From Pelotomaculum schinkii (GTDB taxonomy: Bacteria > Bacillota > Desulfotomaculia > Desulfotomaculales > Pelotomaculaceae), in contig NZ_QFGA01000001.1 of NCBI RefSeq assembly GCF_004369205.1, positions 558,001 through 622,000 of the forward strand: DNA of 64,000 nt, written 5' to 3'. This document shows, in pieces, positions 1-64,000 of this stretch (its first letter is position 1; each line of letters opens with the position of its first letter). Under the pieces are notes generated by a model, which was not told the origin of the DNA, did not search any database, and saw only the letters and a program-made list of their open reading frames with translations. Made by a program: the position numbers and the translations under genes.

Positions 1-92
1 TTAAAAGCTCTGACCGGGCTATTTACACCGCCGGGAATGATCTTAAGCGCTTCTTCGTAAAGAGCAACTGATTTGGAGAAGTCTTTTGGCAC
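1..92 (-). CDS. hemL: Glutamate-1-semialdehyde 2,1-aminomutase, N-terminal fragment
   Basis: Only the first 30 codons are inside the window; the gene runs off the left edge. The translation begins VPKDFSKSVALYEEALKII and continues into PGGVNSPVRAF, the typical N-terminus of the PLP enzyme that turns glutamate-1-semialdehyde into 5-aminolevulinate. The GTG start at 90-92 is preceded by AAAGGGG about ten bases upstream. It is the last visible gene of the heme operon, 19 bases after ahbB, and completes the C5 route together with hemA. Identification rests on this short conserved segment and on context. Confidence 0.85.
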   Translation of the reverse strand, partial: MPKDFSKSVALYEEALKIIPGGVNSPVRAF

Positions 93-111
93 TTTTAGAA
101 AACCCCTTTCC

Positions 112-582
112 TTATTCAAAGTAGCGCATGCTGCTTTTTTTCAATTCAGCAGTGCTGAATAAAAGACGGTATTTTTCCAAGCCTGCGGCCCTGGAAATTC
201 TCTCCGCCACCTGCAAACATTCCTCTCTGGTCTGTCCATGCACCATCGTATACAGATTGAAAGGCCACCTGGGGTGGCGGGGCCGCTGGTAGCAATGGGT
301 TACCTCTTCAAAAGCGGCCATAATCCTGCCGGCCTCATGAACCTGACTGTCAGGAACATCCCATACTACCATGGCGTTGGCCACGTAACCGAGATCCTGA
401 TGGCGCACGGTAGCCCCAAAACGCCTGATCAGGCCTTGGTCAACAAGCCTTTTTACGTCCATTATGAGGGTCTCCTCGGACATCCCCAAAACTTGTGCCA
501 GGGCCTGGAAAGGACGGCTAACCAACGGCAAGCCCTCCTGTAGAACCCGAACTATTTGTCTGTCCTGTTCGCTCAGCTCCAA
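112..582 (-). CDS. ahbB: Siroheme decarboxylase subunit (AhbB-like, Lrp/AsnC fold)
   Basis: A 156-residue protein with an N-terminal winged helix of the Lrp/AsnC type (about residues 5-60) and a C-terminal alpha/beta domain carrying CYQRPRHPRWPFNLY, the signature of the AhbB/NirD-L family. In the alternative heme pathway the AhbA-AhbB pair removes two acetate carboxyls of siroheme to give 12,18-didecarboxysiroheme. I chose the TTG start at 580-582, six bases after GAGGTG; a GTG at 589-591 is possible but has no spaced ribosome site. It follows ahbA directly. Which of the two paralogues is A and which is B is assigned by motif and is less sure than the family. Confidence 0.85.
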   Translation of the reverse strand: MELSEQDRQIVRVLQEGLPLVSRPFQALAQVLGMSEETLIMDVKRLVDQGLIRRFGATVRHQDLGYVANAMVVWDVPDSQVHEAGRIMAAFEEVTHCYQRPRHPRWPFNLYTMVHGQTREECLQVAERISRAAGLEKYRLLFSTAELKKSSMRYFE

Positions 583-592
583 AACTAACACC

Positions 593-1048
593 TCAGTCGA
601 GATCGAAGTTCACCCTTATTTTATAAATATTTTCAGCGGGAAAGGTCATGATTTCTTGTATACCGGTACGTTCCCTGATCCCTTTTAAAGTCTCCGCCAG
701 CTTTTCCTCGGAAGGAGCCAGCAGTGTAAACCACATATTGATTGGGTCTTCTCTCAAGTAGTTGTGGGTCACTCCAGCAAATGAATTGACCACTTTAGCC
801 ACCTCATCGATGCGCTCTGCAGTGACCTCCATGGCACATAGAGCCCCACTGTAACCCAGTTTCCTGGAATCAAAAACCCCGCCGAGGCGGCGGATGACCC
901 CGTTTTCAATCAGCAGCCTTAGCCGTGCGATTACCTCAGTTTCACTGAGGCCCAGCACTTCTCCTACCTCCCGGTAGGGTTCGGGAACAATAGGCAAACT
1001 GGTCTGGATAAGCCTGAGAAGCTTCCTGTCCGTCTCGTCAAACACCAT
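593..1048 (-). CDS. ahbA: Siroheme decarboxylase subunit (AhbA-like, Lrp/AsnC fold)
   Basis: A 151-residue Lrp/AsnC-fold protein with a winged helix (about residues 5-60) and the motif THNYLRED followed by NMWFTL, typical of the AhbA subunit of siroheme decarboxylase. It is expected to form a heterodimer with the next gene product and act in the cytoplasm on siroheme. The ATG at 1046-1048 has GAAGGGG nine bases upstream and leaves two bases after the ahbD stop; a longer reading frame upstream would overlap ahbD and lacks a ribosome site. Lrp-type regulators share the fold, but placement among ahbB and ahbD argues for the enzyme. Confidence 0.85.
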   Translation of the reverse strand: MVFDETDRKLLRLIQTSLPIVPEPYREVGEVLGLSETEVIARLRLLIENGVIRRLGGVFDSRKLGYSGALCAMEVTAERIDEVAKVVNSFAGVTHNYLREDPINMWFTLLAPSEEKLAETLKGIRERTGIQEIMTFPAENIYKIRVNFDLD

Positions 1049-1050
1049 GT

Positions 1051-2043
1051 TCAATATCCCCTTCGCCCGTGGTAGATACACCACGGCTCTTCAGCCATAT
1101 AGTCACCGTGGTAAAAGTAGGCACGGGCCCGACAGCCGCCGCATACCTTTTGGTACCGGCAGCTTCCGCAGCCTCCCTGGTAGTCCTCGGTGCGGAGCTT
1201 TTTAAATATCTCCGCTTCCCGCCAGATTTCCCCAAAGGGTGTTTCTCGGACATTCCCGGCCGGCAAATTCAGGTAGGCGCAGGGTTGCACAATACCCTTG
1301 GGACTGATGATGCAATAAGATATCCCGGCCAGACAGCCCTTGCTGAAACGGGTCTTGACCCCCATCTGGTCAGCAACGCGCATAAACTGTGGGGCGCAGG
1401 TCGGTTTCAACTCGATTTTAACTTCAGCCTGTTTTTGCATAATCCGGCGCAAGAGCTCCTCATACTGTTCAGACCTGAGCGATTCGGCCTCAATATTAAC
1501 AGCGCGCCCGGTAGGGACCAGAAAAAAGATGTGGTGGCCAATGGCTCCCATCTTCACAGCAAAATCGGTCAGCTTTTCCACTTCCGGCATATTCCAGTCC
1601 ATCACTGTGGTATGGAGCTGAAAAGGCAGTCCGGCCTCGCGGCAGGCCAGCATGCCGTCGACCGCGCCCTGCCAGGCGCCTGGTGTGGCGCGAAAATCAT
1701 CGTGACGCACGGAGTCGACACTGTCGAGACTGATGCCCATGGCCATCGCCCCGGCTTTCTTCAGCTTCTGAGCTGTTCCCCCCGTAATCAGGGTACCGTT
1801 GGTCCCGAATACAGGCCGCAGACCCATCTCGCGAGCGTGGCTCACCAGATCAAAAATATCATCTCGCATCAACGGCTCGCCACCGCTGAATATCATTATT
1901 TTAAAACCTGCCCCGGCAATCTGGTCAATCAGGGCCAGGCCTTCCTCAGTGCCGAGCTCCTCTTCGGCCTTGGCCCCGGCATCCCGGTAGCAGTGCTTGC
2001 AGTACATGTTACAGGCATTTGTTGTATTCCAGGAAATTATCAC
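1051..2043 (-). CDS. ahbD: Heme synthase AhbD (NirJ2-type radical SAM)
   Basis: A 330-residue radical SAM protein. The CxxxCxxC cluster site is C11/C15/C18, and SGGEPL follows near residue 55. The C-terminal third is a SPASM-like region with many cysteines (CLAGISYC, QPCAYL, CGSC, CGGC and a terminal EEPWC) for auxiliary iron-sulfur clusters. The family known as NirJ2 equals AhbD, which oxidatively decarboxylates the two propionates of Fe-coproporphyrin III to the vinyl groups of heme b. The GTG start has GGAGG six bases upstream. It sits immediately before ahbA and ahbB. AhbD rather than AhbC is called from its shorter length and direct start at the cluster motif. Confidence 0.85.
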   Translation of the reverse strand: MIISWNTTNACNMYCKHCYRDAGAKAEEELGTEEGLALIDQIAGAGFKIMIFSGGEPLMRDDIFDLVSHAREMGLRPVFGTNGTLITGGTAQKLKKAGAMAMGISLDSVDSVRHDDFRATPGAWQGAVDGMLACREAGLPFQLHTTVMDWNMPEVEKLTDFAVKMGAIGHHIFFLVPTGRAVNIEAESLRSEQYEELLRRIMQKQAEVKIELKPTCAPQFMRVADQMGVKTRFSKGCLAGISYCIISPKGIVQPCAYLNLPAGNVRETPFGEIWREAEIFKKLRTEDYQGGCGSCRYQKVCGGCRARAYFYHGDYMAEEPWCIYHGRRGY

Positions 2044-2348
2044 AATAAACCTCCGTATAAAAGTCGTAGGTCGTAAGGCGTAGGGCGTAAAACCAATTGT
2101 TTAAGGAAGAGGTGTATTTTTTGTTTATTAGTTAAAGTACAGGTTAAATCTTACTCAAAAGTCATAAAGCGAAGGAAGAAAATTTTTTACGTTTGGCAAA
2201 ACATACAGTTGCAAAAAATACTACTTTTTCAAAAGTATTAAAATGTCCTTATATCTTACGCCCTACGACCTAAGCCTTACGCCTTTACCGTGGATTTGCT
2301 ACAACTTAGACTTTCCCGTATCTCACTTACAAGAGATCTTTGTCCCAC
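2044..2348. other. Intergenic spacer with CGTAAGGCGTAGGG-type repeats
   Basis: No gene is seen. Near both edges (about 2063-2092 and 2256-2286) are short repeats built from the words CGTAAGG, CGTAGGG and CGTAGGTC; the two edge copies are roughly inverted relative to each other and enclose an AT-rich core. This resembles a decayed small non-autonomous element, but the arms are imperfect and no target duplication was found. Confidence 0.4.
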
Positions 2349-3326
2349 TTATAACCCTTTTATCCACTTGGCAGCGTCGATGGCGTGGTAGGTGATGATG
2401 ATATCGGCGCCGGCCCGTTTAATGCCGGTGAGGGTCTCCAGTACGATCCTGCGCTCATCCACCCAGCCATTTGCGGCCGCAGCTTTGACCATGCTGTACT
2501 CACCGCTGACATTATAGGCCGCTACGGGATAGTCGCACGCATCCTTGACCCGGCGAATTACATCCATATAGGCCAGGGCCGGCTTGACCATGACAATGTC
2601 GGCCCCCTCTTCGATATCCAGCCGGACCTCGCGCAGCGCCTCGGCTGCATTGGCAGGATCCATCTGATAGGCCTTCCTGTCTCCGAAGCGGGGGGTTGAG
2701 CCTGCCGCTTCCCGGAACGGACCATAGTAGGCGGAAGCATACTTGGCAGAATAGGCCATAACCGGTATGTTTTCATAACCTCCGGCATCCAGCGCAGCTC
2801 GTATGGCGCCTACCCTGCCGTCCATCATGTCCGAAGGGGCAACCATATCCGCGCCCGCTTCCGCGTGAGAAACCGCAGTCCTTGCCAGCAGCTCCAGGGT
2901 TGGATCGTTCAGTACGCAACCGTCTTCAACGATCCCGCAGTGTCCGTGGCTGGTGTACTCACAGAGGCAAAGGTCGGTGATTACCATTAGTTCCGGGTAC
3001 TCTTTCTTGACAGCCCGCACCGCCTGCTGGATAATCCCATCATCGGCGTAAGCCTCAGAACCAACTTCATCTTTTGCAGCAGGAATCCCGAAGGGCATTA
3101 TGGCAGGGATTTTTAAGCCAACAACTTCCTGAAGAACTCCCAGCAGTTGATCTATTGAATAATTGCAGATACCGGGCATGGCCTCCACGGGACGGGCAAC
3201 TCCTTTTCCGTGGGTCACGAAAACAGGGTAAACCAGGTCGTTAACGGACAGGCTGGTTTCACGCACAATTCGCCGTATATTCTCGCTAAGTCTGAGCCGC
3301 CTGGGGCGTTGTACAGGAAAAGGCAT
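2349..3326 (-). CDS. hemB: Porphobilinogen synthase (5-aminolevulinate dehydratase)
   Basis: A 325-residue protein of normal family length. It condenses two 5-aminolevulinates into porphobilinogen in the cytoplasm. The metal-site segment [12 protein letters not shown] (about residues 120-131) has the three-cysteine zinc pattern. The two Schiff-base lysines lie in [12 protein letters not shown] and [11 protein letters not shown]. The ATG has AGGGGG eight bases upstream. It sits between ahbC (66 bases before) and ahbD in the same orientation, so it is part of the heme operon. Confidence 0.97.
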
Positions 3327-3392
3327 CCAAAATACCCCCTATTTCAAGTATGTCTGTGCAAAGCTTGCAATCCAACAAAAAAATATACAGCA

Positions 3393-4571
3393 TCAGTTTT
3401 TTTGACCAATCTCCTCCGCAGTCAGGTAGCAGGCGGGGTCATACTCCCAAAAATCCCCCGTAACTGCCTCGGCCCGGGCCCTGAAATTGCCGTTGCAGAT
3501 GTCCAGCCAGCGGCATTGAGCGCAGCGCCCCTTGAGCAAGGATCTACGGTTTTTCAAGCCTGCTAAAATTGGCTGGCCGGCGTCGGTCCAGATATCGCCA
3601 AACTTGCGTTCCTTGACGTTGCCGAAGGTGTGGTTCTGGGTAAACTGGTCCGGGTGGACATTGCCATACCAATCCACAGCGCCGATGGCAACTCCAGTCC
3701 GGTTCCCCCCGTTGAGCCGCAAAAGTTTAAGCGCCTGTTCCGCCCTGACGGGCTCCGTTTTCTTAAGTTTGAGGTAAATATATACACCGTCGGCATGGTT
3801 GTCAACGGTCAGTATTTCTTTTTTCAGACCACGGCGGTAAAAATCCAGGGTCCTGTCCATGATCAAATCTAAGGCCGCACGGGCCTCCTGGCGGGTGACA
3901 TCCTCTTCCACCATCTTGCTGCCGCGTCCGGCATAGACAAGGTGGTAAAAACAAACACGGGGGATATCCTCCTGCTCGACCAGGTCGAAAATATCGTTCA
4001 AGTCTTTATAGTTATTACGATTGATGGTAAAGCGAAGCCCCACCCGTTGGCCTGCCGCAATACAGTTCCGAATCCCTTTCAAGGCAGCGTTAAAGGCGCC
4101 CCGGCGCCCGCGAAAGCGGTCGTTGTTTTCCCCAATCCCGTCCAGGCTGACGCCGACATAGCCTACTCCGATATTTTTCAGAAAGTTTACAGTATCAGGC
4201 TCTAGAAGGGTGCCGTTGGTGGAAATAGTGGGTCTGATCCCCTTGCTTGCAGCGTATGAGGCCAGTTGCAGCAGGTCTTTTCTCAGAAGGGGCTCACCAC
4301 CGGAAAAAAGGAGAACCGGGACCTTGAACTCAGCCAAGCTGTCAATAAAGCGCAAGGCCTCGCCTGTGGTTAGCTCCCCCTCATAATCTTTGGCTTCGGA
4401 ATTTGAGTAGCAATGCCTGCATTTTAAATTGCAGGTACGGGTGCAATTCCACACCACCACCGGACCATGTCCCGCGGTTGTCCCGTGTACCTGGCCTTGC
4501 GAGTCCTGGCTATAGCGGAGAGAATCACCAAAATACTCCGTATCACATAAAAGCTTGGTGACACTGATCAT
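3393..4571 (-). CDS. ahbC: Fe-coproporphyrin synthase AhbC (NirJ1-type radical SAM)
   Basis: A 392-residue radical SAM protein. It has a 40-residue N-terminal extension, then CxxxCxxC at C47/C51/C54, then LLFSGGEPLL near residue 95. The C-terminal region holds CAQCRWLDIC and a last DPAC, probably an auxiliary cluster. Length and extension match NirJ1/AhbC, which removes the acetate side chains of 12,18-didecarboxysiroheme to give Fe-coproporphyrin III. The ATG has AAAGGTG upstream. The sister enzyme AhbD lies two genes downstream, giving the full radical SAM pair of the pathway. Confidence 0.85.
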   Translation of the reverse strand: MISVTKLLCDTEYFGDSLRYSQDSQGQVHGTTAGHGPVVVWNCTRTCNLKCRHCYSNSEAKDYEGELTTGEALRFIDSLAEFKVPVLLFSGGEPLLRKDLLQLASYAASKGIRPTISTNGTLLEPDTVNFLKNIGVGYVGVSLDGIGENNDRFRGRRGAFNAALKGIRNCIAAGQRVGLRFTINRNNYKDLNDIFDLVEQEDIPRVCFYHLVYAGRGSKMVEEDVTRQEARAALDLIMDRTLDFYRRGLKKEILTVDNHADGVYIYLKLKKTEPVRAEQALKLLRLNGGNRTGVAIGAVDWYGNVHPDQFTQNHTFGNVKERKFGDIWTDAGQPILAGLKNRRSLLKGRCAQCRWLDICNGNFRARAEAVTGDFWEYDPACYLTAEEIGQKN

Positions 4572-4600
4572 TTAACCACACCTTTACGGTTCAATATTTG

Positions 4601-4812
4601 GGAAGCAGGGGGAAGCAGGGGGACGGTTCTTTTGCTTCCTTGAAAATAGCTGCACAGTTGTTCAGCTCACAGAGGGAACCCCAGAAATGCAGGTGCGAAT
4701 TCATTCGCACAAATGTTACATTAGCTCCCCAAGTCCGGCGCTCACGCGCCGTGTGCGATTGAAATGGCGCCTACATCGGCTGTTGTTTTCTGATGCGCCG
4801 GCGGCGTGGGCA
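4601..4812. repeat. Dispersed noncoding repeat, copy 1 (REP-like hairpins)
   Basis: This spacer between cobA-hemD and ahbC shares long stretches with 21640-21915. It holds a hairpin with arms GGAAGCA (4611-4617) and TGCTTCC (4633-4639) around GGGGGACGGTTCTTT, then the palindrome GTGCGAATTCATTCGCAC, then the shared text TTACATTAGCT and AAGTCCGGCGCT. No reading frame is conserved. It looks like a small folded, non-autonomous repeat of REP or MITE type. Confidence 0.7.
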
Positions 4813-4834
4813 ACTACTTAAAAACTAATCAGTA

Positions 4835-6364
4835 TTAAGCCGGAAACCGGCTAAAATAATCCCGGATAGATTTTATCAACCCCTCGATGGTATACTCACC
4901 TGCCACCACGTCAACGTTAACGCCAAGGTCGCGGGCAGTAGCAGCGGTTATAGGTCCGATGCAAGCCACTGTGATCCCTTCGAGGAGGTCGCTCAGGTTC
5001 GGGGCGTCCAGCATTTTCACAAAGTTTTGGACAGTTGAGGAACTGGTAAAGGTTATTACCTGGATTTCTTTCCTTTGCAGCATGGCCGTAATCAGACTAC
5101 TGTCGTCACTTCCGGTGCGTGTCCGGTAAGCCGTAACCTCTGTTACCACCGCTCCCATGGCAGTCAGCGCCTCCGGCAGCACCCTGCGGGCTATTTCAGC
5201 CCGCGGCAGCAACACCCTGTCTCCAGCCACAACTTTGTCCTGCAGTTCTCTCACAATCTCTTCGGCACGGTATTCACCGGGTACTGTCTCCACCAGAAGT
5301 CCGTAGTTTTCAAGGGCCTCACTGGTTTTAGGCCCGATGGCACATAATCTCGCACGGTGCAGCCTGCGGACATCCTGGCGGTGATGGCGCAACCGTCTAA
5401 AAAACGATGCCACACCGTTAACGCTGGTGAATATTATCCAGTTAAAAGACTCTATTTCTTGAATAGCCATGTCCATTTTAGCATAATCGTCCGGTTCTGC
5501 AATACTGATGGTGGGATACTCCACCGGCTCTCCCCCCAGGGCGTGGATTGCCTCCGAGAGCCTGCTGGCTTGCTCTCTGGCCCTGGTCACCAGCACCCTT
5601 TTACCGAAAAAGGGCTTGTTTTCAAACCAGTTGAGCTTTTCCCGCATTGACACAACCTCACCCACAACAATAACAGCGGGATTTTTAAAACCTGTCTGAA
5701 TAGCTTTGGCGCTGATGTCTCCCAGCGTTCCCACCAGGGTCTGCTGCTCCGGTGTGGTCCCCCACCGGATCAACGCTGCCGGTGTCTGAGCCGGTTTGCC
5801 GTACGCAAGCAGGCGTCCGGTAATGTTGGGCAGGTTGGACATACCCATCAAGAATACCAGGGTACCGCCCGAAGTCGCCAGCTTGTCCCAGGCAATGCTG
5901 CTGTCATCCTTGACCGGGTCTTCATTCCCGGTAATAATGGAAAGGGTTGAGGCGAGCTCCCGGTGTGTCACCGGAATGCCTGCGTAGGCCGGAACCGCTA
6001 CAGCGGAAGTAACCCCCGGAACTATTTCAAAGGGAACACCTGCTTCAACCAGAGCCTCCGCTTCCTCACCACCCCGGCCGAATACGAAGGGGTCACCACC
6101 TTTAAGCCTGGTCACAACTTTGCCTTCCAGGGCTTTTTCCACCAACAGACGGTTTATTTCTTCCTGTTTTAAGGTGTGGCGGTCTGGAGATTTTCCGGCA
6201 TAAATAAGTTCGGCCCCAGACCGGGCAAAAGCCAGGAGCCTGCGGCCGGCAAGCCGGTCATACATGATTACGTCAGCTTTCCGGATCGCTTCAAGTCCCT
6301 TGACCGTAATTAATTCAGGATCGCCCGGACCTGCCCCTACCAGGTAAACCAAGCCTTTATTCAT
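4835..6364 (-). CDS. cobA-hemD: Fused uroporphyrinogen-III C-methyltransferase / uroporphyrinogen-III synthase
   Basis: A 509-residue two-domain protein. Residues 1-245 are a SAM-dependent uroporphyrinogen III methyltransferase with VYLVGAGPGDPE at the start and GGDPFVFGRGGEEAE near residue 88; it makes precorrin-2. Residues about 255-509 are HemD, which cyclises hydroxymethylbilane to uroporphyrinogen III (GKRVLVTRAREQASRL at its start, ITFTSSSTVQNF later). This fusion is common in Clostridia and channels the substrate toward siroheme, vitamin B12 and here heme. The start overlaps the end of hemC by eight bases, so translation is probably coupled. Confidence 0.95.
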   Translation of the reverse strand: MNKGLVYLVGAGPGDPELITVKGLEAIRKADVIMYDRLAGRRLLAFARSGAELIYAGKSPDRHTLKQEEINRLLVEKALEGKVVTRLKGGDPFVFGRGGEEAEALVEAGVPFEIVPGVTSAVAVPAYAGIPVTHRELASTLSIITGNEDPVKDDSSIAWDKLATSGGTLVFLMGMSNLPNITGRLLAYGKPAQTPAALIRWGTTPEQQTLVGTLGDISAKAIQTGFKNPAVIVVGEVVSMREKLNWFENKPFFGKRVLVTRAREQASRLSEAIHALGGEPVEYPTISIAEPDDYAKMDMAIQEIESFNWIIFTSVNGVASFFRRLRHHRQDVRRLHRARLCAIGPKTSEALENYGLLVETVPGEYRAEEIVRELQDKVVAGDRVLLPRAEIARRVLPEALTAMGAVVTEVTAYRTRTGSDDSSLITAMLQRKEIQVITFTSSSTVQNFVKMLDAPNLSDLLEGITVACIGPITAATARDLGVNVDVVAGEYTIEGLIKSIRDYFSRFPA

Positions 6365-7298
6365 AAATCCTTTTCTCCTGTCTCATTTCCTGTAAAATAT
6401 CCCCGGCGCCCATCTCCAAAAGCTTCTCCGCCAGTCTTTCACCGAGTTTCTCAGCTTCCCCCATGCCTCCTGCCATAGAGGAACGCACCACTTGTTTGCC
6501 GTCAAGGCGGGCCACCAGTCCCTCCAGCATTAGACGGGAGTTGTCAACTGTACCCAGGGCGCCTACCGGGACCTGGCATCCCCCCTCCAGTTTTTTGAGG
6601 AGCGCCCTTTCGGCCTGAATAGCGCAACGGGATTCAGTGTGGTCTATCCTCGAAACCAACCTTAATACTTCTTCACTGTCTCTACGTACCTCCACCCCAA
6701 TCGAACCCTGACCAACAGCAGGCAGGCAAATATCGAAAGGGATCATCTGTGTAATCCTGTTCTCCCACCCCATGCGTTTAACGCCGGCATAAGCCAGTAC
6801 AGTAGCGTCAAGCCCGTCTTCATCGAGCTTGCGCAGGCGGGTATTGATATTGCCGCGCAAATCCACCATCTTGAGGTCGGACCTGTAGCCGAGCAGTTGG
6901 GCGCAACGCCTGAGGCTGCTGGTGCCGATCAAGGCGCCCCGGGGTAACGCATCCAGGCTTTTCCCGTACTTTGTAATCAGTACGTCACCAGGGTATTCAC
7001 GGCAACAAACGGCCCCTACGCACAAGCCCTCCGGCAATTCGGTAGGCAGGTCTTTCATGCTGTGGACAGCCAGGTCAATATCCCCACGCAGCATGGCCAA
7101 CTCCAATTCCTTGGTAAAAATCCCCTTGTCTCCTATTTTAGCAAGAGCTACATCCAGGATGTTGTCACCCTGGGTGCGCATCCCCACGATGCGAAAATGA
7201 TATGCTGGGTTGGCTTCTTTCAGGTTCTCTACAACCCAATTGGCCTGCCACAAGGCCAGCCTGCTTTCTCTGGTGCCTACCACAATTTCACGTCGCAT
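6357..7298 (-). CDS. hemC: Hydroxymethylbilane synthase
   Basis: A 313-residue porphobilinogen deaminase that polymerises four porphobilinogens. The start MRREIVVGTRESRLALWQ and the segments IGTSSLRRCAQL and LRGNINTRL are family hallmarks. The dipyrromethane cofactor cysteine is in LEGGCQVPVGA. The ATG at 7296-7298 has AGGAGG six bases upstream; the frame is open 23 codons further but that part has no homology or ribosome site. It lies 119 bases after hemA and overlaps cobA-hemD. Confidence 0.97.
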   Translation of the reverse strand: MRREIVVGTRESRLALWQANWVVENLKEANPAYHFRIVGMRTQGDNILDVALAKIGDKGIFTKELELAMLRGDIDLAVHSMKDLPTELPEGLCVGAVCCREYPGDVLITKYGKSLDALPRGALIGTSSLRRCAQLLGYRSDLKMVDLRGNINTRLRKLDEDGLDATVLAYAGVKRMGWENRITQMIPFDICLPAVGQGSIGVEVRRDSEEVLRLVSRIDHTESRCAIQAERALLKKLEGGCQVPVGALGTVDNSRLMLEGLVARLDGKQVVRSSMAGGMGEAEKLGERLAEKLLEMGAGDILQEMRQEKRIYE

Positions 7299-7417
7299 AC
7301 CCGGCCTCCTATCCAAACAAATGAAAAAATTAATCAGCATTTTCTGGCATTTATTCTGCTGCAGCAAGGTAAAAAAGCGCTGATTTCCGTATTAAGGTCC
7401 AGGATAATCCTCTTTAA

Positions 7418-8737
7418 TTAAAACAAATTTTCCTTGGGGTGGGAAGCCGTCTTTTTCTTGGGCTTCTGTCCCGCGACTTCCAGATCAAAGAGGTTTTGCA
7501 GGATCTCGGTATACAAGTGCCCCTCTGTGGTGAGGGCGTAACTTTTAAGCTTGGATACCGGCAGGTGCAGGACCTGATTGACAATGGAGTTTGCCAGGGA
7601 ACCAACAACCTTCCGGTCATGCTCGGAAAGGTCGCCCAGCCTGTTCAGCGCCCGCTTCAGCTCCTTTTGTTTTATCTTTTCACCCCACTGTTTCAGGGCT
7701 GTAATGGTGGGCACCACAAACTGCATGCCCAGCCACCGCATAAATTCGTCCAGTTCCTCTTCGATGATACCTTCCGCTATAACGGCTGCTTTTTTACGCT
7801 GTTCCAGGTTCTGGCCAACAATATTTTTCAAATCATCTATGTCATAAAGGGTTATACCCTCAATATTACCAACTTCTGTCTCAATATCCCGCGGCACCGC
7901 GATGTCGATCATAACAATCCGGCGGCCATTCCTTCTTTCCATTACCCTGCACATTTCTGCGGCCCTCACCACGCAGTGGGCGGCCGCGGTGCAGCTGATC
8001 ACAATGTCTGCTTCCTCCATGTACCGGTACATCTCGTTAAATTTGACGGCCTTACCGTCAAGCTGCGTAGCCAGGGATTCCGCGCGTTCAAAAGAACGGT
8101 TGGAGACAATGACGCTGGTAACACCATTTGCGACCAAATGCTTGGCGGTCAGCTCGCTGATCTTGCCGGCGCCCACCAGCAGCACGGTGCGGCTGTCAAG
8201 GCTGCACAGGTGTGTCCTGGCCAACTCCACGGCGGCGTAGCCCGTCGAAACGGCGTTCTGATCAATCCCAGTCTCTGTACGTACCCGCTTGCCAATCGTA
8301 ATTGCCTGCTGGAAAAGCATGTTCAGGACACGGTTGGTGGTCCCATACTCAACTGCCTGCTGGTATGCCGTTCTCACCTGCCCTAAAATTTGGGTTTCCC
8401 CCAGCAGCATCGAATCCAGGCCGGCCGCAACACGGAAAATATGGCGAATAGTATCGTAGAGGGTATGGCAGTAAGTGAAGTTTTTGATCTGGGAAATATC
8501 TGCGCCCGAAGAGCGGGAGAGAAAATCCCAAATGGCATTGAGCCCTTCGTCCATTTCCATGGTGGCGGCATAAATCTCGGTCCTGTTACAGGTCGAAAGG
8601 ATGGCGCAACCTTGAATGACAGGATAAGATTTGAGCTGTAACAGCGCACCCTCAAGTGTTTCTCCTGAAAAAGACAGCTTTTCACGTACCTCCACAGGCG
8701 CCGTCCTGTGGTTAAGACCGACCACTGCGATAAGCAC
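7418..8737 (-). CDS. hemA: Glutamyl-tRNA reductase
   Basis: A 439-residue enzyme that reduces glutamyl-tRNA(Glu) to glutamate-1-semialdehyde, the entry step of the C5 heme route. [15 protein letters not shown] opens the catalytic domain and the nucleophile is C50 in [19 protein letters not shown] follows near residue 110, then an NADPH domain ([17 protein letters not shown]) and a C-terminal helical dimerisation domain. The GTG start has AAAGGAGAGG seven bases upstream. Its first 26 bases overlap the end of sirC, which points to translational coupling. Confidence 0.97.
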
Positions 8738-9353
8738 TGCGCAACCTCTCCTTTACCCTCTCTATGCAGCCCTCTTTAAGAAGGCTGAGGACTTCACTGT
8801 CAACCATATTTTCCAATATCGCTCTCTTTAAATCCCGATCGGCAACATTTCGGATGACCTCCTGACGTAAATCTCCCAGCAACTCAAGAAACTCCCCAAA
8901 GGGAGCGCCATAGGTTTTTTCCAGGTCTTCGCGAATTTTACGGGCCAGCATGGGGCTCTTGCCGTCCGTGGAAACAGCAATACTAAGATCTCCCCGCCTG
9001 ACCACCGCGGGTACAAAAAAATTACCTTTGGCCTGGTCATCAACAATGTTCACTATCAAATTGCGAACTGCGCAATCGTCAGCAACCTGCCGGTTGACCT
9101 CCTCCCGGTTGGCAGCGCCGATCACCAGGAAAACGCCGGCCAAGTCGGATACCCTGTAATAACCCTGTCTGTAAACAAGCTTGTCTTCCTCTGCCAGCTT
9201 CGCGAGGCCGGGTGTTATGGAAGGACTGACTACAACAACGTGAGCGCCGCATTCAAGCAAGGAGTGGACTTTGCGCTCGGCTACTTGCCCGCCGCCCACA
9301 ACCAGACAAGTCTTGCCGGTTAAATTCAGTGAGATAAAGTAACGTCTTGACAA
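8712..9353 (-). CDS. sirC: Precorrin-2 dehydrogenase (SirC/Met8-type)
   Basis: A 213-residue protein that oxidises precorrin-2 to sirohydrochlorin with NAD+. The N-terminal Rossmann motif is [17 protein letters not shown] (about residues 16-32); [20 protein letters not shown] is the conserved central segment. The helical C-terminal domain (about 150-213) is like that of SirC and Met8p. The TTG start has AAGGTGG upstream. In some members this fold also chelates iron; that cannot be judged here. It precedes hemA and so belongs to the siroheme branch feeding Ahb-type heme synthesis. Confidence 0.9.
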
Positions 9354-9375
9354 TCATATCCACCTTATGTCTGTA

Positions 9376-10341
9376 TTAGTATTTTCTTGCTCCAACAAAA
9401 TCCGCCGCAAGGCTTAAGGTCAACCTGGTGGGTATGTCAGGAAGCTCTTTTAAAGCCTGCTTGGCCCTGTTGATATATTTCCCAACCAGTTCAAAAGAAC
9501 GCTCTATAGCCCCACTATTGGTGATGATGCTTATGGCTTCCTGCATCTCATCCTCGTCTTTTTCAGGTTTTGCTACCAGTTCTCTGAGCCGGTCCTTTTG
9601 CCTGGCAGAGTCCAGGGCATAAATAACCGGGAGGGTGATTATCCCCTGGCGCAGGTCACTGCCGATTGGTTTGCCCAATTCCTGCTGGTCGGCAACCATG
9701 TCCAGGATATCGTCGGTAATCTGAAAAGCCATCCCCACCCCATGTCCGTACCGATACAGCGGGTAGTAGACGCTTTTGGGGGCGCCGCAGGCTACGGCTC
9801 CCAGTTGAGCGCTGGCCGCAATAAGCATGGCCGTCTTGCGGTTAATACGGTATAGGTAATCCCTAAAGCTCTGTTTGACGTCAAAGGAGGCTGCTATCTG
9901 CTGGATCTCGCCCTCACCCATATTGACACTGGTGCTGGCCAGGACGATGGAAATAAGAGGTGCATATTCATAACGGGCGATCAAGATGAGAGACTTGGCA
10001 AAAAGGTAGGAACCTATATGGGTGGAGATACTGTTGCCCCACATGGCCTTGACCGTGGGCTTGCCCCTGCGGGTTAGCGACGCGTCCACCACATCGTCAT
10101 GTACAAGTGTAGCCATATGGATCAGTTCCAAGGCAGTAGCCAGCGGCAGGATCCTCTGCGGGTTAAAGTTGTAAAATTTTGCCCCGAAGAGGCAGAGCGC
10201 AGGTCTTAGTCTTTTACCTCCCGCATTGAGGAGATGCGTGGAGGTCTCGGTTAGGAGCGGGTTTGGCGTTTTCACCACGACACTCAACTCTTTTTCCACC
10301 ATCTGCAGTTCTGTTGCGATGTCTTCAAAAAACTCCAACAT
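9376..10341 (-). CDS. Trans-polyprenyl diphosphate synthase (HepT/IspB family)
   Basis: A 321-residue all-alpha prenyltransferase. GGKRLRPALCLFG binds isopentenyl diphosphate, the first Asp-rich motif is LVHDDVVD, and the second is QITDDILDMV. It makes a long isoprenoid chain, most likely for menaquinone, in line with the heptaprenyl synthase component II genes of Firmicutes. It is the first gene of the operon, 22 bases before sirC. Chain length cannot be read from the sequence. Confidence 0.9.
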   Translation of the reverse strand: MLEFFEDIATELQMVEKELSVVVKTPNPLLTETSTHLLNAGGKRLRPALCLFGAKFYNFNPQRILPLATALELIHMATLVHDDVVDASLTRRGKPTVKAMWGNSISTHIGSYLFAKSLILIARYEYAPLISIVLASTSVNMGEGEIQQIAASFDVKQSFRDYLYRINRKTAMLIAASAQLGAVACGAPKSVYYPLYRYGHGVGMAFQITDDILDMVADQQELGKPIGSDLRQGIITLPVIYALDSARQKDRLRELVAKPEKDEDEMQEAISIITNSGAIERSFELVGKYINRAKQALKELPDIPTRLTLSLAADFVGARKY

Positions 10342-10512
10342 CCTTACCGCTTCCTCTGCCTTTTAAATGAAAAAAAGAATATTTAATAAAAAATTATAAA
10401 TATTATGCAAATTGTTTCCAGAAATAATTATTCGCGGTAAGCATTTAAATTCCTTCCTGTTAATTGGGAAAAGTTTGTTTATTTAGTTCTTCCATCCAAC
10501 CTCTAAAAGTAA

Positions 10513-10548
10513 GTATAATTATTATACATAAAGTTTGTCCCGAAACAA
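10513..10548 (-). promoter_or_regulatory. Candidate sigma-A promoter with PerR/Fur-type box for the heme operon
   Basis: On the minus strand a -35 TTGTTT (10543-10548) and a -10 TATAAT (10521-10526) are 16 bases apart, about 170 bases before the first operon gene. Overlapping the -10 is GTATAATTATTATAC (10513-10527), a perfect 7-1-7 inverted repeat. It matches the Bacillus PerR consensus TTATAATNATTATAA at every position but the two outermost. PerR represses the hem operon in Bacillus subtilis, so peroxide or metal control is a fair inference. Confidence 0.6.
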
Positions 10549-11010
10549 AGGATTCCAGATCTCCTTTGGGAGAGCGCGATTCAACAATTTATCAAAAGGC
10601 AGACCTTTCCTGGAAGCAAATCTTAACAGAAGTGTTTCCATGGGGCATATAACATACTCGGTTACACTCCAAAAGTTAAGCTTGCTGAATGAAAGCAAGC
10701 TTCCACTGTACTGTAGAAATGGCAAAGTTATACAATTATAACTTGTATTGATTTAGTTAAGCTGGGAGAAATCCATTATTGGATAAATTTGTATAGGTAT
10801 ACACCTCAATCCGTCAACGTGGCTCCCTAAATATGTCCCGAAGCTCCATCCTGTACAACCCACCGGAGAATCTAAAAAGTAAACCGGATGTGAAGGAAAA
10901 AGGCTGCAGTTCAACTTGGATTATAGGTTTTAAGGCTTCTTTCTTGATTTTTATAAGATTTTATTATACAATGTAGCCCAGTCTACAATTATTGTAAATA
11001 CCAAGTTATT
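10549..11010. other. Noncoding spacer between heme operon and selC
   Basis: AT-rich DNA without a convincing gene. Short frames exist (for example 10522-10725) but lack family motifs and ribosome sites. A hairpin AAGCTTGC/GCAAGCTT lies near 10677-10702 without a T tract. A small inverted repeat TGTAG/CTACA lies near 10972-10987 just before selC. Confidence 0.5.
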
Positions 11011-11015
11011 TTTTC

Positions 11016-11111
11016 GGGGGTGGATGGCGCCTGGTGGTGCTCCTGGTCTTCAAAACCAGTCGTTGGGCTGATGAGGTCCATGGTGAGTTCGATTCTCACA
11101 CACTCCCGCCA
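11016..11111 (+). tRNA. selC: tRNA-Sec (UCA anticodon)
   Basis: A 96-base tRNA with the long extra arm of selenocysteine tRNA. Acceptor GGGGGTG pairs with CACTCCC before G and an encoded CCA. The anticodon stem-loop CTGGTC-TTCAAAA-CCAG presents TCA, which reads UGA. The T arm is GTGAG-TTCGATT-CTCAC. An acceptor of eight pairs needs a G-A mismatch or a shifted 5' end at 11015. It shows that the organism decodes UGA as selenocysteine; selA, selB and selD are not in the window. Confidence 0.93.
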
Positions 11112-11121
11112 AAGTAATAGC

Positions 11122-11148
11122 AAAGCCTCCTGGGAGCGAAGGCTTTTT
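11122..11148 (+). terminator. Rho-independent terminator of selC
   Basis: AAAGCC (11122-11127) pairs with GGCTTT (11141-11146) and runs into a T5 tract, ten bases after the tRNA 3' end. Confidence 0.75.
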
Positions 11149-11200
11149 GTATGTGAATTAACTGAAATCAGGGGTTAAGCATTTTGATTGAGAAGTGGAT

Positions 11201-11232
11201 AAAAAAAAAGGTAGGAGCAATTTCCTGCCTTA
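11201..11232 (-). terminator. Rho-independent terminator of the small secreted protein gene
   Basis: On the minus strand AAGGCAGGA pairs with TCCTACCTT around AATTGC with one internal mismatch, followed by a long T tract (11201-11209 reads as A on the plus strand). It lies about 25 bases past the stop at 11256. Confidence 0.75.
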
Positions 11233-11255
11233 ATAACATGTATTATACTTATTAA

Positions 11256-11663
11256 CTATTTCCAACCTTTAGCCACGAATGCAAACTGGGTTACACCGTA
11301 TTTATCTACATATTGCCGCACTTCATAATCCCTATCCGGGTCAAGGTAGAAATAATGGTTCACACCATTGGCGTCAACATAGAAATACCTTTCAGCGTTC
11401 CTATTGTTATTCCATATGTGGCGCCAGCTAATTTTTTTATTATTCCAGCTCTGGTAATACCTGTCAAGTATTTTGTTAATATTTATTGTTACTTCCCGAT
11501 CTGAACCAGAATGGTTCCAGCTATAACCTTGGTAACCATTAGATATACTCCCAACTTGACTATTACCATAGAAAACAAAAGTATCTGACTGACCGGCAAA
11601 CGCTGCGGACGACAGTGTTAGCAAAAAGGTCAATGTCAAGACAATCAAGAAGATTTTTCGCAT
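11256..11663 (-). CDS. Small secreted protein of unknown function
   Basis: A 135-residue protein with a clear signal peptide (MRKIFLIVLTLTFLL, cleavage probably after AAFA near residue 23). The mature part is about 112 residues, rich in Tyr, Asn, Trp and charged residues, with no cysteine. It contains YFYVDANGVNHYFYLDPD and ends VAKGWK. No family was recognised. It stands alone between selC and lgt with its own terminator, so it is probably monocistronic. The ATG is followed by a standard lysine/arginine n-region; GAGAGGTGCG lies just upstream. Confidence 0.7.
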   Translation of the reverse strand: MRKIFLIVLTLTFLLTLSSAAFAGQSDTFVFYGNSQVGSISNGYQGYSWNHSGSDREVTININKILDRYYQSWNNKKISWRHIWNNNRNAERYFYVDANGVNHYFYLDPDRDYEVRQYVDKYGVTQFAFVAKGWK

Positions 11664-11971
11664 TTAACGCACCTCTCCCCATATATCATAGTAGTTTTGC
11701 AGCCATAATTAATATAATTCAATTAGTAACCCAGAGCAACACGCAAGTTTTGGGTAAAACAAAAACGTATCCCTGTTTTAGGCTATGGTATCCAATAGTT
11801 TATTATTTGACCAAATATGAAACGTCTTAACTGGAAAAAAATCCGGGTGTTTTTAACCCGGATCTTAAGATGTACATAATTCAGCAGGGGCATGGGGTTG
11901 GTTGTAAAACCAGTCTTTTTTTACTATTATATATAATATATAAGAAAATAAATCCTTTAGGAGGAAAGTAC
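11664..11971. other. Spacer upstream of lgt
   Basis: AT-rich spacer that probably carries the divergent promoters of the secreted protein gene and lgt; none stands out. An isolated terminator-like hairpin on the minus strand is listed separately at 11835-11863. The lgt frame is open from 11870 but that part has no homology. Confidence 0.4.
11835..11863 (-). terminator. Orphan terminator-like hairpin
   Basis: ATCCGGGT (11841-11848) pairs perfectly with ACCCGGAT (11856-11863) around seven bases. Read on the minus strand it ends in a T6 tract, as a terminator would. No minus-strand gene lies directly before it; lgt is on the other strand. Confidence 0.5.
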
Positions 11972-12754
11972 ATGCTTGACCCTGTAGCCTTTCAGATAGG
12001 TCCGTTTACCATCTATTGGTACGGAATTATTATTACCTTCGCTTTTATCCTGGGGACGATCCTGGCGTACTATCATGCCACAAAGACAGATATTGACCCG
12101 GAACATATCCTTAATATGCTGATCCTGATTATCCCCGCGTCAATTATCGGAGCCCGATTGTTTCAAGTGTTTTCACTCTGGGATGATTACAGGTCGAACC
12201 CACTTGAGATTTTTGCCACCTGGCATGGTGGACTGGCCATCCACGGCGGGCTGATAGGCGGTTTTCTAGTAGGGTATTATTATGTAAGGAAACACCGGTT
12301 GGACTTCTGGAAGCTGGCTGACATCTTTGCGCCAAGCATCATCCTGGGGCAAGCTATCGGCCGCTGGGGAAACTTTATCAACCAGGAAGCGTACGGAAGC
12401 GCTGTTACCCGTGCGTACATCAGCCACTTTCCGGATTTTATCCAGCGACAGATGTTTATCGGCGGTCAGTACCACCACCCGGCTTTCTTGTACGAATCAG
12501 TCTGGGACCTGCTGGTATTTATTGTTTTAATGGTTTACCACCGGCGACAACACTTCAAGGGACAAATCATGCTGTTATATCTCATCCTTTATTCGGCCGG
12601 ACGCTTTTTCATTGAAGGTCTTCGTTTGGACAGCCTGATGTGGGGTCCGTTCCGGTCAGCCCAATTTCTTAGCGTACTGATTATTATTGCCTGCGCAGTC
12701 ATTTACCTGCGCCGGTTAAAAAAAGGAGATTCACATAAATCACCAGAGCCCTGA
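11972..12754 (+). CDS. lgt: Phosphatidylglycerol--prolipoprotein diacylglyceryl transferase
   Basis: A 260-residue polytopic membrane enzyme that attaches diacylglycerol to the lipobox cysteine of prolipoproteins. The Lgt signature GRWGNFINQEAYG is present near residue 130, with HGGLAIHGG before it and GRFFIEGLR near the end. The ATG at 11972 has AGGAGG seven bases upstream, so the longer frame from 11870 is not used. It is the enzyme needed for the lipoprotein encoded at 58370-59488. Confidence 0.96.
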   Translation: MLDPVAFQIGPFTIYWYGIIITFAFILGTILAYYHATKTDIDPEHILNMLILIIPASIIGARLFQVFSLWDDYRSNPLEIFATWHGGLAIHGGLIGGFLVGYYYVRKHRLDFWKLADIFAPSIILGQAIGRWGNFINQEAYGSAVTRAYISHFPDFIQRQMFIGGQYHHPAFLYESVWDLLVFIVLMVYHRRQHFKGQIMLLYLILYSAGRFFIEGLRLDSLMWGPFRSAQFLSVLIIIACAVIYLRRLKKGDSHKSPEP

Positions 12755-12850
12755 ACCATATAATAACAATAATCGCATTTTTCTACTTTTGTCACACACT
12801 ATCTCCACTATTCATAATATAAAAAAAATAGTCTTCAAGGAGGTAGTAAA

Positions 12851-12967
12851 ATGTCCCTTTCTACTGGTGCTGGCGGCGGTGTCAGCGGAGGTTTTAGTTT
12901 CAACTTCAGCTTCTTTTTCTTCTTTTTCATCATCATCTGCGTTTTCTTCTTCATCGGGTTTATCTAG
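12851..12967 (+). CDS. Tiny Gly/Phe-rich hydrophobic peptide (38 residues)
   Basis: A short gene easily missed. ATG 12851-12853 has a strong AAGGAGG seven bases upstream, and a perfect terminator starts eleven bases after the TAG. The peptide begins MSLSTGAGGGVSGGFSF, continues into a run of Phe and Ile forming one membrane-length segment, and ends FFFIGFI. The Gly-rich start and hydrophobic tail recall small sporulation peptides of the YjcZ type, but I cannot show homology. The gene follows lgt by 96 bases on the same strand. Start, stop and terminator make a real expressed unit likely. Confidence 0.7.
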   Translation: MSLSTGAGGGVSGGFSFNFSFFFFFFIIICVFFFIGFI

Positions 12968-12977
12968 GATCCCTCAA

Positions 12978-13015
12978 TACCGGCCTGGTTTTATAAAACC
13001 AGGCCGGTACTTTTT
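12978..13015 (+). terminator. Strong rho-independent terminator
   Basis: TACCGGCCTGGTTTTA pairs with its exact inverse complement up to GGTA at 13009, followed by C and T5. It ends the 38-residue peptide gene. On the minus strand the hairpin lies after the DUF4912 gene but has no T tract there. Confidence 0.9.
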
Positions 13016-13031
13016 CAGGACATATAGTTAG

Positions 13032-13454
13032 TTACTTATCATCTTTTGGCAGGCCCCAGGAACTTGAGGACGGCAAGTTATCGGGTGGGGCTTCAGCAAG
13101 GGTCCGGCCGTCTGCAGGCCGGTCAAGGGGTGTGCTTACGGAGTTTGAACGAAGCAGCGGATAAAATAAATTATCATGACTAATGATACCGATCTCACAG
13201 TTGTAGGTAAGGCCTGGTTCGACGTCTGAAAAGTAAAAGCTCTTTTGGGACATATTGAACTCAGTCGTGTAAAAGGGACCGCGACCTTCAATATTTAACC
13301 GGATCTGAACCTTTTCTTTTTTCTCCAGCAAATCCTTCAGCCCCGGAGAAAGTTCCCAGTAGACGTAAAGTACCCTGGGACTCTGCACCAATAAAAACAG
13401 CGCGTTTTCGTGATAGTCCGGCGGCAGAGGAACGGGGATATGTTGATGATCCAC
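13032..13454 (-). CDS. DUF4912 domain protein
   Basis: A 140-residue soluble protein without signal peptide. Residues about 15-105 match DUF4912 in pattern: LFLLVQSPRVLYVYWELS, then TTEFNMSQKSFYFSDVEPG and YNCEIG. Such proteins occur widely in Clostridia; their role is unknown. The acidic/Ser/Pro-rich tail (APPDNLPSSSSWG) looks disordered. No partner gene is obvious; the flavoprotein gene upstream on the same strand is about 115 bases away. Confidence 0.7.
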   Translation of the reverse strand: MDHQHIPVPLPPDYHENALFLLVQSPRVLYVYWELSPGLKDLLEKKEKVQIRLNIEGRGPFYTTEFNMSQKSFYFSDVEPGLTYNCEIGIISHDNLFYPLLRSNSVSTPLDRPADGRTLAEAPPDNLPSSSSWGLPKDDK

Positions 13455-13567
13455 CTTAGCCCCTCCTTCCTGTATACATCAATTTGACGCCGGACCATTA
13501 TTATCCTGCTCGAAAACTGCGTATTCAATGGCTTGATAGCTAAAGATATTCAAAAAGGTCCTATCGT

Positions 13568-14434
13568 TTACTGGTCCAGGTATTGCACCGCGCTCAAAGC
13601 GGCAACCTGTCCCTCGCCCACCGCCTTGGCCAACTGGTACGGCTTCCCGGTGCAATCACCTGCTGCAAATACACCTTTAACATTGGTCTGAAATGAACGG
13701 TCCACATTGATATGGTTATCTGTGATAGTTAGTCCGGAGATAAGCTGGTCCGGCAAATAGGTTTCCCTGTAAATAAAAACCCCATTGACGGCAAGGGTGC
13801 GGTCACCGATTATAACCTCCGACACAAATTCTTTTCCGGTAATAGCTCCTACCTTTTGATTTTCAATAACCTCCACTACATCCTTCAGTCCTTGCGGCGC
13901 AAGCCCGCCACCGCTGATAAAATACACTTTACGGCAAATGCCGGCCAGATAATTGGCGTCTTCTATCCCTTCTTTAGTATAGGCCAGGACCGCCACCTGC
14001 TGGCCGGCAAACAAAGGCCCATCACAGGTCGCACAGTAGCTGACCCCCTTACCTATAAACTCACGCTCACCTTTAACCAGCTCCGATACTGTTACACCCG
14101 TAGCCATAATTACTGTTCGGGTATGATACTCTGATTGCCTGGTCTGCAGGGAAAAAATATCTCCCTCAATCCGGGTGACCGAGTCCACCTTTTCTTGTAA
14201 GACAGGTACATCCATTGAGCGGGCATGCCGCAGAAACTTATCACGCAAGGAGGGCCCATCGATCTCCGGGAACCCCAGGTAATTGCTGACCAATGGAGAT
14301 TTCTGCAGCTTTGGGGTACAAAGCTCACCTCCCAGTAAAACGATGGATTTCCTCCTGATGCTGGCGTTGACGGCAGCGGAAAGACCTGCCGGGCCACAGC
14401 CTATAATGGCGACGTCATAGGTTTTTTTGTTCAT
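13568..14434 (-). CDS. Thioredoxin-reductase-like flavoprotein lacking the NADPH motif
   Basis: A 288-residue flavoprotein. The FAD motif GCGPAGLSAAVNAS is at residues 12-25, the redox pair is C134/C137 in SYCATCDGP, and the second FAD segment GVFAAGDCTGKPYQLAKAVGEGQ lies near the C-terminus. Where NADPH-dependent enzymes have GGGxSAxE and HRRxxxR (about residues 150-180), this protein has VLAYTKEGIEDA and SGGGLAPQ. That absence is seen in ferredoxin-dependent flavin thioredoxin reductases of Clostridia, so ferredoxin may be the donor. AAGGAG lies seven bases before the ATG. No thioredoxin gene is adjacent. Confidence 0.85.
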   Translation of the reverse strand: MNKKTYDVAIIGCGPAGLSAAVNASIRRKSIVLLGGELCTPKLQKSPLVSNYLGFPEIDGPSLRDKFLRHARSMDVPVLQEKVDSVTRIEGDIFSLQTRQSEYHTRTVIMATGVTVSELVKGEREFIGKGVSYCATCDGPLFAGQQVAVLAYTKEGIEDANYLAGICRKVYFISGGGLAPQGLKDVVEVIENQKVGAITGKEFVSEVIIGDRTLAVNGVFIYRETYLPDQLISGLTITDNHINVDRSFQTNVKGVFAAGDCTGKPYQLAKAVGEGQVAALSAVQYLDQ

Positions 14435-14538
14435 GGCGGGCTCCTTTTTAGTTTAAGTATTCCCGCAGGCCGGGCTTATATTTATTTGTATTTTTGACAC
14501 CAGGGTAAAAGAAATCATCTGCAAGCCCAGGGAATTTT

Positions 14539-14566
14539 AAAACCGGCGGTAACCGCCGGTTTTTTG
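14539..14566 (-). terminator. Terminator of hisG (possibly bidirectional)
   Basis: AACCGGCGGT pairs with AACCGCCGGTT at 14541-14561. On the plus strand it ends in T6, on the minus strand in T4 followed by A-rich DNA. It lies 23 bases past the hisG stop. Confidence 0.65.
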
Positions 14567-14588
14567 TGGTCAAAATCATGTTTTGTTC

Positions 14589-15458
14589 TTATGGAATGAC
14601 CTTTGATAAGGGATATTCAATGATGTCCTGCGCGCCGCCCCTTTTAAGCGCAGGGATCAGGTCGCGCACCTGTATTTCTTCTAAAATTGTTTCCACTGCA
14701 ACCCAGTCGCTCTGGACCAGCTGTGAGATCGTGGGCTGTTTCATGGCGGGCAGCACTTCCAGAATATTAGCCAGTTTATCCCCCGGAACATTCATCTTGA
14801 GGCCTACCTTTGACCTGGCCCGTAGCGCCCCCTGCAGCAGTACGGACAAATTTTGCAGCTTTTCTTTTTTCCAGGGATCTTTCCACGCGTTCCGGTTGGC
14901 ATGGAGTTTGGTTGTGGACTGCAGAACGGTGGCTATGATCCGCAGGTTGTTAGCCTTGATTGAACTGCCCGTTTCTGTAATATCGGCGATTGCATCCACC
15001 AGGTGAGGCACTTTTACCTCCGTCGCCCCGTAAGAGTACTCAACATAGGCGTCTACACCGTTTGACTTCAGGTATTTCTCAGTGACCCGGACCAGTTCAG
15101 TGGCGATTCTCTTGCCTTTAAGATCAGCAACAGTCTTTATGTCACTGTCGTTGGCCACAGCGATAACCAGCCGGATAGGATTGGAAGTGTTCTTGGCATA
15201 AATCAGGTCGGCAACCTCAACCACATCAGCCTCGTTTTCCATAATCCAGTCAAGGCCGCTCAAACCGGCGTCAAGTACCCCATCGTTGACATAGCGGGGA
15301 ATTTCCTGCGCCCGCATCAGTACGACTTCCAATTCGGGGTCATTGATCGTTGGGAAATATGACCGGCTGCGAACTGTCAGTTCAAAACCGGCCTGTTTAA
15401 AAAGCTGAAAGGTAGCCTCCTGGAGGCTGCCTTTAGGTAGACCCAAACGCAACTTCAA
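14589..15458 (-). CDS. hisG: ATP phosphoribosyltransferase, long form
   Basis: A 289-residue HisG that condenses ATP with PRPP, the first step of histidine synthesis. LRLGLPKGSLQEAT opens the protein; GLSGLDWIMEN and ADITETGSSIKANNLR are family segments, the latter binding PRPP. Residues about 210-289 form the C-terminal ACT-like regulatory domain of the hexameric long form, which allows histidine feedback and needs no HisZ. No other his gene is nearby, so hisG is detached from the usual operon. Confidence 0.95.
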   Translation of the reverse strand: MKLRLGLPKGSLQEATFQLFKQAGFELTVRSRSYFPTINDPELEVVLMRAQEIPRYVNDGVLDAGLSGLDWIMENEADVVEVADLIYAKNTSNPIRLVIAVANDSDIKTVADLKGKRIATELVRVTEKYLKSNGVDAYVEYSYGATEVKVPHLVDAIADITETGSSIKANNLRIIATVLQSTTKLHANRNAWKDPWKKEKLQNLSVLLQGALRARSKVGLKMNVPGDKLANILEVLPAMKQPTISQLVQSDWVAVETILEEIQVRDLIPALKRGGAQDIIEYPLSKVIP

Positions 15459-15570
15459 AAAATACTCCTCCTCGGATTTTTACTGTTCATCTTGCTATAT
15501 TGTAAAAGTATACCTATAGGCTACTGTAGTGTCAATACCATGAGGAGTTCACTACAAGTTAAAAGTATGA

Positions 15571-16722
15571 TCACGGGATGGCCAAGTACCGGCCGACAAA
15601 AATCAGGTCGGGGTTTAGCCCGCTATTCAATTCAATGATAGCCTCCATTGTGGTATTGTAATTACGTGCTATGGAGGTCAGAGTGTCTCCGGGAACCACG
15701 GCATGTACGCTTTTGCCCCTGCCGGAAAGCAGCCACACCTGAAGCCACCCGTCCCGGGTACCCAGGCCCAGTAATCCTTCACTGCTTACTTCCAGATCAT
15801 TTACAGAACGGCCCGCTTGCAACGCCCAATCCGGACTGGTGGATTGAACCGGCGCACTGAAACCGAATAAATAACCCTCCGGGGTACCGGCAACCAGCGT
15901 TTCAAAACCGTCTCCGACCAGCCTTCCGGCGGTCAAAGCCGGTACCGAGCTTCCCAAATTATCCGTAGTCAGTACAGTATTGAGCTCCTGGTTGACTTCA
16001 ACAACCCTTACAAAACCGTCTTGACCACCCCAGGCCAGTTGTTCATCTAATCTTTCCCGCAAATTGCCTGCTGTTAAGGAAGCTACCCGGGCAGACAAAT
16101 TCTCCTGAGCCGGGCCTTCGGCAAAACCCCGTTCGGTAAAAATCAGGGTAATGATACCGGAACTTCCGTCTGTACTGTAGGCTGCAGCTGTCAAGGGGAG
16201 CAGGTCCCCACTTCTCATAACAACTGCAACCTTTTGTGGGGCTCCGGGCAGCGCTCTGATGGCCAGAAGATCAAGTCGCACCTCGCCTGGAGCCTGACCG
16301 GTCTGCCTGTAAAAATAAAGAGCATTCCTGCCCTCCGCCGCTGCTATGACTTCCTCCCGGCCATCGTTGTCAATATCCGCAAGGGCTACATCCACATAGC
16401 GGGCGCCACTCTCGGGGGCAGTCTCCGCCAGCAACAGAAGGGTTCCCTCCCTGCTGCCGTACACCGCAACTCTGTCCTCCAGCCCTACCACAATATGATC
16501 AAGAGCAGGACCCGGCAGTCCTACAGCCAGGCTCAACACTTCAGTTCCAATATCCAGGGCTGCGCTAAGGCTATAACCATCCTCAGACGGACTAAACAAA
16601 AAAAGATTGGTTCCTGATGTTGCAACAAGATTCGTTCTTTCTCCAGTAATAACTCCCCAGTTAACCAGGACCGGGCCGTCCAACTCCCGGGACCACAATA
16701 ATCTGGTTAGCGACAGAGGCAT
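15571..16722 (-). CDS. FG-GAP/VCBS-like repeat protein with C-terminal LysM
   Basis: A 383-residue protein. Most of it is beta-propeller-like: DVALADIDNDGREEVIAAAEG (near residue 115) is a calcium-type FG-GAP repeat and similar blades follow. Residues about 338-383 are a LysM domain (VPGDTLTSIARNYNTT, then NPDLIFVGRYLAIP), which usually binds peptidoglycan or spore-coat glycans. No signal peptide is seen at MPLSLTRLLWSRELDG, so export is unclear; spore-coat or mother-cell location is possible. Function not known. Confidence 0.75.
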   Translation of the reverse strand: MPLSLTRLLWSRELDGPVLVNWGVITGERTNLVATSGTNLFLFSPSEDGYSLSAALDIGTEVLSLAVGLPGPALDHIVVGLEDRVAVYGSREGTLLLLAETAPESGARYVDVALADIDNDGREEVIAAAEGRNALYFYRQTGQAPGEVRLDLLAIRALPGAPQKVAVVMRSGDLLPLTAAAYSTDGSSGIITLIFTERGFAEGPAQENLSARVASLTAGNLRERLDEQLAWGGQDGFVRVVEVNQELNTVLTTDNLGSSVPALTAGRLVGDGFETLVAGTPEGYLFGFSAPVQSTSPDWALQAGRSVNDLEVSSEGLLGLGTRDGWLQVWLLSGRGKSVHAVVPGDTLTSIARNYNTTMEAIIELNSGLNPDLIFVGRYLAIP

Positions 16723-16804
16723 AACCTGACCACACCTTTACTTATTTTATTGTAAGTGTATGCTCCCACCTCCAATTTATATGAACACAGTCAGCGACAA
16801 ACAA

Positions 16805-16847
16805 AGAAAAAAGCCCGTCTAAGGCTTTAAACCAAGCGGCGGGCTTC
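16805..16847 (-). terminator. Rho-independent terminator of the AbrB-type gene
   Basis: On the minus strand AAGCCCGCC (about 16839-16847) pairs with the inverse part GACGGGCTT (16811-16819), followed by a T-rich tract. It lies about 30 bases after the stop at 16875. Confidence 0.7.
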
Positions 16848-16874
16848 TGAATCTTTAATTGTAGGTTACATTCT

Positions 16875-17069
16875 CTAGAAAAAAGGAACTGCCTCAACCC
16901 TGGTATTACTGTTCTCTTTTTCTGTGACTACCTCAACCCTTCTCAAAACCAGGCGCCCTTTCTCAATGTTGATATAAACCTGATTTCCTGCCCCAATCCC
17001 GAGGGTTTTAAGTATTTGCCGCGGAATAGTAACCTGTCCGTTTGGAGTAAGACATGACAAGCTCCCCAT
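16875..17069 (-). CDS. SpoVT/AbrB-family transition regulator
   Basis: A 64-residue DNA-binding protein. Residues 1-47 are a swapped-hairpin AbrB domain: LTPNGQVTIPRQILKTLGI followed by GNQVYINIEKGRLVLRR. The tail (about 48-64) is short, so there is no GAF domain as in SpoVT. AGGAGG sits just upstream of the start. It is monocistronic with its own terminator. It may act as a transition-state regulator or as an antitoxin-type AbrB, but no toxin gene is adjacent. Confidence 0.85.
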   Translation of the reverse strand: MGSLSCLTPNGQVTIPRQILKTLGIGAGNQVYINIEKGRLVLRRVEVVTEKENSNTRVEAVPFF

Positions 17070-17262
17070 AGTATCCTCCTCTTTGTGTATGTTAACCGCC
17101 GGCTAATTTAATTATAGAGCAACCCTCCAACCTTATCCAGGGTATTTTCTTGCAAGGTTTTGTCACTCTTCCCCGATCATGATATAAACAAAGAATGCTT
17201 TGAAAAATTTGTAGAATGAGGTAAGATAACAACATAAACATTTTACATAAGGGGTGTAATCG

Positions 17263-18456
17263 GTGGCTATCTCAAAAAAAATTGAATCTTCCCTAGCAGG
17301 CGCTTCCTTTATCCGCAAAATGTTTGAGGAAGGAGAACGGTTAAGAAAAATTCACGGTCCGGAAAAAGTTTATGACTTTTCTCTCGGCAACCCGAGTGGA
17401 GAACCTCCCAAAGCGATAAAAGAAAGGCTTAAGAAATTAGCCCTTGAGCCTGTACAAGGAATGCACCGCTACATGAGCAATGCCGGTTATGCCGACACGC
17501 GCCGGGCAGTCGCCGAGTTATTAACCGGACAAACCGGCCTTCCATTTACCGAGGACCACATAGTTATGACCTGCGGCGCCGGCGGGGCATTAAACGTGGC
17601 TCTTAAAACACTGCTGGATCCCGGTGATGAAGTAATTGTATTGGCCCCTTTCTTTATGGAGTATAAGTTTTATATTGATAACCATGGCGGAGTGTTACAG
17701 ATAGCCCACACTGACGAGGACTTCATGCTGGACATGCACGCTATCGAGGAGGCAATCACTCCCAAGACAAAAGCTATCATCATCAACTCCCCCAACAATC
17801 CGACCGGGGTGGTTTACGATGCGTATTCCCTGGCTATGCTGGGCAACCTGCTAAAAGCCAAAGAGCAGGAAACGGGGCGGCAGATCTTTGTCATCTCCGA
17901 TGAGCCCTATGCCAAGATAGTCTACGACAATATCACCGTTCCGAGTGTTTTTAAATACATCAAAAACAGTATAATAGTTACATCGCACAGCAAAGATTTG
18001 TCTCTACCGGGTGAGCGCATAGGCTACCTGGCCGCTTCCCCCAATATTGAAGAAATCGGGCTGTTTATAGAAGGGGCTATCTTCTGCAACCGTACCCTTG
18101 GTTTTGTTAACGCACCGGCACTGGCGCAGCGTCTGGTAACAGGACTGCAGGGGGAAAACGCAGACGTTGCTGAATACCAGGAGAAAAGAGATATCTTGTT
18201 CGATAATTTAACCGCAATGGGCTACCAGATGGTGAAACCGCATGGCGCCTTTTACCTTTTCCCCAAGTCGCCCCTGCCTGATGACGTGGAGTTTGTCAGG
18301 AAAGCGCAAGAGCACAACATCCTGGTAGTGCCGGGCAGCGGTTTTGCTAAACCGGGCTATTTCCGCATCTCCTACAGCGTTGACAAACAAATGATTCTGA
18401 ATTCCCTCCCCGCGTTCAAAGCGCTGGCCGCGGAATTGGGGTTGAAAAATTCATAA
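17263..18456 (+). CDS. Class I/II pyridoxal-phosphate aminotransferase
   Basis: A 397-residue fold-type I aminotransferase. INSPNNPTGVVY (about residue 170) and VISDEPYAKIVYD bind the cofactor, SHSKDLSLPGERIGY carries the PLP lysine, and FRISY with the carboxylate-binding arginine is near the end. The family is close to aspartate/aromatic aminotransferases of Clostridia; the amino donor cannot be told from sequence. The GTG start has AAGGGG upstream. It is the only plus-strand enzyme in this part and ends in its own terminator. Confidence 0.9.
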   Translation: MAISKKIESSLAGASFIRKMFEEGERLRKIHGPEKVYDFSLGNPSGEPPKAIKERLKKLALEPVQGMHRYMSNAGYADTRRAVAELLTGQTGLPFTEDHIVMTCGAGGALNVALKTLLDPGDEVIVLAPFFMEYKFYIDNHGGVLQIAHTDEDFMLDMHAIEEAITPKTKAIIINSPNNPTGVVYDAYSLAMLGNLLKAKEQETGRQIFVISDEPYAKIVYDNITVPSVFKYIKNSIIVTSHSKDLSLPGERIGYLAASPNIEEIGLFIEGAIFCNRTLGFVNAPALAQRLVTGLQGENADVAEYQEKRDILFDNLTAMGYQMVKPHGAFYLFPKSPLPDDVEFVRKAQEHNILVVPGSGFAKPGYFRISYSVDKQMILNSLPAFKALAAELGLKNS

Positions 18457-18517
18457 TAGCCCCCGCCAACAGTCCTGGAGCATGATTATTACTATGCTTG
18501 CCTGAAAACATTCAAGT

Positions 18518-18554
18518 ATCTCCCAAGAGCAGCATTTCTTGGGGGATGCTTTTT
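18518..18554 (+). terminator. Rho-independent terminator of the aminotransferase gene
   Basis: ATCTCCCAAGA (18518-18528) pairs with TCTTGGGGGAT with one G-T pair, followed by GC and T5. It lies about 60 bases past the stop. Confidence 0.75.
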
Positions 18555-18650
18555 GTAGGAAGCATATGTTTAAAACTATTTTTTCACGCCACACTTTCAA
18601 GGCTCGAAAAGCCATAAAAATTGCCTCTGCTGTTAATCAAATTAACTTTA

Positions 18651-19406
18651 TTAAAAGCTGTTAAAAATTTTGCGGTCATAGAGCAGCCTGCTGGCATTCA
18701 TAAAATCCCGATCCGCAAGTATCGTTTCCATGCGGTCAAAGCGGATTAACGACCCTTTTTCCATTACCATCAACCGGTCGGCAAAAGCAACCGATTCCAG
18801 GTTGTGCTCAACGGCAATAACAGTTTTCCCTATACCGCGCAATCTCTGCAAAACTGCTGCTACTTTCTTTTTGCCTGCGGAATCAAGCTGGGACAAAACC
18901 TCGTCCAGGATTAGCAACGGCGGGTCAAGGGCCAAAACCGCCGCCAGCGCCACCAGGTGTTTTTCACCGCCTGAAAGCTGGTAAGGGCTTGCTTCTCTTA
19001 AAGCAGCAATTCCCAGAAGCGCAATTACGGACTCCACCCTCTCCCGGATGCGGTCAGGCGGCAGACAAAGATTTTCAGGCGCAAAGGCAATTTCGTCTTC
19101 CACAGTCTGCGAAAAAAGCTGCGTATCAGGATTCTGGAATACCATGCCCACTTCAAGCGCCCGACCGGCTGGCCGCATTTCCTGGATATTCTTGCCGTTT
19201 ACCGCTATTTTCCCGGTCATTACCCCGTCCCGGTTGTGGTGAATAGCCCCGCTGAGGCAAAAACATAATGTGCTTTTGCCGCAACCACTTAAGCCTGTCA
19301 CCACCACGAACTCACCCCGCGGCACCTGGAAATCGACGCCTTTTAATACGAAAGGACCTCCCGGCCGGTATTGATAAGTCAGGTCCTGAACCGTCACAGC
19401 TTCCAT
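18651..19406 (-). CDS. ECF transporter ATPase subunit (first of two)
   Basis: A 251-residue ABC ATPase. Walker A is GLSGCGKST, the Q-loop is VFQNPDTQLF as in EcfA proteins, the signature is LSGGEK, Walker B is LLILDE, and the H-loop is AVEHNLE. With the second ATPase and the T component (66 bases before) it forms the energising module of an energy-coupling-factor vitamin or metal importer at the membrane. It is the last gene of the set on this strand. Confidence 0.92.
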   Translation of the reverse strand: MEAVTVQDLTYQYRPGGPFVLKGVDFQVPRGEFVVVTGLSGCGKSTLCFCLSGAIHHNRDGVMTGKIAVNGKNIQEMRPAGRALEVGMVFQNPDTQLFSQTVEDEIAFAPENLCLPPDRIRERVESVIALLGIAALREASPYQLSGGEKHLVALAAVLALDPPLLILDEVLSQLDSAGKKKVAAVLQRLRGIGKTVIAVEHNLESVAFADRLMVMEKGSLIRFDRMETILADRDFMNASRLLYDRKIFNSF

Positions 19407-19472
19407 AACTAAACTTACACCTCTTGCAGCAACTTATAAGCCCCAATCGAAACTATCGCACCCATTTCACCA

Positions 19473-20192
19473 TCACATCAGCCCAATTAGCGTCAGCGTG
19501 ACAGACAGGAAAAGCAACATCGACACATAATCGGCGCGACGCAAATCCAGCCGCCTGAGGTAAGTGCGCCGGGGATAAGCCCTGAAACCGCGGGCTTCCA
19601 TGGCCACCGCCAGCTGCTGTGCTTTGAGCATGGCTCCAAAGACAATGGGGAAAAACAAGCGCCGGTACATTGCCGTCTTTTTTCCCCAGGGCACCTTCTT
19701 CAGTTCAACCCCCCGCAATTGAACCGCCGTCACCACATGAATCATTTCATCACGGAAAACCGGCAAAAAACGTATGGCGATGGCGACCATAAAGGCCAGT
19801 TCGTATGGGACTTTCCACTGAACCAGGCCCAAGATAAAGTCACGGGAACTAAATGTGGTAAACAGCATGGCGGCGGCAGTGACCACCATAATGCGCAAAA
19901 CGACACTGGCCCCCGCCGACAGGCCCTGACTGGTTACCAGGGGTACCGGACCTGCTGCCAGCAACACCGCGCCGCCCGGTGAAAAGATGCTCTGGATCAC
20001 AAAAAGAAAAAACATCAGGGACAAAAAAGGTTTGAGGTAGCCCCACACAGCGCCTGGATTAAAGCGGAAAAACAGCAGCAGCGCCATGGTCGCCGCCAGG
20101 AGCAGCAACAGCCTGCCGGGAGTATCGTATATCAAGGCCAGGCTGGAAAGACAAATCGCCATTACCATTTTAGTCCGGGGGTCAAGCTTCAT
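19473..20192 (-). CDS. ECF transporter T component
   Basis: A 239-residue membrane protein with about five hydrophobic segments. It starts MKLDPRTKMVMAI, the usual EcfT start. The cytoplasmic coupling helices include ARGFRAYPRRTYLRR, which contains the Ala-Arg-Gly motif that contacts the ATPases. Its start overlaps the end of the upstream ATPase by eleven bases, so translation is coupled. Confidence 0.92.
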   Translation of the reverse strand: MKLDPRTKMVMAICLSSLALIYDTPGRLLLLLAATMALLLFFRFNPGAVWGYLKPFLSLMFFLFVIQSIFSPGGAVLLAAGPVPLVTSQGLSAGASVVLRIMVVTAAAMLFTTFSSRDFILGLVQWKVPYELAFMVAIAIRFLPVFRDEMIHVVTAVQLRGVELKKVPWGKKTAMYRRLFFPIVFGAMLKAQQLAVAMEARGFRAYPRRTYLRRLDLRRADYVSMLLFLSVTLTLIGLM

Positions 20193-20874
20193 AGGCAGCG
20201 TTTACCTTCCTCCCGCTATCCGATTGAATCCGGCCGTTTGCCAGGGTGACAACCCGTTCCGCCATTTTATCGACAAAGCGCTCATCGTGGCTGACCAGGA
20301 TCATGCCTCTACCCAACCGGGCAACTTTCTTTAAATAATCTTCCAAGTTTTTTTTACGGCAGGCATCCAGGCCAATGGTGGGCTCGTCCAAAATTAGAAA
20401 CTCGGGTTCATTGGCCAGTACGGCGGCTATCGCCAGCCTCTGTTTTTCGCCCTGGCTTAAATACAGGGGGAAAACGTCACGGTAGGCTGTCAGCTCAAAA
20501 TAATCGAGGTAGAAAGCCACTTTCTCTTGCACGTCCGCAGGTTCACAACCCCGATTGGCCAGGCCGAAACCAACTTCTTCAGCCACGGTGCTGCAAAACA
20601 GCTGCAGGTCGGGGTTTTGAAAAACGTAGCCGATACGGCGCCCGATTTCCGCCAGAGAATATCCCGCTACGGGACGGCCCTCCAGGCGGACTTCCCCCTC
20701 AGTCGGCTGCAGAACCCCGATCAACAGCTTGGTCAGTGTGGTCTTGCCGCTGCCGTTCGGCCCGACTATCGCCGTTACCCCGTCTTTGTCCAGGCTCAGG
20801 TCAATGCCCGCTAATGCCGGTTTCATTTTCCGGGGATATGAAAAGACTACCCGGCTTAATTCCAAAAATGCCAT
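20182..20874 (-). CDS. ECF transporter ATPase subunit (second of two)
   Basis: A 230-residue ABC ATPase with Walker A GPNGSGKTT, Q-loop VFQNPDLQLF, signature LSQGEK, Walker B FLILDEP and H-loop VSHDE. I chose the ATG at 20872-20874, seven bases after AAGGAG; an upstream ATG at 20902-20904 has a poorer site. It pairs with the other ATPase as the EcfA-EcfA' heterodimer. Confidence 0.9.
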   Translation of the reverse strand: MAFLELSRVVFSYPRKMKPALAGIDLSLDKDGVTAIVGPNGSGKTTLTKLLIGVLQPTEGEVRLEGRPVAGYSLAEIGRRIGYVFQNPDLQLFCSTVAEEVGFGLANRGCEPADVQEKVAFYLDYFELTAYRDVFPLYLSQGEKQRLAIAAVLANEPEFLILDEPTIGLDACRKKNLEDYLKKVARLGRGMILVSHDERFVDKMAERVVTLANGRIQSDSGRKVNAAYEA

Positions 20875-21028
20875 TGACGCGCTCCTTGAAGCTTTAACGC
20901 TCATATCTTAGCCGTACGGCGGCCATAAAAGGCCAGACCGGGACATTCCAAAAAACGAAAGTCCCACCGGGATGGTATTCGGGATGGTATGAATAAGTCA
21001 GGCCTTGAAGGTACGTTCATATGGAAAA

Positions 21029-21610
21029 CTAAGCGATATCATCTTTGCTTGTCTTCCAGTCCCGCCTTTGGAATTTCCATAGCTGCTGCAAAATTTTAAA
21101 AGCAACGAGTCCGCCCAGCCCGCCGGACAAGGCTGCGGCGCTCAGGCTTAAGACCAGAGGCGCCACAGGCAGGCGGAAATATACAAAGTTCACCATAATG
21201 GTGCCGGCGATATTGCACAACAGCCCCGCCAGAAAGGCACAGGGAAAACAGCAGACCCGGTGGCCAATCAGCAATAAACCCAGGTCGGCCAGAATACCGG
21301 GCATGGTGTAGGTCACCAGGCTCAGTACGCCGTGCGAGCCGACTATGCCGGTGGCCATCACCAGGATGGCCTGGACCAGGCCAATCAAGGTCATGGTACC
21401 CCGCTTACCGGTAATACCAAATCCCAAAACCAGCCATAGCATATAGAACCCGCCTGCCACGGCTCCCGAGGGGATAAAGAGCGGTCCGGTGATAATCTGG
21501 GCAAGGGGCACTATTATTGGTTTGGTGGCAATCCCCAGGGCAGACATCATGGCTATCACGATTAAATCATAGAGAGAAAATTTATCCAGAAACCTTTGCA
21601 TTAGACTCAC
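21029..21610 (-). CDS. ECF transporter S component, substrate unknown
   Basis: A 193-residue protein with six likely membrane segments, the size of S components. LYDLIVIAMMSALGIATKP is a typical first helix with the alanine-rich surface that docks on the T component. The segments GSHGVLSLVTYTMPG and GKRGTMTLIGLVQAI recall the YkoE group linked to thiamine precursors, but this is weak. It precedes the ATPase and T genes by 155 bases and is probably their dedicated partner. No riboswitch was recognised upstream, so the substrate stays open. Confidence 0.8.
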   Translation of the reverse strand: MSLMQRFLDKFSLYDLIVIAMMSALGIATKPIIVPLAQIITGPLFIPSGAVAGGFYMLWLVLGFGITGKRGTMTLIGLVQAILVMATGIVGSHGVLSLVTYTMPGILADLGLLLIGHRVCCFPCAFLAGLLCNIAGTIMVNFVYFRLPVAPLVLSLSAAALSGGLGGLVAFKILQQLWKFQRRDWKTSKDDIA

Positions 21611-21639
21611 GTTCTACTTACACCCCCCCTCAAGCTACC

Positions 21640-21915
21640 CCGAAAATAGCTGTACAGCTGTTCAGCTCACAGAACGAATCCCAAAAATGCAGGTGCGAAT
21701 TCATTGGCGCAGAAGTTACAGGAAGCAAGGGGACGGTTCTTTTGCTTCCCTGAAAATTGCTGACAGCTACTCAGCCCCCAGGGCGAATCCAAAAAGTTCA
21801 TTCGCACAAATGTTACATTAGCTGCCCAAGTCCGGCGCTAACGCGGCCGTGTGCGATTGAAATCGCACCTGCATCGGCTGGTGTTTTCTCCATGCTACGC
21901 GGTGCTTGCCGGCTG
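21640..21915. repeat. Dispersed noncoding repeat, copy 2 (REP-like hairpins)
   Basis: The 400-base spacer 21611-22011 holds no gene but this repeat, shared with 4601-4812. It contains the hairpin with arms GGAAGCA (21721-21727) and TGCTTCC (21743-21749) around AGGGGACGGTTCTTT, a region matching GCAGGTGCGAATTCATT, and a second hairpin GTGCGATT/AATCGCAC followed by CTGCATCGGCTG. A short third match is at 60119-60150. Confidence 0.7.
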
Positions 21916-22011
21916 CCCTGGACAACTGCCCTGGCAAATCGCATGACCCGCACTCCAATGTTATGCGGATTTACTTCCGCAATTGCATATCCGCTGCATA
22001 AAAAGCCAGCT

Positions 22012-23151
22012 TTACGATCCGGCAATTTCTTTTACTGCTTTTACTGCTTTATGAATATCCTCGACGGTATTGAAAAACCCCGTGCTGAACCTGATCGTGC
22101 CTTTGTTCTGCGTGCCTATGGTTTCATGCGCCAGGTAAGCGCACTGCAAACCGCTCCTGGCAGCGATATCGTATTTCTCATCCAATGCGCCGCACACTTC
22201 ATGGCAGTCTTTTCCATCGATGGTGATGGAAATAACGCCGGTCCTGTGTTCGGTATCCTCAATTCCATACACCTTAACTTTATTAATTTCGCCAAGCCCC
22301 TCAAGCATATATCCGGTAAGCTGTCTTTCATGGTTTTGGATCTTATCGACGCCGGTTTTCAGTATGAATTTGACTCCTTCGTTTAATCCTGCAATACCTG
22401 GTGTGTTTAATGTCCCGCTCTCATACCGGTCAGGCAAAAAATCCGGCTGATCGGGACTTTCGGATAAACTCCCCGTACCGCCTTCCTTTAATGTATCCAG
22501 TGTTATTCCTGCCCGTACATATAAGCCCCCCGTACCCTGCGGGCCCAACAGCCCTTTATGGCCGGGAAAAGCAAGCAGGTCGATATTCATTCTTTCTACA
22601 TTTATAGGGATGTTGCCGGCTGTCTGTGCGGCATCCACCATAAAAGCAATTTTATGTTCTTTCGCCAACCGGCCGAGAGACGCCAGATCATTCACCGTAC
22701 CCGTGACATTGGACGCATGGGTGGCGATCAACAGCTTTGTATTGCGCCTGATATGTTCGGCAATATCTGCGCTGTCAATTTTCCCACCCGGACCCGTTTT
22801 CACAACAGAAACTTGCACACCTGCGGTTTCCAGCTTTTTAAGAGGGCGTATCACCGCATTATGCTCCATACTCGACAGGACCACGTGGTCGCCCGGTACC
22901 AGCAATCCTTTAACGGCCAGGTTGATGGCTTCGGTCGCATTGCTTGTAAAAGCAATCCGCAACGGGTCTGTGATACCGAACAGTTTGGCGAGATTCTCCC
23001 TGCATTCAAATATTTTCTCGCTGGCCCGTATGGCCATCCGATATCCGCTTCGCCCGGGATTGGCTCCGTATTCTTTGATACATCTGATCATCTCCCGGTA
23101 AACAGCAGCGGGTTTAGGCCATGAAGTAGCAGCGTTATCAAGGTATATCAT
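22012..23151 (-). CDS. Cysteine-desulfurase-like class V aminotransferase (selenium-linked family)
   Basis: A 379-residue PLP enzyme. IYLDNAATSWPKP at the start, ATHASNVTGTVND, and FPGHKGLLGPQGTGG with the PLP lysine are as in the NifS/SufS-related group. The probable catalytic cysteine is in ARSGLQCAYLAHETIG. The ATG at 23149-23151 has GAGGTG seven bases upstream; the frame is open five codons more. This family typically sits beside DUF3343 genes in organisms that use selenium, as here, where DUF3343 ends 18 bases upstream. It may deliver S or Se from cysteine or selenocysteine. Confidence 0.85.
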   Translation of the reverse strand: MIYLDNAATSWPKPAAVYREMIRCIKEYGANPGRSGYRMAIRASEKIFECRENLAKLFGITDPLRIAFTSNATEAINLAVKGLLVPGDHVVLSSMEHNAVIRPLKKLETAGVQVSVVKTGPGGKIDSADIAEHIRRNTKLLIATHASNVTGTVNDLASLGRLAKEHKIAFMVDAAQTAGNIPINVERMNIDLLAFPGHKGLLGPQGTGGLYVRAGITLDTLKEGGTGSLSESPDQPDFLPDRYESGTLNTPGIAGLNEGVKFILKTGVDKIQNHERQLTGYMLEGLGEINKVKVYGIEDTEHRTGVISITIDGKDCHEVCGALDEKYDIAARSGLQCAYLAHETIGTQNKGTIRFSTGFFNTVEDIHKAVKAVKEIAGS

Positions 23152-23169
23152 GCCGAAGCACCTCATTGC

Positions 23170-23433
23170 TCACTCGATTTTGGTATATACCTTGTCTCCG
23201 TCGTCCTGTTTTTCCTCTCTGTAAATACCTTGTATGGCAACCCCTAATTCTTGTGCCGCATGCTTTACTATTGAGAGTTTGTCCTCATCAAAGCGGAGCG
23301 CAAAATTGCACCCCCCGGCAGCTATGCAGTGCGGAGCCCGGACCATGCCATAATATTCACTGTTTTTATTGAGCCGGTTTTTCATTTGGTTAACCTGACT
23401 TACTGAGGGAAAAACTGCCAGCGCATATATCAT
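23170..23433 (-). CDS. DUF3343 putative Se/S carrier protein
   Basis: An 87-residue protein of the Pfam family named putative Se/S carrier-like. The body is VSQVNQMKNRLNKN, then RAPHCIAAGGCNFALRFDED, where the two cysteines could hold a persulfide or perselenide. Its start overlaps the stop of the TrmO-FmdE gene by four bases (ATGA type), so they are co-translated. It probably works with the desulfurase-like enzyme encoded next. Role inferred from family and context. Confidence 0.85.
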   Translation of the reverse strand: MIYALAVFPSVSQVNQMKNRLNKNSEYYGMVRAPHCIAAGGCNFALRFDEDKLSIVKHAAQELGVAIQGIYREEKQDDGDKVYTKIE

Positions 23434-24296
23434 TGCCGATCCTCACAGTTATTTTTTTCCCTTACCTGCACGGCTGCAAACAATACGTACTCGTCGACCT
23501 CCAGCACCTCACTCGCTCCTGCGTAAATATGATCGTTGAGACGAATTTCTACTTCCCTGCTATTATCCGCAAGAAGGAGCTTCCACTGTCCCGGTGATGT
23601 ATGAAGCTCTTCAAAAAACAAATTACCCCGTAAAACACTGCACCCGGTAGCGCCCTCAATGCCCTGCGCAAAAAAATGGCCGCCGGCTATTTCCGCCCTA
23701 ACCGCTTCCCCACGGCCGATACCTAAAATTTGCATCGCTTTGGCGCCTGTCCTGAGCCCAAGAGTCAGCCCGGTGTTGACGGTATCCCAGTGAAAATGCC
23801 GCGAAGTGGTGATTAGCTCATGCCCCATACACCAATTTAACGGTGTTTCCGCCAAAGGGAAGGCATCATAATGGGGGATATAAATTTTTATATCCAGGAC
23901 GGGAGTTCCATCGAGGGCGTCCAAACCCTTGACATAAAGACGGTTCCCTTCCCGCTTGAGAAGCTCAACTACACAAGAACCCATCGCTGAAGGGCGGGAC
24001 GGCGACCGGGTGGAGTATACTCCCTGGCAAGCCGGTTCGCTGGCAAAGGGTAATGTTATTGGCGGTTCGTCTTGTTCCCATTCAATCAATCTTAGCCAAT
24101 CTTCCCTGCGATGCTGATAATAAACCACATGAATATGAGAAAAGTATTCAATTCCAATCAGCGCATCGGTGAGATCTTCTCTCATGTAAACCATGCTTTC
24201 TTTATTGTAGTCAAAAGTACGGCTGCATTCTTTAAAATCGGAAACCACAACACCGACCGGCCTGATGGAAATCGGTTCTTTCGGCATAATGACCAT
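23430..24296 (-). CDS. TrmO (TsaA) domain fused to an FmdE-like domain
   Basis: A 288-residue two-domain protein. Residues about 5-140 are TrmO/UPF0066: IRPVGVVVSDF at the start, GIEYFSHIHVVYYQHR, FASEPACQGVYSTRSPSRPSAMGS and LKREGNRLYVKGLDALDGTPVLDIK are all diagnostic. TrmO N6-methylates t6A37 of some tRNAs using SAM. Residues about 150-225 look like FmdE (HFHWDTVNTGLTLGLRTGAKAM, ATGCSVLRGNLFFEE), a domain named from the molybdenum formylmethanofuran dehydrogenase operon. FmdE normally has FHGHxCPG at its metal site; here the line reads HFHWDTVNTG, so the cysteine is absent. CAGGAGGGG precedes the ATG by ten bases. Confidence 0.8.
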   Translation of the reverse strand: MVIMPKEPISIRPVGVVVSDFKECSRTFDYNKESMVYMREDLTDALIGIEYFSHIHVVYYQHRREDWLRLIEWEQDEPPITLPFASEPACQGVYSTRSPSRPSAMGSCVVELLKREGNRLYVKGLDALDGTPVLDIKIYIPHYDAFPLAETPLNWCMGHELITTSRHFHWDTVNTGLTLGLRTGAKAMQILGIGRGEAVRAEIAGGHFFAQGIEGATGCSVLRGNLFFEELHTSPGQWKLLLADNSREVEIRLNDHIYAGASEVLEVDEYVLFAAVQVREKNNCEDRQ

Positions 24297-24374
24297 ATTA
24301 CTCTTAGCCCCTCCTGTAGTTCATTCATACTGCTTCACGTGATCGGCATCGCGCTGGCGGCAAATAGCAACCTG

Positions 24375-25115
24375 CTAAAAACAACCCAAGCCGCAGCGCG
24401 TTATCCTGTAACCGGACTCATCGCATACACTGCCGACCAGAGATAAATCGACCCCCAGTGTCTCAGCCACTTGACGCGCCTGTCCGCACTCTATCTGTTG
24501 CTCCGTCTTTTGCTCCTCTAACACTTCCTTTATTTTTATCCTATTTTTTAAATAGGATAAAAATAAATCCCTCAAGTAATCTTTCAACCCGCCTGACAAG
24601 TATTGTCCGGCTTCTTCTATAAAAATGGGAACATCCGGACGGAGCCTTTTAGCTTCGGTCGTAAATCCCCTGCTCTCTTCACTTTCGGAACCGTATAAAA
24701 CAATAACATCCGCCTTTCGTATCCATTCCAGTTTCTGCTCCCAGCCTGGCGCAGGCAAATACACATTAACAATTTGCACGGCCCAGGGGAAGTAGGTTAT
24801 ACCATCGCAACCAGTCAGTAAAAATTTCTCATACTTCCTTTCCCGGCCGGGAAAAAACATGGAGCGTACCGCTTTTTGCAGTCTATCGCCGCTCCCTTGA
24901 AGCTCCAATAAGGGTTCCGACATATCTGAAGATTTCAGTACACTCCTCAGCAGCTCCTCCTCCGGCTCCGGCTGACAAATCTGCAGCTGTTTTTCCGCTG
25001 AAACAGCACAAAGACTGAGCTTGACAGTTTGGAAACCGGAAAACGCTTTTAAAAACCCTGACTTAAAACTATTGTCAGGCGCAGCCCCTATGTTATTTAA
25101 TGCCACCACCAACAT
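24375..25115 (-). CDS. Unknown protein, first gene of the Se/TrmO cluster
   Basis: About 246 residues; I do not recognise the family. It begins MLVVALNNIGAAPDNSFKSG, has an Arg/Lys-rich centre, a stretch NVYLPAPGWEQKLEWIRKADVIVLYGS that looks like a Rossmann-type strand and helix, and a cysteine-bearing end CDESGYRITRCGLGCF. A further cysteine pair lies at LTGCDG and QIECGQ. I chose the ATG at 25113-25115, with AGGTGG eleven bases upstream, over a GTG at 25128-25130 that overlaps that site. The stop is TAG, so it is not a truncated selenoprotein. It leads the operon with TrmO-FmdE, DUF3343 and the desulfurase. Confidence 0.65.
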   Translation of the reverse strand: MLVVALNNIGAAPDNSFKSGFLKAFSGFQTVKLSLCAVSAEKQLQICQPEPEEELLRSVLKSSDMSEPLLELQGSGDRLQKAVRSMFFPGRERKYEKFLLTGCDGITYFPWAVQIVNVYLPAPGWEQKLEWIRKADVIVLYGSESEESRGFTTEAKRLRPDVPIFIEEAGQYLSGGLKDYLRDLFLSYLKNRIKIKEVLEEQKTEQQIECGQARQVAETLGVDLSLVGSVCDESGYRITRCGLGCF

Positions 25116-25330
25116 GAGTAACCAGTCCACCTTTTAGATATATTGCCTCTCCTGCCGAATCTGCCGCCTCCGGTGATAACCACCAATGGTGGTATTGTCA
25201 TATCCCCCCCCTTCTATTTCCAACAAAGCGGCAGCTGCGATAGCTTTTAAACACAAAAAAACATAAACCAAGATAACATGACGTAATCTTAAAACGACGT
25301 ATTGCAGCCAAACGGCAACAATGAAAATAC

Positions 25331-25359
25331 ATAACAAAACACAGCTAAACACAAGTCAA
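25331..25359 (-). promoter_or_regulatory. Candidate promoter of the Se/TrmO operon
   Basis: On the minus strand TTGACT (25354-25359) and TGTTAT (25331-25336) are 17 bases apart, about 215 bases before the first gene. Just upstream is the inverted repeat ATGAT-AATTA-ATCAT (25359-25373 region), a possible operator. The -10 is a weak match. Confidence 0.35.
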
Positions 25360-25449
25360 TGATAATTAATCATATAATTAAAGTCAATAACAATAGGCCT
25401 TAAAGACTAATTCTGACTGCAAAAATTGGGTGGATAATTGTTCATATAA

Positions 25450-25551
25450 CGGGTCGTTGTCACGGACGCCCAGCGTCCGATAGGCCGATAGACTGGCTGA
25501 AGCCATAGCCGGGGAGCCGGCATGCCTATATTCTTTAGCGTGTCCCTGCCG
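25450..25551 (-). pseudogene. Decayed fragment of a GLUG surface-protein gene
   Basis: About 100 bases match, with several small deletions, the coding segment at 36480-36590 of surface protein A and 43435-43545 of protein B. The remnant still encodes RHAGSP, then GVRDNDP, beside RHAGSLGY and GVHDNDP in the intact genes. Deletions break the frame. Both edges are sharp: to the right it joins a Crp/Fnr-like sequence, to the left it runs into unrelated DNA. Confidence 0.75.
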
Positions 25552-25771
25552 CGATTCTGCCGCTTGCAACAAACCCGATCTGCCCGGCGGCGTCCCCTTC
25601 GTCTATGACAACGCTATCCTTGGTATACCTTCTCAGTACCGGCTGCAGCGCCGGATAGAGATCCAAAAGCTCCGTTTCTGAAAAACCAGCAAAGAGTGTG
25701 GATCTTTGCAAAAGCGCCAATCCGTTTGCTTTGTAAATTTTTTTGGAATTCATCACGGGGTTTCGCTCCAT
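25549..25771 (-). pseudogene. Truncated Crp/Fnr-type regulator (N-terminal cNMP-binding part)
   Basis: About 74 residues remain: LALLQRSTLFAGFSETELLDL, then VLRRYTKDSVVIDEGDAAGQIGFVASGRI. This is the start of a cyclic-nucleotide-binding domain as in Crp/Fnr regulators. The rest of the beta-roll, the dimerisation helix and the DNA-binding domain are missing; after SGRI the sequence becomes the GLUG fragment. The junction shares the bases GGCAG between the two parts. It is probably non-functional. Confidence 0.7.
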
Positions 25772-25980
25772 CCTTTTGATTCATCAGCGGGGCCGCTGCA
25801 GAGGACTCTCAAACACGGGTGTTTCCTTTTTTTAGAAGGGGGGGCGCTGGGGAAGCCCCCTGTGCCTCCTTTTTCCTACTGCAGCGCCGAACTCTTCGGC
25901 AATCCGCTGTGGCAGTTGACGGACGGGTTTTCCTGTATGATATGGCCTGAATGCATACCCTTCTGTGCGCCCGCAGGCTT

Positions 25981-27636
25981 TTACTCGAGAGCGTTGGCGA
26001 TAACCGTGACGGCTTCGGCTCTGGTAGCTTTATTTTGGGGAGCAAAGGTACCGTCAGGATAACCCTGCATAATCTTGGCTTGCGCTGCCGCAGCCAGAGC
26101 GTCTTTAGACCAGGCGGAAGCCGCGTCGCCGTCGGTAAAGGTTATTTCTTCAGTTGCCGCTTCAATTTTAGCTGCTTTGACAATCATTACCGCCATTTGC
26201 TCACGGGTGATCAGATCATCCGGTCCGAAACTGTTCTCGCTGTAACCACTGACGATGCCGGCGGCATTGGCTGCGGCAATATGATCTTTCGCCCAGTGAT
26301 TGGCAGTATCGTCAAACACCTTGCCTGAAGCAGCCGGCAGTTTGAAAGCTTTGACCAAAACAGTGGCAAATTCAGCACGGCTGATGCTGTTGTCGGGCCT
26401 GAATGATCCATCCGGATAACCGTTGATATAACCCTGCCCGCTCAATTTATTGATAACATCGCTGGCCCAGTAGGATGCCGGGACATCGGAAAACTGCGGC
26501 TGCTGCTCTAGCGGCTGCTGCTCTGCCGCACGCATTACCTCCTTGGTCAGCACCGCAAACTTGGTAAAGTGATCCACCGTAACCGTGATGGTATCGCCGG
26601 ATATGTCACCGCCCAGGTTAACCCATTGGGCGGATATTTCATCGTAGTAATATATGGCTGGTATTTCCCCGTCTGCCAAGGAGTCCGGGTCATAGGTAAA
26701 AGTCAGAGTAACCGGTTTATTGAAACTATAGCTCGCATTACCTCCCACAGTAAACTCGAAGACGTTGCCCTGCAGCGAAAAACCCGCAGGTATTGCCGGG
26801 GGACTGTTCACCTTCCTAATCGTAACGGTCACATTGGCCGTACCGTTTAATGCATCGGAAGGAATCTCGATTGAAACGTCGCTGCCGAGGCTGATTTTTC
26901 CGCCAAGGCCGGGCGCTACGCTGGCTGAGCCGGTCGTGGTGTCAACCGCTTGCGGCGAAGAAGTGGGACCACCGCTGCTGCCGGGTCCCGATTCAGTTTT
27001 AGTTTTGGCTGTCGCGCTTGGTCCGGTAGTGCTCCAATTGCCGTCAGCATCGCCCGCCTCAACCCTGAAGGTGTACTGGGTACCCGCGCTCAGGCCGCTG
27101 GCCGTGCAGGTAAGCGTGCCGGAATTTACGGTCTTGTACAGGGCGCTGTCTATGAAAACCGTGTAGCCAGTTACAGCCACATTATCCGTAGCGGGCGTCC
27201 AGGTCAAGGTCAGGCTGGTCTGCCCGATTTCGGAAGGCGTGAGCGCGCTGCCGGACGGCCATACGGGCGGTGTGTTGTCGGCAACGTTGCCACCGCCGCC
27301 GATCGTCAGTTCTTTGGTGTCCACATTCTCACCATACCCGGCAACGACAATCAGGGTAGAGCCGCTAAAATCCGGGGGCACTTTAAAGGTGCAACTGTAG
27401 TTGCCGTTTACGTCAGATTTTACGGGGTCTAATACTATGACGCTTTTGGCACCGTCAAGTACTTTTATGGCAACCCACGTATCCGGATCGGCTATACCCG
27501 AAGCAGTCACTGAATCCCCTGGATTGGCTGTGTTGCTGCTGAGGGTCAAAGTTACGTTGACGGCAAACGCCAAAGAAGGAACCAGCAAGGCCGCCAGCAA
27601 AGCCAGAATTAAAATCATCGGGATTTTCCTGGACAT
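25981..27636 (-). CDS. S-layer-homology surface protein with Fn3 and ZU5-like domains
   Basis: A 551-residue exported protein. The signal peptide (MSRKIPMILILALLAALL, cleavage after AFA) is followed by an Ig-like domain (residues about 25-110), one fibronectin type III domain (about 120-215), a linker rich in Gly/Ser, a ZU5-like domain (about 230-370, FEFTVGGNASYSFNKPVTLTF), and three SLH repeats (about 385-551; SDVPASYWASDVI, GYPDGSFRPDNSISRAEF). SLH repeats bind pyruvylated wall polymer. The ATG chosen is 12 bases after AGAGAGG; a TTG 12 codons upstream is open but has no ribosome site. It is the last gene of the surface island. Confidence 0.9.
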   Translation of the reverse strand: MSRKIPMILILALLAALLVPSLAFAVNVTLTLSSNTANPGDSVTASGIADPDTWVAIKVLDGAKSVIVLDPVKSDVNGNYSCTFKVPPDFSGSTLIVVAGYGENVDTKELTIGGGGNVADNTPPVWPSGSALTPSEIGQTSLTLTWTPATDNVAVTGYTVFIDSALYKTVNSGTLTCTASGLSAGTQYTFRVEAGDADGNWSTTGPSATAKTKTESGPGSSGGPTSSPQAVDTTTGSASVAPGLGGKISLGSDVSIEIPSDALNGTANVTVTIRKVNSPPAIPAGFSLQGNVFEFTVGGNASYSFNKPVTLTFTYDPDSLADGEIPAIYYYDEISAQWVNLGGDISGDTITVTVDHFTKFAVLTKEVMRAAEQQPLEQQPQFSDVPASYWASDVINKLSGQGYINGYPDGSFRPDNSISRAEFATVLVKAFKLPAASGKVFDDTANHWAKDHIAAANAAGIVSGYSENSFGPDDLITREQMAVMIVKAAKIEAATEEITFTDGDAASAWSKDALAAAAQAKIMQGYPDGTFAPQNKATRAEAVTVIANALE

Positions 27637-27796
27637 TGTTATGTTCATCCTCTCTCTTGGTAATGGAAACAATTCTAATTTGATCCAGCTGAAGCTTCAC
27701 TGAAAGCCGTGGGGTAGAGTCCTGCAGGGTAGTTTACGCATCAACTGCAAAGCCTGCCCGTTCAGGTAATGCTGCCGGTCCGTTCATACCTTTACG

Positions 27797-27837
27797 ATCA
27801 ACCCACCATAACCGCGTAAGGTAGATGGCGGGTTGAT
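27797..27837 (-). other. Intercistronic hairpin between the two SLH genes
   Basis: ATCAACCCGCCAT and ATGGTGGGTTGAT form 13 pairs (one G-U) around 15 bases, between the stop at 27921 and the start at 27636. There is no T tract, so it is more likely a processing or stability element than a terminator. Confidence 0.45.
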
Positions 27838-27920
27838 TCGTGCAGGTGTTAAAGAACAGACTTTCTACATTGGTACCACACACATTGGACTTTCACCCAA
27901 CATCAACATTGCTACTCGGA

Positions 27921-30900
27921 TTAAAGACCCAATGCCTTCACAATTACCGTGACAGCTTCAGCCCTGGTGGCATTGCCCTGGGGCTGGATGGTATGGTCGG
28001 GATAACCATTCATAATCCCGTTTTCCATCGCCGTGGCCATGGCTTCCAAGGCCCAACCGGAAATGCTGCCCCTGTCGCTAAAGGAGGTCTCCCCTGCTGC
28101 CGGGGCCAGCTTGGCTGCCCTTACAATCATCACCGCCATCTGCTCCCGGGTAATCAGGTCGTCCGGGCCAAAGGTGCTGTCGTCATAGCCCATTACAATC
28201 CCGTTGGCGGCTGCTGTGGCAATGTACTCCCGGGCCCAGTGGCCGGCCGTATCTCCAAATACTTTTCCGCTTTGAGGCTCCAGTTTGCATGCCTTTGCCA
28301 CTACGGTGGCGAACTCGGCCCTGGTGATGCTGCTGTCGGGTCTGAAACTGCCGTCGGGATAACCGGCGACGGCCCCCAGGGAAACCAGTTTGTTGATGTT
28401 GTCGAAGGCCCAGTGGCCGGCGATGTCTTTCAGAGCTTCCGCCGGGACTTCCGCAGGAACCTCCGGTGGTTCTTCTTCTGTTTCCACGGCAACCATGACG
28501 GCAAATTTGGTGAGGTGATCCACCTGGGCGCTTACGACAGTACCGGAGACGGTTCCGCCGATGTTGATCCACTGGGACTGGGCTTGATCGTAGTACTGGA
28601 GCACCGGGGTCTCGCCGTCGCCGATTAAGTCGGGATCGAAGCTTATTTTTATGGTCACCTTTTTGGCAAAGCTGTAGCTGTCCGCACCGCCCACGCTGAA
28701 CTCGTATACGGCGCCGGCCAGTCTGAAGCCTGCGGGCGCTGCGGGTGGCTGGTCTACTTTCTGTACTTTTACTTCTACTTTACTGGTCCCTTGCAGCGCG
28801 TTGGCCGGTATGATTATCGTGGCTTCGTCACCCAGGCTGATGGCGCCGCCCGCACCGGGGGGTACCATTGCGGTCCCGGTGGTGGAGCGCACCGCGCTTA
28901 CACCGCCGCCGCCACCACCGCTGCCGCTTGCTGTGGTCACGGTGACGCTGGGTCCGTCGCTGCTTTCGTTGCCCGCCGCGTCCAGCGCCTGGACGGTGAA
29001 GGTGTACGTTGTTCCGGCGCTCAGGCCTTTGACGGTGTAGCTGCTTTCGCTAACCGGGCTGGCGTTCAGCCTGGTGGTACCCTGGTAGATGTTGTATCCG
29101 GTTACTCCCACGTTGTCGGTGGCGCCGCTCCAGCTCAAGGTCAAGCTGCTCTTGGTCACATCGCTGGCAGTCAGACTGCCTTTGTCCCAACTCGGCGCGG
29201 TGGCGTCCTCCCCAACCGGAGTTTGGGTGTAGGTGACGAATGCGGTAAAGTGCCTGGTCCAAATCACCAGGTCGTTGCCGACGTCTATCTTGCCGTCGCC
29301 GTCCGGGGGCAGTTTGTCGCCCTCCTCCTGGTTGTCGGCGTCCAGGATAGTGGCTATTTTGGTGAAAACGCCTCCCCTGCTGTAGCCGACTTCTTTGCCG
29401 GCCTGACCCGGAAGCAGGATCCGCACGGCCTTGTCGAAGGTCAGCGGCACGTCGCCGAAGCCGATTTCAAGCACGGTGTTGACTGTGGCGGTATACCCGC
29501 TGTCCGGTGTTACCGTTACGGAATCGTTGGGCCGCACTGTCGGCAAATTAATAGTGCCGTTCCACTCTGCGGAACCGCTTACGGTAGCCCCCGCGGGAAT
29601 GCTTACTTTTACCGGGTCGCTGCTGATCGAAGTATTGGAGGCTATGGTCAAAGCGGGCAGTGCTCCGGTGGTTATGCTGCCGTCGGCGTTCTTGTGCATA
29701 AGAGCGGCCACGCTGATTCTGGCGTCGGTTACGCTGTCAGGCACGTTCACGGCAACGGGAGCGCCCAGCTGCACTGTAGCATCGGTAATGGCCAGGTCTT
29801 TGCTGTTCGTATCTACATCAACGGTTGTGGTGCCAATCGGTACGGCCATGGTATATGAGGCTGTCAATACGGCGCTGTCTTCCATTCCGAACTTGACGGC
29901 AATGGCTTTGAGCGTAACCGCCCCGTTGATGGTGATGGGTCCGGTGTAGGTCGGGCTATCGGCGGTGGGCACGCTTCCGTCCAGGGTATAGTGGATGGCC
30001 GCATCGCTGGTGGCAGTCTCCAGAATCAACACGCTGCCGGCTACCACCGCCGCTCCGCCGGCAGGGAACACGGTTGGAACGTTCACAGTCCCATCAATTA
30101 CCTCCATTGTTCCTCCGAATGTCTCGACCACGAACTGCAGGGGAACCATGGTTATATCATCATAAAGAATCGGAGGAACGGGCAAAACAACCGGACTCCC
30201 ATTTAAAGTGCCGCTAGTGCTATTGACCGTCAAGGCAAGGTTTTTATCCGACGCTGTGAAGACAATCTGCTGCGTTGCTTCATTCCAATAGGATTGAATA
30301 TCCAGCGCTTCAGCCACAGATCTGACCGGTCCCATCACGATACCGTCCATCTTAACAAAGGGCCTGTCTGTTACTTCAATTCCGTTAATTTTAATTCTAT
30401 ACCCTACAATGATGGGCGATTCCGTGGTCACGATGACGCTGGGGCCGTCCGTGCTTTCGCTGCCCGCCGCGTCTACCGCCTGCACGGTAAAAGTGTACTC
30501 CGTGTTCGGAGCCAGGCCGGTGACGATGTAGCTATCGCCGGTTACCGGTGTTTCGGTCAGCTTGGTGGTACCCTGATAGATGTTGTATCCGGTCACACCA
30601 ACGTTGTCAGTAGCGCCGCTCCAGCTCAAGGTCACTCCGCTCTGGCTCACGTCGGAAGCTGTCAGCTGCTTCTCTTCGCTCCATGTCGGCACGGTGGTGT
30701 CCCCCGGCGTAGTGCTTACCGTAATGGTCTTGACGTCCACATTGCTGCCGTATCCCGCCACGACCGTCAGTGTCCCTTCGGCAGTACCGGGCAAAATGAA
30801 GGTGCAGCTGTAGTTGCCGTTGGCGTCGGATTTTACGGGATCTAATACTATGATGCTTTGGGTGCTGTCAAGTACTTTGATGGTAACCCACGTGTTTGCA

Positions 30901-33419
30901 TCGGCTGCGCCGGTGGCGGTCACGCTGTCGCCCGGCGGGGCGGCGTACTTGCTCAGCTCCAGGGTCACGCTGACACTGGAAGCCAGTGTTTTCACGGGCA
31001 GGCTGGGACCGTCCGTGCTCTCGTTGCCCGCCGCGTCCACCGCCTGCACGGTGAAGGTGTACTCCGTGTTCGGAGCCAGGCCGGTGACGGTGTAGCTTTC
31101 GCCGGTTACCGGCGTTTCGTTCAGCTTGGTGGTGCCCTGATACACGTTGTACCCGGTCACGCCCACGTTGTCAGTAGCGCCGCTCCAGCTCAAGGTCACT
31201 CCGCTCTGGCTTATGTCGGAGACAGTCAACTCCTTCTCTTCGCTCCATGTCGGCGCGGTGGTGTCTCCTCCAGTCGGAGTTTGCGTATAAGTGATGAATG
31301 AGGTAAAGTGCTTGGTCCAAATCACCAGGTCGTCGCCAATGTCAATCCTGCCGTCACCGCCCGGAGGTAATGCGTCGCCTGCCTCCTGACTGTCGGCGTC
31401 CAGGATAGTGGTTATTTTGGTGAACTCGCCTCCTCTGCTGTAACCAACATCTTTGCCTGCCTGACCTGGAATCAGAATCCTTACGGCCTTATCAAAGGTC
31501 AATGGCGCATCGCCATAGCCAATTTCGATCACAGTGTTAACTGTAGCGGTATTTCCACTGTCCGGCGTTACTGTTACGGAATCATTGGATTGGACTGTCG
31601 GCACATGAACGGTGCCGTCCCACCCTTCGGGAGCACTCATAGTGGTTCCCGCCGGAATGCTTACCTGTATCGGGTCGTTACTGACCGAAGTATTGGCCGC
31701 TATGTTCAGTGCCGGTAAAGCTGTTGTGGTTACCGTACCGGACACAGGCTCCTCGAGCAATGCCGACACGTTAACCGTTGCGTCAGTTACACTGGCAGGC
31801 ACTGTGATGGCGACATCCGCCGGCGTCTCCCCGGTTACGGCAAGGTTTTTATTGGAGCCATCGTCTGTGATTGTTACATTTTGCTCCGTAATCGGTACGG
31901 CTGTCGTCACGGTAACGCTGGGGCCGTCCGTGCTCTCGTTGTCCGCCGCGTCTACCGCCTGCACGGTGAAGGTGTAACGTGTACCCGCGCTCAGGCCGGT
32001 GACATGATAGCTTGTCCCGGCGACCGGGCTGGCGTTCAGCTTGGTATCGCCCTGATAGATGTTGTATCCGGTCACTCCCACGTTGTCGGTAGCGCCGCTC
32101 CAGCTTAAGGTCACTCCGCTCTGGCTCACATCGGAAGCAGTCAACAGCTTCTCTTCGCTCCAAGTCGGCGCAATGGTGTCTTCTTCCGGTGTAGCGCTTA
32201 CCGTAATGGTCTTGACGGCGACATTGCTGCCGTATCCCGCCACTACCGTCAGCGTCCCTGCGGCAGCAACCGGTACTATAAAGGTGCAGCTGTAGCTGCC
32301 GTTGGCATCCGCTTTTACTCCGTCAAATACAACGACGCTTTGGGCGCTGTCAACTACTTTGACGGCAACCCACGCGTTTGCATCGGCTGTGCCGGTGGCG
32401 GTCAGGCTGTCGCCCGGCTGGGCTGTGTACTTGCTCAGCCCCAGGGTAACGCTGACACTGGAAACCAGTGTTCTCACGGGCACGCTGGGGCCGTCCGTGC
32501 TTTCGTTGCCCGCCGCGTCTACCGCCTGCACGGTGAAGGTGTACTCCGTGCCCGGATTCAGATCGATGACGTTGTAGCTGTCGCCGGTTACCGGCGTTGC
32601 GGTCAGCAGGGTATCGCCCTGATATACTTTGTATCCGGTCACATCGATGTTGTCAGACGCGCCGTTCCAGCGCAGGGTCAAGCTACTCTGGCTCACGTCG
32701 GAATAACTCAGTTCCCCGTCGGGCCAATTGGGGGCGATGGTGTCCTCCCCGCCAGGCTCTGTTTCTGTGGTCACGGTGAAGCTGGGGCCGTCCGCGCTCT
32801 CGTTGCCCGCCGCGTCCACCGCCTGCACGGTGAAGGTGTACTCCGTGCCCGGATTCAGATCGGTGACGATGTAGCTTTCGCCGGTCACCGGCGTTGCGGT
32901 CAGCAGGGTATCGCCCTGGTATACTTTGTACCCGGTTACATCGACGTTGTCATACGCGCCGCTCCAACTTAATGTCAGGCTGCTCTGGCTCACGTCGGAA
33001 GCAGTCAACAGCTTCTCTTCGCTCCAAGTCGGCGCAATGGTGTCTTCTTCCGGTGTAGCGCTTACCGTAATGGTCTTGACGGCGACATTGCTGCCGTACC
33101 CCGCCACGACCGTCAGTGTCCCTTCGGAAGCAACCGGTACTTTAAAGGTGCAGCTGTAGCTGCCGTTGGCGTCCGCTCTTACTCCGTCAAATACAACGAC
33201 GCTTTGGGCGCTGTCAAGTACTTTGACGGAAACCCACTCGTTTGCATCGGCTGTGCCGGACGCGGTCACGCTGTCGCCCGGCTGGGCGGCGTACTTACTC
33301 AACTCCAGGGTAACGCTGCTGCTTGCATTGGCGGTAAGCGTAATACCTGGTACCACAGTGCCCAGAAAAAAGATACTTGCGAAAAAAATTGATAATAATT
33401 TAAATCTTATTTTTATCAA
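27921..33419 (-). CDS. Giant SLH surface protein with Fn3, stalk and chitobiase-type domains
   Basis: A 1832-residue exported protein. After the signal peptide (LLSIFFASIFFLGTVVPG) come alternating Ig-like domains (LELSKYAAQPGDSVTASG type, three copies) and about six fibronectin type III domains (TSLTLSWSGATDNVGVTGYN type). Near residues 1005-1120 is a copper-amine-oxidase-N/stalk domain (KINGIEVTDRPFVKMDG), followed by a chitobiase C-terminal-like domain (AIHYTLDGSVPTADSPTY). Two related blocks of about 210 residues contain AVRILIPGQAGKDVGYSRGGEF and its variant. A ZU5-like domain and three SLH repeats end it. I chose the TTG with AAGGAG nine bases upstream. The Fn3 units are near-identical at DNA level, a sign of recent duplication. 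Confidence 0.88.
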   Translation of the reverse strand: MIKIRFKLLSIFFASIFFLGTVVPGITLTANASSSVTLELSKYAAQPGDSVTASGTADANEWVSVKVLDSAQSVVVFDGVRADANGSYSCTFKVPVASEGTLTVVAGYGSNVAVKTITVSATPEEDTIAPTWSEEKLLTASDVSQSSLTLSWSGAYDNVDVTGYKVYQGDTLLTATPVTGESYIVTDLNPGTEYTFTVQAVDAAGNESADGPSFTVTTETEPGGEDTIAPNWPDGELSYSDVSQSSLTLRWNGASDNIDVTGYKVYQGDTLLTATPVTGDSYNVIDLNPGTEYTFTVQAVDAAGNESTDGPSVPVRTLVSSVSVTLGLSKYTAQPGDSLTATGTADANAWVAVKVVDSAQSVVVFDGVKADANGSYSCTFIVPVAAAGTLTVVAGYGSNVAVKTITVSATPEEDTIAPTWSEEKLLTASDVSQSGVTLSWSGATDNVGVTGYNIYQGDTKLNASPVAGTSYHVTGLSAGTRYTFTVQAVDAADNESTDGPSVTVTTAVPITEQNVTITDDGSNKNLAVTGETPADVAITVPASVTDATVNVSALLEEPVSGTVTTTALPALNIAANTSVSNDPIQVSIPAGTTMSAPEGWDGTVHVPTVQSNDSVTVTPDSGNTATVNTVIEIGYGDAPLTFDKAVRILIPGQAGKDVGYSRGGEFTKITTILDADSQEAGDALPPGGDGRIDIGDDLVIWTKHFTSFITYTQTPTGGDTTAPTWSEEKELTVSDISQSGVTLSWSGATDNVGVTGYNVYQGTTKLNETPVTGESYTVTGLAPNTEYTFTVQAVDAAGNESTDGPSLPVKTLASSVSVTLELSKYAAPPGDSVTATGAADANTWVTIKVLDSTQSIIVLDPVKSDANGNYSCTFILPGTAEGTLTVVAGYGSNVDVKTITVSTTPGDTTVPTWSEEKQLTASDVSQSGVTLSWSGATDNVGVTGYNIYQGTTKLTETPVTGDSYIVTGLAPNTEYTFTVQAVDAAGSESTDGPSVIVTTESPIIVGYRIKINGIEVTDRPFVKMDGIVMGPVRSVAEALDIQSYWNEATQQIVFTASDKNLALTVNSTSGTLNGSPVVLPVPPILYDDITMVPLQFVVETFGGTMEVIDGTVNVPTVFPAGGAAVVAGSVLILETATSDAAIHYTLDGSVPTADSPTYTGPITINGAVTLKAIAVKFGMEDSAVLTASYTMAVPIGTTTVDVDTNSKDLAITDATVQLGAPVAVNVPDSVTDARISVAALMHKNADGSITTGALPALTIASNTSISSDPVKVSIPAGATVSGSAEWNGTINLPTVRPNDSVTVTPDSGYTATVNTVLEIGFGDVPLTFDKAVRILLPGQAGKEVGYSRGGVFTKIATILDADNQEEGDKLPPDGDGKIDVGNDLVIWTRHFTAFVTYTQTPVGEDATAPSWDKGSLTASDVTKSSLTLSWSGATDNVGVTGYNIYQGTTRLNASPVSESSYTVKGLSAGTTYTFTVQALDAAGNESSDGPSVTVTTASGSGGGGGGVSAVRSTTGTAMVPPGAGGAISLGDEATIIIPANALQGTSKVEVKVQKVDQPPAAPAGFRLAGAVYEFSVGGADSYSFAKKVTIKISFDPDLIGDGETPVLQYYDQAQSQWINIGGTVSGTVVSAQVDHLTKFAVMVAVETEEEPPEVPAEVPAEALKDIAGHWAFDNINKLVSLGAVAGYPDGSFRPDSSITRAEFATVVAKACKLEPQSGKVFGDTAGHWAREYIATAAANGIVMGYDDSTFGPDDLITREQMAVMIVRAAKLAPAAGETSFSDRGSISGWALEAMATAMENGIMNGYPDHTIQPQGNATRAEAVTVIVKALGL

Positions 33420-33953
33420 GTTATCAATCTCCTTACAGGAAAACATTTTGCATTTTAGGATTGTAAACCGTTACCGCAATGCAACGGTACTACTTCCAAA
33501 GTGACCGTCATAATTGTATTGGCATTAATGGTTCCGAATGGTAACGGTAGCTCAAGATTATTCCTCCTCTCATAATTTTTAACAAGGTACAGAACTGCAG
33601 TATTTAATGCCCCAAAGAAACGAAAAACCAATCCCGCATACCTGGTGTTTAGATAATTTTCGCAACAGAACAGACCAACATTTACACAATCCAATAAAAC
33701 GTGAAACATAGACGCCACATACTATAGATATAAGGGAAAAACCTCGTTAAGGATGATAAATCCATAGTTGACTTGTAAAAATTGTTAATTAGTTTGAGAT
33801 CGGTAAAAAAATTTTAGCCGACCTATTTGAGTGTTAAAGCAATCTTTTGCTGTGTTGTGAATCGAAAAACTCAATAAGCAGATACATATTTCTTGTCCAG
33901 ATTAGGGAGGAAATGAGGCGCGGGGAAAGATCCCCGCACCCCTCCCTCTCTTT
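33420..33953. other. Leader and spacer between surface genes
   Basis: No large gene. On the minus strand a 15-codon frame (33508-33555, MSYRYHSEPLMPIQL) has a very good GAGGAGG seven bases before its TTG start and ends about 90 bases before the giant SLH gene; it could be a leader peptide. Nearby lie inverted repeats around ACCGTTACC and GGTAACGGT (33468-33550). The rest is AT-rich. Confidence 0.35.
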
Positions 33954-36900
33954 CTACTGCAACAAGGTCGGGTTAAAGTCAATGTTGTTGGTTAAGTTGT
34001 CCACAATGAATACTTTGACGATATCTCCGGCCGCTACATTGAAGCCGGCCTGGGCCATGTTAACAAAGTCAAAATCCGCTTTGGTAACGTTAAGGCTCAA
34101 CTGGAAGCCGTCGCGCAGATGGACGAATACCACAACTTCCTTCCCTTCATGCGCTGTGACCGGCGTGAGCTGAGCACCAAAATATTTCAGGCCGATGACG
34201 CCGGCTTTGACGGTCATGGTTTTGATCCCGCCTGTCTCTCCCACTTCATACACCGATACATCTTCCACAGGCGTCACCGTGTATTGGGGAGCTGAGTCAG
34301 CGGGAAGGTCTTCAAACTGGGCGGTAACAACAACGTCCGCAGCCGGCATCGCAAAGCTGTACACGCCCTCTGTGGCGGTAATTTCAATGTCGCCGCTGCC
34401 GCCGTTGTACTTGAGGCTGCCCGCCACCAGCCGCTTGCCGCTGTCCGGCGTCACGGTGACGGTGATCGTTGTGCCCTCGGTACCACTTGCCGGCTCTACC
34501 GTTACGGTGCCGCCGCTGATGCTGCCGTCCACCGCCACGGTGTAGGTCTCAGGAGCGGTTGTGCCCTGCCAGACCAGGATGGGATAGACGCTGCCTGCCT
34601 TGAAGTTTTCGCCCAAAGTCGAAGCCAGGGCCTTCAGTTCATCGGAGGTTTTGCTTACAGTGTTGTTGTTGTCTGTTGCATAACCGAGGCCTTTTGCAGC
34701 AGTGCTGTTGAGATAGTAGTTGTTGCTTACGTTGGTGTTGCCCGTGGCATAGCCGATCACGCCGGCGGTAAACGCGCCGGTATTGCTTACGGTGATGGCG
34801 CCGGCGTTATAGCAGTTTTGCACAGTGCAGGCAGCGTCATTGGTGTAACCGACCACGCCGCCGGTATGGGCAGTGTCGGATGTGCTTTCGCTGGTCACGC
34901 TGCCGGTGTTGTAGCAATTTGTCAACGTGTCGGACGCATCGCGCCGATAGCCGGCAACGCCGCCCACGTTCATCACGCCGCCTTTGACCGCGCCGGTATT
35001 ATAGCACTGATCTATCGTAGAACCGCCATAAGCATGACCCACGACGCCGCCGACACTATAGGAACTGGTTGAGGTGCTCGTCGCGGTGACAGCGCCTGTA
35101 TTGGCACACTTGCTGATTGTATCGGCGCCGTAAACAATACCCGCGATGCCGCCCACGTTATAGGTACCGGTGACATCACCGTTGTTGGTGCAGCCGGTTA
35201 TCAAGGTGGCGCCCCTGACGTAACCGGCGATGCCGCCAACGTTATTGGAAGTGCTGGTAATAGTCGCGTTGTTGACACAGTTTTCAATGGTAGCCGCGTC
35301 TTTGACATAACCAGCGATGCCCGCAGTATACGTACCGCCGGAGATGTTGCCCGCCACGGTCAGATTCTTCACCGTACCGTCCAGCACATAGCCAAACAGG
35401 CCGATATAGTTGGAGCCAGCTTTGTCAATTGTCAAAGTGATGGTCTTGCCGTCGCCATCGAAGGTACCGCCATAGTTCGTGGTACTGCTGATGCCTATGG
35501 GCGTCCAGGTCACCCCTGACAAGTCGATGTCGTTCATCAGCTTGCCGCTGACGGCATTGTTGAGGCCAGCGTTGACCTGATTGGCAAACCACAACATATG
35601 GTCAGCCGTGGAAAGTTCGTAGACATCGCCGTTCTTGCTGGGTGCGGCTGCGACTGTAATGGTGAAGTCGTAACTGTATGCCATTCCGCCGTAGGCGCCG
35701 CTGACAGTGATCGTGGTGTCTGTTGCTTCAAGCGCAGTTGTTTTGCTGATCGTGTAGTCTGTGATCTTTTCCCTGGTGCCATCGCTGTAATTGGCCCAAA
35801 TCACCAGACCCGCGGCGTCAAAGGTTTGTCCCGCAACATAGCTGAGCTTGGTGGGATCTGATTCTTTGCTGATGTCTGTTAAGGTAGAGGTGTCCGCTGT
35901 AAAGGCGCGCGGGATGGGATAACCGTTGTTGATATTATTGGTATCCGCCACCCAGGTCCTGCCGCCGGCGTTGAGCGCGGTCAGGAAGTCCGCTGTTTTC
36001 ATGGAGTCCGTTGTCGGCATCATGGTGATGGTGCTGCCGGTGGTGCTGCCATATACTGCCTGGTTGCTGGCGGAGGAACCGTCGAGCCAGTAGCAGTTGG
36101 TCCACACGGCGCCGCCGTTGTTGGTGCCCAGAGACTGCGCCTGGTTGGCCGAGCTGGCTCCCACATAGCCGACGTTATAGCTGTTGTAAACTTTCGCTTC
36201 GCAGCTGCCGGAGATGCCGCCGGCGTTCTTATAGGACGTGTAGATGGAACCCAGGTTGGCGCAGTTTTTAATGGTGAGGTTATTCCATCCGGCGCCGGCA
36301 ATGCCGCCGCATCCCTTGGAGTCGGTGTTGCTGACGGAGGCGTAGTTGATGCAGTTCTCGATCACTGAGCCATTGCTCTTGCCGTTTTTGCCGACGATGC
36401 CGCCTATGGAGCGATTGCCATAGATGTAGCCGGTGACGGCGACATTTTTGACGGAGGGACTTGCGTACCAGGCTCCCGGGTCGTTGTCATGGACGCCCAT
36501 GCGTCCGATCAGGCCGATGGACTGGCTGAAGCCATAGCCGAGAGAACCGCCGTGCCTGCTGCAGTAGATATTCTTTACCGTATGTCCCTGCCCGTCTAAG
36601 GTGCCGTTCCAGGAAGAGCCGATCAGGGTCGTGCCGTCCTGGTAAGTCATGCAATATTGTCCGCCAATAGGCATATAATTGGGGCCGCTCCAACTATCGC
36701 CGGACGCATTGTAGACACCGCCCATGTCAAGATCGGCTGTCAGGCAGACGGTTTTGCCGCCGAAGTCGTCGGAGCCATATATCCAGGTGTTAGCAGTCGC
36801 GTCTTTAACGGAGCCGCCGCCGACGTTACAGACAATATAACTTGGGTTGCCGATAACGGTGGCGCCGGTATTATAAGTACCGTTGACAATCGCCGCCAGG

Positions 36901-38270
36901 CCGGCCAGCTGCGCCGGGGTGTTGATATAAAACACGGTGTCGGTGGTGTTGTACCAGGAAACGTCCACCGAGCCATCCCAGACGTTTGTGGAGGCTCCGT
37001 TCATGGTCTGCGTAACAGAAGCGTCGCTGTAACCGGTGGCGCTTATCACGATGGCATAGTCTTTGGCAGTGGTGAACACGCTCTGATCGATTATGATGCT
37101 TCCGGCGTCAATCGTATATTTGCTGCTGTCCACAGCGTTGCCGTCCACGCTGACGCTGCTGATAGCCGCCCGCCAGGCCGCGTCATCGGTAAAGCTTAAG
37201 TTGACGTCATGTCCCACAGTGTTGTCCGTGCTGTCCGCCGTCAGAACCGGCGGGGTCAAAACACCCGGCGCTGCGTCCATGGTCTGGGTCACTGTGGCGT
37301 CGGCGTAACCGGTAGCTTTGACTACGACCGGGTAGTCCCCGGCGGCGGTAAAGACGCCGGCGTTGATGGTGATGGCTCCGGCCGTCACGCTGTATTGTCC
37401 GGCGATGGAGACGCCGGACACGGTGATATCAGTGATGGCGGCGCGCCAGGCGGTGTCATCGGTAAAGTTTAGGGTTGCCGGCTGGCCCAAGGCGGCAGCA
37501 TTGGCCGTCAAGGCCGGCGGCGAAGCCTGCTTTAGCATCACATCGATCTCGCACACCCACTTGGCAGCCTTCGGAGCGGTATACACACCGTTTGTATAGT
37601 CACTCTCCGTCTGGCCATTCAACAACCTGAACCTGGTCGCGCTGCTCATATTGTTGAAATTGGGCGGATCTTGAAAACGAGCCCAGTTGTCCTCGACCGC
37701 CAGCATCGGGTAGACCTGGACGGCGCCGTCCGTAGGACTGCCCCATGCTCCGGACTGGTCAGGTTTTTGGGTATCTGGATTCCAGCTCTTTACGATGTTT
37801 GGATAATAGTAGCGGGGCGTCCCAAACAGGTAATCCCTGGTCATGTTCGTATACCAGTTTGGTGCTGTGTCGGTGCAGTAAAAATATATTTTGTTGACAT
37901 TGCTCATGCCGGCGCCCGTGTTGACGCCTGCCGCCGCCAGAAGGTCGGAAATCAAGACGCCTTTCGCCGCGTCAATTACCGGAGCCGGCATGCTGTCGAT
38001 ATAAGAATAAGCCTGCTGCAAATTGGCCATGGCAGCCATCTCTTCGTAAGTAAAGGTTCTCACTGTGGTGTATGTGTTGGTTGGATTTGTTTCACTGGTA
38101 TAGCCGACTTTAATCGTAAGCGATGCCGCCGGTTCACTTTGGGTTGTGCTGTCAGCGCTGGCCGGACCCAGCTGGGCCAAACAGAGAAAACTTAACAGCA
38201 CGGCCAGCATAGCGAAACAGCCGACCAGCGCTTTATTTTTGGATTTAAACCAGAATCCCACTTGTTGCAT
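33954..38270 (-). CDS. Surface protein A: SUOX-like, HID, GLUG modules and NPTLLQ tail
   Basis: A 1438-residue exported protein. Order: signal peptide (KALVGCFAMLAVLLSFL); a sulfite-oxidase-like domain (about 50-250; FTYEEMAAM, GVLISDLLAAAGV, RYYYPNI, KWVCEIDVML); two Shr-like HID domains (about 253-430); GLUG-type repeats (about 440-800, GSVIENCINYASVSN); a Big_3 domain (about 800-880, DPTKLSYVAGQTFDAAGLVIWANY); more GLUG repeats (about 885-1225); an InlB-like repeat; and the shared C-terminal domain ending NPTLLQ. The ATG is five bases after GGAGGGG. No SLH, LPXTG or membrane anchor is present. The GLUG block 35985-37185 is almost copied in protein B. Confidence 0.88.
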   Translation of the reverse strand: MQQVGFWFKSKNKALVGCFAMLAVLLSFLCLAQLGPASADSTTQSEPAASLTIKVGYTSETNPTNTYTTVRTFTYEEMAAMANLQQAYSYIDSMPAPVIDAAKGVLISDLLAAAGVNTGAGMSNVNKIYFYCTDTAPNWYTNMTRDYLFGTPRYYYPNIVKSWNPDTQKPDQSGAWGSPTDGAVQVYPMLAVEDNWARFQDPPNFNNMSSATRFRLLNGQTESDYTNGVYTAPKAAKWVCEIDVMLKQASPPALTANAAALGQPATLNFTDDTAWRAAITDITVSGVSIAGQYSVTAGAITINAGVFTAAGDYPVVVKATGYADATVTQTMDAAPGVLTPPVLTADSTDNTVGHDVNLSFTDDAAWRAAISSVSVDGNAVDSSKYTIDAGSIIIDQSVFTTAKDYAIVISATGYSDASVTQTMNGASTNVWDGSVDVSWYNTTDTVFYINTPAQLAGLAAIVNGTYNTGATVIGNPSYIVCNVGGGSVKDATANTWIYGSDDFGGKTVCLTADLDMGGVYNASGDSWSGPNYMPIGGQYCMTYQDGTTLIGSSWNGTLDGQGHTVKNIYCSRHGGSLGYGFSQSIGLIGRMGVHDNDPGAWYASPSVKNVAVTGYIYGNRSIGGIVGKNGKSNGSVIENCINYASVSNTDSKGCGGIAGAGWNNLTIKNCANLGSIYTSYKNAGGISGSCEAKVYNSYNVGYVGASSANQAQSLGTNNGGAVWTNCYWLDGSSASNQAVYGSTTGSTITMMPTTDSMKTADFLTALNAGGRTWVADTNNINNGYPIPRAFTADTSTLTDISKESDPTKLSYVAGQTFDAAGLVIWANYSDGTREKITDYTISKTTALEATDTTITVSGAYGGMAYSYDFTITVAAAPSKNGDVYELSTADHMLWFANQVNAGLNNAVSGKLMNDIDLSGVTWTPIGISSTTNYGGTFDGDGKTITLTIDKAGSNYIGLFGYVLDGTVKNLTVAGNISGGTYTAGIAGYVKDAATIENCVNNATITSTSNNVGGIAGYVRGATLITGCTNNGDVTGTYNVGGIAGIVYGADTISKCANTGAVTATSTSTSSYSVGGVVGHAYGGSTIDQCYNTGAVKGGVMNVGGVAGYRRDASDTLTNCYNTGSVTSESTSDTAHTGGVVGYTNDAACTVQNCYNAGAITVSNTGAFTAGVIGYATGNTNVSNNYYLNSTAAKGLGYATDNNNTVSKTSDELKALASTLGENFKAGSVYPILVWQGTTAPETYTVAVDGSISGGTVTVEPASGTEGTTITVTVTPDSGKRLVAGSLKYNGGSGDIEITATEGVYSFAMPAADVVVTAQFEDLPADSAPQYTVTPVEDVSVYEVGETGGIKTMTVKAGVIGLKYFGAQLTPVTAHEGKEVVVFVHLRDGFQLSLNVTKADFDFVNMAQAGFNVAAGDIVKVFIVDNLTNNIDFNPTLLQ
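35985..37185. repeat. Long direct repeat inside proteins A and B, copy 1
   Basis: About 1.2 kb encoding GLUG repeats and a HID end is nearly identical to 42885-44110 in gene B, including silent positions over long runs. This points to recent duplication or gene conversion between the neighbouring genes. Confidence 0.8.
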
Positions 38271-38549
38271 TTCCACCCCTCCAAAAAGATTTTGACAACT
38301 TAAGTACTAACCTTCCTTTTCAGTAACTATTTATAATCACGGTTGCCACAATATACAGCAACACCACCTCCACCATAACTTTAGTTCTTAGAGACAATAT
38401 TTTGCATCTGTTAACCTAAACACGGTTACAATTTGATGGCCGTTAAACCATATCGGTATAAAAAGATGCTCTGGCAGCAACCGCTAAATCCCCCTCATAT
38501 GTTACAATTCCTCCTTCAACTTTATAGGGACTATTTAAATATACACTTA
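38271..38549. other. Upstream region of surface gene A
   Basis: AT-rich 5' region specific to gene A. It replaces the signal-peptide end of the repeated leader found before genes B and D. A good Shine-Dalgarno-like GAAGGAGG near 38505-38512 (minus) precedes only a four-codon frame. No clear promoter is seen. Confidence 0.35.
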
Positions 38550-38927
38550 TATGTTTTTGCTTCATTTTGGGGCCATTTTTCCCTTTTATCTCCTCCCGGT
38601 GCATGCTCCGCTATGGACCTCCCTGCCAATCATGAGAAGAATGGCTGTTTCCAGCCGGCCATGTCCTGGGGGCGCCTTTTGTCGCCCCCAGGACATGGGT
38701 ATTGTAATTGGCGGAAGCATGATTGCCAATTACGGTTTTTGTTCCTTCTTGCGCGGAGTTTTTATAAAGCTGGCGCCATAATTGCCATTACCCCCATCAC
38801 CTCATATCGCTCTTTATCAAAACGCTGGTTAAACCGTCCCCACCGCCTTCCAAAGTTAACTGAAAGCCGGCCAAACAGGGGCGGGAAAGAGGCGCAGGAT
38901 TGCAGCAGCCCGCACCTCTTTCCTTTC
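38550..38927 (-). repeat. Repeated structured leader, copy 1
   Basis: About 378 bases shared with 45755-46121 and 52730-53097. It contains a perfect 16-pair hairpin, CCATGTCCTGGGGGCG (38659-38674) with CGCCCCCAGGACATGG (38683-38698), and a 9-pair hairpin GTAATTGGC (38704-38712) with GCCAATTAC (38725-38733). On the minus strand these are followed by GGGAGGTCCATAGCGGAGC. No T tract follows, so it is not a standard terminator. No known riboswitch class was recognised. Confidence 0.75.
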
Positions 38928-41900
38928 CTACTGCAGCAAGGTCGGGTTATGGTCCACGTCGTTGGTTAAGTCGTCCACAATGAATACTTTTACCATATCC
39001 CCGGCCTCGACGTTAAAGCCGGATTGGGCTTCACCGACAAGGTCAAAATCCGCCTTGGTGACGTTGAGGCTTAACTGGACGCCGTCGCGCAGATGAGTAA
39101 AGGCCACGGCTTCCTCTCCCCCGTGCTCAATAACCGGTGTTATCAGCGTCCCGAAATATTTTAGGCCGGTGACGCCGGTTTTGACGGTCATGACGCTGAT
39201 CCCATCGTGTGTTGTTCCCACTTCATACACCGATACATCTTCCACAGGCGTTACCGTATATTTGGGAGCCTGAGAAATGTCCTCAAACTGGGCGGTGACG
39301 GCAACATTGGCCGCCGGCATTACGAAGCTGTACACGCCTCCGGTGGCGGTGATTTCAATGTCGGTAGTACCGTCGTTGAACTTGAGGCTCCCCGCCACCA
39401 GCCGCCTGCCTTCACCCGGCGTCACGGTCACGGTGATGGTTTCGCCTGCCGCCGCGACGGCCGGGTTCACTCCGACGGAACCGCCGCTGATGGCGCCGTC
39501 CACGGTTATGGTGTAGGTTTGGTCTCCCCCGGTCTGCCAGGTAAGGATAGGATAGACACTGCCCGGCTTGAAGCTTTCACCCAAAGCCGGAGCCAAAACC
39601 TGCAGCTCGGCAGAGGTCTTGCTGACGGCGTTGTCTGCCGCGTTACCAAGGCCTTTCGTGGCGGTGGTGTCGAGATAGTAGTTGTTGCTGATATTGGTGT
39701 TGCCCTTGGCATAGCCGATCACGCCGGCGGTATAGGCGCCGCTGTTGCTCACAGTGATCGTTCCGGCGTTATAGGTGTTTTGCACGGTGCAGGCAGCGTT
39801 GTTAGTGTAACCGACCACTCCGCCGGTACGGGCGCTGCCGGTGGCTTCACTGGTCACGCTGCCGGTGTTGTAGGAATTGGTCAATTTGGTGGCTGCGTTG
39901 TTCAGGTAGCCGGCCACGCCGCCCACGTTTATAACGCAGCCTCTGACTGCACCGCTGTTGTAGCACTGGTCGAGCATACTTGCTGCGTAAATATTACCTG
40001 CGACGCCGCCCACACTATAGGCTGACGCGGTAGAGGCACTCGTTGCGGTAATATTACCGGTGTTGGCGCAATTACTGATTGTCCCGCTGCTGTTATGATA
40101 ACCTACAATGCCACCCACATTATATTCACCGGTGACATTGCCATTGTTGGCGCAGCCGGTTATCGCAGTGGAACCGCTGGTATTGCCGGCAATGCCGCCA
40201 ACCCTATACGATATACCGGTGACTGTTGCGTTGTTGGCGCAGTTTTCAATGTTTGTGTCGACTGCAGAACCCGCGATGCCTCCCACATACGACTTCCCCG
40301 CAACACTGCCGGTCACGGTCAGATCCTTTATGTCAGCGCCCTTTACATAGCCGAACAGGCCGATATAATTGGAGCTCTCATTGGCAGCAGATAAAGTGAC
40401 GGTCTTGTTATTGCCGTCAAAGGTACCGCCGTAGGTTACCGAACTGCTTATACCAATAGGCGCCCAGGCGATTTGGGACAGGTCAATGTCGTTTAAGAGT
40501 CTGCCTTTAATGTTATTGCTATCAGGGCTGACGTTGACCTGGTTGGCAAACCAGAGCATTTCTCCAGCGGTGGTAAGTTGATAGACATTATTGTTGTCCA
40601 TAGTGGGAGCCGCGGCTAAAACCGTGACAGGCTGTGCAACCGTCTTGGTCACACCGGCTTCGGTATAGCTGATGGTAATCGCGGTATCCCCCGTGGACAG
40701 TACGCTGGGACTGTAGGTATACGCGTCGGACGTCAGCGCGGCAGTTGTACCGTTGGTATAATTGGCGGTTATGACCATGCCGGTGGGATCGAAAGTCTCG
40801 CCCGCGATATAAACGAGATCATTGGGCGGGGAGGTGACGGCAATGCTCGCCAGGGCATTGGCTGCGACCGTAATCGGGAAATCATAGCTGAAGCCGACTC
40901 CGTTATGGGTGCCGCTGACCGTGATCGTAGTACCACTATCGGTCATTTCCAGCGGCGTTGTTTTGCTGATCGTGCAGTCTGTAATCTTTTCCCGCGTACC
41001 GTCGCTGTAATTGGCCCAGATGGTCAGACCGGTTGGATCAAAGGTCTCTCCCTCCACATAGCTGAGCTTGGTGGGATCGGATTCTTTGCTGATATCGGTT
41101 AAGGTTGAGGTATCCCCCGTCATGACACGCAGGATGGGATAGCCGTTGTTGGTATTGCCGGTGTCCGCTACCCAGACCCGTTCGTCGCCATTGAGCGCCG
41201 CGAGGAATTCAACGGATTTCAGCTCGTCGCTTGTTTTGCCGACAGTATTGTCGGTGGCATTTCCAAGTCCTTTGGCAGTGGTAGTGCTGAGATAGTAGTT
41301 ATCTTTGATATTGGTGCCGGCTGCGGCATAACCGATCACGCCGGCGGTAAATCCGCCGCTGTTGCTCACGGTGATCGTCCCGGCGTTATAGGTGTTTTGC
41401 ACGGCGCCGGCAGTGATATTCGTGCGGCCGGCCACGCCCCCGGTATTGGCGGAAGCGGATGTGCTGGTGCTGGTCACGCTGCCGGTGTTGTAGGAGTTGG
41501 TAAGCATGGTGGAGGCATTGTTCAAATAACCGGCCACACCGCCCACATTCATCACGCCGCCGCTGACCGCACCGCTGTTGGCGCACTGGTCAATCGTGGT
41601 GGCATATTTTGCATACCCCACAATACCGCCCACACTATAGGCTGCGGTGATGTCCGTGCTGGTGGCAGTGACGGCGCCGGTATTGAGGCAATTATTGACA
41701 GTACTGCTGCCGTTATCGTTGCCTACGATGCCGCCTACATGATAGCTGCCGCTGACCGCTCCGGTATTCGTGCAGCCCGTCACCGTGACAGCGCCGCTAA
41801 TGTAGCCGACAATGCCGCCCCCGCAGGATGCGTTGCTGATATTGCCGTTATTGACACAGCTGCTTATAGTAACGGTATCGGTGGCGCCGGCAACTATGCC

Positions 41901-44900
41901 GCCAACCAGCTCGCCGGCGCCGGTGCTGGTGACAGTGGCGTTGTTGACGCAGTTCTGGATCTGCGACGAACCCATAGCATTAACGACAATGCCCGCCGTG
42001 GTACCGCTGCCGGAGACGCTGCCTGCCACGGTCAGGTCTTTGATCGCGGCATCCTGGATATAGCCGAACAGACCGGCACAAGCTGTAGAGCCCTCCATGG
42101 CTAAAGTAACAGTCTTGCCGTTGCCGTCAAAGGCGCCGGAATAGAATGCAGTGGCGCTGCTGCCGATCGGCGTCCAGGTTACTGCGGACAGGTCGATGTT
42201 TTCTGTCAGTTTGCCTTTTGTGCTGGCCCTGCGGCCAACATTGACCCGGTTGGCAAACCACAGCATATGGTCGGCCGAGGAAAGCTCGTAAAAACCATCG
42301 ACCAGCGCCGGAGCGCCCGTGGCCAGAACCGTGACCGGCTGGTCCGCCGTCACGGTTACACCGGAGGAGGTGTAGCTGATGGTGACCTTGTCGTCGCCCG
42401 GCGCGAACACACTGGGAGTAACGGTATACTGGCCGGCCGCCAGGTCTGCGGTTTTGCCGTCGGCGTAGGTTACGCTTACAGCCATGCCAGCGGGATCAAA
42501 GCTCTCACCCGCGGCATACAAAAGGTTCGTGGGCGGAGTGGTAATGGTGATGCTTTGCAAAGAATTGGAAGTGACCGTAATCGGAAATTCGTAGCTGTAG
42601 TCCATACCGCTATAAGTGCCGCCGACAGTGATGCTTGTATCCGTGCTTGCCAGCGGGGCGGTTTTGCTGATGGTATAGTCGGTAATTTTTTCGCGGGTGT
42701 CATCGCTGTAATTAGCCCAGATAACCAGGCCGACCGGATCAAAGGTTTCTCCCTCCACATAGCTGAGCTTGGTGGGATCGGATTCTTTGGTGATACTTGT
42801 TAGTGTGGCGGTATCCGCCCAGGCCCGCGGGACAGGATAGCCGCTGTTGATATTTTGGGTATCCGCTACCCAGGCCCGGCTGTCGCCGTTCAGGGCGGCC
42901 AGGAATTCAGCTGTTTTCATGGAGTCTGTTGTCGGCATTTGGGTGATGGTGCTGCCGGTGGTACTGCCATATACCGCCTGGTTGCTGGCGGACGATCCGT
43001 CCAGCCAGTAGCAGTTGGTCCACACCGCGCCGCCGTTGTTGGTGCCCAGAGACTGGGCCTGGTTGGCCGAGCTGGCGCCTACATAGCCGACGTTATAGCT
43101 GTTGTAAACTTTCGCTTCGCAGCTGCCGGAGATGCCGCCGGCGTTCTTATAGGACGTGTAGATGGAACCCAGGTTGGCGCAATTTTTAATGGTCAGGTTA
43201 TTCCATCCGGCGCCGGCAATGCCGCCGCATCCCTTGGAGTCGGTGTTGCTGACGGAGGCGTAGTTGATGCAGTTCTCGATGACGGAGCCGTTGCTCCGGC
43301 CGTTTTTGCCGACGATGCCGCCTACGGAGCGGTTGGCGTAGATGTAACCGGTGACGGCGACATTTTTAACGGAAGGAGTGGCGTACCAGGCTACCGGATC
43401 GTTGTCATGGACGCCCATGCGCCCGATGAGGCCGACGGACTGGCTGAATTCATAGCCGAGAGAACCGGCGTGCCTGCTGCAGTAGATATTCCTGACAATA
43501 TGCCCCTGCCCGTCGAAGGTGCCGTTCCAGGAGGAGCCGATAAGCGTCGTGCCGTCCTGAGCAGTCATGCAGTATTGGCCGCCGATGGGCATATAGATGG
43601 GACCGCTCCAGGCGCCGGTCGAGCTGTCGTAGACGCCGCCCATATCCAGATCGGCTGTCAGGTATACTGTCTTGCCGTCAAAATCGTCGCCGCCGTAGAT
43701 CCAGGTAGCGGTAGTCGCGTCTTTAACGGCGCCGCCGCCGACGTTGTAGACGATATAATCCGGATTGCCGTTAACGGTGGCACCTTCATTGTAAATACCG
43801 TTGACGATGGCCGCCAAACCGGCCAGCTGCGCCGGGGTGTCGATATAAAATACGGTATCGGTGGTGTTGTACCAGGTGACATCCACCGAGCCGTCCCAGA
43901 CGGTTGTGGATGCTGCGTTTATGGTCTGAATAACAGAAGCGTCGCTATAACCGGTGGCGCTTACCACGATGGTATAGTCTTTGGCAGTGGTGAACACGCT
44001 CTGATCAATGGCGATGCTTCCGGCCTCAATCGTATATTTGCTGCTATCCACAGCGCTGCTGTCCACGCTGACGCTGCTGACGGCGTTTCTCCAGACTTCA
44101 TCGTCGGTGAAGGTGAGATACACCGCCTGGCCCACGGTGTTGTCCGTGGTATCGGCGGTCAAAGCCGGCGCAGGCAGTATTGAGGGGCCGCCTGTCCACC
44201 CGGCATATAGCGTCACGTCGCCGGTCACCGTCTCGCTGCCGAAGTCAAAAGCGTTGGTGCAGGCCGCTTCTTTGTACCAGCCGCCGAAGGTGTAATTGTC
44301 GCGGCTGGGATCGACCGGAGCCGCGATGTGCTTGTTTCCGTCAACCGCCACGGGGCCGGTCGCCGGAGCGCCGCCGCTGTAATTGGGGTCAAGGGTCAGC
44401 AGGCAATAGGCGGATTTCGTGTATGTGGTGAAATTCGACCAGCTGGCAGCTTGGCCGATATGGTAATAAAGAACGAAATTAGAAGCTGCACCGGAAAACG
44501 GGGTCGTTCCGAATGTCGGCATGCTACCTTGGAAATAAGACGCCTCAATTTTGCTGCAGTCTTGGAAGGCGGAAGATCCGATGCTCGTCACGCTGCTCGG
44601 AATCGTTACCGAGGTAAGTCCCGTGCAGCCGTAGAAGGCACTATTCCCAATGCTCGTCACACTGTCCGGAATCGTTACCGCGGTAAGTCCCGTGCAGTTA
44701 TAGAAGGCGCCATTTCCGATGCCCGTTACACCGGTCGAAATCGTTACTGCGGTAAGTCCCGTACAACCACGGAAGGCAGAAGCACCGATGCTTGTCACGC
44801 TGTTCGGGATCGTTACCGCGGTAAGTCCCGTGCAGTCACGGAAGGCAGAAGAACCGATGCTGGCCAGGCCATCCGGCAGGGTTACCGTGGTAATAGTGCT

Positions 44901-45719
44901 ATTATTATTAAAGGCATCTTTGCCAATGCTGACCACCGGATAGGCGGTTCCGTTGTGGACAATGGCGGCCGGAACGACAATATTTCCGCCGCTGCCGGTA
45001 TAGCCGCTTATGGTGGCCGCGCCACTGGCAACAGTATAGGTGAAATCAATGCCTCCGTTCAGCATTTGTGTCACCGTGGCGTCGGTATAACCGGCAGCCT
45101 TTATTTGAATGGTATATGCGCCGGCTGACGTGAACACCGAGTCAACAATACGGATGTTGCCCGCGCTTACCGCGTATTGATCGTTGGCCAGAGGTGTTTC
45201 GTTGACGATAATGGAAGTGATGGCGTTCCGCCAGGCTTCATCATCGCTGAATGTAATATCCGTTGCCTGACCCACGGTGTTGTCCGTAGTATCGGCAGTC
45301 AGGTCCGGAGGCGTTTTACCTTCTGCCGGCAGCTCGCTGAACTGGGCGGTCACGATAACGTTGGCCGCCGGGAGAACAAAGCTGTACACGCCGTCCGTGG
45401 CGGTAATTTCCGTATAAGTCGTGCCGTTGTCGGCGGTGTATTGCAGGCTGCCCGCCACCAGCTGCTTGCCGCTGTCCGGTGTCACAGACACGGTGATGGT
45501 ATCACCCGCGCTGCCGCTGGCCGGATTCACCGCAATGCTCCCGCCGGTTATGGCGCTGTCCACGGTCACGCTGTAGGTCGCGTCCGTGACCGAAACCTCC
45601 GCACCCGCAGCGCCGCCCGATGGACCTTCCGCCGCCAAAGCGGCGGTGGGAAGCATGGTGCAAAGCATGGCTAAAATCATCAGGCAGGCCAGCAGACGGC
45701 TGCGTCTTTTTCTGATCAT
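38928..45719 (-). CDS. Surface protein B: LRR, HID, three GLUG blocks and NPTLLQ tail
   Basis: A 2263-residue exported protein, the largest of the array. Order: signal peptide (MIRKRRSRLLACLMILAML, cleavage after ALA near 28); InlB-like repeat (about 40-118); HID (about 124-207); BspA-type leucine-rich repeats (about 220-400; FRDCTGLTAVTIPNSVTSIG units); a Listeria-Bacteroides repeat (about 440-508, TFGGWYKEAACTNAF); HID (about 513-600); three GLUG blocks (about 606-956, 1140-1520, 1700-2063) separated by Big_3 domains; InlB-like repeat; C-terminal domain (about 2153-2263). The ATG at 45717-45719 has AAAGGAG seven bases upstream and gives the same signal peptide as C and D. No classic wall anchor. 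Confidence 0.88.
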   Translation of the reverse strand: MIRKRRSRLLACLMILAMLCTMLPTAALAAEGPSGGAAGAEVSVTDATYSVTVDSAITGGSIAVNPASGSAGDTITVSVTPDSGKQLVAGSLQYTADNGTTYTEITATDGVYSFVLPAANVIVTAQFSELPAEGKTPPDLTADTTDNTVGQATDITFSDDEAWRNAITSIIVNETPLANDQYAVSAGNIRIVDSVFTSAGAYTIQIKAAGYTDATVTQMLNGGIDFTYTVASGAATISGYTGSGGNIVVPAAIVHNGTAYPVVSIGKDAFNNNSTITTVTLPDGLASIGSSAFRDCTGLTAVTIPNSVTSIGASAFRGCTGLTAVTISTGVTGIGNGAFYNCTGLTAVTIPDSVTSIGNSAFYGCTGLTSVTIPSSVTSIGSSAFQDCSKIEASYFQGSMPTFGTTPFSGAASNFVLYYHIGQAASWSNFTTYTKSAYCLLTLDPNYSGGAPATGPVAVDGNKHIAAPVDPSRDNYTFGGWYKEAACTNAFDFGSETVTGDVTLYAGWTGGPSILPAPALTADTTDNTVGQAVYLTFTDDEVWRNAVSSVSVDSSAVDSSKYTIEAGSIAIDQSVFTTAKDYTIVVSATGYSDASVIQTINAASTTVWDGSVDVTWYNTTDTVFYIDTPAQLAGLAAIVNGIYNEGATVNGNPDYIVYNVGGGAVKDATTATWIYGGDDFDGKTVYLTADLDMGGVYDSSTGAWSGPIYMPIGGQYCMTAQDGTTLIGSSWNGTFDGQGHIVRNIYCSRHAGSLGYEFSQSVGLIGRMGVHDNDPVAWYATPSVKNVAVTGYIYANRSVGGIVGKNGRSNGSVIENCINYASVSNTDSKGCGGIAGAGWNNLTIKNCANLGSIYTSYKNAGGISGSCEAKVYNSYNVGYVGASSANQAQSLGTNNGGAVWTNCYWLDGSSASNQAVYGSTTGSTITQMPTTDSMKTAEFLAALNGDSRAWVADTQNINSGYPVPRAWADTATLTSITKESDPTKLSYVEGETFDPVGLVIWANYSDDTREKITDYTISKTAPLASTDTSITVGGTYSGMDYSYEFPITVTSNSLQSITITTPPTNLLYAAGESFDPAGMAVSVTYADGKTADLAAGQYTVTPSVFAPGDDKVTISYTSSGVTVTADQPVTVLATGAPALVDGFYELSSADHMLWFANRVNVGRRASTKGKLTENIDLSAVTWTPIGSSATAFYSGAFDGNGKTVTLAMEGSTACAGLFGYIQDAAIKDLTVAGSVSGSGTTAGIVVNAMGSSQIQNCVNNATVTSTGAGELVGGIVAGATDTVTISSCVNNGNISNASCGGGIVGYISGAVTVTGCTNTGAVSGSYHVGGIVGNDNGSSTVNNCLNTGAVTATSTDITAAYSVGGIVGYAKYATTIDQCANSGAVSGGVMNVGGVAGYLNNASTMLTNSYNTGSVTSTSTSASANTGGVAGRTNITAGAVQNTYNAGTITVSNSGGFTAGVIGYAAAGTNIKDNYYLSTTTAKGLGNATDNTVGKTSDELKSVEFLAALNGDERVWVADTGNTNNGYPILRVMTGDTSTLTDISKESDPTKLSYVEGETFDPTGLTIWANYSDGTREKITDCTISKTTPLEMTDSGTTITVSGTHNGVGFSYDFPITVAANALASIAVTSPPNDLVYIAGETFDPTGMVITANYTNGTTAALTSDAYTYSPSVLSTGDTAITISYTEAGVTKTVAQPVTVLAAAPTMDNNNVYQLTTAGEMLWFANQVNVSPDSNNIKGRLLNDIDLSQIAWAPIGISSSVTYGGTFDGNNKTVTLSAANESSNYIGLFGYVKGADIKDLTVTGSVAGKSYVGGIAGSAVDTNIENCANNATVTGISYRVGGIAGNTSGSTAITGCANNGNVTGEYNVGGIVGYHNSSGTISNCANTGNITATSASTASAYSVGGVAGNIYAASMLDQCYNSGAVRGCVINVGGVAGYLNNAATKLTNSYNTGSVTSEATGSARTGGVVGYTNNAACTVQNTYNAGTITVSNSGAYTAGVIGYAKGNTNISNNYYLDTTATKGLGNAADNAVSKTSAELQVLAPALGESFKPGSVYPILTWQTGGDQTYTITVDGAISGGSVGVNPAVAAAGETITVTVTPGEGRRLVAGSLKFNDGTTDIEITATGGVYSFVMPAANVAVTAQFEDISQAPKYTVTPVEDVSVYEVGTTHDGISVMTVKTGVTGLKYFGTLITPVIEHGGEEAVAFTHLRDGVQLSLNVTKADFDLVGEAQSGFNVEAGDMVKVFIVDDLTNDVDHNPTLLQ
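42885..44110. repeat. Long direct repeat inside proteins A and B, copy 2
   Basis: Partner of 35985-37185. Differences are scattered single bases; one end falls inside the HID module, the other inside the Big_3-flanking linker, so exchange units do not respect domain edges exactly. Confidence 0.8.
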
Positions 45720-46121
45720 ATCCTTGCTCCTTTCCTTTCGTTTTCCTGTTTTTACTTCATTTTGGGGCCATCTTTCCCTTTTATCTCCTCCCGGTGCGTG
45801 CTCCGCTATGGACCTCCCTGCCAATCATGAGAAGAATGGCGTTTCCAGCCGGCCATGTCCTGGGGGGCGCCTTTTGTCGCCCCCAGGACATGGGTATTGT
45901 AATTGGCGGAAGCATGATTGCCAATTACGGTTTTTGTCCTTCTTGCGAGGAGTTTTTATAAAGCTGGCGCCATAATTGCCATCACCCGCCTCACCTCATA
46001 TCGCTCTTTATCAAAACGCTGGTTAAACCGTCCCCACCGCCTTCCAAAGGCAACCGAAAGGCGGCCAAACAGGGGCGGGAAAGAGGCGCAGGATTGTAGC
46101 AGCCCACACCTCTTTCCTTTC
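45720..46121 (-). repeat. Repeated structured leader, copy 2
   Basis: 5' leader of gene B and 3' spacer of gene C. The match to copies 1 and 3 extends on both sides into coding DNA (signal peptide of B, C-terminal domain of C). The long hairpin lies at about 45852-45892 and has one extra G in its 5' arm relative to copy 1. AAAGGAG for gene B is at the left edge. Confidence 0.75.
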
Positions 46122-49100
46122 CTACTGCAGCAAGGTCGGGTTATGGTCCACGTCGTTGGTTAAGTCGTCCACAATGAATACTTTTACCATATCTCCGGCC
46201 TCGACGTTAAAGCCGGATTGGGCTTCACCGACAAGGTCAAAATCCGCCCTGGTGACGTTGAGGCTTAACTGGACGCCGTCGCGCAGATGAGTAAAGGCCA
46301 CGGCTTCCTCTTCCCCATGCTCAATAACCGGTGTTATCAGCGTCCCGAAATATTTCAGGCCGCTGACGCCTGCTTTGACGGTCATGGTTTTGATCCCGTC
46401 TGTCTCTCCCACTTCGTAAACCGACTCGTCTTCAACGGGGGTCACCATGTATTTGGGGCTGTCGGTCGCCTCGTTTATCGTTTGGGTTACCGTGGCGGCG
46501 GCGTAGCCGCTGGCGGTGACTGTGACGGTGTAGTCGCCGGCCGAGGCAAACACAGCGGCGTCAATACTGATGGCGCCCGCGTTTACCGTGTACTGCCCGC
46601 CGGTCAGCGCGCTTCCGTTGACCGTGATCCCGCTGATGGCGCTGCGCCAGGCCTGATCATCGGTGAAGGTGATCTCCACCGCACGGCCCACGCTGTTGTC
46701 CGTGGTATCGGCGTTCAATACCGGAGGCGTTTGCTCCTCCGGCGGGTTGCTGAACTGGAGGGACAACTCGAATTGCCCGTCAGCGCCGGTATCGTACTGG
46801 TCCAGGTAAGGCGAGTAGGTAACAGCCTGGATTTTATTCTGAACCGGATAGAACTGATAGAGCCTCAGCCAGCCGTTGCCGCCGTTGGGCAGATCGGTGT
46901 AATCAGTTAATAGATTATAGACGGTGTTGCCGCTCTCGCCGGTGTCCGTGCCGTGGTACTGGCCGCCAACATGGCCGCATAACACGGCGACGACGTTGCT
47001 GTGCTTCTTGACTATATTTTCGTGGATGGCCGGACCGGAGACATCATCGCCGCCGGCGTACTCTCCGTTGGGTTTAATGTAGCCGTGGGTCACCACGATC
47101 GCTTTGCGGTCGCTGTATTGGGTCAGGACCCCGTTGGCCCAGTCGGTGGCCTCCGCCAGCAATGCGGGCGCACAGACCAGGTTCAGCACGATGAAGTCCT
47201 GTCCCAGGGCGGAGAAAAGCTGGTAGCTGCTGGCGTTGCTGCTCTCCGGATAATGCCCGCCGTACCAGCTGCAGCCGGTAAAGTCGGTGTAGGGGAAAAA
47301 GGTGTCGAACATTGTGGTGTCGCCGGTCTCAAAATTCAGGTCGTGGTTGCCGGGGACTACCGAATAAGGAATCCCCGCGGTCCGGATGATGGCCATGGCG
47401 TCTTTGGCATTCTGCCACTGGGCGGGGTTGTCGTAATCATCCTGGATGTCCCCCAGATGGGCCACGAAGACGATGTTTTGCGACTGGGCCTGATCGGCTA
47501 TCCATTGGGTTTGCCGGGCAAAGATCTCCGGATAGCTTTCGGAGTAGAATTGCGTATCCGGCAGCACGGCGAGGGTGAAGTGGTCGGTACCGGCCGCTTG
47601 GACGGTGACGGCGCAGGCGGCGGTAAAGCCTCCGTCTACCGTGGTGACTGTAATGTTGGCTGTTCCGGTACCCATTGCCCTAACCAGACCGTTGCTGTCG
47701 ACTGTGGCTGCGGCCGCATTGTCCGAGGTCCAGGTCACCTCTTGATTGGCCGCGTCGGATGGGGTGATGGTGGCCGTGAGCTGCACGAAATTGCCGACGG
47801 TGAGGACGAGTTCGCTTTTATCCAGGTTTACGCCACTGACCGCGACACCCGGATCCATGAACCGGGCGGTGACAATGGTGTCGGCCGCCGGCAGGATGAA
47901 GCTATACACGCCGTCGGTAGCGGTGATTTCCGTATAGGTGCTGCCGCTATCCGCCGTGTATTTAAGACTGCCCGCCACCAGCTCTTTGCCGGCATCGGGA
48001 TTGACGGTAACGGTGATGGTGTCGCCTGCGCTGCCGCTCGTCGGGCTCAGCGCCAGGCTGCCGCCGGTGATGGCGCTGTCCGCTGTGACACTGTAGGTCC
48101 CCGGGTCGTTCTCGGGAACCACGAAGACGACCTTATTGACTAACTTTGAGGTGTTCATGGCCGTACACCGGGCATCCCGCTCGTCCATGGTCGGCAGAAC
48201 TCCGTTCCCGTATTCCGCCTCCGTCTGGCCGTAGAAGAAACGGTAGGTGTTCAGGGTGTCGTAGGGCTGGTTATCGACCTGGGTCCGCCGGCCCGCCCAG
48301 CCGGTGATGGCCAGTACGGCCGGGACCTCCCGGTCCTCGCCGGTCCGGTTTTCCGGCGCCAGGTACTGGTCGCCGATTCCGGCATAGTATTTGCGGGTCT
48401 GTCCCATTAAATATTCCCAGCTGAGCCCGTTTACGCCCATGGTCCAGCCGTCCAGGCTCGCTCCTCTTAAGCTGCAGTCCGGTCCGTCAAAGCGCACGTC
48501 GCTGTTGTAGGCGGCGGCGCTCTCTGTCAGTTGCTCAATGGTGACGTAGCGGACGGCTTTACCCATGAAGACAGCAGGCAGCCGGTCATACATGGCGTAA
48601 TGGATGGGCGTGGTGTTCTCTGCCGCCAGGGCTTCCATTTCCGCCCTGGTGTAAGAGTGCACCGGGATCTCCTCGCCGGCCGCGCCATACTGAATATAGA
48701 CGTCCAGCGGGGTGTAGTCCGCGGTGAAGCCCACGGTGACGGGCTCATCCGGCATGACGAAGCTGTAGACGCCGGGCCCGTTGACGTTGTTGGCGTTGCC
48801 GGTTGCCGCGGTGATAGTGGTAAAGTCATAGGTTGTACCGGAGTCACCGGTGACGATGAGGCCGATTGCCCAGGAAGTAAAAGCAGTATCGGATACCGTA
48901 ACGATCACGGTTTCGCCCACTGTCGCTGAAGTCTTGTCGGGCGTTACTGTCCAGATGGCGTCGGGAACCGCCGCCACAGCGATATTATAGGTCGCAGCGG
49001 AGATGTCCTCAAACTGAGCGTTTACAACGACATCCGCCGCCGGAAGCACAAAGCTGTACACGCCGTCCGTGGCGGTAATTTCCGTATAGGTTGCGCCGCT

Positions 49101-49391
49101 GTCGGCGGTGTATTGCAGGCTGTTCGCCACCAATTGCTTGCCGCTGTCCGGTGTCACAGACACGGTGATGGTATCACCCGCGCTACCGCTGGCCGGATTC
49201 ACCGCAATGCTCCCGCCGGTTATGGCGATGTCCACGGTCACGCTGTAGGTCGCGTCCGAAACCGAAACCTCCGCACCCGCGGCACCGCCCGATGGACCTT
49301 CCGCCGCCAAAGCGGCGGTGGGAAGCATGGTGCAAAGCATGGCTAAAATCATCAGGCAGGCCAGCAGACGGCTGCGTCTTTTTCTGATCAT
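46122..49391 (-). CDS. Surface protein C: SUOX-like domain, metallophosphatase, HID, NPTLLQ tail
   Basis: A 1089-residue exported protein. Order: signal peptide identical to B and D; InlB-like repeats (about 37-230); sulfite-oxidase-like domain (about 234-420; YTRAEMEALAAE, MGKAVRYVTIEQL, YRFFYGQTEAEYGNG); InlB-like repeat (about 427-513); Big_2 (about 517-597); calcineurin-like phosphoesterase (about 600-880) with VLPDTQF, HLGDIQDDYD, VPGNHDLNF, VTHGYI and LCGHVGGQYH as metal ligands; HID (about 884-970); C-terminal domain. The metal-site residues look complete, so it is probably an active extracellular phosphatase or nuclease. Substrate unknown. Confidence 0.88.
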   Translation of the reverse strand: MIRKRRSRLLACLMILAMLCTMLPTAALAAEGPSGGAAGAEVSVSDATYSVTVDIAITGGSIAVNPASGSAGDTITVSVTPDSGKQLVANSLQYTADSGATYTEITATDGVYSFVLPAADVVVNAQFEDISAATYNIAVAAVPDAIWTVTPDKTSATVGETVIVTVSDTAFTSWAIGLIVTGDSGTTYDFTTITAATGNANNVNGPGVYSFVMPDEPVTVGFTADYTPLDVYIQYGAAGEEIPVHSYTRAEMEALAAENTTPIHYAMYDRLPAVFMGKAVRYVTIEQLTESAAAYNSDVRFDGPDCSLRGASLDGWTMGVNGLSWEYLMGQTRKYYAGIGDQYLAPENRTGEDREVPAVLAITGWAGRRTQVDNQPYDTLNTYRFFYGQTEAEYGNGVLPTMDERDARCTAMNTSKLVNKVVFVVPENDPGTYSVTADSAITGGSLALSPTSGSAGDTITVTVNPDAGKELVAGSLKYTADSGSTYTEITATDGVYSFILPAADTIVTARFMDPGVAVSGVNLDKSELVLTVGNFVQLTATITPSDAANQEVTWTSDNAAAATVDSNGLVRAMGTGTANITVTTVDGGFTAACAVTVQAAGTDHFTLAVLPDTQFYSESYPEIFARQTQWIADQAQSQNIVFVAHLGDIQDDYDNPAQWQNAKDAMAIIRTAGIPYSVVPGNHDLNFETGDTTMFDTFFPYTDFTGCSWYGGHYPESSNASSYQLFSALGQDFIVLNLVCAPALLAEATDWANGVLTQYSDRKAIVVTHGYIKPNGEYAGGDDVSGPAIHENIVKKHSNVVAVLCGHVGGQYHGTDTGESGNTVYNLLTDYTDLPNGGNGWLRLYQFYPVQNKIQAVTYSPYLDQYDTGADGQFELSLQFSNPPEEQTPPVLNADTTDNSVGRAVEITFTDDQAWRSAISGITVNGSALTGGQYTVNAGAISIDAAVFASAGDYTVTVTASGYAAATVTQTINEATDSPKYMVTPVEDESVYEVGETDGIKTMTVKAGVSGLKYFGTLITPVIEHGEEEAVAFTHLRDGVQLSLNVTRADFDLVGEAQSGFNVEAGDMVKVFIVDDLTNDVDHNPTLLQ

Positions 49392-49589
49392 ATCCTTGCT
49401 CCTTTCCTTTCGTTTTCCTGTTTTTACTTCATTTTGGGGCCATCCACGGCCATGGTGCTGCTCCCGCCACCCGGCATACAGCGAGAATTTATTCCTTTTT
49501 ATTGTGCTACCATCAACGATGCCCCTGAGATGGACAACATTACACCTGACAGAACCTGACAGAAGGGGAAAGACCGCGATATGAAGCCT
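49392..49589. other. Short spacer between genes C and D, leader truncated
   Basis: Only the first 50 bases (through TTCATTTTGGGGCCAT) match the repeated leader; the hairpins are absent and unrelated DNA follows up to the stop of gene D. So gene C lacks the folded leader that precedes B and D. Confidence 0.6.
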
Positions 49590-52500
49590 CTACTGCAACA
49601 AGGTCGGGTTATGGTCCACATCGTTGGTTAAGTCGTCCACTATGAATACCTTAACCATATCACCGGCCTGGACGTTGAAGCCGGACTGGGCTTCGGCAAC
49701 CAGGTCGAAATCCGCTTTGGTAATGTTGAGGCTTAACTGGACACCGTCGCGCAGATGGGTGAAGACCACGGCCTCCTGCCCTGCATGCTTGATAACCGGC
49801 GCTATCTGCGTCCCGAAATATTTCAGGCCGCTGACGCCGGTTTTGACAGTCATGGTTTTGATCCCGCCTGTCTCGCCCACTTCGTAAACCGACCCGTCCG
49901 CCACGGGGTCAACCGTGTATTTGGGGTTACCCGCCTCAGGCGTAATGATGGTGATGGCACAGGTGTACTTCAGGAAGTCGCCGACGGTCGCATTTTCAAT
50001 CAGGGGCGTCCCTCCGTTGAACTGCGCCTCGGTCTGACCGTACACAAAGCGGTAAGCATTCAGGGTATCGCACGCCATATCATCGATATCCTGACCCTGC
50101 TCAAACTCGATAAACCGCTTCTGATATCCCTTGATCACGAGCATGGCGTCGATCGGCGTCTTGCCCGCTTCCTTGTTTCCCGCCGCGGCGATGTTAGGAT
50201 AGTAGCAGCGGTTCTCCTCGTAAAGATCCTCGTAAGCGTAAGTGCGGGAGGACTCATCCAGCGCGTTCAGCTTAAGGGTATTGCCCTCTCCAAAGCTCAC
50301 ACCGGCATTATCCAGCAGGTCTGTCAGCCTGACGGCCTGTACCGCCTTGCCGATTACTGCGGTGGGATACCTGTCATAACCGGTGTAATAAATGGGTTCG
50401 GTACCGGCAAGGGCAATCATTTCTTCCCGGGTGTAAGTTTTGACCAGAGCGGGGGTCCCATCCTCACCGGTCTTGGTATAAATGGAAAGCGGCATGTAAG
50501 AAACATCAAGACCGATGGTCACGGCGCTCTCCGGCATAATAAAGGTGTAAACGCCGCCGCTAATCGTATTGTATCCGCCCGAGGTGGTGGAAAAGGTTGA
50601 TGAGGGAACCGTCCCGTTTCCGGCATCCCTGACGGTGATGCCTTCAAGGCTGGCCGTTATGGCGTCTGCCATGCGGGTTACCGTCACGGTCACGGTCGAA
50701 CCGGCGATAATCTCATTCTCGTTCAAGCCGGAGGAGGCCACATCGACGGTCCAGATGGGATCGATACCGGGAGCGACGGTGAAAACATAGGGATCGCCGC
50801 CTGCAACGACGTTTTCAAAGAGCACCGTGACGCTGACCGCGCTGGAGCCCATGGTGAAGGTGTAGGACGCGTTTTCTGTTACCGTGGTCACGGGATAAAC
50901 GATGCTGTTGGCGTCAATGGCGGTAACGCTCTGCACCCGCTTGCCGGTTTCTAGATCTGAGATGGTGATGGTTACAGTCTCGCCCGGCTCCGCTTCGGCT
51001 GCAGATGCGGATACGGTTGCCGCCGCGCTGTCGAAGTTGAGCGTAATGGCGTGAGCGGCCGGCCCGGGGCTCGACCCGTTCTGCCAGGCCAGCACCGGAT
51101 ATCCGCCGTTGCAGCCGTTGCTGTCATAGGCGAAGGCAGCGCCCAGAGCGGCGGGCATGGCCGGCGCTTTCAGTTCCTCTTCGGTCTTGACCGTCGTGGT
51201 GCCGCTGTCTCCCGCTCCGGAAAGCGCGGTGGCGTTGAGGTAATAGCAGTTGACAGGGCTGACCGACTGGCTGCCGACAATATTGCCGCTGGTGCCGATG
51301 GTAGACGCGCCGGACACCCGCCCGATACTGTAGCAGTTTGTGATTGTGGCGGTGCTGTTCTGTGTTTCGCCTGCAATGCCGGCAAAACGGGTGGGTACGT
51401 TGCCGGAAGTCGCCGTGGAGACAATGTTGCCCGTGTTGTAGCAATCCACAACGGGGCCGCAGCTCTTGCCCGCGATGCCGCCCGCATAGGTCTTGCCGGA
51501 AGAAGTGCCGGTGACGGTTCCGGTGTTGCAGCAGGCGCTGATGGTAACATAAGAGGCGAACTGGCCGCCCACGATGCCGCCGGCATACTGATACGCCTTG
51601 ATTTCAGCGGCGTTGAAGCAATTGGAAATGGTCGCGTAGTCTCCCGTTAGATCAAAGATGCCCACGATGCCGCCGACCCGGCCACCCTGATTGCAATTGG
51701 GCGCCGTGACCGTGCCGTAGTTGGCGCAGCCTGCAATGGTTACGGGAGCGCTCGCCGTGCCGGTTCCCATGCCGACTACACCGCCCGCATGGCCAATCCT
51801 GTTGGTTCCGCTGCCGCCCGGGCTGGCGCCGCCGGAGGCGTAAATGACCGCGCGGTTCACAGCGTTTTCAATGGTGCCGCCGTTTACAAAGCCCGCGATG
51901 CCGCCCACATACTGCACGCCGGCGACTACGCCGGAAACCGTGATGTTTTTGACGTCGCCGCCCTGCCCAACGTATCCGAAGAGTCCCTGATAGGAAGCGG
52001 TCATATCGGTATAAAGGCCGCTGACGGTATGGCCCTTGCCGTCAAAGGCGCCCCTGAACTGGTTTGTGCTGGTGCCGATGGGCGTCCAGATCTCGGCCTC
52101 CGCAGAAACGGTAGGCACGGTGAAAGTGCCGGAATAATCCGGGAGGCCGTCCTGGAAATACTCATCCGCCGTGGTATAGAGGCCGTCACCGTCCAGCGCG
52201 ATGTCGCCGCCGAGAATGACGGTCCTGCCTTCAAAGGTATCGCCTCCGTTCACAGCCGCCGCAAAGGCGAGAAGTTCTTCCCTGGTGTTGATGGTAAGAG
52301 ACGACGGAAGAGCCTCGAAAGTAGCGGTTACGGTTACATCAGCCGCCGGGAGAACGAAGCTGTACACGCCGTCTGTGGCGGTTATTTCGGTGTGGGTCTC
52401 GCCGCCGTCCGCCGTGTATTTGAGGCTGCCCGCCACCAGCTGCTTGCCGCTGTCCGGTGTCACAAACACGGTGATGGTATCACCCGCGCTACCGCTGGCC

Positions 52501-52697
52501 GGATTCACCGCAATGCTCCCGCCGGTTATGGCGCTGTCCACGGTCACGCTGTAGGTCGCGTCCGTGACCGAAACCTCTGCACCCGCGGCGCCGCCCGATG
52601 GACCTTCCGCCGCCAAAGCGGCGGTGGGAAGCATGGTGCAAAGCATGGCTAAAATCATCAGGCAGGCCAGCAAACGGCTGCGTCTTTTTCTGATCAT
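49590..52697 (-). CDS. Surface protein D: GLUG, SUOX-like domain, NPTLLQ tail
   Basis: A 1035-residue exported protein. Order: signal peptide as in B and C; InlB-like repeat (about 32-122); GLUG region (about 129-545; GGIAGFVNGGTIENAVNRA, GGIVGIFD); two InlB/Ig-like repeats (about 549-732); sulfite-oxidase-like domain (about 735-923; YTREEMIALAG, GKAVQAVRLTDLLDNAGV, RCYYPNIA, YRFVYGQTEAQFNGG); C-terminal domain ending NPTLLQ. Here the SUOX-like domain is directly before the tail rather than at the N-terminus, showing free shuffling of modules. Confidence 0.88.
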   Translation of the reverse strand: MIRKRRSRLLACLMILAMLCTMLPTAALAAEGPSGGAAGAEVSVTDATYSVTVDSAITGGSIAVNPASGSAGDTITVFVTPDSGKQLVAGSLKYTADGGETHTEITATDGVYSFVLPAADVTVTATFEALPSSLTINTREELLAFAAAVNGGDTFEGRTVILGGDIALDGDGLYTTADEYFQDGLPDYSGTFTVPTVSAEAEIWTPIGTSTNQFRGAFDGKGHTVSGLYTDMTASYQGLFGYVGQGGDVKNITVSGVVAGVQYVGGIAGFVNGGTIENAVNRAVIYASGGASPGGSGTNRIGHAGGVVGMGTGTASAPVTIAGCANYGTVTAPNCNQGGRVGGIVGIFDLTGDYATISNCFNAAEIKAYQYAGGIVGGQFASYVTISACCNTGTVTGTSSGKTYAGGIAGKSCGPVVDCYNTGNIVSTATSGNVPTRFAGIAGETQNSTATITNCYSIGRVSGASTIGTSGNIVGSQSVSPVNCYYLNATALSGAGDSGTTTVKTEEELKAPAMPAALGAAFAYDSNGCNGGYPVLAWQNGSSPGPAAHAITLNFDSAAATVSASAAEAEPGETVTITISDLETGKRVQSVTAIDANSIVYPVTTVTENASYTFTMGSSAVSVTVLFENVVAGGDPYVFTVAPGIDPIWTVDVASSGLNENEIIAGSTVTVTVTRMADAITASLEGITVRDAGNGTVPSSTFSTTSGGYNTISGGVYTFIMPESAVTIGLDVSYMPLSIYTKTGEDGTPALVKTYTREEMIALAGTEPIYYTGYDRYPTAVIGKAVQAVRLTDLLDNAGVSFGEGNTLKLNALDESSRTYAYEDLYEENRCYYPNIAAAGNKEAGKTPIDAMLVIKGYQKRFIEFEQGQDIDDMACDTLNAYRFVYGQTEAQFNGGTPLIENATVGDFLKYTCAITIITPEAGNPKYTVDPVADGSVYEVGETGGIKTMTVKTGVSGLKYFGTQIAPVIKHAGQEAVVFTHLRDGVQLSLNITKADFDLVAEAQSGFNVQAGDMVKVFIVDDLTNDVDHNPTLLQ

Positions 52698-53097
52698 ATC
52701 CTTGCTCCTTTCCTCTCGTTTTCCTGTTTTTGCTTCATTTTGGGGCTATTTTTCCCTTTTATCTCCTCCCGGTGCATGCTCCGCTATGGACCTCCCTGCC
52801 AATCATAAGAAGAATGGCGTTTCCAGCCGGTCATGTCCCGGGGGCGCCTTTTGTCGCCCCCAGGACATGGGTATTGTAATTGGCGGAAGCATGATTGCCA
52901 ATTACGGTTTTTGTTCCTTCTTGCGCGGAGTTTTTATAAAGCTGGCGCCATAGTTGCCATTACCCGCCTCACCTCATATCGCTCTTTATCAAAACGCTGG
53001 TTAAACCGTCCCCACCGCCTTCCAAAGTTAACTGAAAGCCGACCAAAGAGGGGCGGGAAAAAGGCGCAGGATTGTAGCAGCTCGCACCTCCTATTTC
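52698..53097 (-). repeat. Repeated structured leader, copy 3
   Basis: 5' leader of gene D and 3' spacer of gene E. The long hairpin (about 52824-52870) has a C in its 5' arm opposite A, so one pair of copy 1 is lost without compensation. The 9-pair GTAATTGGC hairpin is intact. Confidence 0.75.
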
Positions 53098-56000
53098 CTA
53101 CTGCAGCAAGGTCGGGTTATGGTCCACGTCGTTGGTTAAGTCGTCCACAATGAATACTTTTACCATATCCCCGGCCTGTACGTTGAAGCCGGATTGGGCC
53201 TGTCCGACAAGGTCAAAATCCGCCCTGGTGACGTTAAGGCTAAGCTGGACGCCGTTGCGCAGATGGGTAAAGACCACGGCTTCCTTCCCTGCGTGGGCTA
53301 TGACCGGAGTGAGCTGGGCGCCGAAATATTTCAGGCCGCTGACGCCGGTCTTGACGGTCATGGTACTGATCCCGCCTGTCTCGCCCGCTTCGTAAACCGA
53401 CTCGTCCACCACGGGGTCAACCGTGTACTTGGGGTTGTCTCCGGGGGTGGTCGCCTCATTATTTATCGTCTGGGTTACCGTGGCGTCGGCGTAGCCGCCG
53501 GCGGTGACTGTGACGGTGTAGTCGCCGGCCGAGGCAAACACAGCGGCGTCAATACTGATGGCGCCCGCGTTTACCGTGTACTGCCCGCCGGTCAGCGCGC
53601 TTCCGTTGACCGTGATCCCGCTGACGGCGCTACGCCAGGCCGCGTCGTCGGTGAAAGTGATCTCCACCGCCCGGCCCACGCTGTTGTCCGTGGTATCGGC
53701 GCTCAACACCGGAGGCGTTTGCTCCTCCGGCGGGTTGCTAAACTGGAGGGGCAGCTCGAATTGCCCGTCAGCGCCGGTATCGTACTGGTTCAGGTAAGGC
53801 GAGTAGGTCACAGCCTGGATTTTATTCTGAAGCGGATAGAACTGATAGAGCCTCAGCCAGCCGTTGCCGCCGTTGGGTTGATCCTGGTAATCCGATAGGA
53901 GATTATAGACTGTATTGCCATTTAATCCGGTTGCGGTGTTGTTATATTGGCCGGAATAATGACCGCATAACACTGCTATTACATTACTGTGGAGTTTAAC
54001 GACATTGTTCCAGACATCAAGACCGGCTACGCTTTGGGTATTTTGATAATTTCCGCTGGTATCGATGTATCCATGAGTGACGACAACGGCTTTACGATTG
54101 CTATATTGGGTCAGGACCGAATTGGCCCAGTCTGTTGCATCGGCTAGCAGCGAAGGCGCGCAAACCAGGTTTAAAACTATAAAGTCCTGTCCCATGGCGG
54201 AGAAAAGCTCATAATTGCTGGAATTGCTGGTGGAAGGATAATTTCCGCCGTACCAGGAATATTCGTTAAAGTCGGTGTAGGGGAAATAGGTATTATAATT
54301 AGTTAGGTCACTGGTCGCAAAAAACATATCATGGTTACCGGGGACTACCGAATAAGGAATACCTGCGGCCCGGATGATTGCCATTGAATCCCGGGCATTT
54401 TGCCATTGCGTGCTGTTGTTATAATCATTAACCATGTCCCCCAGGTGAGCCACAAAAACGATATTTTCGGACTGGGCGTTATCGGCTATCCATTGAGTTT
54501 GCTGATCAAATATTTCCGGATAACTTTCCGCATAAAATTGCGTATCCGGCAGCACGGCGATAGTGAAGTGATCCCAGGTCTGAGAACCGCCGTTATCCTT
54601 GATGAAAATGGCCTTGACCGAAATATTGGCAGTCACGTTAATGTCGGTTCTGGGATTATCAGCCGAGCCATCACTCCAATTTGCGAAGTGAAAACCGCTG
54701 TCCGGCACGGCAGTTACCTCTGATCCGCTGGCGCCGGAAGCTACTGTTTGCGATGAATTACCGCTGATGGAACCATGGGCGCCGGCAGTGTAGGTCAGGA
54801 TGTAAGTATCATTGGAAAAGCTCACTACTACCGTATGATTGGCATTTATATTATTGATCGTATAAGTATTGTTGCTGACTGAGCTTAACACATCAATACC
54901 ATTATCCGTAATGGAGGCCAGGTGATAACCGCCGGCCGGGCTGATGGTAATGGTGGAGGACCCATTATTACTAACTGTCGCCGGGTCTGCGGTCACAGTC
55001 CCGTTGCCGCCGCTCACCGAGGCTGAGACAGTGTAATATGCTACCGGCGACGGCAGGTTGTTCAAGTCGACAATGAAATTCGGGATTTGCTGCCACCCAA
55101 GAATGGGATAGCTGTCCGGCAATGCGTAGCCGAAGCCGTATGATCCGTTGGGATTATCCAAATCCGCACTGCCAAGGTAATTTGGGACGATATAGCCGCT
55201 AAAGGTACCTGATCTGTTGCTCCCCGTCATTTCCGTCTTTCCCTGCAGCTCCGGTATGGTGATCGAAGAAACATTGGTTTGGGTACCCCAGGTATCGTCT
55301 AGATTGGGCTGGGTCATGTCACTGTTGGTCTCAACATAAAAGCAATTCGTGATATGCACCGCCTGGTTGTAATCAGCAGAAGCCCACAGCCACCGGTCGT
55401 AGCCGACGGCATAGCCGGTAAAGCAAGCGGTGCTGTAGCAGTTGGACATGGAGGCGACGGGATAGATAGGGGGCGTACCGGTGAGAATGCCGGTGATGCC
55501 GGCCAGGTAGTGCCCGTTGTTGGTTTCCAGGTTACCCTGGTTATAGCAGTTGGTGATGTAGCCTGCGCAATAGCCCACGATGCCTCCAGTAAAAATCTTT
55601 TTCGTGCTATACACGGATTTGATGCAGCCTGTATTGAAGCACTGGTCAACGACCACACCGCCGTCACTCAAGCAGTACACAGCGCCTGCAATGCCGCCTA
55701 TTCTGCCCCGGGCGGTGACGTCTCCGGTGTTGGAGCAGTACCGGACATACAAAGCAGGGCTGCTGTTGGTATTCGCCACTACACCCGCGATGCCGCCGGC
55801 CTGGGAAGCGGTGCAGGCGGTGGGGTCAGCGACAGACACGGTCATGGAGCTGTGCAGGTTGTAGAGACTGCCGGTCGTGTAGCCGACCACAGATCCAATC
55901 GCACTGGTGTAGTTGTCGCCCATGTCCAGCGACCCGGCTACGTTCAGGTTGGCAATGGTTCCGCCGTTGACATAGCCGAATAAGCCGTAAGCGCCGGTTC

Positions 56001-56433
56001 CGGCGGCAGGATTGGAAATGTTGATGCCGCTGATGGTGTGGTTGCAGCCGTCAAAAACACCGCCAAAGTAGAGGCCGGTAGGAACGCCCCCCTCGCTGGC
56101 AGTGAGGGGGCAGTGGCCGCCAATCGGGGTCCAGGCATAGCCGGCAAGGTTGATGTCGTCACCCAATTTAAAGAAGGACCCGCCATATGATGTTCCGCTG
56201 TTGACGTTGTCAGCCAATCCTTTTAACTGGGCGGCGGTGCTGATGACATAAGGGTCGCCCGATGTGCCGCCGCCGGTCCAGTCGGCGCTGGAACTGGCGC
56301 CGTTCCAGGCGCTTACCGCAAACGCGGGGCTTGGATTGAAAGCAGCCAATACGCTTACCAACATGGCCACCAACACTATGCCGCTGAAAATATGTCTGGC
56401 TGCGGTATTAAAACCACATTTCAGGCAAAACAC
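53098..56433 (-). CDS. Surface protein E: GLUG, metallophosphatase, HID, NPTLLQ tail
   Basis: A 1111-residue exported protein, first gene of the five. Order: signal peptide of its own type (HIFSGIVLVAMLVSVLAAF, cleavage after AFA near 39); GLUG region (about 44-454; YVISTAAQLKGLADNVNSG); two InlB-like repeats (about 464-611); calcineurin-like phosphoesterase (about 614-897) with VLPDTQF, HLGDMVNDYN, VPGNHDMFF, VTHGYI and LCGHYSGQYN; HID (about 899-990); C-terminal domain. Its phosphoesterase, HID and tail are nearly the same as in C, while the N-terminal half differs. GTG start with AAGGAG eight bases upstream. Confidence 0.88.
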   Translation of the reverse strand: MFCLKCGFNTAARHIFSGIVLVAMLVSVLAAFNPSPAFAVSAWNGASSSADWTGGGTSGDPYVISTAAQLKGLADNVNSGTSYGGSFFKLGDDINLAGYAWTPIGGHCPLTASEGGVPTGLYFGGVFDGCNHTISGINISNPAAGTGAYGLFGYVNGGTIANLNVAGSLDMGDNYTSAIGSVVGYTTGSLYNLHSSMTVSVADPTACTASQAGGIAGVVANTNSSPALYVRYCSNTGDVTARGRIGGIAGAVYCLSDGGVVVDQCFNTGCIKSVYSTKKIFTGGIVGYCAGYITNCYNQGNLETNNGHYLAGITGILTGTPPIYPVASMSNCYSTACFTGYAVGYDRWLWASADYNQAVHITNCFYVETNSDMTQPNLDDTWGTQTNVSSITIPELQGKTEMTGSNRSGTFSGYIVPNYLGSADLDNPNGSYGFGYALPDSYPILGWQQIPNFIVDLNNLPSPVAYYTVSASVSGGNGTVTADPATVSNNGSSTITISPAGGYHLASITDNGIDVLSSVSNNTYTINNINANHTVVVSFSNDTYILTYTAGAHGSISGNSSQTVASGASGSEVTAVPDSGFHFANWSDGSADNPRTDINVTANISVKAIFIKDNGGSQTWDHFTIAVLPDTQFYAESYPEIFDQQTQWIADNAQSENIVFVAHLGDMVNDYNNSTQWQNARDSMAIIRAAGIPYSVVPGNHDMFFATSDLTNYNTYFPYTDFNEYSWYGGNYPSTSNSSNYELFSAMGQDFIVLNLVCAPSLLADATDWANSVLTQYSNRKAVVVTHGYIDTSGNYQNTQSVAGLDVWNNVVKLHSNVIAVLCGHYSGQYNNTATGLNGNTVYNLLSDYQDQPNGGNGWLRLYQFYPLQNKIQAVTYSPYLNQYDTGADGQFELPLQFSNPPEEQTPPVLSADTTDNSVGRAVEITFTDDAAWRSAVSGITVNGSALTGGQYTVNAGAISIDAAVFASAGDYTVTVTAGGYADATVTQTINNEATTPGDNPKYTVDPVVDESVYEAGETGGISTMTVKTGVSGLKYFGAQLTPVIAHAGKEAVVFTHLRNGVQLSLNVTRADFDLVGQAQSGFNVQAGDMVKVFIVDDLTNDVDHNPTLLQ

Positions 56434-56837
56434 TTATCTCACTCCTTTTTTAGGCTATGGGAGATGTAATTAATAGGTCATCTTAATATGGAAAGAATGG
56501 CTTCCGTTTTTTTTCCGAATGATCAGGTTTTGCAAATCACTGAGGGACAAGGTGGCTACGGTAGTGACATTCCTATTGTCATTAACCATGCCTCCTTGCA
56601 TATTTACCGTTGTGGAAAGCAGCGTGCGATTAAAACCTCACCCGCTTGCTAGTGTTCAGCATCAACTGGCGCTGCATAATCAGGATGATGCCTAAACGAA
56701 ATCAACGAATGACATGGCTTATACCACAGTGAAAAGTATCGTATACCTTACAAAGGGAAGAAGCCAATCAAGGCATATCGATAATTATCATTACTGCGTT
56801 TGGCTGGAGCGATTAGAGGCAGGTGGTTTTGAAATGT
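56434..56837. other. Spacer upstream of surface gene E
   Basis: About 400 bases without a supported gene. Near 56685-56850 the plus strand encodes a short piece ending NYHYCVWLERLEAGGFEM, vaguely like an IS110-type transposase segment, but too short to call. The region probably carries the promoter of gene E. Confidence 0.35.
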
Positions 56838-58316
56838 CTACCTGAGACGCAAATACGGAACAAACATCACCTCATTCTTAAAGACTTCTTGAGACCCGGC
56901 TGATTCGCCGGCCCCGGAGCCCTGCGTGCCGGTTATAATAACCTTACCCGGCCACCGGCTGACAATTTCCGATAAATACTTGTCCGTGGCGCTGATTGAC
57001 TGCATCGTTTCCCGGGCCAACGGGCCATAACGCTGCCCGGCGTCGTCAATACCATGAAAGCGAACCGTCAGTAAATCATAACCCTGCTCCAGGGTGTCGA
57101 GGGTCGCCTCAAACAGTTCATCATCAGCGCTGCCGTCAGCGTTTTTGTCATGAATGGAAACCGGCTGTATTTCGGTATCCAACCCATTTTCAGCAGCATC
57201 CAGGAAAACTGCTTTTTTGTTTAACATATTCACCTCCGCATAAATCGAAGGCGCCTTCAGTTCCCTGTCCTGGTCTGTAATAACGCCGTTTTCTTGCGGC
57301 GCCTTACCGGTCAGCAGGGCGGCCAGGCCGACATTGTTTTCCACCGGATAGACACCCCATGCCTGCACGGCTTTACCGGCATTCTTGAGGAAAGGCGCAT
57401 AACCGTTTGCGAAGGCATAGCTATATTGCTGGTAAGTGAGTCCGTCCAGCACTACCATCAGCAGCTTATCACCGCTTTCCAGATAATGCTGGGCATCATA
57501 GTAGGCGTCAGTGATGCTGGTTGCGGGGGGATGAACGATGACTCCCTTCACTTTTTCCAGCTTGGTGCGGGTATCGGGCTGCAGGTAATTGATATAATTA
57601 TCCCTTACTTCAAAATACCCGCCGTCATCCACCAGGCGGTATTCTCCTTTTTCATCCATGACCAGGAGCGTGTCGCCGTCTTGCAGCGGCGTCAGGTCGC
57701 TTATTCTAAAAACCCGGCGTCTGGTAAAGACCTGCGCTTCATAATCTTTGCCGCCGTTTTGCACGACAGCTTTTCCCTCAGCGTAGGGGTACAAGGTTAA
57801 CGGCCCGGCTAACAGCTGCCCCGGGGTAATCTGAACGAGATCGGTATCCGGGTTAATCACATTGAAGGCGAAATACTTGCTGCCGCCGTCCGACACCACC
57901 ACAATCTCGGTGAGAAACTTGACATTGCTGCTGTTGGGGTGAGCGAGATTGACCGCCTCCCAGCCGTTCTTAGCGGTGAAGGCGATATAGCAGTCATCAA
58001 TGTCGGCAGCCTTGATGGCCGAGGTAAAACCATCAAGGCCGACTAAATACAATTGCCCGGCATTAGCCAGCGGACTGGCTTTGGTGATAATGTCGGCCAG
58101 TTTAACAGCTTGATACCTGGTCCCCTGACAGGTTACCTTTTCCAGCTTCCCCAGCCTTTCCGGGTCTTGCAGGTTTAAAACATTGGCAACATCGCCGGTC
58201 ACCTTCAGGGGCGGGATATGTGCAGGGTTCCGGAAAGCAACCCCCATAACCGCTCCTCCCACCAGCAGCCCCAGCAAACCCAAGCAGACACTTAAAAACC
58301 AGCTTTTATTATGCAC
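56838..58316 (-). CDS. Membrane-anchored protein with SUOX-like and alkaline-phosphatase-type domains
   Basis: A 492-residue protein. One N-terminal membrane helix (WFLSVCLGLLGLLVGGAVMG) anchors it outside the cell. Residues about 35-170 follow the sulfite-oxidase-like pattern (LGKLEKVTCQGTRYQAVKLADII). From about 275 to the end it resembles the phosphodiesterase/alkaline phosphatase superfamily: KLLMVVLDGLTYQQYSYAF, GLAALLTGKAPQENGVI, LTVRFHGIDDAGQRYGP. LDG replaces the usual DGxx(S/T) nucleophile region, with T at the expected place (LDGLTY). The GTG start has GAAAGGGG ten bases upstream. It follows the lipoprotein gene by about 50 bases. Confidence 0.75.
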   Translation of the reverse strand: MHNKSWFLSVCLGLLGLLVGGAVMGVAFRNPAHIPPLKVTGDVANVLNLQDPERLGKLEKVTCQGTRYQAVKLADIITKASPLANAGQLYLVGLDGFTSAIKAADIDDCYIAFTAKNGWEAVNLAHPNSSNVKFLTEIVVVSDGGSKYFAFNVINPDTDLVQITPGQLLAGPLTLYPYAEGKAVVQNGGKDYEAQVFTRRRVFRISDLTPLQDGDTLLVMDEKGEYRLVDDGGYFEVRDNYINYLQPDTRTKLEKVKGVIVHPPATSITDAYYDAQHYLESGDKLLMVVLDGLTYQQYSYAFANGYAPFLKNAGKAVQAWGVYPVENNVGLAALLTGKAPQENGVITDQDRELKAPSIYAEVNMLNKKAVFLDAAENGLDTEIQPVSIHDKNADGSADDELFEATLDTLEQGYDLLTVRFHGIDDAGQRYGPLARETMQSISATDKYLSEIVSRWPGKVIITGTQGSGAGESAGSQEVFKNEVMFVPYLRLR

Positions 58317-58369
58317 AAGCGCGTAACCCCTTTCTCGCCTTTTGCCCGGCACTCTCTGACCGCAGGTGG

Positions 58370-59488
58370 TTACGGCAGGACTTCTATAGAGAGCAAGTCA
58401 TCCACATTTTTCTTGCCGGACGGCCCCGTGCAGGTGAAAGCCAGGGCGCCCCGGGCGTTCTGGTAGATCAGACCGCCGCTGCCCAGATCGGTGATCGTCA
58501 ACACAATGCTCTTGCCGTCGGCGCTGGTAAATTGATATTTGCTGCCTCCGGTCAGGCCTGTTTGTTTGAAAATTTGTGAGAAAGCGATGCCCTCCGTGCC
58601 TTCTTCTGTCTGTTTAGGAAGACAAGCGGCGCCTTCCGTATAGTCAAAGATAGCTGTCTGACCGTAGATGACATAGAGCAGGCCCCGGATATGCATACCT
58701 TGGGGAAACTGCGGCGCTAAAAATTTGGGGGCTTCCTTGCCGGTTATTTTAATAAAAGCCGACAGGAAATTGGCTTTGGTCTCGTTTTTCTGCAGCCCGT
58801 CGCTGGCTTTCAGGAAAACATTGGCCACGCTGCTGTCGTTGATATCTGCATATTTTGTAACAAGGTCGATGGTTTTAATGGCCTTGTCCACACTGTCGAA
58901 ATACTCATAGTCCTGCTGGGGTAAGTTTTGGACTGCCGTCTCCAGGAACACCACTTTATTGGGCGGCTCCTGGTCACCGCCTGTTTCAAAGTCCATGCGG
59001 ATCATGTTTCTGACCCAGTACATGGCCCGCTCGCCAGGAATGACGACGCGTACAGGCTGCATGTCATCTTCAAGCGGTTTGCCGTCACTTATGTAGGAAA
59101 GGATAATCTGACGGTTGGCCAGGACATCGGACGGCACGGCAATGGAATACTGGTCTTTGGCCGTAAAGCGGATACGGCTGAAATCCTTTTGGGATTTTCC
59201 GTATTGCTGCAGAAAAGTATCAAGCAACGGGCCGGTGGCATCGACACTAACTTTTTCCCCGTTGGAGCGTGCGGCTTCAGCATGCCTGGTCACCGTCGAC
59301 AGTTTTTTCAAATCTCCCAGGGTTATTTCAAAGTCCTGCTCCTGCAGACCGTGCACAACAATCTTCTCTTCGTCAAACGGGCCGGGCTCTGCCGCGCTAC
59401 GCTGCGCCTTGCTGCCGCATGCGGCGGCAGTCGCCAAAAGCAACAGCAACGCCAGAAACAATAACAGAACTTTGCAAATATTTTTCAT
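58370..59488 (-). CDS. Lipoprotein with SUOX-like domain
   Basis: A 372-residue lipoprotein. The signal is VLLLFLALLLLLATAAAC with the lipidated cysteine at C24, a substrate for Lgt. Residues about 40-170 have the sulfite-oxidase-like pattern: FEITLGDLKKLSTV, GPLLDTFLQQYG, YSIAVPSDVLANRQIILSY, PVRVVIPGERAMYWVRNM. The second half (about 175-372) is a related or repeated domain with YQFTSADGKSIVLTITDLGSGG. No conserved Moco cysteine is evident in the first domain. It lies between two further SUOX-like genes with short gaps, so they form one operon. Confidence 0.8.
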   Translation of the reverse strand: MKNICKVLLLFLALLLLLATAAACGSKAQRSAAEPGPFDEEKIVVHGLQEQDFEITLGDLKKLSTVTRHAEAARSNGEKVSVDATGPLLDTFLQQYGKSQKDFSRIRFTAKDQYSIAVPSDVLANRQIILSYISDGKPLEDDMQPVRVVIPGERAMYWVRNMIRMDFETGGDQEPPNKVVFLETAVQNLPQQDYEYFDSVDKAIKTIDLVTKYADINDSSVANVFLKASDGLQKNETKANFLSAFIKITGKEAPKFLAPQFPQGMHIRGLLYVIYGQTAIFDYTEGAACLPKQTEEGTEGIAFSQIFKQTGLTGGSKYQFTSADGKSIVLTITDLGSGGLIYQNARGALAFTCTGPSGKKNVDDLLSIEVLP

Positions 59489-59507
59489 TTACAATTCTCC
59501 CTATCGC

Positions 59508-60041
59508 TTACTGCAACTCCATGCCCACAAGCCATCTGGTAAAGCGCTGTCCATAATCGTCATTGCAAATAATGATACGCATGCTGCCGTCCTCACCTAT
59601 CTTTGTCTTCAACGGTTTACCATGATCGGCATAGGCGATATAAACGTTATCCGGCTGCAGGACTTCAGACATATCTACTCCCGATGTGTAATTGTCCACG
59701 CCTTTGGTAATGATTTTTTTGTATTTTTGGGTTAGCCCCGGATCTATGCTGTTCAAAACAGCCAACACCGGTACGCAGGTAAATTCGTTCTCGGAGTTGC
59801 CCTGAGAAGAATTAACCGTCATTTTCTTTTCTACTGCCGGCAATTTCTGGAGATCGGCGATTGTAAAGCGTCCTAATATGGTATCGCCGGCTTTAATTAT
59901 TACTGTCCCTTCCTCGAGACCGGTCTGATCGCGGTTTAAAAACGAGAATACAGCAATAATCAAAGCCAGTAATGCAATTACCGTAATGAGTATTTTTTTA
60001 GAACTAAAGAAACCGCCTTTTCCCACACTTGCTTCAACCAT
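59508..60041 (-). CDS. Small membrane-anchored SUOX-like protein
   Basis: A 177-residue protein. An N-terminal helix (ILITVIALLALIIAVFSFL, about residues 17-35) anchors a single domain outside. The domain follows the sulfite-oxidase-like order: GRFTIADLQKLPAV, FTCVPVLAVLNSIDPGL, VLQPDNVYIAYADHGKPL, SMRIIICNDDYGQRFTRWLVGMELQ. It is essentially a one-domain version of what the large surface proteins carry. It ends 19 bases before the lipoprotein gene and starts about 130 bases after the SLH gene. Confidence 0.75.
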   Translation of the reverse strand: MVEASVGKGGFFSSKKILITVIALLALIIAVFSFLNRDQTGLEEGTVIIKAGDTILGRFTIADLQKLPAVEKKMTVNSSQGNSENEFTCVPVLAVLNSIDPGLTQKYKKIITKGVDNYTSGVDMSEVLQPDNVYIAYADHGKPLKTKIGEDGSMRIIICNDDYGQRFTRWLVGMELQ

Positions 60042-60118
60042 CTATGGCCTCCTGGATTATCAATTAGGCGGGAGCAGGTTTGAATTCATGCAACCCGTCG
60101 CATTAACAACGGACTGTT

Positions 60119-60150
60119 GCGCGAATGGATTCGCACCTGCATCGGCCGTC
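60119..60150. repeat. Dispersed repeat, short copy 3
   Basis: GCGAATGGATTCGC followed by ACCTGCATCGGC matches the 3' hairpin of the copy at 21640-21915. It lies in the 130-base spacer before the SUOX-like gene. Confidence 0.55.
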
Positions 60151-60173
60151 TCAACAGAAGCAGGAACATATTT

Positions 60174-62174
60174 TCAGACGTACTCCAACGCATTCGATAT
60201 TGCCGTAACAGCCTCCGCTCTGGTTGCGTGAACTTGGGGTTGGAAGGTATTGTCCGAGTATCCTGTCATTACGCCGCTATTGGTCAAAGTTGCCACCGCG
60301 TCCCTGGCCCAGTCGGAAATGCTGTCGCCGTCCTTAAACTGTACTTCTTCCTTTCCTGTCTCAAGATTAATTGCCCTGACGAGCATCACTGCCATCTGCT
60401 CGCGTGTAATCAGTTCATCAGGCCTAAAGGTATCGTCGTCGTACCCGCTGACAATTCCATATGAGGCGGCGCTAGTGATGTACTCCTGTGCCCAATGTTC
60501 CTTTGTATCGGCAAAATTCTTACCACTCTGGAGCGTCATCCCTTGTGATTTGATGAGGGCTTTCATCAGGATCGTGGCAAACTCTGCTCTGGTAATGGTG
60601 CTGTCAGGTTTGAAGGACCCGTCGTTATAGCCGTTGACTGCTCCAAGGGCTACCATCTTCTCGATGGTCTTTTCCGCCCAGTGGCCGCTGACGTCGCTAA
60701 AAGCCGACTGTGGGTCCTGGACAGCCGGGTTTTGGACAGCAGCCGGGTTCTGGACAACCGGGTTTTGGACAACCGTACCTTTATTGGCGGTAAACACTGC
60801 GTATTTGGTAAAATGGTCGACAGTTACCTTGATGGTGTTGCCTGAGAGGCTGCCACCCAGATTAACCCATTTGGAGGACGTCTCATCGTAATAAAAAACC
60901 GAGGGGGTCTCTCCTGTTTTTAACGAAGTAGAATTAATGGCAAAAGTAAGCGTAACCGGTTTTGCAAAGCTGTAATTTTTATTGTCCCCCACGGTAAATT
61001 CAAAAACAGAGCCTTGCAGCGAGAAGCCATCCGGCGGGTCCGGCGGACTGCTAATCTTTTGGATGGCGACACTTAATTTGGTTGTACCTTTTAATGCTCC
61101 GGCAGGTATGCTGACCGAAACATCGCTACCCAGACTGACCGTGCCGCCGGTGGCCGGACTGATGTCACTTTTTCCAGTTGTACTGTTAACCTGCGGAGAA
61201 ATATTAGCTCCGCTGCCGGAGCCCACCGTTACCTCACAGGTGGCGGTAAACCCTCCGTCCACAGTGGTGGCGGTGATGGTGGCAGTGCCGGAGGAAACGG
61301 CCTTCACCAGGCCTTTGTCGCTGACTGTGGCTACTGCGGTATTACTGGAGCTCCATGTTACGCCTTTTTCTGTGGCGGAGCTGGGCGTAACAGTTGCCGT
61401 CAGTTGGCTGGTGGAGCCGACGCTGATCGTATCAGTGGTCTTGTCGATGGAAACACCGGTAACCGGTGTACCATTTAGGGTTACATCAATCTGGTACACC
61501 CATTTGGCTGCATTTGGAGCGGTTATTGTTGCCGGATCGTCAGCAAGCTGGCCAAGCATCAGTCTGTACTTGGTGGATTTGTCCTGCTTGCCGAAGTCCG
61601 GGCTCATGGCCCCTCGTACCCAATTATCTGATATGGAGATCATCGGGTAGACCCGCACAGCGTTATAGACGGCCCGGGCAGTTGTGTCGTTGCCGCTTGC
61701 ATCGCTAAAATTTTGAGTTTCCGGGTTCCAGGCCTGCATGATGTTCGGATAATAGTAGCGGGGCGCAAACAAGAAATCCTTAGTAAAAGTTTTATAAGGC
61801 CCACTTGGAACATCAGTTGCATAAAACGCAAATGTTTTTACCTTGTTGGAATCAATACCGGCTTTCGAAAGGAGATCGGTCAGCGGTACTCCCGTTGCCG
61901 CATCCATAACCGGCGACGGCAGGCTGTCCATATAGGAGTAACTCACTTTTTTTGCGTTCGCAAAGTCACTGTCCGTGAAGACTTTCACCGGAGTAAAAGT
62001 CCCGCCGGAATAGCCTACCCTGAACGTGAGCGAAGTCGCCGCATCGCTGTCATGAAAGGGATCGGCGAGGGCCGTACCGGCTTGCGCGACCCATAACAGG
62101 CTGAACAGCGTAAACGACATCAAACACGAAACGATCTTCCGTGCTTTGCTTTTAAAAAATTTTCTCAAATGCAT
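60174..62174 (-). CDS. SLH surface protein with SUOX-like, Big_2 and ZU5-like domains
   Basis: A 666-residue exported protein. Order: signal peptide (SCLMSFTLFSLLWVAQA, cleavage after ALA); sulfite-oxidase-like domain (about 45-235; GVPLTDLLSKAGI, RYYYPNIMQAW, MLGQLADDPATI, KWVYQIDVTL); Big_2 Ig-like domain (about 240-320; VTWSSSNTAVATVSDKGLV); ZU5-like domain (about 330-465); a short QNP repeat linker; three SLH repeats (about 490-666). It joins the SUOX-like module of the A-E array to a known wall anchor. The ATG at 62172-62174 has AGAAGGGAG seven bases upstream. Confidence 0.9.
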   Translation of the reverse strand: MHLRKFFKSKARKIVSCLMSFTLFSLLWVAQAGTALADPFHDSDAATSLTFRVGYSGGTFTPVKVFTDSDFANAKKVSYSYMDSLPSPVMDAATGVPLTDLLSKAGIDSNKVKTFAFYATDVPSGPYKTFTKDFLFAPRYYYPNIMQAWNPETQNFSDASGNDTTARAVYNAVRVYPMISISDNWVRGAMSPDFGKQDKSTKYRLMLGQLADDPATITAPNAAKWVYQIDVTLNGTPVTGVSIDKTTDTISVGSTSQLTATVTPSSATEKGVTWSSSNTAVATVSDKGLVKAVSSGTATITATTVDGGFTATCEVTVGSGSGANISPQVNSTTGKSDISPATGGTVSLGSDVSVSIPAGALKGTTKLSVAIQKISSPPDPPDGFSLQGSVFEFTVGDNKNYSFAKPVTLTFAINSTSLKTGETPSVFYYDETSSKWVNLGGSLSGNTIKVTVDHFTKYAVFTANKGTVVQNPVVQNPAAVQNPAVQDPQSAFSDVSGHWAEKTIEKMVALGAVNGYNDGSFKPDSTITRAEFATILMKALIKSQGMTLQSGKNFADTKEHWAQEYITSAASYGIVSGYDDDTFRPDELITREQMAVMLVRAINLETGKEEVQFKDGDSISDWARDAVATLTNSGVMTGYSDNTFQPQVHATRAEAVTAISNALEYV

Positions 62175-62455
62175 TTCTTTTCTCCCTTCTGTGTGATCAG
62201 AATGACACATCATAGTTGCACTGCTGCATCTGCTTCTCTTATGTATTCCAGTATGCCTTGCCCGGTCGAGCAGCCGCCTTAAAATAGCAGAGTCTGAAAA
62301 AACGGAGTCTCCCGGCAGTGCCGTGCAACGTTATCCAACGATTGTGCTCCGATAATGATACGAGTGTTGACAGATACCACTGCAGCGCTTGCCCAATGGT
62401 GTACAAAACGATACCCGGCGCATATCTCCAATACATGCTGCAACCGCATGCTTTA

Positions 62456-62770
62456 TTACTGGTTGGTTAGCATAAACAGCTGCCCCGTATTGGGATCTTT
62501 GTAGACTGTGCCCATCTTTTCGTAAAGCTTGCCCTGCTCCTGTGTTTCGATTAGATTGCTTCTTACTTCTTGGTCTTGTGTCACCTCCTGTCCACGATTC
62601 AGGTCGACACGCTCTCCTAGTTGTTCCAGATCGACATTCCAGTGAATAACCAGAGCGAGCATCAGCCCACAGGCAAACACCAGCATGGCATCCACGATGT
62701 TGATGGCGCCCTCAAGAGGACTGACTTCTTCAGGCGTCCTGAGCCGACTTCTTCTCAATCCCCCGTCCAC
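62456..62770 (-). CDS. DUF2149 membrane protein
   Basis: A 104-residue protein. RTPEEVSPLEGAINIVDAML leads into one membrane helix (VDAMLVFACGLMLALVIHW, about residues 27-45) with an acidic residue at its edge, then a charged extracellular tail ending YKDPNTGQLFMLTNQ. The layout is that of an ExbD/TolR-like partner: short inside, one helix, soluble outside. DUF2149 genes are usually beside MotA/TolQ/ExbB-type genes, as here, where the frames overlap by 41 bases. The GTG start has GGAGGTG seven bases upstream. A weak hairpin with T6 near 62300-62325 may end the transcript. Confidence 0.8.
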   Translation of the reverse strand: MDGGLRRSRLRTPEEVSPLEGAINIVDAMLVFACGLMLALVIHWNVDLEQLGERVDLNRGQEVTQDQEVRSNLIETQEQGKLYEKMGTVYKDPNTGQLFMLTNQ

Positions 62771-63401
62771 GTGCAAACACCTCCAACAAGCTTTCCATCA
62801 ATGACTCGAGTGAACTCAAATAATCCTCATACCACCTTTTACGCAGTCGTGAGACAGCAAAGGCGATGCCGGCAGCCGCCAGTCCGGTTACCGTAGCGTC
62901 AAAGGCCGTGAGCAGAGAATCCGCCAGTGTCTTGGTGTCGCCCTGGCCCATGGCAATCATGCCCGGCCCCAGTGGAATCAGGGTGGCCATCAAACCCAAC
63001 ATGGGCCCCAGTCGCGCCACCAGGTCAGTCCTGGCAGTGATCCTGGCATAATGCAGCTCCTCTCCGGCAAGCAACCTGCGGGCTACGGCCTGCAGGGAGG
63101 CGGCGGGCAAACTGCTGTGTCTGATCAGCTCACCGAGAGCCGCTTTTTGACGACGCAACAACCGGCTATTAACAATCTCTTCCATGATCTCTTCGCTGTC
63201 TTTCCTCTGCAAAGAGTCAACCAATTCCGGTACATTGACCTTCCCCCTGCGTTGTTCTGTGATGGCTTCTGCCAGCAGGCCGCCCAACTCGACCACCGTC
63301 AAAGCCAGCAACAGCAGCAGGACAACAATAGTAGGCGTCAGTAAACCTGACGAAATCATATGCATGGTATCTCTCAGCGAAATAAAAATTGATTCTAGCA
63401 C
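62730..63401 (-). CDS. MotA/TolQ/ExbB-type proton channel protein
   Basis: A 223-residue membrane protein. One helix near the start (TIVVLLLLLALTVVELGGLL), a cytoplasmic loop of about 85 residues, then two helices: LGPMLGLMATLIPLGPGM and SLLTAFDATVTGLAAAGIAFAV. The last two carry the conserved Gly/Pro and Thr pattern of ExbB/TolQ. Such proteins use the proton motive force to drive a partner. A cell without outer membrane has no TonB-type role for it, which makes the context unusual. It overlaps DUF2149 and follows the anchored Ig-like protein by six bases. Confidence 0.85.
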   Translation of the reverse strand: MLESIFISLRDTMHMISSGLLTPTIVVLLLLLALTVVELGGLLAEAITEQRRGKVNVPELVDSLQRKDSEEIMEEIVNSRLLRRQKAALGELIRHSSLPAASLQAVARRLLAGEELHYARITARTDLVARLGPMLGLMATLIPLGPGMIAMGQGDTKTLADSLLTAFDATVTGLAAAGIAFAVSRLRKRWYEDYLSSLESLMESLLEVFARGRGIEKKSAQDA

Positions 63402-63407
63402 CTTTTT

Positions 63408-64000
63408 TTATATCTCCTTTGCATATTCTGCGTATCTCCTGCCGGCGCCTAAAAGGAAAAGGCACAGGAAGATCATTGCCGCATAAATGTCCAGATTATT
63501 TTGCTCCTTCTGCTTCTGCAGGGGCACGGCATCGGCCGACATCTCGTATACTCTCCAGGGCTGGCTGCCTGCCCGGCTGGAGTTGACGCCGGCGACTGAT
63601 TCTGTCTTTTCTGTAAGATATTGCTGCTGGGACAAAGCCCCCTGTGACCCGTCCTTTTCAGGCCCGGCGCTGGTGGGTACAATAGTCTGAGCACCGGCAT
63701 CCTGGTTTGGATCATTTACTATGCAGGTAGCTGTCATATTTCCGACTACAGTGCTTACAGTGATAGTGGCCGTGCCCTGGCCGACAACCGTTACCAGCCC
63801 ATTGTTATCAACCGTAGCCACACTGGTGTCGCTGGAACTCCAGGTCACGCTCTTGTCCGTGGCGTCGTCCGGACCCACGGTCGCTGTCAACTGGACTGTG
63901 CTGCCAACTTTGAGATTGACCATGCCCTGATCGAGGGTAACCCCACTGGGTGGTGTCCCGCCCAACATCACTTCGATGGCATGCACCCATTTGACAGAAC
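63408..64000 (-). CDS. C-terminal part of a SUOX-like/Big_2 protein with a C-terminal membrane anchor
   Basis: The gene runs off the right edge; about 197 residues are visible. The first residues, VKWVHAIEVMLGG, match the end of the sulfite-oxidase-like domain in the SLH protein (KWVYQIDVTLNG). A Big_2 domain follows (VNLKVGSTVQLTATV, VTWSSSDTSVATVDNNGLV). After a Ser/Gln-rich linker the protein ends in one membrane helix (DIYAAMIFLCLFLLGAG) and RRYAEYAKEI inside. It is the immediate upstream neighbour of the ExbB-type gene, six bases apart, so the three genes probably form one complex. Confidence 0.85.
   Translation of the reverse strand, partial: SVKWVHAIEVMLGGTPPSGVTLDQGMVNLKVGSTVQLTATVGPDDATDKSVTWSSSDTSVATVDNNGLVTVVGQGTATITVSTVVGNMTATCIVNDPNQDAGAQTIVPTSAGPEKDGSQGALSQQQYLTEKTESVAGVNSSRAGSQPWRVYEMSADAVPLQKQKEQNNLDIYAAMIFLCLFLLGAGRRYAEYAKEI

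Follow-up and report, generated by a model that had tools for sequence, protein, structure and literature searches.

The known anchors do not explain how large exported proteins that lack an anchor are kept at the cell surface in syntrophic and acetogenic clostridia, and the locus analyzed here raises this question for five genes in a row. In the window, i.e., the whole stretch of 64,000 nucleotides of Pelotomaculum schinkii DNA that was analyzed, five minus-strand ORFs between positions 33954 and 56433 encode exported proteins of 1035–2298 amino acids with differing bodies (proteins A–E, Table 1). The initial annotation had claimed that all five share one cysteine-free C-terminal domain ending in NPTLLQ, that none of them has SLH, LPXTG or a membrane anchor, and that no named family was known for the domain, all of which was borne out. 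The ORFs are in place, the C-terminal domain (CTD) spans 111–113 residues and closes with NPTLLQ and the stop codon in each protein, and the copies of proteins B–E are 73–76% identical to that of protein A and closer to one another. No cysteines were present in the five copies, and none of the three anchor types was found on the proteins. The domain is covered by no Pfam or NCBIfam model at E 0.01, a search in which Por_Secre_tail (the C-terminal domain of type IX secretion) also had no match to the five proteins; its profile had no match among the PDB sequences even at E 10, and no paper on the CTD or on the pair described below was found among the open-licence papers searched. For protein B, the ATG at 45719 is a likelier start than the TTG of the ORF, and its signal peptide, MIRKRRSRLL, is then the same as in the next two genes. 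The five genes adjoin a region (56838–64000) with SUOX-like (Oxidored_molyb) proteins at 58370–59488 and 59508–60041, a phosphodiesterase-like protein, an SLH + Big_2 protein and an ExbB-like + DUF2149 pair; similar gene sets recur near the CTD loci of other genomes, together with FMN-binding, NapH-like ferredoxin and ECF transporter genes.

The CTD is predicted to fold into a compact beta-sandwich (pLDDT 93), after which no hydrophobic stretch or basic tail was found. Searches with this model returned beta-sandwich domains of GH2 enzymes as the closest structures in VIA-align (Z 7.6, 89 residues, 3.4 Å), a value that common arrangements reach, and weak, mixed beta-sandwich matches in Foldseek (best E 0.026); as these matches are weak and mixed, no fold family is claimed.

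A profile built from the five window CTDs matched 18 of 100 relatives, and a wider profile matched 25 of the 113 genomes surveyed in the class and 17 of the 398 in the phylum. At the fetched loci, the longest ORFs were taken by a simple rule and signal peptides were judged by hydrophobicity; this gave 98 CTD ORFs from 44 genomes, all of Clostridia-type bacteria, among them Pelotomaculum, Desulfosporosinus, Dethiobacter, Syntrophomonas, Clostridium ragsdalei, and Anaerovorax. The window's clade has the form NPTLLQ, while NPxxLQ is the commonest ending overall and NPxxL is found in some lineages; one or two cysteines occur in 18 of the 98 CTDs. Main and diverged forms of the CTD share the residues G49, E51, F55, D72, A81, F83, N84, K92, and D97. 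The terminal position of the domain is fixed: at most three residues follow it in 92 of the 98 ORFs, five in one, and seven or eight in three diverged ones, the remaining two being interrupted copies beside assembly gaps, so that all CTDs whose end is intact are C-terminal. It is single-copy in each protein. A signal-like hydrophobic N-terminus was recognized in 73 of the 85 CTD ORFs that have their own start; several of the exceptions are ORFs broken by frame breaks or gaps, and some have a signal peptide upstream in another frame. None of the 98 proteins contains SLH, an LPxT[GA] motif within the last 60 residues, or a C-terminal membrane-like span. As for remnants, L048:692-1258 is an interrupted copy at an assembly gap, and L066:9558-9986 is a 142-aa ORF with a second CTD-like tail upstream.

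The bodies to which the CTD is attached are mutually unrelated (purple-acid phosphatase, RCC1, C39-like, GLUG, LRR_5, PKD, beta-helix, SUOX-like), with 5'-nucleotidase and GH53 galactanase among the diverged CTD proteins. The window's genome (4.4 Mb) has eight copies; of the three outside the window, one is on a purple-acid-phosphatase-like protein, another on an RCC1 protein, and the third on a protein that matches C39 peptidase marginally (E 2e-4, just under the curated cut-off). This last protein (L038:6840-8570) has no recognizable signal peptide, and no gene for the partner described below lies nearby. A purple-acid-phosphatase-like protein of ~520–555 aa with the CTD at its end was seen, by length and sampled sequences, in roughly twenty genomes (e.g., L037:8975-10537, L045:16162-17742, L046:5344-6915, L048:6666-8231); often found beside a giant CTD protein, it may be the core client.

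A second conserved domain of ~92 residues, hereafter the partner domain, lies on surface proteins encoded beside CTD genes. It emerged when the neighbor domains were separated by HMMs, the initial clustering having lumped SLH and SUOX-like proteins. In 48 of 58 cases the partner domain starts no later than residue 75, and in none of the 98 CTD ORFs do the two domains share a protein. Two such proteins are encoded in the window downstream of the five genes (Table 1), the gene of the first 508 bases downstream of protein A. The anchors of the partner proteins vary while the partner domain stays constant: most carry SLH, and dockerin I (PF00404), Cu_amine_oxidN1 (PF07833) or CFI-box-CTERM (NF041770) is found elsewhere. 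Type I dockerin was identified with Pfam on the Dethiobacter partners, and dockerin-like C-termini were recognized by eye in several others; Cu_amine_oxidN1 repeats (a stalk) constitute the anchor region of some partner proteins, and CFI-box-CTERM accompanies a membrane span on a Clostridium ragsdalei partner and was found by motif in genome G155. In Dethiobacter (L081:2657-5181, L089:5753-6322), where the type I dockerin stands at the partner's end, cohesin-like ORFs, recognized by eye, then follow.

Table 1. Coordinates, in the window, of the five CTD proteins and of the two proposed receptor proteins with their domains
Feature	Position	Strand	Length and content
Proposed anchored receptor protein 2	25981-27672	-	563 aa; signal peptide, partner domain, fn3, three SLH motifs
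Partner domain of receptor protein 2	27289-27567	-	Sequence used for fold prediction
Proposed anchored receptor protein 1	27921-33446	-	1841 aa; three partner domains, fn3 repeats, three C-terminal SLH motifs
SLH region (cell-wall anchor) of receptor protein 1	27933-28433	-	
Partner domain 3 of receptor protein 1	30705-30980	-	
Partner domain 2 of receptor protein 1	32187-32462	-	
Partner domain 1 of receptor protein 1	33051-33326	-	
Protein A (ORF)	33954-38276	-	1440 aa; body: Shr-like HID, GLUG, Flg_new_2
CTD of protein A	33957-34289	-	
Protein B (ORF)	38928-45824	-	2298 aa from TTG; body: LRR_5, GLUG, Big_3, Shr-like HID
CTD of protein B	38931-39266	-	
Protein C (ORF)	46122-49391	-	1089 aa; body: Big_2, metallophosphoesterase, Shr-like HID
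CTD of protein C	46125-46457	-	
Protein D (ORF)	49590-52697	-	1035 aa
CTD of protein D	49593-49925	-	
Protein E (ORF)	53098-56433	-	1111 aa; body: metallophosphoesterase, Shr-like HID
CTD of protein E	53101-53433	-	

The predicted model of the partner domain (pLDDT 95) has an MG2-like fold, with MG domains taking most of the top ranks in VIA-align (Z up to 12.3, 92 residues, 2.4 Å) and a best Foldseek value of 2.6e-4. At the sequence level, PF01835 (MG2) matched diverged partners with E 4e-6, its best score (27.5 bits in L164_7) being under the cut-off of 32.8, and the partner profile had chance-level matches only among PDB sequences, mostly ribosomal eS25. K35 and several glycines are kept in the main and diverged forms. 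More distant relatives of the partner domain occur in tandem on SLH proteins in L177:4236-10351 (the window's genome, contig 1 near 1.66 Mb) and L176; these adjoin SUOX-like proteins without a CTD gene and could perhaps be sockets for another tag.

The two domains co-occur strictly. Considering as strong the matches with E < 1e-25 for the CTD and E < 1e-18 for the partner domain, the 14 genomes with a strong CTD among the 398 phylum-wide genomes are the same 14 that have a strong partner domain (hypergeometric P = 4e-26, computed as if the genomes were independent of one another, which does not hold, and taking no account of phylogeny or joint transfer). They span ten families (survey labels), and other members of several of these families are without both domains. 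At E ≤ 1e-3, all 17 CTD genomes of this survey are among the 26 partner genomes, while SLH, taken as a control, is present in 335 of the 398. In the class survey the partner domain was found in 23 of the 25 CTD genomes; of the two exceptions, G065 has its CTD gene ending ~200 bases from a contig edge, while G006 is not so explained. One genome (G032) has a strong partner domain only.

The genes are also adjacent: a partner gene lies immediately downstream on the same strand of 44 CTD genes in 38 genomes (median gap 93 nt), and 51 CTD genes in 40 genomes adjoin one when either neighbor is counted. One partner locus adjoins several CTD clients, and some CTD genes, e.g., L038_7, which is without a recognizable signal peptide, lie far from all partner genes. 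The pairing extends to diverged forms, as weak CTD matches in the genera g180, g21, and g54 adjoin weak partner matches. Profiles built from diverged pairs only and run against 234 genomes recovered one new diverged pair, in the genus g77 (G325), outside the genera used for profile building; in this adjacent pair the CTD lies close to the end of an exported protein of 816 aa, and the partner domain close to the N-terminus of an SLH protein of 640 aa. In addition, for the 26 pairs with an SLH partner, the correlation of CTD distances is r = 0.77 with those of the partner domain and r = 0.52 with those of SLH in the same partners (partial correlations 0.67 and 0.12, respectively). The bootstrap interval of the difference between the two coefficients (−0.07 to 0.58) reaches just below zero and the SLH distances may be partly saturated, so that the co-variation of CTD and partner is suggestive only.

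Since the CTD stands almost always beside a surface-anchored partner, it probably fastens varied exported enzymes and adhesins to the cell. More specifically, we propose, with a probability of roughly two in three, that the CTD is a docking module that binds the MG2-like domain of the neighboring surface-anchored protein. A constant tag on unanchored clients, a constant module on neighbors that swap anchors, the mutual exclusion of the two, and their near-perfect co-occurrence are what a docking pair predicts. According to the proposed mechanism, exported proteins that differ widely in their bodies and are themselves unanchored would carry the 111-residue beta-sandwich at their C-terminus, and after secretion this domain would bind non-covalently to an MG2-like Ig-fold domain placed near the N-terminus, away from the anchor, of the neighboring protein. 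The latter would be fixed to the surface through SLH in some species and through dockerin, Cu-amine-oxidase-N (stalk) repeats or a CFI-box membrane anchor in others. The two SLH proteins encoded downstream in the window would offer four receptor domains to five tagged proteins. Direct binding of CTD and partner, its affinity, its non-covalent nature and the surfaces at which the two would meet are what we infer from these patterns, the conserved NPxxLQ tail being a candidate contact surface. It also seems probable that the two domains represent an unnamed and widespread docking pair of Gram-positive anaerobes, a C-terminal plug and an MG2-like socket that evolved apart from dockerin and cohesin; this pair would, again probably, serve phosphatases, nucleotidases, a galactanase, and giant adhesins, with the anchor of the socket exchanged several times.

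A shared role in which the two never touch would account for co-occurrence and adjacency as well. In one such reading, the CTD would be a ligand-binding or adhesive beta-sandwich (recognizing, e.g., a wall polysaccharide or S-layer glycan) and its MG2-like neighbors, which would not bind it, would merely travel in the same horizontally moved surface locus. The GH2 beta-sandwich domains found as nearest folds, within the range of common arrangements, agree with this, and joint transfer would yield the adjacency; we nevertheless consider it unlikely, as it leaves unexplained the strictly terminal, single-copy occurrence of the CTD, its absence from self-anchored proteins, and the persistence of the partner domain through changes of anchor. 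A partner that acts before display, as a secretion chaperone or S-layer lattice assembly factor, with the CTD as a lattice subunit contact, would account for partners being usually encoded directly beside their clients, as chaperones often are, and for SLH on many of them. However, the partners are themselves stably anchored, in some species by dockerin or membrane anchors, and one partner locus adjoins several clients, which makes such a role very improbable.

The initial annotation had mainly read the constant end as a sorting or anchoring signal, and had asked whether it is always C-terminal, on signal-peptide proteins, and accompanied by one particular transpeptidase or secretion gene. Every intact CTD among the 98 ORFs of the 44 genomes is indeed terminal, and most of the proteins have a signal-like N-terminus; the anchoring part of the reading is favored by this terminal position and by the anchored partner, while cleaved sorting by transpeptidation fits neither the folded domain nor the gene content. 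The window's genome lacks sortase (PF04203), as do six of eight further CTD genomes tested, and no transpeptidase was recognized among the recurrent neighbor clusters of CTD genes; the gene that does co-occur encodes an anchored MG2-like surface protein, so that sorting fits less well than docking to such a partner. Sortase dependence of the CTD proteins was rejected, considering the absence of sortase in seven of nine genomes and the lack of a processing motif and of a membrane tail. A sorting signal that a dedicated secretion or transpeptidation machine reads, and whose end is cleaved or modified, would suit the terminal position and the conserved NPxxLQ ending, but is the least probable reading for a folded domain of 111 residues that has no membrane segment or basic tail, that is followed by 1–8 further residues in some copies, and whose genomes are without sortase in seven of the nine cases tested, the window's own included.

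What is new here is the partner domain and its pairing with the CTD. If the docking proposal is true, a folded C-terminal tag with a defined partner would provide a rule for annotating many 'hypothetical' surface proteins, the tag would predict which enzymes sit on the cell, and a second docking pair would be added to the cohesin–dockerin toolbox for enzyme display.

With regard to known systems, the predicted fold of the partner domain resembles MG2 (PF01835) of alpha-2-macroglobulin and complement C3/C5 (Z ~11–12, rmsd 2.1–2.4, ~92 residues), while its sequence identity to them is ~12–16% and it lies outside thioester proteins, single or repeated, in SLH, dockerin or stalk proteins, where it mostly adjoins the signal peptide. 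SLH proteins share the same surface setting, most partners being SLH proteins themselves, whereas CTD proteins never have SLH, which is present in 335 of 398 genomes vs. 14 (strong) or 17 for the CTD. LPXTG/sortase and other C-terminal sorting tags likewise place a constant C-terminal region on variable exported proteins; the CTD differs in having no motif, membrane span or basic tail, and sortase is missing in most of the CTD genomes tested. A parallel in organization is cohesin–dockerin, where a small module, one tag per protein, is found on many secreted enzymes with exchangeable bodies, and its partner module on anchored scaffold proteins, often with SLH. The CTD, however, is a 111-aa beta-sandwich, while dockerin is a calcium-binding duplicated helix pair, and the Pfam scans detected neither dockerin (PF00404) in the CTD of the CTD proteins nor cohesin (PF00963) in the partner proteins; judged by these defining modules, the pair is not cohesin–dockerin. 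Some partners bear a real dockerin beside the partner domain, so that the two systems appear stacked, and the dockerin-bearing partners of Dethiobacter, together with the cohesin-like ORFs, possibly represent two docking systems placed one on top of the other. By analogy, the CTD and its partner likely work as cohesin and dockerin do.
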